Source of the DNA: Bacteroidota bacterium
GTDB taxonomy: Bacteria > Bacteroidota > Bacteroidia > Sphingobacteriales > Sphingobacteriaceae
Reading direction: 5' to 3'
NCBI GenBank assembly: GCA_013288235.1
Contig: JABDCF010000029.1
Span: 1-36,920 of the forward strand
DNA length: 36,920 nt
Shown here: positions 1 through 36,920 of the stretch, in pieces
Layout: each line of letters opens with the position of its first letter
Numbering within the stretch: the stretch's first letter is position 1
Notes under the pieces: model-generated
What the model saw: only the letters and a program-made list of their open reading frames with translations
What the model was told of the DNA's origin: nothing
Database searches by the model: none
Program-made: the position numbers and the translations under genes

Positions 1-113
1 ATTCATGTCCAAAGCTATAAAAATTCAGAAAAAGTGTTTGTTTGATGAAATTATTATTTTAGGACGTTAAATTCCATTCAAAATATTAATATTGCAGTTC
101 ACCTAAAGTTATT

Positions 114-632
114 ATGAAAAGTATTTTAAATACCAGGCTGTTGGTTATTCATTTTATAGCGTTTTTGCTTATTATGTACGGGGCTCAGATGTTTGGTTTT
201 ATTTTCGATTACAAGTTCCTGTTTCTCGATCATACTAACCGCATTAATTACCCAAGCCGTATGGATTCGGATATGGCAATTGTGGAGCAGGTTGGCAATT
301 TTGGGCTCATTCTTTCATTCATTCTTTCGTGGGTTATTTCATCAAGGAAAAACTGGCATTGGATAAATTCCATTATTGTATTTGTGCTTACGTTTGCTAT
401 TGAAAATTGGGTGCTATTACGCTGGACAAAGTTTCATAATATTTATTTATCGCCCGGTGGTTTGTTCCATGTATTCAGCAAATGGGGGCATATAGCCGAG
501 GGGACCATACTTCTCGTCGTGGGGCTTTCGCTGCTATTTTTAAAAGCAATAACGAGGTTTATAAGCCACGATACCGCAAAGGATAAGGAAAAAGCTAAAG
601 CGGCTAAAAAGGCCGCAAGAAAAGGCAAGTAG
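114..632 (+). CDS. Small integral membrane protein of unknown function
   Basis: This 172-residue protein has four clear hydrophobic segments, at about residues 9-30, 60-77, 84-103 and 128-145, which suggests a four-helix inner-membrane protein. The C-terminus (about residues 155-172) is a charged, Lys/Ala-rich tail that probably faces the cytoplasm. I recognise no catalytic motif and cannot name a family. The start is the ATG at 114; a weak promoter-like TAATATTG lies at 87-94. No gene lies close on the same strand, so it appears monocistronic. The call as a real gene rests on its membrane topology and on the lack of a competing frame. Confidence 0.75.
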   Translation: MKSILNTRLLVIHFIAFLLIMYGAQMFGFIFDYKFLFLDHTNRINYPSRMDSDMAIVEQVGNFGLILSFILSWVISSRKNWHWINSIIVFVLTFAIENWVLLRWTKFHNIYLSPGGLFHVFSKWGHIAEGTILLVVGLSLLFLKAITRFISHDTAKDKEKAKAAKKAARKGK

Positions 633-642
633 GAAATTTAGG

Positions 643-669
643 ATTTGGGAATTTCGATTTTGGATTTTT
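643..669 (+). repeat. Dispersed AT-rich word shared with 16461-16487
   Basis: The stretch begins ATTTGGGAATTTCGATTT and ends GGATTTTT. It matches 16461-16487 at 26 of 27 positions, and a shorter variant occurs near 15804-15819. It lies just after the membrane-protein gene, in a 112-bp gap with no coding signal. The function is unknown. It may be a fragment of the palindromic element family described elsewhere in the window. Confidence 0.5.
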
Positions 670-744
670 CGCGGTTGGTTTATTTTAAGAGATGCTCAAG
701 GCTCCGCAGTTTCGGATTTTGTTTTTGGAACCTCGATATAAAGA

Positions 745-1073
745 TCAATCCTTTATATATTTCAACAGTTCCTCCAGTTCCTTTTCGGGTAAGTTCTCCT
801 GCTCTTTTTTATCATAAATAGTTAGCAGATAACATGTAGTTTCCATGATTTGTAAATAAGTGACCACTCTTGCACCACCAGATTTTCCTTTGCCTTTTGA
901 AGCGATAGATAGGCGGACTTTATAGCAATGGTTTCCTAAAAATGAGCCTTGTTCGGGCGTTTCTTTGAGGCTTCTTACCAGTTCGGGATACTCAGTTTTA
1001 AGAGAGGGGTATTTTTTGGCAAGGCGCTTTAATTCCTTTTCAAACTTGGGGTTGTTTTTATTTTATAACTCAT
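745..1073 (-). pseudogene. RelE/ParE-family toxin gene, disrupted by a one-base frameshift
   Basis: The ATG at 1073 overlaps the end of the antitoxin gene and reads MSYKIKTTP before running into an early stop. From about position 1050 a different frame reads KFEKELKRLAKKYPSL and continues through conserved stretches such as KVRLSIASKGKGKSGGARV and LLTIYD to a TGA at 745-747. Joined, the two parts give a protein of about 108 residues that looks like a complete Bacteroidota RelE/HigB-type mRNA interferase. One added base in the short A run around 1046-1050 would restore the frame. The body frame is the antitoxin's own frame, directly after its TAA, and has no start codon of its own. Possible causes are a real inactivating deletion, a sequencing error, or recoding. 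Confidence 0.75.
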
Positions 1074-1269
1074 CAAACAGATCTTCCGCGTTACGCGCGT
1101 TTAATTTACCTGCTTTGATTAAATTCATTTCCTCCACTGCCTCTTTTAGGTCTTCAAATACCTTGGCTTTATACGGGGTAAGCGTTTGTGCTTTCACGTA
1201 GGATAAGCCTTTAAGCACCTCCATTAAATGATGGGCTTTGTTGTCCTTTATGTCTAATAATACTTTCAT
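1063..1269 (-). CDS. Antitoxin of a RelE-type toxin-antitoxin pair
   Basis: This 68-residue, mostly helical and charged protein begins MKVLLDIKDNKAHHLMEVLK and ends NAEDLFDEL. Short proteins of this kind sit directly upstream of RelE-like toxins in Bacteroidota and neutralise them. The last 11 bases overlap the toxin start (ATGAGTTATAA contains the antitoxin TAA), a typical arrangement for translational coupling. The partner toxin at 745-1073 carries a frameshift, so this antitoxin may now be an orphan. The family assignment comes from gene pairing and general resemblance. Confidence 0.75.
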   Translation of the reverse strand: MKVLLDIKDNKAHHLMEVLKGLSYVKAQTLTPYKAKVFEDLKEAVEEMNLIKAGKLNARNAEDLFDEL

Positions 1270-1306
1270 TTCTTGTTTATTGAACGATTCAAAAGCGGCA
1301 AAATAT

Positions 1307-1314
1307 CAAAATTA
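1307..1314 (-). promoter_or_regulatory. Candidate -7 box for the RelE-type TA operon
   Basis: On the minus strand this reads TAATTTTG, a full match to the Bacteroidota -7 consensus TAnnTTTG, 38 bp upstream of the antitoxin ATG. I do not see a well-spaced -33 TTG, so confidence is low. Confidence 0.3.
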
Positions 1315-1407
1315 AATAAAAATCAATTTTGCTTGTTACACCATCAACCCAAAGTTAAGCTAAAATTAGATACGAAAATATATCGGAGTATAAATAATGG
1401 CAATACT

Positions 1408-1440
1408 GAAAAATAAAAAGGCTTGCCAACCGGCAAGCCT
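1408..1440 (-). terminator. Intrinsic terminator after the phosphohexomutase gene
   Basis: Perfect 9-bp arms AGGCTTGCC (1419-1427) and GGCAAGCCT (1432-1440) enclose a 4-base loop. Read on the minus strand, the stem is followed by a T-rich run (CTTTTTATTTTT). It lies 27 bp beyond the phosphohexomutase stop, which is the correct position and orientation. Confidence 0.8.
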
Positions 1441-1466
1441 TTCTTGATTTTAAAGGCAGTAAAACG

Positions 1467-2879
1467 CTATTTCAGCAACTCCGCTTTTACGGTATCCAAT
1501 ATTTTAAAAGCCTCTTTTGAGCCTGGTGCTTCCGCGTAAACACGTAGTACAGGCTCTGTTCCTGATGCGCGTATCATCACCCAGGTTTCATCCTCAAAAA
1601 AGAACTTGAACCCGTCAAGGTCTTCAGTGCTGGTTACTTTAAGGCTGCCGAAGTTTTTGTAGCCGGCTTTGCAGTTAGCTACTATCTTTTGTTTTATCTC
1701 TTCGGTTACATGCAGGTCATAACGCTCAACAGCAAATTTGCCCACAACATCGTAAATCTCCTGCACCAAATCGCTAAGGCTGCGGCCGGTTTTGGCCATA
1801 AATTCCCAAATCATTAAACCTATCCAAATGCCGTCGCGTTCAGGGATGTGGCCGTTAACCGCAATACCGCCTGATTCTTCGCCGCCCACCATAAATGGCT
1901 TGCCCGAATTAACGATCAGGTCGCAGATATATTTAAAGCCGATTTTGGTAACGGTGTTATTTAATCCGTAAGCATCGCAAAGTTTTTGGATCTTGCTGGT
2001 ACATGAGAACGTTGAATAAACCTCGCCTTTTTCGCCTTTTACTTTATACATATAGTGTATAAGCAATAAAAGTATATGGTGCGAATCGACAAAGTTGCCG
2101 TCCTGGTCATATAATCCAATACGGTCGGCATCGCCGTCGGTAACCAGGCCCGATGCAATTTCACCATCTGATAGTTTGATAATTTCTTCAAACTCTTTCA
2201 GGTTACGCTGTATAGGTTCGGGAGCCTGGCCGTCAAAGCCGGGGTTATCTTCGCAATGTAAAAAGGTAATATCGGGGAACAGGCGGCGCATTACGTTTTG
2301 CCCGGCACCATACATGGCGTCATAGGCCCAAACGAGCCCGCTGTCGCGGATGGCAGGGATATCAAAGCTTTTTTCTGCATGTTCAACATACATGTCTTCG
2401 AGGTCGATAAACTCTATCAATCCATCTTTATGATATTCATCTACCGATTTTAGTGTCAAATCAATAGTGTCCGGAATAACCGACTCCACCTGCTCGATGT
2501 CATCAGGTGTAGCGGGGCCACCATAAAAAGCTTTGATTTTATAACCATTGTATGATGGCGGGTTATGGCTCGCCGTAATAATAATACCCGCAGATGCACC
2601 TTTGCGCACTGTACCTAACGAGATCATCGGTGTTGAAATAAAAGGGTTTGATGCCCTGTAGACTTTCACGCCCTGCGATGCCAGCACACGGGCAGTCGCA
2701 TCGGCAAACATCGGCCCGGCAAAACGTGGGTCGCAGCCAACAACAGCTGATGGATTTTCAAAGGCCTTGTTAAGCCATAGTGCAGTGGCATAAGCCACAC
2801 GTTTTACGTTTTCTACAGTATAATCATCGGCTATGATGGCCCTCCAGCCGTCTGTGCCAAACTTAATTTTGTTTATCAT
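1467..2879 (-). CDS. Phosphoglucomutase/phosphomannomutase family protein
   Basis: This is a 470-residue alpha-D-phosphohexomutase, a cytoplasmic enzyme that moves phosphate between C1 and C6 of a hexose phosphate. All four signature regions are visible: the phosphoserine loop TASHNPP (Ser about 104), the Mg-binding loop DGDADR (about 248-253), the sugar-specificity loop GGEESGG (about 332-338), and the C-terminal phosphate loop RASGTEP. The length is normal for the family. The sequence cannot decide between glucose, mannose and N-acetylglucosamine phosphate as substrate; the GEESGG loop favours glucose/mannose-type enzymes. It is divergent from lysC with an 86-bp gap, and an intrinsic terminator follows it. 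Confidence 0.93.
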   Translation of the reverse strand: MINKIKFGTDGWRAIIADDYTVENVKRVAYATALWLNKAFENPSAVVGCDPRFAGPMFADATARVLASQGVKVYRASNPFISTPMISLGTVRKGASAGIIITASHNPPSYNGYKIKAFYGGPATPDDIEQVESVIPDTIDLTLKSVDEYHKDGLIEFIDLEDMYVEHAEKSFDIPAIRDSGLVWAYDAMYGAGQNVMRRLFPDITFLHCEDNPGFDGQAPEPIQRNLKEFEEIIKLSDGEIASGLVTDGDADRIGLYDQDGNFVDSHHILLLLIHYMYKVKGEKGEVYSTFSCTSKIQKLCDAYGLNNTVTKIGFKYICDLIVNSGKPFMVGGEESGGIAVNGHIPERDGIWIGLMIWEFMAKTGRSLSDLVQEIYDVVGKFAVERYDLHVTEEIKQKIVANCKAGYKNFGSLKVTSTEDLDGFKFFFEDETWVMIRASGTEPVLRVYAEAPGSKEAFKILDTVKAELLK

Positions 2880-2965
2880 TAGTTATAAGTGGTTTAAAAT
2901 CCTATTTTTAGCGCCTCAAAATTGATACAAGAATATCAATCATTTATGGTAAACGGAAAGAAAAA

Positions 2966-4276
2966 ATGAAAGTTTTAAAATTTGGCGGTACATCTGTAGG
3001 AAGTCCTGAGCGGATGAAAAAACTGCTGGATATAATTAACCCCGCCGAAAGGCAGATCGTGGTGTTGTCGGCCGTGTCCGGAACTACAAATAGTTTGGTC
3101 GAAATAGGGCAGGCTTACCTTGCCGGTGATAAAAATAAGGCTGCAAATATCATTCATATTTTAAAAGATAAGTACGAAGTTTTTATAAAGGAACTATTTG
3201 CCAAAAAGGAATACCTGGAGCAGGGTAAGGAGGTGATAGATTATCATTTCGGTTTGCTTAGTAACTTGGCCAATGATTTGTTTACTTCCATCGAAGAAAA
3301 AGTGATATTGGCACAAGGCGAACTGCTGTCAACTACTTTATACCACGTTTATCTAAAGGAAATAGGTGTGCCATCGGTTTTATTGCCCGCGCTTGATTTT
3401 ATGCAGATCGATGAGGATAATGAACCCATAGTAGATCATATTACCAGCCACATCACTCCATTACTTGATAAACACCCCGACAATAATTTATTTATTACAC
3501 AGGGATACATTTGCCGTAATAGTTTTGGCGAGATAGATAACCTGCGCCGCGGCGGCAGTGATTATACGGCTTCATTGATCGGCGCCGGTATCCGCAGCGA
3601 AGAGGTGCAGATATGGACCGATATCGACGGGATGCACAATAATGATCCCAGGATTGTAAATGGTACCAAACCAATTGCCCAACTGTCCTTTGATGAAGCT
3701 GCGGAGTTAGCTTACTTTGGCGCAAAGATACTGCACCCGCAAAGTGTATTCCCGGCTCAGAAATATAAAATACCGGTGCGTTTGCTGAATACGATGGATC
3801 CTAAGGCTCAGGGCACATTGATAACGAACACCAGCGAAAAGGATGCGATAAAATCGATAGCTGCGAAGGATGGCATTACTGCGATAAAAATACAATCAAG
3901 CCGGATGCTGCTGGCACATGGCTTTTTGCGCCGGGTATTTGAGGTGTTTGAGCGATATAAAACATCAATAGATATGATTACCACTTCGGAGGTTGCTGTT
4001 TCCTTAACTATTGACGATATTACTTATCTTGACGAGATCATAGTTGAGTTGCTTGCTTTTGGCTCGGTAGATATTGACAAAGACCAAACCATTATTTGCG
4101 TGGTAGGTGATTTTGGCGCCGAAAAACACGGGTACGCAGCGCGAGTGCTTGAGGCAGTAAAACATATCCCGCTAAGGATGATATCATACGGCGGCAGCGA
4201 AAATAATATGTCGTTACTGATAAAAACGGGAGATAAAACCGAGATATTGAGGAGCTTGCATAACCGTTTATTTTAG
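2966..4276 (+). CDS. lysC: Aspartate kinase
   Basis: Aspartate kinase phosphorylates L-aspartate with ATP, the committed step towards lysine, threonine and methionine. The 436-residue protein starts with the family signature KFGGTSVGSPERM (residues 4-16). The catalytic region includes RRGGSDYTA (about residues 192-200) and WTDIDGMHNNDPR. The last 130 residues or so look like the paired ACT domains that bind feedback-inhibitor amino acids. There is no fused homoserine dehydrogenase, so it is a monofunctional enzyme. lysA follows 156 bp downstream on the same strand, so the first and last steps of lysine synthesis are neighbours. A palindrome starts right at the stop codon. Feedback specificity cannot be read here. 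Confidence 0.93.
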   Translation: MKVLKFGGTSVGSPERMKKLLDIINPAERQIVVLSAVSGTTNSLVEIGQAYLAGDKNKAANIIHILKDKYEVFIKELFAKKEYLEQGKEVIDYHFGLLSNLANDLFTSIEEKVILAQGELLSTTLYHVYLKEIGVPSVLLPALDFMQIDEDNEPIVDHITSHITPLLDKHPDNNLFITQGYICRNSFGEIDNLRRGGSDYTASLIGAGIRSEEVQIWTDIDGMHNNDPRIVNGTKPIAQLSFDEAAELAYFGAKILHPQSVFPAQKYKIPVRLLNTMDPKAQGTLITNTSEKDAIKSIAAKDGITAIKIQSSRMLLAHGFLRRVFEVFERYKTSIDMITTSEVAVSLTIDDITYLDEIIVELLAFGSVDIDKDQTIICVVGDFGAEKHGYAARVLEAVKHIPLRMISYGGSENNMSLLIKTGDKTEILRSLHNRLF

Positions 4277-4359
4277 CCTCACCTAAATCCTCTCCAAAGG
4301 AGAGGACTTAAAATTCGCGCTTTTTAGAACCCTCTCTCTTGGAGAGGGCAGGGTGAGGC
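4276..4359. repeat. Palindromic intergenic element between lysC and lysA
   Basis: Outer arms GCCTCACC (4276-4283) and GGTGAGGC (4352-4359) enclose two inner hairpins, CCTCTCCAAAGGAGAGG and CCCTCTCTCTTGGAGAGGG. The element begins at the last base of the lysC stop codon. Such CTCTCC/GGAGAGG elements are common dispersed repeats in bacterial genomes. It could fold in the lysC-lysA transcript and reduce read-through or protect the 3' end. Confidence 0.8.
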
Positions 4360-4432
4360 GAAACGCGGATAAGGCTGGGATTTAACAAAACAACTTGCCA
4401 CCCCAGGAAAATAATATTTATAAAAGACAATC

Positions 4433-5647
4433 ATGTTCAACGAAGCTACTATAAATCGTTTTCAACAATTAGAAACCCCTTTCTATTACTATGACCTGGG
4501 CATATTAAGTAAAACACTTGAGGCTTGCCGGGCTGCATCATCAAAATATGGTTTTCATGTGCATTATGCCATGAAGGCCAATTTTAATCCAAAAGTGTTG
4601 GATATGATACAGTCCTTCGGTTTTGGGGCTGATTGTGTAAGCGGTAACGAAGTTAAAGCAGCCCTGGAACATGGCTTTGGCAAAGAAAATATTGTTTTTG
4701 CGGGGGTAGGAAAATCAGACAAAGAGATAAATTTTGCTTTGGATGCGGATATCTTTTGTTTCAATGCGGAATCGGTTCAGGAACTCTATATTATCAATGA
4801 TCTGGCGAAAGCCAAAAACAAAAAAGCAAACATTGCCATCCGTATAAACCCTAACGTGGATGCGCATACGCACCACTTTATAACCACCGGACTTGATGAA
4901 AATAAATTCGGCATTAATACCTGGCAGCTTGCCGAAGTTATCGATGCGTTGCGTAATTGCAATAACCTGCAATTTTTAGGCATACATTTTCATATCGGCT
5001 CGCAGATAACGGACATGGAGGTTTATAAAAACCTGTGTACCCGTATCAACGAGATACAGGATTGGTTTAATGACCATGGTTTTGAAGTAAAAGTACTCAA
5101 CACGGGCGGCGGCCTTGGCGTTGACTACCATAACCCGGATAACAACAGCATTTGCGACTTTGAAAGCTATTTTAAAGTTTTTAAAGACTTTTTGAATGTA
5201 AAACCCGGCCAGGAAGTCCATTTTGAGCTGGGCCGTGCCCTGGTTGCACAAAGTGCAGCCTTAATTTCGAGAGTGCTTTATGTAAAAAACGGGCAAAAAA
5301 AGAATTTTCTGGTTTTAGATGCCGGCATGACTGAACTTATCCGCCCGATGCTTTACCAGGCATATCATCAGATTGAGAATTTAACTCGGAAGTCAGAAGT
5401 AGGAAGTCAGAAGTCGGAAGTTGGAGATCAGGTTGTTACTTCAGACTTAGGACTTAAGGCTTTAGACTTAAAATATGATGTAGTCGGCCCGATATGCGAA
5501 AGCACGGATTGTTTCAGGAAGGATGTGGAATTGCCGCAATCCTATCGCGGCGATTTGATCGCCATCCGTACTGCCGGCGCTTATGGCGAGGTGATGGCTT
5601 CGGGCTATAATTTAAGGGACAGGGTAGGGAGTGTTTATTCGGAGTGA
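4433..5647 (+). CDS. lysA: Diaminopimelate decarboxylase
   Basis: LysA is a PLP enzyme that decarboxylates meso-diaminopimelate to L-lysine, the last step of the pathway. The 404-residue protein shows the PLP lysine in HYAMKAN (Lys48), FHIGSQ, the glycine-rich phosphate-binding GGGLGVDY, and the C-terminal GPICESTD, whose Cys/Glu help bind substrate across the dimer. Residues about 318-346, just before that motif, are a Ser/Lys/Val/Asp/Leu-rich insert encoded by an inverted word-repeat (5384-5470). The insert keeps the frame and probably forms a surface loop in the beta-barrel domain. The stop lies 1 bp from the stop of the convergent lipoprotein gene. Confidence 0.94.
   Translation: MFNEATINRFQQLETPFYYYDLGILSKTLEACRAASSKYGFHVHYAMKANFNPKVLDMIQSFGFGADCVSGNEVKAALEHGFGKENIVFAGVGKSDKEINFALDADIFCFNAESVQELYIINDLAKAKNKKANIAIRINPNVDAHTHHFITTGLDENKFGINTWQLAEVIDALRNCNNLQFLGIHFHIGSQITDMEVYKNLCTRINEIQDWFNDHGFEVKVLNTGGGLGVDYHNPDNNSICDFESYFKVFKDFLNVKPGQEVHFELGRALVAQSAALISRVLYVKNGQKKNFLVLDAGMTELIRPMLYQAYHQIENLTRKSEVGSQKSEVGDQVVTSDLGLKALDLKYDVVGPICESTDCFRKDVELPQSYRGDLIAIRTAGAYGEVMASGYNLRDRVGSVYSE
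5384..5470. repeat. Word-repeat inverted element inserted in frame in lysA
   Basis: The left part (5384-5424) repeats the word GGAAGTCAGAAGT in degenerate form. The right part (5438-5470) repeats its reverse complement (ACTTCAGACTTAGGACTT). The architecture matches the intergenic word-repeat elements in this window, but here it lies inside a coding region and adds about 29 codons without a stop. It is translated as runs such as SEVGSQKSEVG. Confidence 0.8.
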
Positions 5648-5648
5648 G

Positions 5649-6425
5649 TTAAAACTTATAACCAAACCTCAGAAAGAGGCCATTTCCGATTTCAACAGTC
5701 CCGATGTAGTTTTTAACTTTGATAAAATAACTGGCTTTAGGAAAAATGTTAAAGCCGCCCCCGGAAATTGCTCCAAAATAACTTTCTTTCACGTTCGGAT
5801 TGCTATATATGGCGCTGTTTCCAAAAGTTCCGCCAAGAAATACGCGTATGCCGTTTTGAAAATCTTTATTATTTACATTGTGGAAGATGATCTCAGAAGT
5901 TAATCCCATCGTCAGCAGATTAGTTCGCGGGTCGACAAAATAACCGGGCTTTGTATTTAGGTTCTCCCTGTACGCGGCATAAGTGCCGTATTCGTGACTG
6001 TAGGCTATTTCCACGCCGATAAACCGGATATCGGCCCTTCCTGAAGTAACAAAGGCATTGGCCGAAAACCGGCCGCCAAGCGCTTCAAAGTATTTGTAGG
6101 TAAAATAATTCGCTGCACCTTTATTGGCCTGGTCGCTGTCGTAGTGCCCAGCCGTACCGAAGGCGCCATATGATAGATTGAAATTATTAAATACATAGGC
6201 CCGGCTTAAATTAAGCTGGCCGCTTACCAGGAAATCGTTGAAATTAGAATTTGCGTTCAAATCAAGCCCACCCGAAATATAATTTGCCGCCTTTACGGTA
6301 TCAAACGAGGTGGGTTTGGGCTGATAAACTATATCCTGGTGATATAGTGCAGGTTCGTAAATATGGCTGCAGGAAGCAAATAATACCACTGCAAGGCTTA
6401 AGTATAACAATTGTTTCAGGTTCAT
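5649..6425 (-). CDS. Predicted outer-membrane lipoprotein, beta-barrel-like
   Basis: This 258-residue protein starts MNLKQLLYLSLAVVLFASCS. That is a lipoprotein signal peptide with a lipobox ending at Cys19, so the mature protein is probably lipid-anchored. The rest alternates hydrophobic and polar residues with many Gly, Tyr, Phe and Asn, and ends in FLRFGYKF, a C-terminal aromatic pattern often seen in outer-membrane barrels. I do not recognise a named family. The ATG at 6425 is well placed before the signal. It converges with lysA, with one base between the two stop codons and no visible terminator. Confidence 0.75.
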   Translation of the reverse strand: MNLKQLLYLSLAVVLFASCSHIYEPALYHQDIVYQPKPTSFDTVKAANYISGGLDLNANSNFNDFLVSGQLNLSRAYVFNNFNLSYGAFGTAGHYDSDQANKGAANYFTYKYFEALGGRFSANAFVTSGRADIRFIGVEIAYSHEYGTYAAYRENLNTKPGYFVDPRTNLLTMGLTSEIIFHNVNNKDFQNGIRVFLGGTFGNSAIYSNPNVKESYFGAISGGGFNIFPKASYFIKVKNYIGTVEIGNGLFLRFGYKF

Positions 6426-6549
6426 ATATGGCTAATATATATCTAATTACGGATATGTTTAAGCAATTGAAACAGGTGGCAAATATTTAGTTCCAGATCA
6501 GCCTTTTTAAACCAAATAAACAGGCTTTTATATTAAGGACATTAATTTA

Positions 6550-6557
6550 TATTTTTG
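6550..6557 (+). promoter_or_regulatory. Candidate -7 box; possible leaderless TA transcript
   Basis: TATTTTTG matches TAnnTTTG and ends 4 bp before the antitoxin ATG at 6562. Transcription would then start at or very near the start codon, which implies a leaderless mRNA. A -33 element is not clear. Confidence 0.45.
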
Positions 6558-6561
6558 TGAT

Positions 6562-6765
6562 ATGGAACCAGTGATAATGCACCCGAAAAACAAACAACAG
6601 TTAAATGCCCTGAAGGCTGTTGCCAAAGCATTAAACGTTACTTTTGAAACAGATAAAGGCGTAAAGTATGATCCTGCTTTTGTAGCCGAAGTATTAGCGG
6701 GCGAAAAGGCGGGAAAAGAAGGTAAAAAAGGGCTGAGAGTTGATGTGGAAAACCTATGGAAATAG
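6562..6765 (+). CDS. DUF2683-like antitoxin paired with YoeB toxin
   Basis: This 67-residue protein begins MEPVIMHPKNKQQLNALKAV. It resembles the short DUF2683 proteins found in front of YoeB-type toxins in Bacteroidota. The N-terminal half is probably the dimerising part and the basic/acidic C-terminus (GLRVDVENLWK) the toxin-binding tail. It overlaps the toxin gene by 10 bases, as expected for a coupled TA operon. A -7-like box sits only a few bases upstream. The function is inferred from context and resemblance. Confidence 0.8.
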   Translation: MEPVIMHPKNKQQLNALKAVAKALNVTFETDKGVKYDPAFVAEVLAGEKAGKEGKKGLRVDVENLWK

Positions 6766-7013
6766 AGCTTTACGAAAAAGCTGAAAAGGATTTTGAATAT
6801 TGGAAAAGGTCGGGTAATAAAGCTATTCAAAATAAAATACAACAACTTTTCAAGGATATGAAGAGTCACCCTTTTGAGGGTATAGGCAAACCAGAACCTT
6901 TAAAATATGCTCTTGCCGGTAAATGGTCAAGACGAATAAACGAAGAACACCTTATTGTTTATGATGTCACGGATAACATTATTAACATTTATTCTCTAAA
7001 AGGGCATTATTAA
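6756..7013 (+). CDS. yoeB: Txe/YoeB-family mRNA interferase toxin
   Basis: YoeB toxins bind ribosomes and cleave mRNA in the A site. This 85-residue protein has the expected length and family landmarks: EDFEYW-like FEYWKRSGNK near the N-terminus, GIGKPEPLKY (about 45-54), WSRRINEEHLIVY (about 60-72), and the C-terminal His-Tyr pair (LKGHY) of the active site. The Arg in WSRR and the Glu in NEEH fit known catalytic positions. It overlaps its antitoxin and looks intact. A second YoeB-type toxin lies at 12703-12981; the two share most core motifs but differ clearly at their ends. Confidence 0.92.
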   Translation: MEIELYEKAEKDFEYWKRSGNKAIQNKIQQLFKDMKSHPFEGIGKPEPLKYALAGKWSRRINEEHLIVYDVTDNIINIYSLKGHY

Positions 7014-7165
7014 CGCCCAACTTCTTGTGCAGGCGCTCATGCACTATCTCTCAACGCCCACGCTAAATTATCAAACATAAAATATCCTTTTGTCCTTATA
7101 AAACTTGCTAATGCGGGAATGCCTTAACATCGGCGCTTAAATTTTTATGAAACTGATGTAAAGTA

Positions 7166-7225
7166 AAATTAAGTGTAAAAAAAACACTTAATTTGTTTTG
7201 CAACTCATAAAATTGCTTTAATTTG
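7166..7225 (+). promoter_or_regulatory. Perfect dyad and candidate promoter upstream of araB
   Basis: Arms AAATTAAGTGT (7166-7176) and ACACTTAATTT (7184-7194) are perfect 11-bp inverted repeats around seven A residues. Just downstream are TTTTG (7196-7200) and TTAATTTG (7218-7225), a near match to the -33/-7 pattern with a 17-bp gap. The dyad would sit against the -33 box, a good place for a repressor or activator of the arabinose genes. It could instead be a weak terminator for the YoeB operon. The rest of the 250-bp gap (7014-7165) shows nothing I can identify. Confidence 0.5.
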
Positions 7226-7263
7226 CAATTGTATTTTCGGCACTAATAAACCTTTTATAATAA

Positions 7264-8946
7264 ATGACCAAAGACCAATTTGTGATCGGCGTTGATTATG
7301 GCACTGATTCGGTGCGTTCCGTAATTGTAGACACCCGGAATGGTAATGAATTAGCCTCATCTGTATTTTTGTACCCGCGCTGGCAGCAGGGTTTGTATTG
7401 TAATGCGACGGAGAATCAGTTCAGGCAGCACCCCCTTGACTACATAGAAGGGCTGGAATACACTATAAAAGATTGCATTAAAAAGGCAGGCGGTGCATCG
7501 GTTGCCCCGGCAATTAAGGCCATATCGGTTGATACCACCGGTTCAACGCCGGTTGGGGTGAATGAAAATGGCGTTCCGCTGGCATTGGTGCCGGGTTTTG
7601 AAAATAACCCAAACGCCATGTTTGTTTTATGGAAAGACCATACCGGAACTAAAGAAGCCACCGAAATAAACCAGCATGCCACAAAATTTGGTATTAATTA
7701 CCTGCAATATGTAGGTGGTATTTATTCGTCCGAATGGTTTTGGGCGAAGTTGCTGCATGTTTTAAGGGAGGATGGGAAGGTAAGGGAAGCTTGTTACTCG
7801 TGGGTTGAACATTGTGACTGGGTGCCGTTTTTACTAAGCGGCGGTAAGCACATAAAGGAGATGAAACGCGGGCGCTGTTCTGCAGGCCATAAAGCACTGT
7901 GGTCCGCTGAATATGGTGGTTTGCCGCCTGATGAATTCTTTTCCTTACTCGATCCGGTTTTAAAAGGGTTTACATCGCGGCTTTATAAGGATACTTATAC
8001 TGCCGATGAAGCAGCCGGAACACTTAGCCCGGAATGGGCAATCCGTTTGGGTTTAAGTACCGATGTTATAATCGGTGTGGGCGCTTTTGATGCACATATG
8101 GGCGCTGTTGGCGGGCAAATTGAACCTTACCATTTAAGCAAGGTCATGGGCACCTCGACCTGCGACATGCTGGTTGCCCCCAATGCCGATCTGCAAGGCA
8201 AGCTGATAAAAGGCATCTGCGGTCAGGTAGATGGCTCTGTAATTCCTGGTATGCTTGGCCTCGAAGCGGGACAGTCTGCCTTTGGCGATACTTATGCCTG
8301 GTTTAAAAACTTGCTTTCATGGCCATTGAATGAATTGCTGGGCCAATCATCCATAATTGATGCAAAAACTGCAGAAGCTTTGAAAAGTGAGATTGCAGGC
8401 AAAATAATTCCCGAGCTGAGCCGCCAGGCAGCATTATTGCCATTGGATGAAAATGCAGAGCTATCTGTCGACTGGCTGAATGGACGCCGCACGCCGGATG
8501 CTAACCAGCTTTTAAAAAGCGCAATTTCAGGTTTGAGTTTAGGGAGCGATGCGCCACGTGTTTTCAGAGCATTGGCCGAAAGTACCTGTTTCGGCGCTAA
8601 AAGTATTGTAGATAGGTTTAACAGCGAGGGTGTGCCGGTAAAAGGATTGATTGGGATAGGAGGGGTAGCAAAAAAATCGCCATATATTATGCAAATGATG
8701 GCCGATGTGCTGCAAATGCCTATCCGCATACACCAGTTTGAACATACCTGTGCGTTAGGTGCAGCTATGTTTGCAGCAACAGCCGCAGGAATATATCCTA
8801 ATGTTGAAGAAGCAATGGCTGCGATGGGTGGCGGCTTTGATGTGGAATATGAGCCAGATAAACAAAACGCAGGGTTATTTAGCGGCCGTTTTAAGCAATA
8901 TGTTGAATTAGGAAAGTATATAGAAAGTCATATAAAGGGAGAGTGA
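7264..8946 (+). CDS. araB: Ribulokinase
   Basis: Ribulokinase phosphorylates L-ribulose to L-ribulose 5-phosphate, the second step of L-arabinose use. The 560-residue protein has the FGGY sugar-kinase fold: an N-terminal GVDYGTDSVRSV phosphate loop, GAFDAHMGAVGG in the middle (catalytic Asp), MGTSTCDML, and a C-terminal IGIGGVAKKSP ATP-binding region with CALGAAMFAA. Its length and its early WKDHT region fit AraB rather than xylulokinase. It is first in an araB-araD-araA cluster and its stop codon lies 2 bp before the araD ATG. Confidence 0.95.
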   Translation: MTKDQFVIGVDYGTDSVRSVIVDTRNGNELASSVFLYPRWQQGLYCNATENQFRQHPLDYIEGLEYTIKDCIKKAGGASVAPAIKAISVDTTGSTPVGVNENGVPLALVPGFENNPNAMFVLWKDHTGTKEATEINQHATKFGINYLQYVGGIYSSEWFWAKLLHVLREDGKVREACYSWVEHCDWVPFLLSGGKHIKEMKRGRCSAGHKALWSAEYGGLPPDEFFSLLDPVLKGFTSRLYKDTYTADEAAGTLSPEWAIRLGLSTDVIIGVGAFDAHMGAVGGQIEPYHLSKVMGTSTCDMLVAPNADLQGKLIKGICGQVDGSVIPGMLGLEAGQSAFGDTYAWFKNLLSWPLNELLGQSSIIDAKTAEALKSEIAGKIIPELSRQAALLPLDENAELSVDWLNGRRTPDANQLLKSAISGLSLGSDAPRVFRALAESTCFGAKSIVDRFNSEGVPVKGLIGIGGVAKKSPYIMQMMADVLQMPIRIHQFEHTCALGAAMFAATAAGIYPNVEEAMAAMGGGFDVEYEPDKQNAGLFSGRFKQYVELGKYIESHIKGE

Positions 8947-8948
8947 CA

Positions 8949-9647
8949 ATGAGTAAATACCATCATATAAAACAACAAGCCTACCAGGCCAATATGGAAC
9001 TACCGCGGTTAAACCTGGTACTCTTTACTTTCGGCAATGTAAGCGCTGCCGATAGGGAACTGGGCGTTTTCGCCATTAAGCCAAGCGGAGTACCCTATGA
9101 ACAATTATCGCCCGAAAAAATGGTGATTGTTGATTTTGACGGGAAGGTGGTTGATGGAGATTTACGCCCATCTTCAGATACGAAAACCCATGCTGTATTA
9201 TATAAGGAATGGCCGGAGATTGGTGGCATCTGCCATACCCATTCCACGTATGCAACTGCCTGGGCGCAATCACAAAGGTGCATACCTATTTACGGTACCA
9301 CCCACGCCGACCATAAAACAGTTGATATCCCTTGCGCGCCGCCCATGGACGATGTTATGATACAGGGCGACTACGAATATCAAACCGGTTATCAAATACT
9401 TAACTGCTTAAAGGAAAGTAACCTTAGTTATAAAGAAGTCGAGATGATACTGGTTGGCAATCACGCTCCGTTTACCTGGGGCAAAACAGCGGAAAAAGCA
9501 GTTTATAATAGTGCGGTTTTGGAGACAGTAGCACAGATGGCTTATCTAACCGAACAGATAAACCCGAAAGCGCCAAGGTTAAAGGATTCGCTTATAAAAA
9601 AACATTTTGAACGCAAACACGGGCCGGACAGCTATTATGGGCAGTGA
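8949..9647 (+). CDS. araD: L-ribulose-5-phosphate 4-epimerase
   Basis: AraD epimerises L-ribulose 5-phosphate to D-xylulose 5-phosphate, which enters the pentose phosphate pathway. The protein is a class II aldolase-fold enzyme of 232 residues from the ATG at 8949; a GTG at 8943 would add two residues and overlap araB. Zinc-ligand motifs are visible in HTHSTYATAWAQ and in THADH, with a third histidine in GNHAPFTWG. KPSGV and the Asn of FGNVSA are substrate-phosphate contacts in the family. GGGAG lies a few bases upstream of the ATG as a ribosome-binding site. It is coupled to araB and followed by araA after a repeat-filled gap. Confidence 0.95.
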   Translation: MSKYHHIKQQAYQANMELPRLNLVLFTFGNVSAADRELGVFAIKPSGVPYEQLSPEKMVIVDFDGKVVDGDLRPSSDTKTHAVLYKEWPEIGGICHTHSTYATAWAQSQRCIPIYGTTHADHKTVDIPCAPPMDDVMIQGDYEYQTGYQILNCLKESNLSYKEVEMILVGNHAPFTWGKTAEKAVYNSAVLETVAQMAYLTEQINPKAPRLKDSLIKKHFERKHGPDSYYGQ

Positions 9648-9650
9648 GCT

Positions 9651-9766
9651 AATTATTGAATTATTGAGTTATTGATTTTTTTGGTGCAGAAGTATAATTC
9701 AATAACTCTTTAATTCAATAAATTTTTTAAGTCAATAAATCAATAATCAGTAATTCAATAATTAAT
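9651..9766. repeat. Word-repeat inverted element between araD and araA
   Basis: Left words of the type TTATTGAATTATTGAGTTATT occupy 9651-9677. Right words of the type AATTCAATAACTC and AATTCAATAA fill 9697-9766. The element takes up almost the whole gap and ends 4 bp before the araA ATG, so the araA initiation region is made of repeat sequence. A hairpin here could set the araA level relative to araBD. Confidence 0.75.
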
Positions 9767-9770
9767 CAAG

Positions 9771-11261
9771 ATGATAGATCTCAAGGAATGCGAAATATGG
9801 TTCATAACCGGCAGCCAGCATTTATATGGCGAAGAAACTTTGCTAAAAGTTGCCGAACATTCGCAGCAAATTGCAAAATCACTTAATGCAGATAAGCAAA
9901 TACCTGTGCGTGTTGTTTTTAAACCAACTGTAAAGTCGTCCGAAGAAATTTACAGCATTTGCCAGGAAGCCAATGTTGCCAAGAATTGCATTGGCATTAT
10001 TGCCTGGATGCATACCTTTTCACCCGCAAAAATGTGGATTGGCGGGTTAAAGATATTGCAAAAGCCGTTGATGCACCTGCACACACAGTTTAATCGGGAT
10101 ATTCCATGGGATAGCATTGATATGGATTTTATGAACCTTAACCAAAGCGCCCATGGCGACAGGGAGTTTGGCTTCATCATGTCGAGGATGCGTTTGAACC
10201 GTAAAGTTGTGGTTGGGCATTGGGAAGATCCGGAAGTGGTTGACCAAATTGGCGCCTGGAGCCGCGTTGCTGCCGGATGGAATGATTGGCAAGGTGCAAA
10301 ATTTGTGCGCTTTGGCGATAATATGCGTTATGTGGCCGTTACTGATGGCGACAAGGTGGAGGCCGAATTAAAGTTTGGCTACTCGGTAAACACCCACGGC
10401 ATTGGCGACCTTGTTAATGTTATCCATCAAATAAGCGAAGGAGAAACTGACCGCCTTATTAAGGAATATGAAGATAAATACGCGGTTGTGCCGTCCTTGC
10501 GTAAAGGCGGCGCCCATTACAGTGCCATGCGCGAGGCTGCAAAAATTGAGCTTGGCCTGGAGGCATTTTTGAAAGACGGTAATTACAAAGGTTTTACAGA
10601 TACGTTTGAGGATTTACATGGCATGGTGCAGTTGCCCGGTATTGCAGCGCAACGTTTAATGGGCAAAGGCTACGGCTTTGCCGGGGAAGGCGACTGGAAA
10701 ACCGCGGCACTTGTACGCGCCATGAAAGTTATGGGCACAGGACTAAATGGCGGTAATTCGTTTATGGAAGACTATACTTATCATTTCGACCCCAAAAATC
10801 AAATGGTTTTGGGATCGCATATGCTGGAGATATGTGAATCTATCGCCCTTGGTAAAGCTAACTGTGAGATACACCCACTGGGTATAGGCGGCAAAGCCGA
10901 TCCGGTACGGCTGGTATTCGATGTCGCAGGCGGCCCAGCCATAAATGCATCCGTAATTGATATGGGCAATCGTTTCAGGCTGCTGGTAAACGAAGTTGAG
11001 GCTGTAGCGCCGCAGCACGATCTGCCTAACCTGCCTGTTGCCCGCGTGTTATGGAAACCATACCCTGATATGAAAACCGGCTGTGCTGCCTGGATATTGG
11101 CCGGCGGCGCCCACCATACCTGTTATAGCCAGAATTTAACTTCATCACATTTAGAAGATTTTGCTGAAATGGCAGGAATTGAATATGTATTAATAGGTAG
11201 GGATACGCGTTTACACCAATTTAAAAAGGAATTGCAGTGGAGCGAGATTTACTACAAATAA
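9771..11261 (+). CDS. araA: L-arabinose isomerase
   Basis: AraA converts L-arabinose to L-ribulose, the first step of the pathway, and uses Mn2+. The 496 residues match the usual length. Landmarks include [13 protein letters not shown] near the N-terminus, the [12 protein letters not shown] region, [13 protein letters not shown] (containing a metal/active-site Glu), [11 protein letters not shown] (catalytic Glu), and GSHMLE and IHPLGIGGK (metal-binding His). It is third in the araBDA cluster. There is no classical Shine-Dalgarno sequence. The convergent HAD gene lies 126 bp downstream across a hairpin element. Confidence 0.97.
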
Positions 11262-11263
11262 AC

Positions 11264-11374
11264 TTTGTCATTGCGAACGAGGAACGAGTGAAGCAATCTC
11301 GTAGCTGTGCACGACCGTTATGCATAGTTCGTTAGGCACGGCGACGAGATTGCTTCGTGCCTCGCAATGACAAA
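11264..11374. repeat. TGTCATTGCGA-type palindromic repeat
   Basis: TTTGTCATTGCGA (11264-11276) pairs with TCGCAATGACAAA (11362-11374), and the inner arms GAAGCAATCTCGT and ACGAGATTGCTTC also pair. This is a very widespread type of bacterial intergenic repeat. It sits between the convergent araA and HAD genes, where it could serve as a two-way terminator. Confidence 0.85.
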
Positions 11375-11387
11375 CGGTATGGAATGG

Positions 11388-12047
11388 TTATAATGTGCCT
11401 ATCAACCCATTAAAAAATTCACCTCTAAAATCATCTGCAAAATGTACCACATTTTGCAGATGTTTAAACTCATCAGCCTTGTGCGTTGTGGTAATAACTA
11501 CAGCTTGCATTCCCGCATTAGCCGCTGCTTCAACGCCTTTGGGCACATCTTCAAAAACAAGGCAATCCGTTGGTGTAACATTTAACAGTTGCGCTGCCTT
11601 TAAAAATGTTTCGGGGTGGGGTTTACTTAATACTACATCATCAGCACTTACTATTGCTTTAAAATAGTGCCGTATATTTAGGTTATCCAGTACAAAATCG
11701 ATATTAAAAGGAATAGCTGCCGAGCCTATGGCCATCGGGATGCCTTTTTGATATGCAGCTTCCAAAAAATTATGCAAGCCGGGTAAAAGTTCAAGATATG
11801 GCAGAAATTCCTGCTGATACTTTTTTTCCTTTTCAATAGATAAACGGTCCATTTCATCTAAAGTAAAACGGTCGGGGCCGAACATCCTTACCAAAACCTC
11901 CTGGTTTTTGCCGTACATCTGGGGTTTTACTTCATCCCAGGTAAAATTACCGCCAAGCTGGTTGTTTAAAAGGTTTTGCCACGCTTTGGTATGATAGGGC
12001 ATATCATTTATCATGGTGCCGTTGAGGTCGAAAATAAAGGCCTGCAT
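11388..12047 (-). CDS. HAD-family hydrolase, beta-phosphoglucomutase-like
   Basis: This 219-residue protein begins MQAFIFDLNGTMINDMPYH. It is a HAD-superfamily protein with a helical cap after motif I, as in beta-phosphoglucomutase-like (subfamily IA) phosphatases. Motif II is in AIGSAA, the Lys motif in VLSKPHPETF, and the acidic motif in CLVFEDVPKGVEAA. Motif I reads DLNGT, so the second Asp, usually the general acid/base, is Asn here. That is unusual and could slow or change catalysis. It is convergent with araA; a role in removing dead-end sugar phosphates is possible but only an inference. Confidence 0.88.
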   Translation of the reverse strand: MQAFIFDLNGTMINDMPYHTKAWQNLLNNQLGGNFTWDEVKPQMYGKNQEVLVRMFGPDRFTLDEMDRLSIEKEKKYQQEFLPYLELLPGLHNFLEAAYQKGIPMAIGSAAIPFNIDFVLDNLNIRHYFKAIVSADDVVLSKPHPETFLKAAQLLNVTPTDCLVFEDVPKGVEAAANAGMQAVVITTTHKADEFKHLQNVVHFADDFRGEFFNGLIGTL

Positions 12048-12171
12048 TTATATAAATTCAATTTCGGGCAAAAGTAATGTTTAATAAAACTTATGAAAAA
12101 TAAATAAATCTAAACTGTAACGTTTCACGTAGGTCAACCGTAATGTATAATAGCAATCAAAATTATTTTTG

Positions 12172-12296
12172 TCCCCAAAAAAATAAAAATATTTAAGATG
12201 TGGCTAAATGATTAAGGATGGTGCGATGGAATGATCAGTGCGATTAATATTTTTTAGCGAAAGCCCGTTTGGCAGATGCCGATTGGGCTTTTTTTA
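12172..12296 (+). ncRNA. Possible short transcript ending at an orphan terminator
   Basis: A TATTTTTG box (12164-12171) is followed by about 120 bp without a convincing reading frame and then by a strong plus-strand terminator (12260-12295). No plus-strand gene lies upstream, because the HAD gene is divergent, so the terminator may end a small RNA or a decayed gene. There is no clear -33 element, so the start is a guess. Confidence 0.25.
12260..12295 (+). terminator. Orphan intrinsic terminator
   Basis: AAAGCCC (12260-12266) and GGGCTTT (12285-12291) form a stem with an inner GGCA/TGCC pairing, followed by a T run. The T-rich side faces the plus strand. No gene on that strand ends here. Confidence 0.7.
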
Positions 12297-12390
12297 TGGC
12301 TTGATTTCACCGATTACGGTGGCTATGCCAGACGTGGTATTATAAAATAATCATTTTTTGTTGATTTATATTTTTGATTTTTTAATGACC

Positions 12391-12433
12391 TTGTACGATA
12401 TAAAGTTGTTTTATTGTACATTTGTACGTACAA
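12391..12433 (+). promoter_or_regulatory. YefM-type operator and promoter of the TA operon
   Basis: TTGTAC occurs at 12391-12396, 12414-12419 and 12422-12427. The last copy is half of the perfect 12-bp palindrome TTGTACGTACAA (12422-12433). TGTACA at 12415-12420 is the core motif described for the E. coli YefM operator. It overlaps a full -7 box, TACATTTG (12417-12424), with TTG at 12391-12393 as -33 after a 23-bp gap. Binding here would block transcription, which fits autorepression. Confidence 0.75.
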
Positions 12434-12443
12434 GCACGTTATT

Positions 12444-12701
12444 ATGAAAGCAATTACCATTTCTTTATTGAGGCATAAAATGAAGTCTTTCTTTGATGCT
12501 GTTAGCAGTGCACAGGATGTGCTTGTTGTTCCGCGGAATAATAATGAGGATGATGCTGTGGTCATCATTTCAATAAAAGAATACAATTCATTAAATGAAA
12601 CCGCCCACCTCCTTTCTACCGCGGCTAATAGGAGGCGTTTAGAGGAATCAATGCAGCAACTTCAATCCGGAAAAACCATTCCATTCAAACTGGAAGATTA
12701 A
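12444..12701 (+). CDS. Phd/YefM-family antitoxin
   Basis: From the ATG at 12444 this is an 85-residue protein starting MKAITISLLRHKMKSFFDAV. An upstream in-frame start at 12414 would lie inside the promoter and is rejected. The N-terminal two-thirds fits the YefM/Phd DNA-binding fold, including VPRNNNEDDAVVIISIKEYN, the usual strand-helix unit. The C-terminal helix (residues about 60-85) would wrap the toxin. The toxin gene follows after 1 bp. TGTACA sites in the promoter support autoregulation by this protein. Confidence 0.9.
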   Translation: MKAITISLLRHKMKSFFDAVSSAQDVLVVPRNNNEDDAVVIISIKEYNSLNETAHLLSTAANRRRLEESMQQLQSGKTIPFKLED

Positions 12702-12702
12702 T

Positions 12703-12981
12703 ATGAATATTGATTTTACTGCTAATGGCTGGGAAGATTTTGAATATTGGATAGAAAATGATCCTGATAGCATCACCAAAATACGCGAGTTGCTAAAATC
12801 GATAAGGCAAACGCCTTTTTCGGGCTTAGGCAAGCCCGAACCATTAAAATATGGGTTAAAGGGGCTTTGGTCGAGAAGAATAACCGGGGAGCATAGATTA
12901 GTGTACCAGGTTTCAGGGAATAAGGGGACAGATCAAAAATGCACAATAGTACAATGCCGGTTTCATTACCTGGACAGATAG
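12703..12981 (+). CDS. yoeB: Txe/YoeB-family mRNA interferase toxin
   Basis: This 92-residue toxin is second in the pair with the YefM-like antitoxin. It shows WEDFEYWIENDP, GLGKPEPLKYGL, WSRRITGEHRLVY and a near-terminal CRFHY, whose His-Tyr are active-site residues in YoeB. The Glu and Arg positions are also kept. About seven residues between the central strand and the last strand (NKGTDQK) are longer than in the 6756-7013 toxin, and four residues follow the HY pair. It appears intact and is expected to act on mRNA in the ribosomal A site. Confidence 0.93.
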   Translation: MNIDFTANGWEDFEYWIENDPDSITKIRELLKSIRQTPFSGLGKPEPLKYGLKGLWSRRITGEHRLVYQVSGNKGTDQKCTIVQCRFHYLDR

Positions 12982-13011
12982 TATATTAAGTTGACAATTG
13001 TAACCGGTATG

Positions 13012-13608
13012 TTAAATTATACTTTCTATATGCTTCTTTATATATTTGAGCGACGATGCTTTGCCGGTGTGTTCAAATTCAGTCACGAGTTTAATATTTT
13101 TTATTAGCCGCATGTATTCTTCTTCTCCTAAATATCCCGTCAAACCAATATCAATAGCCAAATAACACGTATCCATATCCCCTTCAATATCACCAACAAG
13201 GACATCGATATCAAAATCTTTATCATCAAATTGATATAGGACGTATTTCCAATCATTGCTATCAACCCAAATCTCTTTTCCGAGATCGTTTTTCATTTTC
13301 CAAATCCCATTCCAGTCATATTTAATAGGTTTTGAAGGCAGGAAATTCCATCTTTCGCATTCTGGTGCATAGGAAATAATATGCTGGGTGACGCTTAACC
13401 TCTCAATATCTAAATTTGGGGAAATTGCAAAATAGAATTCGCCTTCATTAAAGGGGCCTATTTCCCAATCAAAGCGCCCCATCGTGCTAACCCTGTTATC
13501 TAACTGGCTTATTAAAGAAGTATTTGTGGTATCCAATAGTAGTTCATTGCCAATAGTATTAAACCATTCCCAAAACCCTATTATCTTATTATTGAAATTT
13601 ACGTCCAT
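13012..13608 (-). CDS. Unknown soluble protein, immunity-protein-like appearance
   Basis: From the ATG at 13608 this is 198 residues. A GTG at 13659 would add 17 residues rich in Phe/Ile and is less likely. The protein is acidic and rich in Trp, Asp and Glu, with no signal peptide and no catalytic motif that I know. The start KIIGFWEWFN, followed by an alpha/beta region with FDWEIGPFNEGEFYFAIS, resembles small Bacteroidota proteins that I associate loosely with immunity or DUF families; this is only an impression. It converges with the YefM/YoeB operon (30-bp gap), and no toxin for it is visible nearby. Confidence 0.65.
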   Translation of the reverse strand: MDVNFNNKIIGFWEWFNTIGNELLLDTTNTSLISQLDNRVSTMGRFDWEIGPFNEGEFYFAISPNLDIERLSVTQHIISYAPECERWNFLPSKPIKYDWNGIWKMKNDLGKEIWVDSNDWKYVLYQFDDKDFDIDVLVGDIEGDMDTCYLAIDIGLTGYLGEEEYMRLIKNIKLVTEFEHTGKASSLKYIKKHIESII

Positions 13609-13840
13609 CCCTTCGTAGAATATGAAGTTAAATATAAAACTATTCGCCCAATCAACCACTCACTCCATCAACTCAGTTAATCTTAAAAACCCGCAATACT
13701 TCTTTAATAATTTTAATATATTAAATTATTATAACTAAAAGATAATTTATATCGTAGAAGTATCGATTTTGATAAATAAAATCGCTGAAAAATATAATAT
13801 TCATAATCATTTTAATAATTCAACTCAACTAAACTATCTC

Positions 13841-14977
13841 ATGAATACTGAACAAGGCCGTCTGAATGCCGTTAACCGATTTAAACAGCTTGGTGACAGT
13901 ATAAAAAAAGACCTGGATGATATTGTAAGCCTGGCGGCTGATATATGCAATACACCAGTAGCATTAATTACCCTGCTTGATAAGGACATGCAATGGTTTA
14001 AGGCCTCGGTTGGCACTGAAGTAACCTGCACAACCCGCAAGGTATCCTTATGTAATTATACAATAAAAAGGGAAGGTTTACTAATCGTACCCGATACTAC
14101 CTTAGATAAACGCTTTAACAGCAACCCAATAGTTGCCGGCGAGCCTCGTGTTAAATTTTATGCAGGTATTAAACTGGTGACAAAGGACGGATTAGCGGTA
14201 GGTAGTTTGTGTGTAATAGATTTTAAACCAGGCAATTTAAACGTACATCAGCAAAAGTCGTTGGAGGTGCTTTCACGGCAGGTGATAAATTTAATGGAGT
14301 TTCAATGGAGCCTGCAATCATTGGCACAACAGCACCAGCAAACACAACAGCAAAAATTATCAATCGAAGAATCAGAAATAAAGCTAAAAGCGATATTCGA
14401 TAGTTCAAAAGATACCCATATCCTTGTTGGTAAAAACCTGGAGGTATTGGCCTTCAACAAATCTGCATCCGATTTTATCCGTACTACCTACAAAAAACGG
14501 CTTTCGTTAGGCGATTGTATAATGGATTATACCGACCCGAAATTGTTTAAACAATTTACAAAATATTTTGCGCTTGCTTTATCAGGAAGATCAATTAAGC
14601 GCGAATGGATGCTGATGCCGGGCACAGTTTATGCTTGCTGGAAGGAAACTTCGTTCATCCCCGTCAAAAATAACAAAGGCGAAGTGATAGGCATAGCGTT
14701 AAACTCTACTGATATTACTACACGTAAGCGCCAGGAAGAACAGATTAGCACGCAAAATGATGCATTAACCCGTATTGCTATTATCCAGTCGCATGAATTA
14801 CGCCGCCCCGTTGCCTCGTTATTAGGCCTTATGGACCTGATGAAACTGGAGCACATTAGTTTTGGCTACTTCGACATAATGGAAGTTACCGTTAATGAAC
14901 TGGACGAAAAGATACGCGGCATAGTAAAGGACTCGGAAGATACTATACATGGTCCGAGGCTGGCAATTGTTGCGTGA
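13841..14977 (+). CDS. GAF-PAS sensor protein with HisKA helix but no ATPase domain
   Basis: From the ATG at 13841 the protein has 378 residues. A TTG at 13769 would add 24 residues before the domain and is less likely. It begins with a GAF domain (about residues 1-150, including PVALITLLDKDMQWFK and GSLCVID), then a Gln-rich coiled linker, a PAS domain (about 175-295), and a dimerisation helix with the phosphoacceptor motif SHELRRP (His about 318). It stops about 60 residues later, so the HATPase_c domain of a histidine kinase is missing. No ATPase follows in the next gene, so there is no sign of a simple split. It may be phosphorylated by another kinase or act as a decoy. Confidence 0.85.
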   Translation: MNTEQGRLNAVNRFKQLGDSIKKDLDDIVSLAADICNTPVALITLLDKDMQWFKASVGTEVTCTTRKVSLCNYTIKREGLLIVPDTTLDKRFNSNPIVAGEPRVKFYAGIKLVTKDGLAVGSLCVIDFKPGNLNVHQQKSLEVLSRQVINLMEFQWSLQSLAQQHQQTQQQKLSIEESEIKLKAIFDSSKDTHILVGKNLEVLAFNKSASDFIRTTYKKRLSLGDCIMDYTDPKLFKQFTKYFALALSGRSIKREWMLMPGTVYACWKETSFIPVKNNKGEVIGIALNSTDITTRKRQEEQISTQNDALTRIAIIQSHELRRPVASLLGLMDLMKLEHISFGYFDIMEVTVNELDEKIRGIVKDSEDTIHGPRLAIVA

Positions 14978-14978
14978 G

Positions 14979-15046
14979 AAAGAATCAAGAGCCAAGAATC
15001 AAGTAGTAAAATAGCTCCTGATTCTTGGCTCTTTACTCTTGGCTCT
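14979..15046. repeat. Word-repeat inverted element between convergent genes
   Basis: Words of the type AAGAATCAAGAGCCAAGAAT on the left (14979-15002) pair with CTGATTCTTGGCTCTT and CTCTTGGCTCTC on the right (15018-15047). The element fills the gap between the two stop codons almost exactly. A long hairpin followed by T-rich sequence could terminate transcription in both directions. Confidence 0.8.
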
Positions 15047-15048
15047 CT

Positions 15049-15405
15049 TTATTTTATCTGTGCCGGATCAGTAATTATAATCTCAGGTTTGCCTTTATAG
15101 TCTACAATTTGTCCGGTAATGCATACTTTTTTCTCTTTAAAAGCTTCTTCCGGCGGGGTTTTAAACTTTTTACGGTCATCGCCTTTTATCACCAGGGTAA
15201 GCACTTCGTTGGGATGGCTGCCGCCAACATTCAGTAAAGTAATGTCAGCTTCGTTTAAGTATACTCCACCATATATTTCATCGCAAACAATAACATTTTC
15301 ATTTAAATGCTGCGCGGCATCTTTTGCAGCAATGGTGGTTTGACCATTAGCTTTTAGATAGAAAAAGCTGATAAACAGGAAGATAGATACTTTAATAGTT
15401 TTCAT
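15049..15405 (-). CDS. Small secreted OB-fold-like protein
   Basis: This 118-residue protein starts MKTIKVSIFLFISFFYLKA and has a likely signal peptide cut near NGQ (residue about 22). The mature part (about residues 25-118) has the strand order and spacing of an OB-fold: ENVIVCDEIYGGVY, LTLVIKGDD, KKVCITGQIVDYKGKPEIIITDP. The last block is very like the closing strands of nucleic-acid-binding OB domains that are also found in secreted bacterial proteins. No partner is evident. The ATG at 15405 is the only good start. Confidence 0.75.
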   Translation of the reverse strand: MKTIKVSIFLFISFFYLKANGQTTIAAKDAAQHLNENVIVCDEIYGGVYLNEADITLLNVGGSHPNEVLTLVIKGDDRKKFKTPPEEAFKEKKVCITGQIVDYKGKPEIIITDPAQIK

Positions 15406-15550
15406 TTTTTTAATATTGAATTTTTATAAAAGTAAGGTTTCATTTACTTATCCGGGATGTTTCTTTGTAATTAAATTATTAAATTTAGGTTTTATATGGA
15501 TTATTATTCCTACCTTGCCGCCCTTAAAATAAATAATAATAAATAAAGTA

Positions 15551-15745
15551 ATGCAAAAAGAAGGAACAGTAAAATTTTTTAATGAAACAAAAGGTTTTGG
15601 TTTTATTACACCAAGCAATGGTGGCCAGGACGTATTTGTTCATTCAACAGGTCTGATCGATGAAATCCGTGAAAATGATAAAGTGGAGTTTGAAGTAGAA
15701 AACGGCAGAAAAGGCTTAAATGCGGTAAATGTAAAAGTTATTTAA
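15551..15745 (+). CDS. Cold-shock protein, CspA family
   Basis: This 64-residue protein is a single cold-shock domain. RNP1 is in KGFGFITP and RNP2 in VFVHST, the two motifs that bind single-stranded RNA or DNA. Such proteins act as RNA chaperones and melt secondary structure. The length is typical. The leader is AT-rich; a TACCTTGC near 15511 is a weak -7 candidate. A strong terminator follows at 15771-15803, so the gene is a single unit. Confidence 0.96.
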
Positions 15746-15770
15746 TTATAATAAAATCATTAAGCATACC

Positions 15771-15803
15771 AGGCATTCACTGAAAAGTGGATGCCTTTTT
15801 TTA
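15771..15803 (+). terminator. Intrinsic terminator of the cold-shock gene
   Basis: AGGCATTCACT (15771-15781) and AGTGGATGCCT (15786-15796) pair with one G-U, with a GAAA loop and a run of T. It starts 25 bp after the stop codon. Confidence 0.88.
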
Positions 15804-15821
15804 TTTCGGATTTGGGAATAT

Positions 15822-16457
15822 GAGTGTTCGAAAGATTTTTAAAAAGCTGTGGCAACGTGCGATTCCTTCCTTGGGGAAGGAGCAATGTCATTAAGTTAAG
15901 AGAATTAATATCGAACACCCAACACCGAATTTTGAATAATAAAGTAAGAAACTTCGAAATTCGATATTCAAAATTCATTATTCGATATTAAATTCCTTCA
16001 CTTTTTCCTTAACTTAATGACATTGGGGGAAGGAGGAGGTAGGGGTTTAGCGAACTATTTAGACACCGTTTCAAGGGTTACCGTCCGCAAACATAGCGGC
16101 GAAACCCCTCCCCGCCACCTCACAGCCTACCGCAACCCCTCCCCTTTAAGTTAACCCACAAAAATAAGCAGCAAATAACGCACCGTTAATATAAAATCGG
16201 CGATCACCAAACGTTCCTATGGAACGTAAAAACGATTTTTGACTCGATTTCTACCAACCAGGCATCCCTACAGCACGCATTTTTTGTTTTTTCGTCCCAT
16301 CGGGACGTCTGGTTGGTAGAAAATATAGTCGCCAACAAATGCGTTCCGTAGGAACGTTTGGTGAAATCGACTACTATATCCGCCTAACCAAATTTTGTGG
16401 GTTAACTTAAACCCCTTGGAGGGAGTTTTGGCGGCAAGTCAAATCTTTCGAACACTC
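15822..16457. repeat. Six nested palindromes (composite repeat region)
   Basis: Perfect arm pairs lie one inside another. Outer: GAGTGTTCGAAAGATTT (15822-15838) with 16441-16457. On its left flank is a separate pair, CAATGTCATTAAGTTAAG (15883-15900) with 16008-16025, enclosing the 15905-15991 element. On its right flank is TTTAAGTTAACCCACAAAA (16145-16163) with 16393-16411. Inside that lie CACCAAACGTTCC (16205-16217) with 16351-16363, TTTCTACCAACCAG (16248-16261) with 16309-16322, and CGTCCCATCGGGACG (16293-16307). No reading frame in this 865-bp gap looks real. Confidence 0.85.
15905..15991 (+). repeat. Dispersed palindromic element, copy 1
   Basis: Arms TAATATCGAA (15906-15915) and TTCGATATTA (15981-15990) flank words such as CGAATTTTGAAT. 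The blocks TTAATATCGAACACCCAA, GAATTTTGAAT and GTAAGAAACTT recur in the same order, on the opposite strand, at 36797-36876. Confidence 0.8.
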
Positions 16458-16610
16458 GTAATTTGGGAATTTCGATTTCGGATTTTTTTTGCACCTTCGT
16501 CCTTCTATTTAAACCATCCAATACTGCAAACTGCTACTGCCCACTGCAAACTACACAACACTGGCATCGTTATTGTTCTAATAATCCTATCTACTAAATA
16601 TCAAAACAAC

Positions 16611-16997
16611 ATGAAAGATACCACAAGAGTAATAGCAGCGCTTTTAATTGGCGCGGCGGCGGGTGCAGCATTAGGATTATTACTGGCACCTGAAAAAGGC
16701 GAAACAGTTAGGGAAGGAATCGCCGACTTTGTAAACGACCTGATTGATGCTGCAAAAAATAAAGCCCAATCAGCAGGCGGTAATTTAAAGGACATAGGCA
16801 ATACTGCATTTGATAGGGCCAAATCAAAATTCAGGGGCGCGGTTAGTGATGCTGCTGATTATAAAGATGAAGCCATTGACGCTGCAAAAGCCAAGGTTGA
16901 AAATGCAAAGGATGAAGCCCGCAGTAATTATAACAGCGCTAAAACTAAAGTTAAAGGTACCGCTGATGATTGGAACGACTCCATTCAGAAAGCATAA
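16611..16997 (+). CDS. YtxH-domain protein
   Basis: From the ATG at 16611 this is 128 residues; longer upstream starts run into palindromic repeat and are rejected. The N-terminal segment (RVIAALLIGAAAGAALGLLL, about residues 5-24) is a glycine-zipper membrane helix followed by APEKGETVRE, the hallmark of YtxH proteins. The rest is a charged, Ala/Lys/Asp-rich helical region with repeated DAAK and KAKV-like units, as in LEA-like or apolipoprotein-like stress proteins. Related genes are often stress-induced, but no regulatory site is visible here. A terminator follows. Confidence 0.9.
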   Translation: MKDTTRVIAALLIGAAAGAALGLLLAPEKGETVREGIADFVNDLIDAAKNKAQSAGGNLKDIGNTAFDRAKSKFRGAVSDAADYKDEAIDAAKAKVENAKDEARSNYNSAKTKVKGTADDWNDSIQKA

Positions 16998-17013
16998 TTG
17001 GTTAAATCCGTAA

Positions 17014-17056
17014 AATACAGAAAACCCGGCCATTACGCTGGGTTTTCTGTGTTTTA
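17014..17056 (+). terminator. Intrinsic terminator after the YtxH gene
   Basis: CAGAAAACCC (17018-17027) pairs perfectly with GGGTTTTCTG (17040-17049) and is followed by TGTTTT. The A-rich left flank may let it work on the minus strand too, for the convergent peptidase gene. Confidence 0.8.
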
Positions 17057-17087
17057 CAACGCTGCTCCAGGAGCGAAGTATTGCGAC

Positions 17088-18965
17088 CTACTTTGCTGTC
17101 CATTTATTGTTGCTTTCGTTGGCATCCATAAATATGCCGCCATCCAGCACTACTGATTTTATCGTTTTATCAGTTTTTATCAATAGGGATATTTGCCTTT
17201 GGTTTTCCTCCCAAACAATTGGTGTTTGATGGAAGGTTTCGGTAGAGCCATCGCCGTATGTTACATTGGCATCGAAGGGAATTGCAAACCCGCCGATATT
17301 ATGAATCGATAAATCATACCCGCCCTTTGTTTTCTTTACATTTTGCAAATCGAGGTCAATATAGTAGTTTGTAAAGAACCAGTTATTAAAAAACCAGTTA
17401 AGGTTTTTGCCTGATCCTGAGTTCATCGAATTAAAATAATCCCATGGAATTGGGTGTTTGCCATTCCAATTGTCCATATAAGTGTGCAGTGCTTTCTTAA
17501 ACAGGTCATCGCCCAGCATATCTTTTAAGGCAAAATAACTTAGTGATGGTTTGCCGTATGAGTTATTACCATAACCGCCCCTTAACTCGCTCGACGGGGT
17601 AATGACAGGCAAGTCTTCGGCAGTAACTGCATGATGTATCCAGCCATCAATCCGGAATTGTTTATATAAGTCATCTGCCTGTTTCTGGCCAACTTCAGAT
17701 GCGCCAATAAGGCGTTCAAATGTGGTTGCCCAACCTTCGTCCATAAAAGCATAACGGCTTTCGTTTATACCCATGTAAAAAGGGAAATAAGTATGCGCTA
17801 TCTCGTGATCTTGTACAAATTGCGAAAAATGGACATCATCATTATGGCTGTCGTTTACCATCATTGGGTATTCCATGTCAGCATAGCCCTGAAATGAGGT
17901 CATCTTTGGGAAAGGATAGGGGACACCAGGCCAGTTGTGCGACAGCCAATTCAGTGAATTACACCCCGCTTTAACAGCATTATGAAAATCTTTCGCATTA
18001 TCTAAAAATGCCGATTGCATACTTGCGCGGCGGCCGGTAGCATCATCTACCACTGTGCTGGCGGCGTCCCAATCATAATGGTTGCTCAAACCAACGGCCA
18101 TATCGCTCACATTGGCGGCCTTCCAGTTCCAGGTATTTACATCGTTTTGTGTAGTGACCCTTTTTGCAGCCCAGTCTTCGGCTGTGGCTATGTGTATGGT
18201 TGAATCGCTGGTAAAGGATTGCTGTAGCCTTTTAGCGTACTCAGGCTGTAAAACCTGGCCCGCGTTAAGCAACGTACCTGTTGCCCAAACCATATAGTTT
18301 TTCGGTACGGTTACATGCAGCGTGTAATCATTAAAATCGTTATAAAATTCCTGTGCATCCAGAAACGGCAACGTATCCCAGCCATTATAATCGTCATAAA
18401 CTGATACCCTCGGATAAAAATAAGCGAGGTAATAGCTGGTTGAATCGATGGCGCCTTCGCGGCCCTGCCCCTTGGCGATTTCGAAATGCCAGTTTATATC
18501 TAACTGAACAGAATCATGCGGCATCAGTGGTTTTGGCAGGCTTACCATTTGGTTTGTGGCCGAGGCTGCGGCATTATTCCAGTTTTTCTTTACACCATTT
18601 ACAAGGAAAGTATCTATTTGCACACCGGGCGTTAAATAATCATCAGGAGCGCCGTCAAACCTGGCGGCTCCGGGGCGGTGTATATTTAATATCAGCTTCA
18701 TGTTAAGCCTTTTTAATGTATCCGGGCTGTTATTAAAATACGTGATATGCTCAATCCCCTTTATATTAGCATTGGGTGGCATCGCGGTAATCGAAATATC
18801 GTAACGCGCATGGTTTTCCCAATAGTTTTTACCGGGGCGCCCATCCGGCGAGCGGGTTTCTTTTTTAAAAGCGCGCTGAATATCGCGCGGCATATAAAGG
18901 CTTTGTGCCTGCCCCTGAACCAGGAAGATACAGCATAAGGCAGACAGGATGATGGATTTGTACAT
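17088..18965 (-). CDS. Secreted M1-family zinc metallopeptidase
   Basis: This 625-residue protein starts with a signal peptide (MYKSIILSALCCIFLVQGQA) and is probably periplasmic. It has the gluzincin site HEIAH (387-391) with the third zinc ligand Glu410 exactly 18 residues further on (FMDEGWATTFE). The exopeptidase signature that is usually GxMEN appears here as YADMEYP (about 361-367), a common variant in this branch. Family members cleave N-terminal residues from peptides. No ERAP-like C-terminal domain is evident. The gene is convergent with the YtxH gene; its 5' side faces a candidate small RNA at about 19.16 kb. Confidence 0.93.
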   Translation of the reverse strand: MYKSIILSALCCIFLVQGQAQSLYMPRDIQRAFKKETRSPDGRPGKNYWENHARYDISITAMPPNANIKGIEHITYFNNSPDTLKRLNMKLILNIHRPGAARFDGAPDDYLTPGVQIDTFLVNGVKKNWNNAAASATNQMVSLPKPLMPHDSVQLDINWHFEIAKGQGREGAIDSTSYYLAYFYPRVSVYDDYNGWDTLPFLDAQEFYNDFNDYTLHVTVPKNYMVWATGTLLNAGQVLQPEYAKRLQQSFTSDSTIHIATAEDWAAKRVTTQNDVNTWNWKAANVSDMAVGLSNHYDWDAASTVVDDATGRRASMQSAFLDNAKDFHNAVKAGCNSLNWLSHNWPGVPYPFPKMTSFQGYADMEYPMMVNDSHNDDVHFSQFVQDHEIAHTYFPFYMGINESRYAFMDEGWATTFERLIGASEVGQKQADDLYKQFRIDGWIHHAVTAEDLPVITPSSELRGGYGNNSYGKPSLSYFALKDMLGDDLFKKALHTYMDNWNGKHPIPWDYFNSMNSGSGKNLNWFFNNWFFTNYYIDLDLQNVKKTKGGYDLSIHNIGGFAIPFDANVTYGDGSTETFHQTPIVWEENQRQISLLIKTDKTIKSVVLDGGIFMDANESNNKWTAK

Positions 18966-19127
18966 TTTTTAGTCGGTTTTTACCGGCAAATTAAAAACAA
19001 TTAATTTAAAACTTATGGACAATAGATTAGCTGGCACATCTTTTAAATATTTACTGCTTTATTTTCAATGATTTGCCATTTTAAAAAAGCAATTGCAACA
19101 AGTTTGCAAAAAAAAATGCGTTTACTA

Positions 19128-19230
19128 TTTGCACTCCCACAAATAATTTTTTACTTTGCAGCAGTTATTTTAATAGGGGTATTAAATAACTAATTTGTAG
19201 CCACCTGCCTTATGGCGGGTGGTTTTTTTT
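19128..19230 (+). ncRNA. Candidate small RNA with its own promoter and terminator
   Basis: TTTG (19128-19131), a 19-bp gap and TTACTTTG (19151-19158) form a near-consensus Bacteroidota promoter. The predicted RNA starts around 19163. It folds first as AGTTATTTTAATA (19163-19175) against TATTAAATAACT (19180-19191), with a GGGG loop and one bulge. It then ends in CCACCTGCC (19201-19209) against GGCGGGTGG (19214-19222), followed by eight T. There is no reading frame. The RNA itself would be about 65 nt, from 19163 to 19230. No known RNA family is recognised. Confidence 0.5.
19201..19230 (+). terminator. Strong intrinsic terminator of the candidate small RNA
   Basis: A 9-bp GC-rich stem with one G-U pair, a TTAT loop and T8. 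No plus-strand gene lies upstream of it, because the M1 peptidase gene is divergent. Confidence 0.85.
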
Positions 19231-19236
19231 GTTTGG

Positions 19237-19472
19237 GATTTCACCGATTATGTTAGGATTTCACCGATTATAAAAAAGATTTCACAGATTATTTAAAAAA
19301 GATTTCACAGATTAGTGATGGTGATTGCACCGATTGTAATTTTTAAAATCTACTTCGTCACTTTAACTGCGTAAATTTGCACCCCGGATCATTTGAATTT
19401 ATCGATAGTCTCTTTTAAATCGGTGTAATCATAATCTAATCGGTGAAATCATAATAAGTAATCGGTGTAATC
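19237..19472. repeat. Word-repeat inverted element around the Smr-gene promoter
   Basis: GATTTCACCGATTA occurs at 19237-19250 and 19257-19270, with GATTTCACAGATTA variants near 19278 and 19301. The reverse complement TAATCGGTGAAATC lies at 19437-19450, with close variants at 19418-19430 and 19460-19472. Between the arms, TAAATTTG (19372-19379) is a possible -7 box for the gene at 19482, so the right arm would be its 5' leader. One more copy of the word lies at 12303-12316. Confidence 0.8.
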
Positions 19473-19481
19473 CCCAAAAAA

Positions 19482-20429
19482 ATGAAATATAAATTAGGTG
19501 ATTTTGTGCGCTTTGTTGACGAGAAAATGGAAGGTTTTGTAACCCGGATCATTGACGATCAGATGATCGGCGTTACCGGTGAGGACGATTTTGAGATACC
19601 GGTGCTGGCCAGTAAAGTAACAACAGTACACGGTTATCAGCCTCCCGGCACAACAAAAAATATTGCTGACGTTGCTGAACCTGCCGTTACAGGTGAATTT
19701 AAAACCAAAGGCGTGTATATAGCGGTGGCAGCGGATGCCAAAGCTAATTCGGTGGTGCATTTTCATTTGGTTAATGATACCTCGTTCCAGTTATTGGCAA
19801 CCCTGACTACTGAAAAACAGCAGAAATTTAAAGGGGAATATGCAGGCATAATCGCACCAAACACAGCTGTAAAAATTTATTCCGAGCAATTGGCCGATCT
19901 GCAACTTTGGCCAAAGTTTGTATTCAACGTCCTGTTTTATACTACACTAAATATTGAACCGCCTGCGCCATTAGCAGTAAGCGAAAAGTTTAAAGCAAAA
20001 GATTTTTCGGGTACGAAAAAACAAGTACCCATATTAAACCAACCTGGCTGGGTAATTCAACTTGACGAAGCGGAGGTAATAATAGATGCCCAAAAGCTAA
20101 AGGAGAGTTTTTTTAAATCGCCCGAAGATAAAGCCGTTATTGAAAAACCCGTTGCTGAGGTTGACCTGCATATTGAGAAATTACGTAATGACTATCAATT
20201 TATAAACAGCACCGAAATAATGAGCATACAGTTGGCCTATTTCCACAAAATGCTTGACGCGGCCGTTGTTCATCAACTACCGGAAATTACATTTATCCAT
20301 GGCGCCGGAAACGGTACCTTGCGGCACGAATTGCATAAAATTTTAAGCAAACATCAAAAAATACAAACCTTTATAGATGCACGTAAAGAGAAATTCGGGT
20401 ATGGGGCAACAAAGGTTTTGTTGAAATAA
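19482..20429 (+). CDS. DUF2027 and Smr-domain protein
   Basis: This 315-residue protein starts KYKLGDFVRFVDEKMEGFVT, a Tudor/SH3-like opening of DUF2027 proteins. It continues with a beta-rich domain (about residues 70-200) and ends with an Smr domain (about 225-315) containing VDLHIEKL and HGAGNGTLRHEL. Smr domains occur at the end of MutS2 and in free-standing nucleases that act on branched or stalled nucleic acid; MutS ATPase parts are absent here. The short leader is made of word-repeat sequence, and ATG 19482 follows ten bases after it. The substrate is unknown. Confidence 0.9.
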   Translation: MKYKLGDFVRFVDEKMEGFVTRIIDDQMIGVTGEDDFEIPVLASKVTTVHGYQPPGTTKNIADVAEPAVTGEFKTKGVYIAVAADAKANSVVHFHLVNDTSFQLLATLTTEKQQKFKGEYAGIIAPNTAVKIYSEQLADLQLWPKFVFNVLFYTTLNIEPPAPLAVSEKFKAKDFSGTKKQVPILNQPGWVIQLDEAEVIIDAQKLKESFFKSPEDKAVIEKPVAEVDLHIEKLRNDYQFINSTEIMSIQLAYFHKMLDAAVVHQLPEITFIHGAGNGTLRHELHKILSKHQKIQTFIDARKEKFGYGATKVLLK

Positions 20430-20468
20430 TAATTGTGAAACTGCCTACCTCCACAAATCCATTTCCTC

Positions 20469-20501
20469 TTTGTCGTTCTGAGCGAAGCGAAGAATGACAA
20501 A
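20469..20501. repeat. Short palindromic repeat between convergent genes
   Basis: TTTGTCGTTCT (20469-20479) pairs with AGAATGACAAA (20491-20501), with GAGCGAAGCGA in the loop. This is a widespread intergenic repeat type. Placed between the convergent Smr and DUF3472 genes, it may act as a terminator. Confidence 0.8.
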
Positions 20502-20507
20502 AAAGTA

Positions 20508-21839
20508 TTAAGGCAGCTTATCCAACACCACCTCCGGTATTTTACCGGCCTTTGGCCGTTCGAAAACCGTGTTGCGTACGGTATAATCATTAAAAAAACC
20601 GCAATTTTTGAGATAGAATGCGCCATCATCTACCCCGCCCGCGTAATCCATTCGGTAGCCTTGTATGCCGGTATTATCGATGGTGAAACGGGCTTTATTT
20701 AACTGCAACCATTTGCCATTTTCATCAGCCAGCCATTCATTGTTAAAAAACACCTTCCGGGTTATGGTGCCTTGTTCTGGTTCAAAGTTTTCTAAAAACG
20801 AGTGCAGGTGTTTTAAATAGGTATTGGTTTGCGGACGGCTAAAACTGGCTATCAGTTGCCATTTGCCGACCTCGGGCGCAAAGAAATAGGCTGTATAAAC
20901 GGTATGGTTATCGGCCACGGGCTTTGCGTGCATCAAAAATTTATAGGTGTTACCAGCCTTCCAGTTATACAACAAATAACTTTGTCCGCCCGAGCCCTCG
21001 CTACCAAACTCACCTGTGTGTACTCCTTCGCCTTTTTTTAACATGATAATTTTCTGATCTTCGGGAATATGTTTGGGGTCGTCGGTTTTAAACGGACTCC
21101 ATACCGAAAACAAAATATGGCGCTCGGTAGGTGAATTTACCTGCATCCCAAAATAGCCTTCGCCAAAGCCATCAGCCATAAAATACGAGCCTAACACATC
21201 GTTGCCTTTGGGCACGGTAACTTCATTATAAAACCATTCGGCGTTTACCTTATCCGGCATAACATAGCCAAGGTGCACCGACGGCCCACGGCGCCCCCAA
21301 TAAAAAAAGTCGCCATCATTATTTTTTACGAAAGTCGTTTTGCCGTCAACCGCTGTTCCTGAAATTTTTATGCTGCTGATATCCGCATAGTTGGTGCCAG
21401 TTCGGCCAATAGCTTTAATTTGAATAGCAACATAGCCGGTATCAGTAACCTCCCATTCGCCGGCATAATAATCTTTTTGAATGTCACCCGTTAGGGTAAC
21501 CTGTTTAGTTGTTTTAAAGGCCGAAATGGCTAACAAGCTCCTGCCATCGGGTACGGAGAGGTTTAGCCAGAGTTTAACCTTGCCCTTAGTAGCAAAACGC
21601 ACATAGGCGGTGAACTTAATATCGCGGTTGGTCCAATCAATAATACCTTTATTGCTGATAGCTCCGCCGGTGCTGTCTTTTCCGGTACGCCAGACATTGC
21701 CGCCAAGCGGAACGGTGACCAGGCTATCAGCATTTAACCTGGTTGTATGAACTAAGCTATGTTTGCTGACAAAACCGGTCGCCAGCAAGCCTGGTATAAA
21801 TAATATAATTGAACGGATAATAACCTTACTGAATTTCAT
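20508..21839 (-). CDS. Secreted DUF3472/DUF5077 protein
   Basis: This 443-residue protein has a hydrophobic N-terminus (about residues 5-25) that looks like a signal peptide or anchor. Residues about 40-165 form a beta-sandwich of the DUF5077 type, and residues about 180-430 match DUF3472, with FFYWGRRGPSVHLGY and ADGFGEGYFGMQ. Proteins of this kind accompany polysaccharide-degrading genes in Bacteroidota; their activity is not established to my knowledge. The start codon overlaps the end of the upstream kinase gene by 14 bp, so the two are translationally coupled and probably serve the same sugar. Confidence 0.85.
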   Translation of the reverse strand: MKFSKVIIRSIILFIPGLLATGFVSKHSLVHTTRLNADSLVTVPLGGNVWRTGKDSTGGAISNKGIIDWTNRDIKFTAYVRFATKGKVKLWLNLSVPDGRSLLAISAFKTTKQVTLTGDIQKDYYAGEWEVTDTGYVAIQIKAIGRTGTNYADISSIKISGTAVDGKTTFVKNNDGDFFYWGRRGPSVHLGYVMPDKVNAEWFYNEVTVPKGNDVLGSYFMADGFGEGYFGMQVNSPTERHILFSVWSPFKTDDPKHIPEDQKIIMLKKGEGVHTGEFGSEGSGGQSYLLYNWKAGNTYKFLMHAKPVADNHTVYTAYFFAPEVGKWQLIASFSRPQTNTYLKHLHSFLENFEPEQGTITRKVFFNNEWLADENGKWLQLNKARFTIDNTGIQGYRMDYAGGVDDGAFYLKNCGFFNDYTVRNTVFERPKAGKIPEVVLDKLP

Positions 21840-22932
21840 GCTGCCATGTTTTTAAAATGATATTATTTAATGTTTCCTTTGCCTCTTCCAATTTTTTAAC
21901 CAATTGTAATTGCGCCTGTGTACGCTGTAAGTTATGCCAGGGCGAATGTATCTTGTAATAAATATCGCCGTTCAGGTAATCGGTTAAAAACCTTACAACC
22001 TGCATATATGGTATAAGCAAAACCCCATCGATTAATGAGTTTACTTCAGCTTCAGTCAAAAACTTAGTAGCTTGCTTTAAATATCCTTTTGTGTAAGCTG
22101 TAAATAACGGAATATTAAGCCTTATAAGGTTAAGGTCCGGCTCATCCTCGGGGGCATTATTGATAATGGTACGTATGGCATCGCCGAAATCATAAGCCAC
22201 ATATCCGGGCATTACGGTGTCAAGGTCGATCACACATTGTGCATGATCATGCTCGTCCAGCAAAACGTTATTAAACTTGGTATCGTTATGGATAATCCTT
22301 TCGGAGAGCACGCCCATACTTCCCAGTTGCAAAATCCAGCCCATTTCTTGCCTGCGCTGGTTGATGAATTCAATTTCGGGCGATACTTTGTTCAACCTGT
22401 GGGCTGAATCCGCCGCTATGGCTTTATCGAGGTTGGCCAGCCGGAATTCGATATTATGAAAATTTGGAATGGTATCAATAACCAGTTTCGTATCCATATC
22501 TGCCAGCATAGCCTGGAAACGGCCGAATGCCCTGCCGCCCTCAAAAGCCTGCCTTTCGGTTAACACCTGGTCGTAGCTTTTGGTATTATTTAAAAAAAGG
22601 AAAACACGCCAGTAACTACCTGCGCTGTCCTCAATAAAATACTCGCTATCGTTATTTTCAATCAATGTCAGCACCTGTTTTTCGGGATCGGCACCAGGTA
22701 CTGCTTTTAGCTTGTCCTTTAAATGCCGGGTAACATTAACCAGGTTGTTCATCAGGCCCGGCACATCCTTAAATACAAAATGGTTTATTTTTTGCAACAG
22801 GTAATTATTGCCTGTATCGGTAATAACCTTGTAGGTATCATTAATATGTCCCGAACCAAATGGCCGTATAGTTGCTATTTTACCATGCACCTTAAACAGC
22901 GAAACAATATCCTCAACAGCTATATCAGTCAA
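21826..22932 (-). CDS. Aminoglycoside-phosphotransferase-fold sugar kinase, NahK-like
   Basis: This is a 368-residue cytoplasmic kinase. FGSGHINDTYKV (about 25-36) is the nucleotide loop, RIIHNDTKFNNVLLD (about 212-226) holds the catalytic Asp217 and a metal-binding Asn, and CVIDLDTVMPG (about 233-243) holds the second metal Asp. The pattern and GSGHIN opening are as in N-acetylhexosamine 1-kinase (NahK), which makes GlcNAc- or GalNAc-1-phosphate. The start is a TTG at 22932; no in-frame ATG gives the full N-terminus. It overlaps the DUF3472 gene, and GH20 and GH30 genes lie downstream in the same direction. The exact sugar is inferred. Confidence 0.85.
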   Translation of the reverse strand: MTDIAVEDIVSLFKVHGKIATIRPFGSGHINDTYKVITDTGNNYLLQKINHFVFKDVPGLMNNLVNVTRHLKDKLKAVPGADPEKQVLTLIENNDSEYFIEDSAGSYWRVFLFLNNTKSYDQVLTERQAFEGGRAFGRFQAMLADMDTKLVIDTIPNFHNIEFRLANLDKAIAADSAHRLNKVSPEIEFINQRRQEMGWILQLGSMGVLSERIIHNDTKFNNVLLDEHDHAQCVIDLDTVMPGYVAYDFGDAIRTIINNAPEDEPDLNLIRLNIPLFTAYTKGYLKQATKFLTEAEVNSLIDGVLLIPYMQVVRFLTDYLNGDIYYKIHSPWHNLQRTQAQLQLVKKLEEAKETLNNIILKTWQHEIQ

Positions 22933-23063
22933 CTTGATTTTTTTAACGGCATAAAGATCGTATTTAAACCAATTGGTATAACAAATGACATGGTGAATTT
23001 TTTGTTAATATTTTAAAATCCACTTAATTTAGGGGAATTACCTTAGCTGATCAATTTTAGGTT

Positions 23064-23726
23064 ATGGAAACAGCAAAAAAGACAGTGGCATTTTTCTTAT
23101 TGATGTGTGCGGCGTTAAGCTATGTGAATGCTCAAAAAAAAATAAACGAAGGGACAGTTACCTACGATGTAAGCTACGAGCTGAATGCCGACCAGCTTCA
23201 ATATGCCAGCCTGTTGCCAAAAGAGATTACCTGTTATTTTAGAGGTGACTCTTGCGCATCCATTGTTAACCAGGGGCCGGCAAAAATAAAAGGAGTTACC
23301 GTTTTTAAGGCGAATTACCGCAGCCTGCTGGTTGATATGCCCACTTCATCAAAAAAGATAGTTGTAGTTTTTACGCCCGATGAAGTAGCGCAGGAAAAAG
23401 CTGCAAACCCGCAGCTTACAGGTGTTAAAGGAACAGAAAAACAAATTATTGATGGGTATAGTTGCAGCAAAGTAAGTATTACTGATACAAAAAATGGCGC
23501 CGTTTACGAAATATGGGTGACCAACGATATTGACCTTGCGCCAAACTCCCTGAGTAAGTTGGTAAGTGATTTTGGCGGCGTGCCTGTAAAGTTTGTAACT
23601 TTTAACCGGGGCATAAAGGTTAATGCCGAGATTAAGGAAATTAAAGAGATGCCTGTACCCCCTGGTTTTTTTAGTGCCACGAAAGATTATCAGCCCATGA
23701 CGCTAAGTGAGTTGCAGGCGATGTAG
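23064..23726 (+). CDS. Secreted protein, GLPGLI/DUF4412-like
   Basis: This 220-residue protein has a signal peptide (about residues 1-23, ending VNAQ). The mature part opens INEGTVTYDVSYELN and contains DGYSCSKVSI followed by YEIWVTNDI, a pattern seen in Bacteroidota periplasmic proteins of the GLPGLI and DUF4412 type. No catalytic residues are evident. It is alone on the plus strand between minus-strand sugar genes. A word-repeat element follows directly after its stop. Confidence 0.75.
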   Translation: METAKKTVAFFLLMCAALSYVNAQKKINEGTVTYDVSYELNADQLQYASLLPKEITCYFRGDSCASIVNQGPAKIKGVTVFKANYRSLLVDMPTSSKKIVVVFTPDEVAQEKAANPQLTGVKGTEKQIIDGYSCSKVSITDTKNGAVYEIWVTNDIDLAPNSLSKLVSDFGGVPVKFVTFNRGIKVNAEIKEIKEMPVPPGFFSATKDYQPMTLSELQAM

Positions 23727-23734
23727 GGAGGTAT

Positions 23735-23876
23735 ATGTGCAGATGTGCGGATTTTAAATGTGCAAATTAAAAAAGAGCTGCGAATGTGCGGATACTAAGA
23801 TGTGCGGATAAGATTACCAAATTTCAAACGCAACCGTTTCAAATCCGCACATCTGCACATCAAAAATCCGCACATT
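23735..23876. repeat. Word-repeat inverted element between convergent genes
   Basis: ATGTGCAGATGTGCGGATTT (23735-23754) pairs perfectly over 20 bp with 23841-23860. Further copies of the word ATGTGCGGAT occur inside (about 23784 and 23800), and AATCCGCACATT lies at 23865-23876. It fills the gap between the convergent DUF4412-like and creatininase-like genes. Confidence 0.85.
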
Positions 23877-23881
23877 AACGG

Positions 23882-24751
23882 TTACTTATTCAAATTATCT
23901 ACCCTATCGTAAAATTCATTTTGCAATTGCAGGGTTTTTGTATCCGCTTTTACTTCTTTTAAGGCTTTAACAAACGATGCTATTTCATGATCGGTTATAA
24001 ATTTACCGAACCCGGTCGTTGCTTTCGCGCCTTCGCCCGCATAATGATTTGGGAATGCGGCGTACCACCAGATAGGGGTGTACAGGTCGGATAATGGCAG
24101 GCGGGCCTGGTTGGCGCCGCTTTGGTCGGTAGCCCTATCCATTCGCATCAGGTCGGGACGGTAGTATAATAATATTGAAGTTTCCGATTCGCCGGCATGC
24201 TCATCAGTTTTCATATCTGATTTATGCATTTTGCGGTATTCTTTTGCATACTCCGGGTCATTTTCGGGTTCGTAAAGGTACACGGCATAATTATGGCGTT
24301 TGTTTAATAGCGATTGCATAAAGAAATGCAAAAACTCAGGATTCCCGCCGTGGCCGTTAAGGATGATGATCTTATCAAAACCATTGCGGGCAATTTCATC
24401 GCAGGTGGCTTCAAGTAAATCCCAGATCACCTTGCTTGGCAGGGCAAAAGTGCCCGGCTGATGACGGGCCTCGTTGATCTGGCCATAAAAATAATCAGGA
24501 AAAACCACGGCATATTCTTCTTTTACAGCATGGGCCGCCCATTCGCGCACATGGATAAGGTCGGTACCGATGGGGGAGTGGGGGCCGTGTTTTTCGAGGA
24601 TGCCAATTGGAAGAATGCAGGTTTTGTGCGATTTTTCTAAAGCTTTTGGGAAATCGCTGGCTACAAGCTCATCCCAGCGGGCGGGGATTTCCTGGGCAAA
24701 AGTAAAATTGCCGATTAATAATGCTAAAAGTAATAACAGAAAAGGTTTCAT
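23882..24751 (-). CDS. Secreted creatininase-family amidohydrolase
   Basis: This 289-residue protein has a signal peptide (MKPFLLLLLALLIGNFTFA). Creatininase-family motifs are clear: PIGILEKHGPHSPIGTDL (Glu and His metal ligands, then an Asp), ILNGHGGNPEF, and DEHAGESETS. The family binds two metal ions and opens amide rings; characterised members include creatininase, and the fold also occurs in mycofactocin and riboflavin-related enzymes. An exported copy has no known substrate that I can name. The ATG at 24751 is well placed. The gene shares orientation with the GH30/GH20 genes upstream. Confidence 0.9.
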   Translation of the reverse strand: MKPFLLLLLALLIGNFTFAQEIPARWDELVASDFPKALEKSHKTCILPIGILEKHGPHSPIGTDLIHVREWAAHAVKEEYAVVFPDYFYGQINEARHQPGTFALPSKVIWDLLEATCDEIARNGFDKIIILNGHGGNPEFLHFFMQSLLNKRHNYAVYLYEPENDPEYAKEYRKMHKSDMKTDEHAGESETSILLYYRPDLMRMDRATDQSGANQARLPLSDLYTPIWWYAAFPNHYAGEGAKATTGFGKFITDHEIASFVKALKEVKADTKTLQLQNEFYDRVDNLNK

Positions 24752-24832
24752 AACGATATAAATCAGGTTTATAAAATAGGTTGGTTAGCGGGGTATTTGA
24801 ACGATGAATTTACAAAGTTTTTTTGTCTGAAC

Positions 24833-24909
24833 TGTTGATTTTATTGATTTAAAGATACCGCCGATTTTTATTGAAACGGCCAACGAAATCCTTAAATCAT
24901 TAAAATCAA
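24833..24909. repeat. Word-repeat inverted element upstream of the creatininase gene
   Basis: TGTTGATTTTATTGATTTAA (24833-24852) pairs with the reverse complement in TTAAATCATTAAAATCAACG (24892-24911) with few mismatches. The loop also contains GATTTTTATTGAAACGG. It lies in the minus-strand gap between a small gene and the creatininase gene. Confidence 0.65.
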
Positions 24910-24918
24910 CGGTCTGGT

Positions 24919-25104
24919 TTACTTCTCCAGCACGAAAGTAATATTAGTCCAGTTAGCCGCTGCCGTAGCACTGTGGATAATATCTTTTATTACCCAGCCT
25001 TCATCCAGGTACTTGTTTACAAAACTGATCTCGTACGCCGAATGGCGGTTGGTTACCGATTGCTCATAAACGTTAATATTTACTGTAATTACTTTTTGTG
25101 CCAT
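24919..25104 (-). CDS. Small unknown protein
   Basis: From the ATG at 25104 this is 61 residues starting MAQKVITVNINVYEQSV. A longer start at 25143 is possible but less natural. It looks like a soluble alpha/beta protein (strand, helix SFVNKYLDEGW, strand NITFVLEK). I recognise no family, but the composition is protein-like and the frame has normal codon use. Confidence 0.6.
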   Translation of the reverse strand: MAQKVITVNINVYEQSVTNRHSAYEISFVNKYLDEGWVIKDIIHSATAAANWTNITFVLEK

Positions 25105-25264
25105 GCTGTTTAAAATTGCTGCTCTAAGGTATATATTTATCAAGCTAAAATTGCAGCCGATTATTTGGGGTATTGGCAGGAAATATTGAGCCGGTTCAAA
25201 AGTCCGGAAGCCAGAAAAGGTAAATTAATGATATTGCCCCACGGCGTTAGAATGTGAAATTAAC

Positions 25265-25492
25265 TCAATTAAAACATTGGCTAAATGCTACCAAAACCTT
25301 TAAAAATACTTCGCGGTCAACGCCATAGGTGGCAGGATGATCAGGTTTAACCGGCCGCCCATTTTTATAACGTACCGGAAATAATGCGATAAAATCGCGG
25401 ATGGATATCTCATATCGCAGCCATGGGTCGGCACGGTGTATTTCTTCCAGCCGCATTTCAAAAAGGGGAATGCTTAAGTGGTCATTCTTCAT
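25265..25492 (-). CDS. Small unknown protein
   Basis: From the ATG at 25492 (MKNDHLSIPLFEMRLEEIHR) it has 75 residues; an upstream start at 25510 adds six. It is soluble and charged, with WLRYEISIRDFIALFPVRYKN in the middle. No family is recognised. It starts 25 bp after the stop of the GH30 gene and may be transcribed with it. Confidence 0.6.
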   Translation of the reverse strand: MKNDHLSIPLFEMRLEEIHRADPWLRYEISIRDFIALFPVRYKNGRPVKPDHPATYGVDREVFLKVLVAFSQCFN

Positions 25493-25516
25493 TGCAGCAA
25501 AAATAAACAATTACGG

Positions 25517-27511
25517 TTACTGGCTTATTAAAGTTACGTAACTTGTTGCCGGTAATTTAAATTTTGCCATGCCATCTTTTACGTTTATAACGCTGCCCGC
25601 TTTCATGCTCACCGCTTTACTTGTAGTATAAACCTGGAATTGTTTTACGCCGGAAGGCAGCCCTGCTAAAGTTACTTTTCGTTTTGCGCCGTTATTTACA
25701 ACGTGTACGGCGTAAACCTTTTTGTCATTATCACCCAATGCAGCGCATGTTATGTTTGACTTGTCGCAGCTGATAGGCATCGCAAAAAGTCCCTTCGGTG
25801 TTATCGACAATTGTTTTAAATTCCAAAACCGCTGGCCGGGGTGCAGTGGTTCATTATTGCCAAAAATACCACCGCCTATCAACGGCGAGTAATCTGAGGT
25901 CAGTTGCCATTGCAAAATAGATTCAGGCTGACAAATAGCAAGCAAACGGGTAAAAAGGTTTATCTCTTCAAGCGCATAAGTTTGTTCCTGGAATATATCG
26001 GGATAGTTCCATGCAGCGGCATCGATGCTACCCTCGCCCACCAGTAGCGGCACATTCAGTTTCGTGGCGGCATAGGCCCACTTTTTTAAGACTTCCGTAT
26101 CCCAGCCACGCCACGAGTGGAATGAAATGGCGCCAATATAAGGCTTTGCATCAGGGTCATCCATTGCAGGGTAAATAAACCTGTAGGTGGTGGCGTCTGA
26201 ATTATCGCCAAGCAGCATTTTGGTAGTAAGGCCGTGCGCTGCAAAATAAGCACCGCAACCTTTTATAAAACCATCATGTTGCTGGGGTGTAATGCGGACA
26301 TTGATACCGAGGTCTGATTCGTTGAACGAGAATAACTTTACTTCGATACCATACTTATTTTTCAAGTAAAGGATATAATCGGCGATGGATTTGTAAATAG
26401 CATCCATATTATCCTTATTAAGCGGGTTACCCCATACGCCATTAACCGGTCGGAAATTTGGCTTCCCCTCAATTGCCCAGTTAGGCGGAAACCAGGCTGA
26501 AAGAATAAGCGGAATTCCCATGCTATCAAGCCTGTGCGCCATTTCCATCGCTTTTTTAACAGGAAGTGCCAGTTTACCCGAATCGGCAGTTGCAATAGGG
26601 TCAACATCCATTTTAGGTTGCCAAAACCGCCAGGGCATTTCAACACGACCGTATGCTACGCGCAGGTTTTGCAGGCAATAATCAATAACCTGTGGGTCTG
26701 CTTTCGGATTTTGAAGGCGAAAATTGCCGCCGAGCCCATCAAATGCGCGGCCCGGCTTCGTTGTATTTATGACTAAGTTAGCCGGGATTTTATCAATATA
26801 TCCAGAAGCTTTTACAGTAAAAACCTTTTGAATAGTATCTCCTTTGCTTATACCATTTAACTTTAGCGCCACGTATAGCTGCAAATCGTTTCTACCGTGA
26901 CTGGTATCCGTCCTGTACTTGATGTAAGCAGGTTCGTCAAATTTTATTTTAAAGCTGCGGGCCGACGAATTAATCTCAAAACCTTTAGCAGTGTCACCGT
27001 AGCTCCTGCCAATGCCGTTGTAATTTTTCAATGAATCTTTTACTCCCGATAATCGTAACCGGCCGGGGGTATAATCGTCGCCATGCAGTGTGATGCAAAA
27101 AAACACATCCCCCGATCGGGCATCAGCATGGGCGTTTAAATTCAGGGTTACTTTTATCTTACCCGTGCCGATGTCTTTTACTGTTTCTTTAAAAAATAAG
27201 CTATCAATATTAGTGGTAACCAGCTGTTCATCACCATTGCGTTTGTAGTGTGGCCTCTGCCGTTCTTTACCTGTTGAAATGGTACGGTTACCAATCACTA
27301 CTTTTATGCTTGATTCAAAATCAAAAAGTTGCCCGTGTTTGCGGATGCCTGTGATATTGCCCCATGGTTCTACTTCGGCCTGGCTATAGGCATTATTCAC
27401 AAGTGTTACCAATACTATTAAAAAGATTAACGGGCTTTTGCAACGATGTTTATTATGGCTATAGCAATTGATTTTCAAAATAGGGACGGTTTGTTTATGG
27501 ACTGAGAACAA
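25517..27511 (-). CDS. Secreted GH30-type glycoside hydrolase
   Basis: This 664-residue protein has a hydrophobic signal core at about residues 27-43 (ending AYSQ). The N-terminal 240 residues look like a beta-sandwich domain, followed by a TIM barrel starting near AFDGLGGNFRLQNP (residue about 256) and a C-terminal beta domain from about 560. The likely acid/base is Glu398 in SFNESD and the nucleophile Glu493 in LVGEGS, both at clan GH-A positions. Known GH30 activities include glucosylceramidase, beta-xylosidase and beta-1,6-glucanase; the substrate here is open. No in-frame ATG is present; the start is a TTG at 27511 or 27478. Confidence 0.82.
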   Translation of the reverse strand: MFSVHKQTVPILKINCYSHNKHRCKSPLIFLIVLVTLVNNAYSQAEVEPWGNITGIRKHGQLFDFESSIKVVIGNRTISTGKERQRPHYKRNGDEQLVTTNIDSLFFKETVKDIGTGKIKVTLNLNAHADARSGDVFFCITLHGDDYTPGRLRLSGVKDSLKNYNGIGRSYGDTAKGFEINSSARSFKIKFDEPAYIKYRTDTSHGRNDLQLYVALKLNGISKGDTIQKVFTVKASGYIDKIPANLVINTTKPGRAFDGLGGNFRLQNPKADPQVIDYCLQNLRVAYGRVEMPWRFWQPKMDVDPIATADSGKLALPVKKAMEMAHRLDSMGIPLILSAWFPPNWAIEGKPNFRPVNGVWGNPLNKDNMDAIYKSIADYILYLKNKYGIEVKLFSFNESDLGINVRITPQQHDGFIKGCGAYFAAHGLTTKMLLGDNSDATTYRFIYPAMDDPDAKPYIGAISFHSWRGWDTEVLKKWAYAATKLNVPLLVGEGSIDAAAWNYPDIFQEQTYALEEINLFTRLLAICQPESILQWQLTSDYSPLIGGGIFGNNEPLHPGQRFWNLKQLSITPKGLFAMPISCDKSNITCAALGDNDKKVYAVHVVNNGAKRKVTLAGLPSGVKQFQVYTTSKAVSMKAGSVINVKDGMAKFKLPATSYVTLISQ

Positions 27512-27597
27512 GTTAATTTACGAAACTAAAATTAATGTTATTACGACAGGAAACGGTACTATAGTAAAAATATTACAGGTGAAATACTTTGCAAGAC

Positions 27598-29379
27598 TTA
27601 TCTTTTATGCCTCTTCTTACTTTTTATATGATGCGCTGCACCCTGTTTTAAATGACCGTGTTGTTCTGAGTGATGATGCCCGGTTTTTGTCCCGCGGTTA
27701 TGGTGATGGTGCCTGTTTTTACCAGCCGGTTTTGTAATGCGGGGCATAAAATCGATAGCCTCGGGATGAAATGATGTATCAAATGGGTTGAAATAATAAA
27801 TACCTGCCTTATCATAAAGCGCAAAGTTGATTTTTAACCGTTCATTAAATGAGGCTTCGTCCTTTTTTACGGCATCGGTCCATGCAGCTTCTGCCAGTGC
27901 AGCTAAACGAGGGTAAATCATAAAATCAAGCCTTTTGTCTGATCCGATGGTTTCCGTCCAGATATTTGCCTGTATCCCTAAAACCTGGTTCGATTGCAGC
28001 TCATCAGATGGCATCACTTTGTCAGGGAAATTATAAACATCGCTCACGCTGTTAAAAAATGCTCCGTTCCACCTACGACCCGAAATGTGGCTTTTATCCT
28101 GCACAAAATCAAAATACAATGGCAAACGTGGACAAAGTACTACCTGGTAATTTTTTTGAAGCGCCAATGTCAATTGCGAGGGAACATTTTGCCGCCACCA
28201 AAAAACGATAGTCTTACCGGCTGGCAGGTCGGTTTCAGTAGCCTCATCCCAGCAAAGGATCTTATCGCCCATGCTTATAACCGTATCCGTCATCCGGCGG
28301 AAAAAATAATGCTCAAGGTCAGTAAGGTCTGTAAACTTATTTTTCGCCATCATATCTGTTATAGCTGGCCTTCCAGCCCAGGCTTGCATGCCTAAAGCGA
28401 CTTCATCGCCCCCTAAATGGATCATGTGAGCAGGAAAAAGAACATTAACCTCTTTCAATATATCAGCCAAAAACGGGTACGTTTTCTCGTTGGCCGGATC
28501 GAAGGTGAAATTGGGATATTTGTATATACTTCCCCCGCTAAATTCGGGATACGCCTTATTTGCTGCGGTAGCATGGCCCGGCATATCAATTTCGGGGATA
28601 ACGGTTATAAACCTGTCGTTGGCATATGCTACTATTTCTTTAATATCATCCTGGGTATAATATTTGGCAGCAGCCAGTGTATCCGAGTGATTGCCTATGC
28701 TGCCCACAGCTGTTAATAGCGGATATTTTTTTATTTCGATGCGCCAGCCGTCAACATCGGTTAAATGCCAGTGAAACTTGTTCAGCTTATAAAAGGCCAT
28801 CCAATCCAGTAACTGTTCAACTTTTTCTTTTCCAAAAAAATGGCGCGATTCATCCAGCATAAAACCGCGCCACTGGTACCTGGGCGCATCTGTAATTTCA
28901 CATGCCGGTAAAACAACGTGGCTTGCAACAGGTTGGGCCCTGATGAGTTGCAGTAATGATACTATCCCGTAAAAAATACCTTCACTGCCCGAGGATTGGA
29001 TAGTTACTTTTTGAGGTTCAATTTTTAAAGTATAGGTACCGGGCAATTGGTTTTTTTGCACCAGTTGAAGGTCGATAATCGCCTTTATCTCGTGTTGGTC
29101 CACCGCTATCGTCCAGGCATTGGCTTTTAGCAATTCTGTCTGAAGATAATTAGCCTCGGGCAACAGCGAATCATTGTTCATCCCGATAACAGTATTGCTG
29201 TTCAATTCAAACAATCCGTTACCTTTTACAAATGATTTTGGCGCAGGTATGATGTTGATATTTTGGGCAGAAAGAAAAAAAGGAAATAAAAGAAACACGA
29301 ATAACACGAATTTATTCGAATTTACACAAATGCAGTTTTGCTTACGGCGTGGAGATAACTTTTTACTGTTCGTGCTCAA
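27598..29379 (-). CDS. Secreted GH20 beta-N-acetylhexosaminidase
   Basis: This 593-residue protein removes terminal N-acetylglucosamine or N-acetylgalactosamine from glycans. It has a GH20b alpha/beta domain (about residues 40-165) and a TIM barrel that starts near YQWRGFMLDESRHFF. The catalytic pair is Asp325-Glu326 in HLGGDEV; KFHWHLTDVDGWR and PEIDMPGHA are also typical. The last 44 residues or so are basic and contain 12 histidines, including runs of four and three. The start is a TTG at 29379; the signal peptide (about 24-39) is partly encoded by a word-repeat element. There is no usable ATG. Confidence 0.92.
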   Translation of the reverse strand: MSTNSKKLSPRRKQNCICVNSNKFVLFVFLLFPFFLSAQNINIIPAPKSFVKGNGLFELNSNTVIGMNNDSLLPEANYLQTELLKANAWTIAVDQHEIKAIIDLQLVQKNQLPGTYTLKIEPQKVTIQSSGSEGIFYGIVSLLQLIRAQPVASHVVLPACEITDAPRYQWRGFMLDESRHFFGKEKVEQLLDWMAFYKLNKFHWHLTDVDGWRIEIKKYPLLTAVGSIGNHSDTLAAAKYYTQDDIKEIVAYANDRFITVIPEIDMPGHATAANKAYPEFSGGSIYKYPNFTFDPANEKTYPFLADILKEVNVLFPAHMIHLGGDEVALGMQAWAGRPAITDMMAKNKFTDLTDLEHYFFRRMTDTVISMGDKILCWDEATETDLPAGKTIVFWWRQNVPSQLTLALQKNYQVVLCPRLPLYFDFVQDKSHISGRRWNGAFFNSVSDVYNFPDKVMPSDELQSNQVLGIQANIWTETIGSDKRLDFMIYPRLAALAEAAWTDAVKKDEASFNERLKINFALYDKAGIYYFNPFDTSFHPEAIDFMPRITKPAGKNRHHHHNRGTKTGHHHSEQHGHLKQGAAHHIKSKKRHKR

Positions 29380-29528
29380 TCAATTAGTATAATTCGGGTT
29401 AGATCAATTCGTTTAAATTCGGGGCAGTTAAAATTAGGATTATTGAAGTAATAATCCGAAAAATTCATACAAATAAATTCAGATGCTCGCGCAACCTTGA
29501 TTTGTGGTCATTCGTGAAAATTCGTGCC
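29292..29528. repeat. Word-repeat inverted element crossing the GH20 gene start
   Basis: Words of the type AACACGAATAACACGAATTT (29295-29314), then TTCGAATTTACACAAA, are matched by reverse-complement words such as TTTGTGG, CATTCGTGAAAATTCGTGC (29509-29527) and CAATTCGTTTAAATTCG. The left arm lies inside the GH20 reading frame. The rest fills the 156-bp gap to the end of the GT39-type gene. Confidence 0.65.
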
Positions 29529-29535
29529 AATAAAA

Positions 29536-31161
29536 TCACTTTCCGAACGGCGGCAAACCTATCAGCTGCCTGTAAACCGGCAAGTCCATTCGCGGTGTGG
29601 CAGGTATATGGAAATTTTTGCAGTAATAAACCTGTAAAGTATATTCGGGGCCATTACGCATGATCTGTACATCTGGCAGTTGCGTTATACTGTCAAAAAA
29701 AGGTTTGGCATTGGCATCGATATACATTTTGTGTTGGTCGCCTATAATAATAGCATCCTTGCCTATCAATTTTTTAGGATCGACCAAAAATGCAAGGTTG
29801 CGGGGATCAGGATCAAAAACAATGATATCCTTTTTGCCTTTTAATGCCCAATCTATCTTGCCTGTTAGCCACCAGCGGCAGCTTCCGGTAAAAATATTGG
29901 GATTTTGCAGCCAGCCTTCTTTTTCGAAGCGTGTGTTTATATCAGTATAATCAACACCCTGTATCGTAGGGTCTAAGTTATCACCATGGAAAAAGTGTAC
30001 TACCGCTTTTGGGCCGTATGAACTCCAGAAACCGGTAACCATGTGTGTGCCAAGCACACCGATAGTAATCAGGGTAAAAAAGATGGAAAAATTAAGCCAC
30101 CTGCGGGTAAGGCGTTTTCCAATGCTACCGCTATTGAGGCACTTATCAACCGCGAACCCTAAGGGAATAAACAGCATCATATAACCAGGCGCCTGCCAGT
30201 GAAAATGGAACTGTAAATCGGCCCATAACGTAACGATTGTAAAAAATACGAGGGGCAATACTGCCATCCAGAAGATAAAGCTATAGGCAAGCAATTGCGA
30301 ACGCAATTTATACGAAATAAAAAGCTGCCTGATGGCAGGGAACCATATCCAGGGCAGCAAAAATGCTGCCTGCCCAGCTATACTCCGTAAAAACCAGTCG
30401 AAATGCAGGTGAAATCCTTCACCTTTCACCCCGGCCCTTGATCCCTGGAAAACAAAGGACACCCAGTTGTTATTGTAGTTCCACCACAATATGGGCATTG
30501 CCATAATTATTGTGATTAGAATAGCAAGATAAGGCCCGGGATGGCGCAGCCAATGGCGCTGTTTTTTGTTGGTGGCGATAAACATAAAAACACCTGCAAA
30601 CAAAAATAGCACATGGTATTTACTCAATGTGGCAAGGCCCATGCTTATGCCAACTGCCAGCCAAAGCAACCATGTTTTGCGACTGTAACGGGTAGCCTCA
30701 GATTTTTCGGTACCGGGTGCAACCATTAACTGCACGATAAAATAAGTGGCTATAAGCCAGAAGAACATCAAAGGCGCGTCGGGCTGGTACCAGCAGGCAA
30801 TAGCAACGGTAAACACCGCGCTTAAATTCATAATTACCACTGCCCAAAAACCTGCTTTGGCGTTAAACAGCAGTTTGGTTACCAGAAACAACATCCAGCT
30901 GGTGCCTGCAAATAATAATACCGATGCGAACCTGATACCGAAATTGGATAAACCAAACAGTTTTATACTTAAAGCACCCAACCAGAAAAACAAAGGCGGC
31001 TGATCAAAATAGCTAAGATTTAAGTGCAATGCCCCCCTGAAATAATAAGATTCGCCGTTGCCTAAACCAGTATATCCGGCGATAAAGCAGCGGAGCACAA
31101 AAGTTATAACTATTAAAATTATCGTAAAGGACGCCGCGTTTTTTTCGGTTAATTTCTTCAT
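29536..31161 (-). CDS. Membrane glycosyltransferase, GT39/ArnT-like
   Basis: This 541-residue protein has about 10-11 membrane helices and a soluble C-terminal part (about residues 390-541). It looks like the PMT/ArnT superfamily, which transfers sugars from polyprenyl phosphates on the periplasmic face. The first periplasmic loop usually carries an acidic pair; here it reads GNGESYYFRGALHLNLSYFD, with Glu38 present and the following FDQPP typical of the family. The acceptor (lipid A, glycan or protein) cannot be told. The ATG at 31161 is clear. It is upstream of GH20 in the same direction, with a repeat-filled gap between them. Confidence 0.85.
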   Translation of the reverse strand: MKKLTEKNAASFTIILIVITFVLRCFIAGYTGLGNGESYYFRGALHLNLSYFDQPPLFFWLGALSIKLFGLSNFGIRFASVLLFAGTSWMLFLVTKLLFNAKAGFWAVVIMNLSAVFTVAIACWYQPDAPLMFFWLIATYFIVQLMVAPGTEKSEATRYSRKTWLLWLAVGISMGLATLSKYHVLFLFAGVFMFIATNKKQRHWLRHPGPYLAILITIIMAMPILWWNYNNNWVSFVFQGSRAGVKGEGFHLHFDWFLRSIAGQAAFLLPWIWFPAIRQLFISYKLRSQLLAYSFIFWMAVLPLVFFTIVTLWADLQFHFHWQAPGYMMLFIPLGFAVDKCLNSGSIGKRLTRRWLNFSIFFTLITIGVLGTHMVTGFWSSYGPKAVVHFFHGDNLDPTIQGVDYTDINTRFEKEGWLQNPNIFTGSCRWWLTGKIDWALKGKKDIIVFDPDPRNLAFLVDPKKLIGKDAIIIGDQHKMYIDANAKPFFDSITQLPDVQIMRNGPEYTLQVYYCKNFHIPATPRMDLPVYRQLIGLPPFGK

Positions 31162-31260
31162 TGGGGCAGGTACCGGATTTGTGTGGCAAATCTCTTAAAA
31201 ATTTTATGAATTATTTGTCCTTTTTGTTGAAGCTACAATCACTGAATAATCGAGGCGGTT

Positions 31261-31707
31261 TTAATGTGCAGTAGCCAATTCTTTGGTCGTGTTCATTACA
31301 CTGGCATTGCGCAAATGGGCATTTGCTGTTGAAATTAATTTATAAGGCCGGTTAAAAGCTTCTTGTCTTACCTTAAAACGGTCAGCCAATTTCCTGATGA
31401 TCTCTTTTGAAAAACCTTTGCGATAGTGCAATAATTCGGATACGGTGCTTTTATTTACCCCTAATAATGTTGCTATATCCTTGGCTTTTAGTTTATTTTC
31501 ATCCATCAGGTATTTTAATAACTCCACCGGGTCAGCTTCACTTAGGGTGCTGTGTTCTTCATCCCATTTTTCAATCAACACAGTTAACAGGTCAATTTCA
31601 TCTTCAAGGGTTTCGTTTTCCTTTTCGCCAACTAATTTTTCTAATATATTACAATACTCCCAGTACTGTTCTTCTGTTTTTATGATCTTATATTTTAGTG
31701 TTTCCAT
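31261..31707 (-). CDS. higA: HigA-type antitoxin with Xre-family HTH
   Basis: This 148-residue protein is second in a toxin-first operon. The N-terminal part (about 1-60) is acidic and helical. Residues about 70-120 form a helix-turn-helix (LKAKDIATLLGVNKSTVSEL, then LLHYRKGFSKEIIRKLADRF). It is expected to neutralise HigB and to repress the operon by binding near the HigB start. It begins 12 bp after the HigB stop. The C-terminal tail (TANAHLRNASVMNTTKELAT) looks unstructured. Confidence 0.9.
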   Translation of the reverse strand: METLKYKIIKTEEQYWEYCNILEKLVGEKENETLEDEIDLLTVLIEKWDEEHSTLSEADPVELLKYLMDENKLKAKDIATLLGVNKSTVSELLHYRKGFSKEIIRKLADRFKVRQEAFNRPYKLISTANAHLRNASVMNTTKELATAH

Positions 31708-31719
31708 CCTGTATTTTTT

Positions 31720-32073
31720 TTAATACATCCTGCTATTGTATTGTTTGTTGGCCTTACATAGTTTGGTATACTCAGCATGTGTACCTATCAAGCAAATTGT
31801 AAGATGAACCCTTGTTCTGGCAAAATCATACTTTGCTATCAACCTGTAATTATTCCCACCAATATCAAAAACCACCCTTTCGCTTCCATTGCCCAATAAA
31901 TCGGCTGAACCGAGCGCTGCTAATATATCTTCCGGCGTATTCCAATCAGCACTTTTGATCACTGTCAACCAAAGCCTGAAAGAGTTTTTACTAACAGCAT
32001 GTTTTGCAATAAACTCTTCGACAGTTTTTTCTTTGATCAGGTGTACACGCGTACAATATTCAAAGATAAGCAA
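31720..32073 (-). CDS. higB: HigB-type mRNA interferase toxin; start codon doubtful
   Basis: HigB toxins cleave mRNA on ribosomes. The body matches the long HigB type: RVHLIKEKTVEEFIAKHA, SFRLWLTVIKSADW, DLLGNGSERVVFDIGGNNYR, then VHLTICLIGTHAEYTKLCK. Catalytic-type basic and aromatic residues are present. Family members usually start Met-Arg-Val-His, but here the codon before Arg-Val-His (32050-32052) is ACG. The only in-frame alternative is a TTG at 32073, which lies upstream of a -7-like box. The gene is either initiated at a rare codon, expressed from TTG, or silenced by a start mutation. No frameshift is seen. Confidence 0.8.
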   Translation of the reverse strand: MLIFEYCTRVHLIKEKTVEEFIAKHAVSKNSFRLWLTVIKSADWNTPEDILAALGSADLLGNGSERVVFDIGGNNYRLIAKYDFARTRVHLTICLIGTHAEYTKLCKANKQYNSRMY

Positions 32074-32092
32074 TTGTTCGCATAATGCGAAC
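32042..32092 (-). promoter_or_regulatory. higBA promoter and operator region
   Basis: On the minus strand the -7 box is TATCTTTG (32061-32068), a full TAnnTTTG match. TGTAC-GCGT-GTACA (32042-32055) is an inverted repeat just downstream that covers the expected start of translation. A perfect 17-bp palindrome, GTTCGCATAATGCGAAC (32076-32092), lies where the -33 region should be. Two dyads around a promoter fit an autoregulated TA operon. Confidence 0.65.
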
Positions 32093-32099
32093 TTTTATT

Positions 32100-33149
32100 T
32101 TACCCCGAAATCCATTTCCCTAAAAAGGGTATTTTATTAATTAACCATACCAGCGGCAATGTTATTATAAAACATATCAAGGCTGTTAACGGGATAGCAA
32201 TAATAGGGGTGCAAAGCTTATAACTGATGCCAAACGGGTCATCCAAAAAATACAAAACAAGGGCATGGCCCAGGTAAATACCATAATTATATTTACCTGC
32301 AAAATCGCGTATCCGGATAATTACCGGCGGCACTTTAGGCACTGTAAGCTTAACTATAATAAAAATACTCGCCGAGAGCATTAACACGGCGGGGTTTACC
32401 GGTTCATAAAACATCGTACCCGGCCATAGTTTATAGGAGATCAGCCATCTTGAGCCAATCGCGATTAAGGCGATACTAAAAATAAATAATAAAATCATCC
32501 ATAATCGCAGGTGTTTTACGTTGAAATCTTTAAAAGCCAGGTAATGCCCGAGCACTAAATAGCCGGCATAACCTGCAAAATAGTGCATATCAACAGCGGG
32601 GTTATAACGTGAAAGGTAGGGTTGAGTGATAAGCATCACGGCAAACCAAACTATTAAAAAGTAGAGTATTTCCTTTTCGGAAGCATTGCGTACAAACTTG
32701 CCGATAACCGGTATGAAAAAATACAGCCCGATGAGCATATACACATACCATAAATGGTACGAACTGCCGTATTTTAACAAATGCAGCACCTGTTTTATGT
32801 TTGCCCAGGCATCGTTGCCAAAAGTAATCTCTTCATTATACCACGAATACCAGACATAAACCAAACTCCAGAACAGGAATGGTATTACTACCCTTGTTAG
32901 GCGTTTTTTAAGAAAATCGCCAATTTCATATTCCCTGTGCAGCAACAACGCGCCGGTTATCATTACAAAGGCGGGGACTGCAAAACGAACCAACGCATTT
33001 AAAAAATCAGCCATCCACCAATCGTTCATCGGAACTTTGCCATATCCCATCAGCAGCGGCGCTGTACAATGCAATATAATAACCGCATATAAGGCTATCA
33101 ACCTTAAATTACTTATCCAATCGATATTTCCGGGTTTGGCAGCAGGCAT
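32100..33149 (-). CDS. Acyltransferase family 3 membrane protein
   Basis: This 349-residue protein has about ten membrane helices. It opens DWISNLRLIALYAVIILHC, where the Arg and the His are the conserved pair of acyltransferase family 3. LLHREYEIGDFLKKRLTRVV and PFLFWSLVY follow the usual order. These enzymes O-acetylate (or otherwise acylate) sugars in cell-surface polysaccharides or peptidoglycan. No SGNH domain is fused. The acceptor is unknown. The stop lies 26 bp before the higB start, with a perfect palindrome between the two genes. Confidence 0.92.
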   Translation of the reverse strand: MPAAKPGNIDWISNLRLIALYAVIILHCTAPLLMGYGKVPMNDWWMADFLNALVRFAVPAFVMITGALLLHREYEIGDFLKKRLTRVVIPFLFWSLVYVWYSWYNEEITFGNDAWANIKQVLHLLKYGSSYHLWYVYMLIGLYFFIPVIGKFVRNASEKEILYFLIVWFAVMLITQPYLSRYNPAVDMHYFAGYAGYLVLGHYLAFKDFNVKHLRLWMILLFIFSIALIAIGSRWLISYKLWPGTMFYEPVNPAVLMLSASIFIIVKLTVPKVPPVIIRIRDFAGKYNYGIYLGHALVLYFLDDPFGISYKLCTPIIAIPLTALICFIITLPLVWLINKIPFLGKWISG

Positions 33150-33248
33150 AATAAGTGGTAAAGAATTTTTAAAAATAGGATATTTTTAGGATGATGGGAA
33201 CTTTACACCGAGACAAGGAAATCACATTTTAAATAGTGACTCTGAGGG

Positions 33249-33346
33249 GGCTCCGCTGGAGCCCGAATTTTCTCTTTTTCTGCATCTATAAACACGCGAC
33301 TCCGCTGGAGTCGGGGGGGGGGTAAGAATATAGCTCCGGCAGGAGC
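33249..33346. repeat. CTCCGnnGGAG hairpin cluster with a G10 tract
   Basis: There are three short hairpins: GGCTCCGCTGGAGCC (33249-33263), CGACTCCGCTGGAGTCG (33297-33313) and GCTCCGGCAGGAGC (33333-33346). A run of ten G lies at 33313-33322. They share a core and look like one REP-like family. The 323-bp gap (33150-33473) holds nothing else that I can support; an 85-residue minus frame across it is made of repeat sequence. Confidence 0.75.
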
Positions 33347-33473
33347 ATCCTTTTTATAGACAAGATGATTCCGCATTTTGGGCTCCGAAGGTGCCTCCTT
33401 TTTAAAAGCGACCTGACAGGCGAGTAAGGTACATGCTTTTTTATTTGCCCGGCTTTTCATATCTTAGGGACAT

Positions 33474-33722
33474 ATGGAAAACAGGAGACTAAGAAGAAGG
33501 CAACTCAATCGTTTTTTAAGGGCGTTGATTGAAACAGGCTTTATAATTTTCCTGTTTTACTCTAATTTATTAATGGGCGAATTTACCAAAACAGGGAATG
33601 CACGACATAAAAGCATCCTTTGGGCTGTTAATGACATTTTTACAACAACTAATTTTGAAATAGCCATTGCTGCTGCAATATTGGGCTATATGGTATTTGA
33701 ATTTCTTCGGAAAAAGCTATGA
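33474..33722 (+). CDS. Small two-helix membrane protein
   Basis: This 82-residue protein has a basic N-terminus (MENRRLRRRQLNRFLR) and two hydrophobic segments, at about 17-35 and 60-78. The space between holds ARHKSILWAVNDIFTTTNFE, which I associate with small Bacteroidota membrane proteins of unknown role. The ATG at 33474 is the only good start. It converges with the phosphatase gene; four bases separate the stops. Confidence 0.7.
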   Translation: MENRRLRRRQLNRFLRALIETGFIIFLFYSNLLMGEFTKTGNARHKSILWAVNDIFTTTNFEIAIAAAILGYMVFEFLRKKL

Positions 33723-33726
33723 CCTT

Positions 33727-34260
33727 TTATTGTTTTCCTGCATAATAGGCTTCCAATTCTTTTAGTCTTTCAATTTGCCCCGGACGGGGATTGATAAATA
33801 CCCTCACCCTTTTTACCATTGCATATGCATCGGCAAATGTTAGGCCTGTTTTTATTAAATAAGCCATGGCCATTGTTGGGCCACGGCCCAATCCCTGGCG
33901 GCAGTGTACATAAACTATCCCGTTGTGTTTAATTTCGTTATCTATAAAATCAGCGCCTTTTATCAGCACATCCAGCGGTGGCGGCGTGTTATCAACAGTG
34001 GGCAGGTGCAGGTATTTTATCCCTTCGTACACGGCATCACTATACGTATTATGCACCCGCATGTTTACTATGGCGGTTACACCGAGCGCTTTAAGTTTTC
34101 GTAGCCCCAATAAATTATACTGGCTTCCTAAAAATAAGTGTGCTGTTATTTGCGACCGGTTTAAACGTGGCAGGCCGGTGATGATGCGGTGTGCATTATC
34201 ATACATATAATCTAAAACCAAACCTATACCAACGAATTTACTTTTTATGTTATTGAACAT
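33727..34260 (-). CDS. Dual-specificity protein phosphatase-like protein
   Basis: This 177-residue cysteine-based phosphatase has the active-site loop VHCRQGLGRG, with nucleophile Cys120 and Arg126 (CX5R). Asp90 in LPTVDNTPPP is a good general acid, with PRPGQIERL after the loop as expected. The domain occupies residues about 40-170; the N-terminal 30 residues are short and without a clear signal. Family members dephosphorylate Ser/Thr/Tyr or phospholipid head groups. No partner kinase is adjacent, so the substrate is open. The ATG at 34260 is adequate. Confidence 0.88.
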   Translation of the reverse strand: MFNNIKSKFVGIGLVLDYMYDNAHRIITGLPRLNRSQITAHLFLGSQYNLLGLRKLKALGVTAIVNMRVHNTYSDAVYEGIKYLHLPTVDNTPPPLDVLIKGADFIDNEIKHNGIVYVHCRQGLGRGPTMAMAYLIKTGLTFADAYAMVKRVRVFINPRPGQIERLKELEAYYAGKQ

Positions 34261-34262
34261 CC

Positions 34263-34300
34263 TGAAAGCTGAAGGCTTAAAGCGAAAAGCAGAAAGCGTA
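34263..34300. repeat. AAAGC-word repeat tract
   Basis: Degenerate words of the type GAAAGCTGAAGGC and GCGAAAAGCAGAAAGCG are repeated over about 38 bp upstream of the phosphatase gene. No clear reverse-complement arm is seen here, so it may be a half element. Confidence 0.4.
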
Positions 34301-34344
34301 CTGCATAGTTATTAATTTAAAAAGGAAATCACCTATCCTTTGTT

Positions 34345-35121
34345 TTATTTTAGCTGTTGCGTAATATAATCCATCGCCTGCTGAAAGGTTGCCACCCATA
34401 TGTCCTTTTTATTGTTTTTAAGATATTCCAATAATTCCCTGTGCGATGCTGCCGGGGTGGTAATGTAATCACCGCCTACGCCATGAAACATAAAAATGCC
34501 CATACCGCTGCTTTGCTGCACCCTTTTAACAAAAGTGATAAGCTGTGCGCCGGTGGCATTATCCTCTACGCCATATGAAGGTATTTGTAACAGGTCGAGG
34601 TTTTTAAAATCGGTTACAACCGCATCAACATCGCCGCCAACCCGGGCATATTTTACAAGGCCGGCTTTGCGTAAAGTATCCACATAGCTTTTTCCGCCAA
34701 TGGTTGTTTCTGCACACGGGTAGGCGTAGGTACGCGACGTTTTACCATCAACAGCATATAAAAAATCATTCATTGCGCCAATCTCACGCACAATGGTGTA
34801 GGGGGTGTAACTTTCGGATGCTACCGGGTTATCGTTCGAGTTCATGCAGGGATGATAAAGCGTGTGGTTTGCCAGTTCGAATCCCTTTTTACTTAATGCC
34901 CGCCATCTGGGGATGGTTACGTAATTAATATCACCCGTCAGAAAAAATGTGGCTTTAAATTTTGCTGAATCCAGTTGTGGGACAGCTACATCCAGTTGCG
35001 AACTTAGGGCATCATCATAAGTAAGTACAATAACCGCTTTTTTATGGTCGGGCCACGCAATTTTAGGCTGTGCATATGCTATAACATTTAATAGTAAAAA
35101 AAACAGGGTAAGCCTTTTCAT
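34345..35121 (-). CDS. Secreted polysaccharide deacetylase (NodB-type)
   Basis: This 258-residue protein has a signal peptide (MKRLTLFFLLLNVIAYAQ). The NodB motifs are present: motif 1 TYDDALSSQ (Asp36, Asp37), motif 2 NHTLYHP (His86, His90, metal ligands), motif 3 in YAYPCAETTIGG, and a final FHGVGGDY His. It should remove N- or O-acetyl groups from a glycan in the periplasm or outside the cell; peptidoglycan, chitin-like and xylan substrates are all known in the family. It is read alone; its promoter region (35122-35387) is AT-rich with a 20-bp palindrome at 35158-35177. Confidence 0.9.
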   Translation of the reverse strand: MKRLTLFFLLLNVIAYAQPKIAWPDHKKAVIVLTYDDALSSQLDVAVPQLDSAKFKATFFLTGDINYVTIPRWRALSKKGFELANHTLYHPCMNSNDNPVASESYTPYTIVREIGAMNDFLYAVDGKTSRTYAYPCAETTIGGKSYVDTLRKAGLVKYARVGGDVDAVVTDFKNLDLLQIPSYGVEDNATGAQLITFVKRVQQSSGMGIFMFHGVGGDYITTPAASHRELLEYLKNNKKDIWVATFQQAMDYITQQLK

Positions 35122-35157
35122 GGGGTATTTTGAGTATAAATATTATGATGGGAAATT

Positions 35158-35177
35158 AATTAAAAATATTTTTAATT
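35158..35177. promoter_or_regulatory. Perfect 20-bp AT palindrome between divergent genes
   Basis: AATTAAAAATATTTTTAATT is a perfect palindrome in the 266-bp gap between the deacetylase and histidine-kinase genes. It may be a regulator site or just AT-rich sequence. I see nothing else definite in that gap. Confidence 0.3.
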
Positions 35178-35387
35178 GCCTGATAATTAATCTTATTTTT
35201 CGATAAAAAATACAAAGTTATACAGGTTATTGCCAAACCTTTAATATCCATTTTCGTATAAAGGGTAAGGCCGCCCCGCTAAAAATATATCTTCTAAAAT
35301 AAACTTATCCATAAAATTGCTGAAACATAATTTTAATAATTGAAACACAGGGGGCTGCGCCGGGTTGTTTATTTAAATAGTAAAACG

Positions 35388-36713
35388 ATGCGATCATTTT
35401 GGGCAAGTATTATTGGTCGACCACCAGGGTTCTCATTAGAGGCACGCATCTTTAATGCCATTTGCCTTACCTCGGCGGTATGTTTATTTCTAACGTTTTT
35501 CTTAAACATCCTGCTTGGCATCCAGCAACTGGTTATTTTAATGGCGGCCATATTTATAATCGCGGTAATATGTTATTATTATGCCCGGTTTAAAATGAAG
35601 TTGAATGCTTGCGTTATTGTTTACATGATAGCCATAAACGGGTTGTTGATCGTAAACTTTAAATATAACTCGGGTATCAATGGGCCTACGCTTTTAATTT
35701 TCATACTTTCCTATTTCCTTACCCTATCTATTGTCCCTCAAAAACAATATTGGTTCTGGATACCCGTTAACCTGCTTATTGTTTTTTGCTTGTTGCTTAT
35801 AGGGTATAAATACCCTGCAACCATTATAAATACCTATGCCGATACCAAGAGCCGTTTTATAGACGTCGGCAGCACCTATGTTTTTATAACGATATTTATT
35901 TTCCTGGTCACGGTTTATGTGAGGAAGGGTTACCGCACCGAACAAAAATTAGTTGAGCAAAAGGCCACCGAACTGGAGATTGCAAACGACACAAAGGATA
36001 AATTATTTTCTATCCTTGCCCACGACCTGCGGTCGCCGCTCGCTTCCATTCAAAATTACCTGGAGATATTGTCGGAATTTAATATCGATGAAACAGAAAG
36101 GTTGTCAATAAACAAGGCGCTTTTAAATTCTACACGCAATACACAGCAAATGCTTGGAAACCTGCTTTTCTGGAGCAGATCGCAAATGGAAGGTGTAACC
36201 GTAAACCTGGTTAAGCTTAACCTGAAAGAAATTTTACAAAGCACATTCCAGGTACACCAAACAATTGCTGAAGAAAAAGACATCCAGCTTACTGATAATT
36301 TAAAAAACGGTTGTCTTGTTATTGCTGACGCGGATATGTTGCAACTGATAGTGAGAAACTTAATAAACAACGCCATTAAATTTACAAGGCCGGGCGGCGA
36401 GATCATTGTATCAGATGATATTGTTGGCGACAATTGCCGCATCATTATAAAAGACAGCGGTATTGGTATTCCTTATCAACAACAGACTGATATTTTTTCA
36501 TTAAAGGCAAGCTCAACCTTCGGCACTAAAAATGAAAAAGGTGTAGGGTTAGGTTTAGTACTGTGCAAAGAATTTACCGAATTGCAAAATGGCAGTATTT
36601 CATTTGAAAGCAAACCGGGAGTTGGGACTACCTTTTATGTTAGCTTTAAGCTCGCCCACGATGCAAGCAATAACAAAGTAGAGTTAGAAGAAAAGTTGGT
36701 TAAGGAAGCATAA
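35388..36713 (+). CDS. Membrane sensor histidine kinase
   Basis: From the ATG at 35388 the protein has 441 residues; a TTG at 35340 would add 16. Five or six hydrophobic segments (about residues 20-180) form a membrane sensor region without a recognised large periplasmic domain. After a coiled linker come HisKA with LAHDLRSPL (His about 212) and a HATPase_c domain: N-box NLINNAIKFT, G1 DSGIGIP, then GVGLGLVLCKE and GTTFYV. All parts of a working kinase are present. No response regulator lies next to it in this window, so it is an orphan here. Confidence 0.93.
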   Translation: MRSFWASIIGRPPGFSLEARIFNAICLTSAVCLFLTFFLNILLGIQQLVILMAAIFIIAVICYYYARFKMKLNACVIVYMIAINGLLIVNFKYNSGINGPTLLIFILSYFLTLSIVPQKQYWFWIPVNLLIVFCLLLIGYKYPATIINTYADTKSRFIDVGSTYVFITIFIFLVTVYVRKGYRTEQKLVEQKATELEIANDTKDKLFSILAHDLRSPLASIQNYLEILSEFNIDETERLSINKALLNSTRNTQQMLGNLLFWSRSQMEGVTVNLVKLNLKEILQSTFQVHQTIAEEKDIQLTDNLKNGCLVIADADMLQLIVRNLINNAIKFTRPGGEIIVSDDIVGDNCRIIIKDSGIGIPYQQQTDIFSLKASSTFGTKNEKGVGLGLVLCKEFTELQNGSISFESKPGVGTTFYVSFKLAHDASNNKVELEEKLVKEA

Positions 36714-36796
36714 ACTTGCGATCACATGAACTTTAATACCCAAATTAACATTTCATTAATGACAACAGCTTGTCAGCAAGTAAAATATCCCTTTTA

Positions 36797-36876
36797 TTAA
36801 TATCTAATAACGAATTTCGAATAGTAAAGTTTCTTACCTCGTCATTCAAAATTCGTTATTGGGTGTTCGATATTAA
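36797..36876 (-). repeat. Dispersed palindromic element, copy 2
   Basis: On the minus strand this contains the blocks TTAATATCGAACACCCAA, GAATTTTGAAT and GTAAGAAACTT, in the same order as at 15905-15991, with other words between them changed. It is followed by arm-like GAAATTCGTTATTAGATATT. It lies 83 bp downstream of the histidine-kinase stop; the rest of the end of the window shows no gene. Confidence 0.8.
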
Positions 36877-36920
36877 CGTTTACATTTTTATTTGCCAGTA
36901 GCAGAGATATTTATGGTTTT

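Follow-up and report, generated by a model that had tools for sequence, protein, structure and literature searches.

Degenerate word arrays and hairpins in a Mucilaginibacter-like Bacteroidota genome, with turnover of words at fixed sites

The usual explanations for short repeats between genes are a transposase or selection acting on their sequence. In heterocystous cyanobacteria, short tandemly repeated repetitive (STRR) sequences form degenerate tandem heptamers between genes, with several families per genome. Rickettsia palindromic elements lie between genes and, as in-frame palindromic inserts, inside housekeeping genes; each family has one conserved sequence. REPs have a RAYT partner.

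The REP consensus is described as carrying a GTAG or CGTC tag (PMC3733652, PMC12306157), and further papers treat REP, BIME and REPIN-RAYT systems (PMC3116915, PMC2817692). Direct repeats of one fixed heptamer, TAACTGA, occur in Beggiatoaceae, Cyanobacteria and Bacteroidetes (MacGregor 2015, PMC4679880). They lie mostly just upstream of start codons, with one inverted case and a few inside ORFs, and according to the abstract no transmission mechanism is evident (PMC4679880). Long simple sequence repeats show an excess of heptamers, and their 7 nt step has been suggested to come from polymerase interaction and slippage (Mrazek 2007, via PMC4679880). Template switching is reported to create and maintain hairpins (PMC8794818). 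Searches of open-access literature, judged by titles and abstract openings, gave no paper on inverted pairs of degenerate-word arrays or on orthologous sites that swap their words.

Here we analyse a window of 36,920 nt from a Mucilaginibacter-like Bacteroidota genome, in which an earlier note had described hairpins built of repeated words. The observation is partly confirmed and is borne out with corrections. What is new is the turnover of words at fixed sites. Position is kept while sequence changes, both between two genomes of 93.7% identity and within coding sequence, where the repeat period is not divisible by three.

Word elements in the window and in the genome

The unit of the elements is a degenerately repeated word of 7-9 nt. 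Most elements are predicted hairpins, and they lie mainly between genes and once in the lysine-synthesis gene lysA (Table 1). The earlier note had placed them in stop-to-stop gaps, leaders and operon gaps; the 5384 locus lies instead inside the open lysA frame. The gene before the 9651 element has an aldolase domain match; we take it to be araD and its neighbour to be araA.

Table 1. Word elements of the 36,920-nt window
Feature	Position	Strand	Context
AAGTCNG word array with imperfect inverted arm	5384..5470	+	in frame inside lysA (ORF 4433-5647); encodes RKSEVGSQKSEVG...DLGLKALDL
TTATTGAA word hairpin	9651..9764	.	gap between class II aldolase gene and next gene, same strand; begins 4 nt past stop
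AAGAATC/AAGAGCC word hairpin	14979..15046	.	between convergent ORFs
GATTTCACCGATT word hairpin	19237..19473	.	leader of Smr/DUF2027 gene 19482-20429; between divergent ORFs
ATGTGCGG word hairpin	23735..23876	.	between convergent ORFs; 9 nt past stop at 23726
GTTGATTTTATTGATTT hairpin	24831..24913 (locus 24833)	.	upstream of creatininase-like gene; about two word units
CACGAAT/ATTCGTG words	29294..29526 (locus 29292)	.	start of glycosyl hydrolase 20 gene and gap; weakest member
TTCGATATTC/CGAATTTTGAATA word hairpin	15905..15992	.	outside the seven loci of the earlier note
AATAACGAATTTCGAAT word hairpin	36799..36867	.	past last ORF; outside the seven loci of the earlier note
GATTTCGG-type array	634..672	+	immediately past stop at 632; no inverted partner noted

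We folded the elements as DNA and compared each with 200 dinucleotide shuffles. Six of the seven loci of the earlier note fold better than every shuffle (z of -3.4 at 5384, -4.9 at 9651, -5.3 at 14979, -7.1 at 19237, -6.9 at 23735 and -6.1 at 24833). At 24833 the hairpin is good, yet it comprises no more than about two units of the word. At 29292 CACGAAT-type words are present and a hairpin is unsupported (z -1.2, 25 of 200 shuffles equally good). The two additional elements fold with z of -4.4 (15905) and -3.4 (36799, one of 200 shuffles equally good).

A strict word hairpin, defined as a 9-mer repeated inside 60 nt with its reverse complement inside 300 nt, occurs at five merged sites of the window (9653, 14988, 15907, 19237, 23741) against 0.2-0.3 per shuffled window. 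A 400 kb sample of the same genome holds 24, against 2.2 after shuffling. No Rfam family matches the window at gathering score.

Our survey of arrays covers 1.446 Mb of the genome in 74 stretches. Gaps, which make up 187 kb, hold 102 arrays, much more densely than coding sequence (1.25 Mb, 65 arrays). The units of the intergenic arrays are mostly of 7 or 8 nt, and heptamer tandems are frequent: 47 arrays have a period of 7 (15) or 14 (32) nt, and another 24 a period of 8 (14) or 16 (10) nt. In genic arrays the commonest periods are 12 and 15. Partners within 300 nt of the intergenic arrays are mainly inverted in 60 cases, mainly direct in 10 and both in 3, while 29 arrays have none. This is an excess of inverted partners, since a single test of each array in the neighbourhood of others yields 21 inverted and 24 direct ones.

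The inverted partner ranks above other members of its word family (mean rank 0.34, p = 0.006; 33 arrays, about 17 elements). In a stricter test of arm co-derivation, only 12 of 85 arrays had an inverted partner that matched better than any other member of the family. Thus many arms resemble draws from a dispersed family, not fresh fold-back copies. The polarity of a word is the same in 87 pairs of elements and opposite in 6. A rule that the left arm is the G-rich one is not supported; it held in 32 of 37 elements, yet by family in 7 of 8 (p = 0.07), and was not significant in lysA (p = 0.06).

Stop edges are abutted by more elements than start edges. Of 91 elements, 42 are no more than 20 nt away from a stop edge, where 28.6 are expected (maximum 38 in 2000 draws). 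In tandem gaps elements lie no closer to the stop (32 of 57, p = 0.43), and divergent gaps hold 16 of the 102 arrays.

The earlier note considered the words to be locus-specific, and mostly they are not. Many words recur through the genome, which holds a lexicon of families and not a single transposon. At E<0.001 the 9651 element matches 28 other places (counted after manual merging of neighbouring matches, with 40 of the 81 candidates scored). We also searched the 400 kb sample by BLAST with the nine word elements of the window and 10 shuffled controls. Five elements recur above all controls (5384, 14979, 23735, 15905 with 4 places and 36799 with 3). The other four do not exceed the best control: 19237 equals it with 2 places, 9651 and 24833 have 1 each, and 29292 has 0. 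The GATTTCGG-type array has 5 places in the sample against 0.6 for shuffles, and GTCATTAG is found at 5 places in genome G008. BLAST with shuffled controls replaced a count of 14-mers, which did not discriminate words from controls. The many word families rule out one transposon family, as the earlier note had held; nor do all words belong to one known dispersed family.

An array of heptamers is not in itself specific to a word, and we rejected AAGTCNG as a universal word. Arrays of four AAGTCNG units occur in at least 120 stretches, which come from many phyla and include cyanobacterial records. On viral contigs, 106 stretches carry AAGTCNG arrays and 39 carry arrays of the AAGAATC type; scrambled words reach 58 (AGCATNG), 97 (TGAACNG, a poor control because it resembles a repeat word itself) and 32 (ATGACNG). 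Since scrambled words are nearly as common, a word shared between phyla carries no weight as evidence. Among the matches listed, only 4 of 69 analysable AAGTCNG loci have an inverted partner (11 of 80 lie at contig edges). Of 395 genomes of the phylum, three have an exact AAGTC hairpin (G000 twice, G004, G360) and none has the scrambled control.

Conserved sites and changing words

The earlier note would have been undermined by relatives whose orthologous gaps lacked the pattern. Relatives do show the plan. The gap between the genes flanking the 9651 element carries other words in relatives, and so do the orthologues of the 23735 gap. The 19237 leader has the same word family in six other species and another family in G089. 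Word turnover is read here from comparison between species.

In a species pair that is 93.7% identical we compared 95 orthologous gaps. Species-specific sequence is present on both sides in 17 gaps, on one side in 5 and on neither in 73. If the two sides were independent, 4.0 gaps of the first kind would be expected (p = 4e-14); dropping three drifted gaps leaves 14 (p = 3e-12). Placement weighted by gap length raises the expectation to 5.6-5.7, and 0 of 20000 draws reach the observed number. At eight places in this pair the repeats differ, as judged by eye.

The lysA site is a single in-frame site with many words. Compared with shuffled inserts, an array is present in 22 of the 36 species compared within the genus, this one among them; of nine genomes from other families in the class, five have one, and three of these five are clear. 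The remaining 14 species of the genus have no significant array by the same comparison, and thus lysA arrays are dispensable. Across relatives the site holds at least nine different words. Labels assigned by hand on a tree of 30 species require at least 14 word changes.

Among periods of 6, 7, 8, 9, 14, 15 and 16, the best for the 22 arrays of the genus is 7 or 14 in 17 and 8 or 16 in 5; a multiple of three is never best, although this sequence is coding, and selection on the protein alone therefore cannot set the period. The frame is open across the site at 45 loci, and stop codons are absent from all 46 matches, seven of which do not reach the site. Length changes tabulated between close lysA proteins show no clear step of seven residues. 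The words resemble local Ser-Arg codons in a hand-made table, a resemblance that is no more than suggestive (p = 0.06 and 0.24).

In three species an exact search of the genome finds the lysA array at no other site: GGAAGCA in G017, GGATCAG in G028 and GCACCCC in G006. In G021, GCACCCC occurs in lysA and at one other place. Two close species, G013 and G031, differ by 15 nt, in frame, within the array, and the number of units differs. Both the single-site arrays of three species and the varying unit number support local making or growth, as the earlier note had suggested. Overall, its interpretation is partly supported.

How the elements may arise

The elements are arrays of 7-9 nt words, most of which have a second, inverted array close by, and they occupy fixed slots in the genome. 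Replication slippage with a step of 7-8 nt is probably the engine by which arrays are born and grow in place. Fold-back template switching probably supplies the inverted second arm, and a whole hairpin might occasionally be copied to a new place. Such copying would account for a word family nearly always keeping the same arm. Slots would persist as tolerated, hairpin-prone places, and no function of a particular word would be needed. Because relatives have different words at the same spots, words are likely rewritten in place by copying slips, and not brought by a known mobile element. We hold this account, slippage at fixed slots with a fold-back second arm and some hairpins spreading as units, with about even confidence. 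Word dispersal counts against it, as slippage alone does not explain it; so do the arrays without a partner and the strict arm test, and co-occupancy may reflect a few permissive gaps.

The slot-like look could also come from ordinary dispersed repeats that insert at random and are tolerated only in a few gaps and one protein loop. The density of arrays in gaps relative to coding sequence fits this, as do the species without a lysA array. Yet co-occupancy exceeds expectation even with gap-length weighting, and the lysA arrays of G017, G028 and G006 are, by exact search, confined to that site. Target-site duplications of at least 4 nt flank 0 of 43 elements against 0.4 at shifted positions; the test covers exact 4-9 nt repeats at arm ends and is limited because those ends were set by arm pairing. 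We consider random insertion unlikely. Quite improbable, in our view, is selection for RNA hairpins at gene ends (termination, exonuclease protection), where any folding sequence would serve and words could drift or swap. The stop-edge bias and the folding of eight of the nine window word elements speak for it. However, some elements are placed otherwise: one is within the coding part of lysA, 9651 is in a gap between same-strand genes and 19237 in a leader that separates divergent ORFs. Neither the tandem nor the divergent gaps fit. A T-tract (TTTT) follows 3 of 43 hairpins against 4.1 at shifted positions, and intrinsic terminators are not supported on this count, though six of the seven noted loci fold.

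The elements might instead be REP-like or MITE-like palindromes, moved by a RAYT or another transposase and decaying internally into tandems. The genome has six Y1_Tnp genes, and the word families are dispersed with one polarity kept. But RAYTs are flanked by other palindromes, GTTCC/GATGGGACG/CTGTCAGCGGG, at 3 of 6 loci against 0 of 120 background blocks, with motifs picked post hoc after reading the flanks. Word families, as recognised by our motifs, are near 0 of 6 RAYT loci against 39 of 120 background blocks, a small sample in which 0 of 6 alone is compatible with average word density. The GTAG/CGTC tag is at the hairpin foot in 4 of 43 elements, against 5.2 at shifted positions, and the lack of target-site duplications counts here too. 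The absence of words at RAYTs and of tag enrichment weakens a RAYT/REP origin, and we regard mobile palindromes in general as quite improbable too. One TTCAAATC array lies about 250 nt past the RAYT of L035, and further arrays lie more than 1 kb from that of L037.

Slippage in place leads to a broader proposal, which we make tentatively. The elements may be self-renewing without a transposase: a DNA process with a 7-8 nt step would rewrite slots and make hairpins of fixed polarity that overwrite each other. The slot would be inherited and the word would not, and lysA would be such a slot across several Bacteroidota families. In the genus, lysA is a natural reporter, and strain collections can show arrays being born, units being gained and words being changed there. 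Hence the transmission of heptamer arrays (PMC4679880) becomes directly testable.

Comparison with described systems

Like our elements, the TAACTGA repeats are intergenic heptamer arrays, present in distant phyla, with a few inside ORFs. As described in PMC4679880 they differ from those here, which have many words (arrays here are not TAACTGA), form inverted pairs and lie nearer stop codons. Long simple sequence repeats share the 7 nt step, but they are direct, and the account given of them in PMC4679880 mentions no inverted pairing or word swap at a site. Template switching as in PMC8794818 is a candidate source of the inverted arm, here proposed only.

REP, BIME and REPIN sequences, as described, are likewise dispersed short intergenic palindromes. 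In contrast to these, the GTAG/CGTC tag is unenriched here and the words do not accompany the six RAYTs.

STRR sequences are close in form: both are degenerate intergenic tandem heptamers of several families. The elements here, however, are in Bacteroidota, are mostly inverted pairs, swap words at orthologous sites and include in-frame arrays in lysA. The lysA insert is like a Rickettsia palindromic element in being in frame and palindromic (z -3.4 in this genome), with the frame open at 45 loci. Unlike such an element, it consists of tandem words and its sequence varies from species to species.

Word hairpins and their lexicon

The window is contig C29 of a draft genome of 4.37 Mb that is 70.6% complete; among the named lysA proteins most similar to its own, several come from Mucilaginibacter. 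A word element consists of a 7–9 nt word repeated with errors, mostly with an inverted second arm nearby. With a strict detector we count five sites with word hairpins in the window, whereas a shuffled window has 0.2–0.3; a 400 kb sample of this genome holds 24, and shuffled sequence 2.2. The earlier note described seven hairpin loci in intergenic gaps and leaders. Six of the seven fold better than all 200 shuffles, but 29292 does not, and the locus at 5384 sits within the lysA reading frame.

The word elements are a lexicon, not one single element. Tandem-repeat calls in our sample of the genome yield the recurring words AAGTCNG, AAGAATC, AGGTAAA, AGTGAGT, GTTGATTAA, GTTGAAAT, ATTTGAAA, AATTATTG, ATGTGCGG, ACCATGAGCTATGA, GATTTCGG, AACTGCAAACTGCC, TTCGATATTC and others. 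The earlier note's claim that the words are locus-specific and not copies of one transposon is only half right: there are many different words, but many of them recur elsewhere in the genome. For the 9651 element, a genome-wide search gives another 28 places at E<0.001 (merged by hand; of 81 candidates, 40 were scored). Of the nine word elements of the window, five occur again in the 400 kb sample at more places than in any shuffled control, and the 19237 element equals the best control. Controls are not exceeded in this sample by the elements at 9651 (1 place vs 1.6 shuffled), 24833 (1 vs 0.3; best control not exceeded) and 29292 (0 places).

Different words in the same slots

Congeners are represented by one genome per species; our comparisons are between species. 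The pattern is also present in the orthologous gaps of relatives, with different words at the same slots. Upstream of araA (30 loci read; the upstream gene is kept in our genome and four others), G008 has six TCATTAG units, G026 a GTGAGTAG hairpin, and G009 and G032 ATTCACT-type words. Among 30 loci read, the Smr/DUF2027 leader carries the GATTTCACCGATT family in our genome (G000), G096, G023, G113, G106, G033 and G072, and a GATTTAGCTGATT-type hairpin in G089, with the same flanks as G106. About 400 nt ahead of this hairpin are nearly identical between the G106 and G089 loci (L139 and L145; 85.7% identical overall), and the tract ends as if recombination had stopped at the swapped hairpin. 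At 30 loci 3' of the creatininase stop codon, where the far-side gene often differs, we read ATGTGC words in G000, G014 and G117, GTTGATTAA in G096, AAGAATC in G065, and elsewhere palindromes of the ACTTACGAAGT or GTCATTGCGAGG kind, or no obvious repeat.

The slot in lysA is the segment of diaminopimelate decarboxylase that is flanked by the conserved motifs YQAYHxIEN and YDVVGP. It measures 11–36 residues in the genus (36 species with DNA read) and 13–48 in protein matches (109 readable of 120 listed), and is shorter in the two best solved relatives. Tested against shuffled inserts, word arrays occupy it in 22 of the 36 species at p<0.05, of which 21 also reach p<0.01. Of nine genomes that belong to the class but to other families, five carry an array, clearly so in three (ATCAACA, TCTCGTC, TCTCAAA). 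Among the words of the genus are AAGTCNG, AAGTCCGA, AAGAATC, ACTCACA, GCACCCC, CTCAAAT, GACCATG, GGATCAG, GGAAGCA and GAGCGGG; G020, G001 and G021 have two different words side by side. When periods of 6, 7, 8, 9, 14, 15 and 16 nt are tried, the best is 7/14 or 8/16 in all 22 genus arrays and never a multiple of three. The repetition is therefore imposed at the level of DNA.

On a tree of 30 species (insert left out, 12 of 27 inner branches open), word labels assigned by hand require 14 or more changes of label. Taken together, the labels cluster no more than shuffled labels, of which 26 of 200 sets score as low, although "none" shows some clustering (18 of 500). Exact searches, which degenerate copies could escape, find a single GGAAGCA array in the 8.2 Mb of G017 and a single GGATCAG array in the 4.4 Mb of G028, each at lysA. 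G006 (88% complete) has one copy of CACCCCGCACCCCGCAC, at lysA, and G021 has two, one of them at lysA. GTCATTAG, the G008 word upstream of araA, is instead dispersed.

G013 and G031 are 93.7% identical across 155.5 kb of chained alignment. If a gap counts as novel when it holds 25 nt or more that are specific to one species, 17 of 95 orthologous gaps are novel in both species, 1 in G013 only, 4 in G031 only and 73 in neither. Independence predicts 4.0 both-novel gaps and weighting by gap length 5.6–5.7; none of 20000 length-weighted draws attains 17. Three of the 17 drifted instead of being swapped. The remaining 14 give p = 3e-12 (hand-entered counts), and some of these retain the same family but with an altered interior, or reflect a gene difference. 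On visual inspection, different repeats stand at eight places (47725, 49014, 198204, 204285, 223665, 238383, which is less clear, 243443, and 244191, where one side also carries longer unrelated sequence). Three differ by presence (4863, 199109, 219373), and 44518, 198682, 204538, 235280, 242940 and 247436 change within one family. Unit-sized length differences are 18 nt at 204538 and 15 nt at lysA. The swapped repeats are mostly palindromes, not word arrays, so slot behaviour seems to extend beyond word elements. Near 238383, a terminator-like hairpin with its T run is wholly different between the two species.

Array structure and a proposed origin

A survey of 74 stretches (1.446 Mb, our genome and congeners) gives 170 arrays, of which mechanical gene calls place 102 in intergenic and 65 in genic sequence, with 3 at edges. 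Periods peak at 7, 14, 8 and 16 in intergenic arrays and at 12 and 15 in genic ones. Within 300 nt, partners of the 102 intergenic arrays are predominantly inverted in 60 cases, predominantly direct in 10, both in 3 and absent in 29; in the surroundings of other arrays, 21 are inverted and 24 direct. A shared word keeps its arm in 87 element pairs and changes it in 6, although elements within one family or from related genomes are non-independent. Arms resemble each other more than other family members (mean rank 0.34, p 0.006, counting both arms of each element); a stricter test of arm likeness came out negative.

We propose that arrays would be born and grow in place by slippage with a 7–8 nt step. 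Private single-site arrays, differing unit numbers and the non-triplet period in a coding site argue for slippage and turnover. The inverted arm would presumably be produced through fold-back template switching, and whole hairpins would occasionally spread to new places. Permissive sites may be the source of part of the slot effect.

Other repeats and known classes

Further features of the window
Positions	Feature	Remarks
4276–4362	Palindrome CTCACC...CTCTCCAAAGGAGAG...GGTGAGG	Directly 3' of ORF ending at 4276; fold z -5.1; 5 places in 400 kb sample
6756–7013	Toxin-antitoxin type locus	YoeB toxin (Pfam)
11264–11382	Strong palindrome GTCATTGCGAAC...CGCAATGAC	DNA fold z -8.5
12414–12981	Toxin-antitoxin type locus	PhdYefM antitoxin, YoeB toxin (Pfam)
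16145–16411	Nested palindromes GTTCC...GGAAC, CCCATCGGGACG, TTTAAGTTAACCCACAAAA	
16515–16562	AACTGC/CACTGC word array	No clear hairpin; found at 3 places in 400 kb sample
20470–20502	Palindromic repeat GTCGTTCTGAGCGAAGCGAAGAATGAC	Of a kind known from many genomes
31261–32073	Toxin-antitoxin type locus	HTH protein, HigB toxin (Pfam)

The family of the strong palindrome is among the frequently swapped elements in G013 and G031.

Rfam has no match in the window. The ends of 43 paired elements show no excess of REP tags, T-tracts or target-site duplications. Elements abut stop codons in 42 of 91 cases (28.6 expected) and, in slight excess, start codons in 25 of 89 (19.3 expected, P 0.04); tandem gaps show no bias towards the stop (32 of 57). 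An association of the words with RAYT genes is not supported: word motifs lie beside none of six such genes and other palindromes, with motifs picked after reading the RAYT flanks, beside three. GTTCC/GATGGGACG motifs of the nested palindromes also flank RAYT (Y1_Tnp) genes at two loci (L033, L036). These palindromes probably form a resident RAYT's REP/BIME-type element. In the other phyla that we scanned, arrays of heptamers are frequent irrespective of their word.
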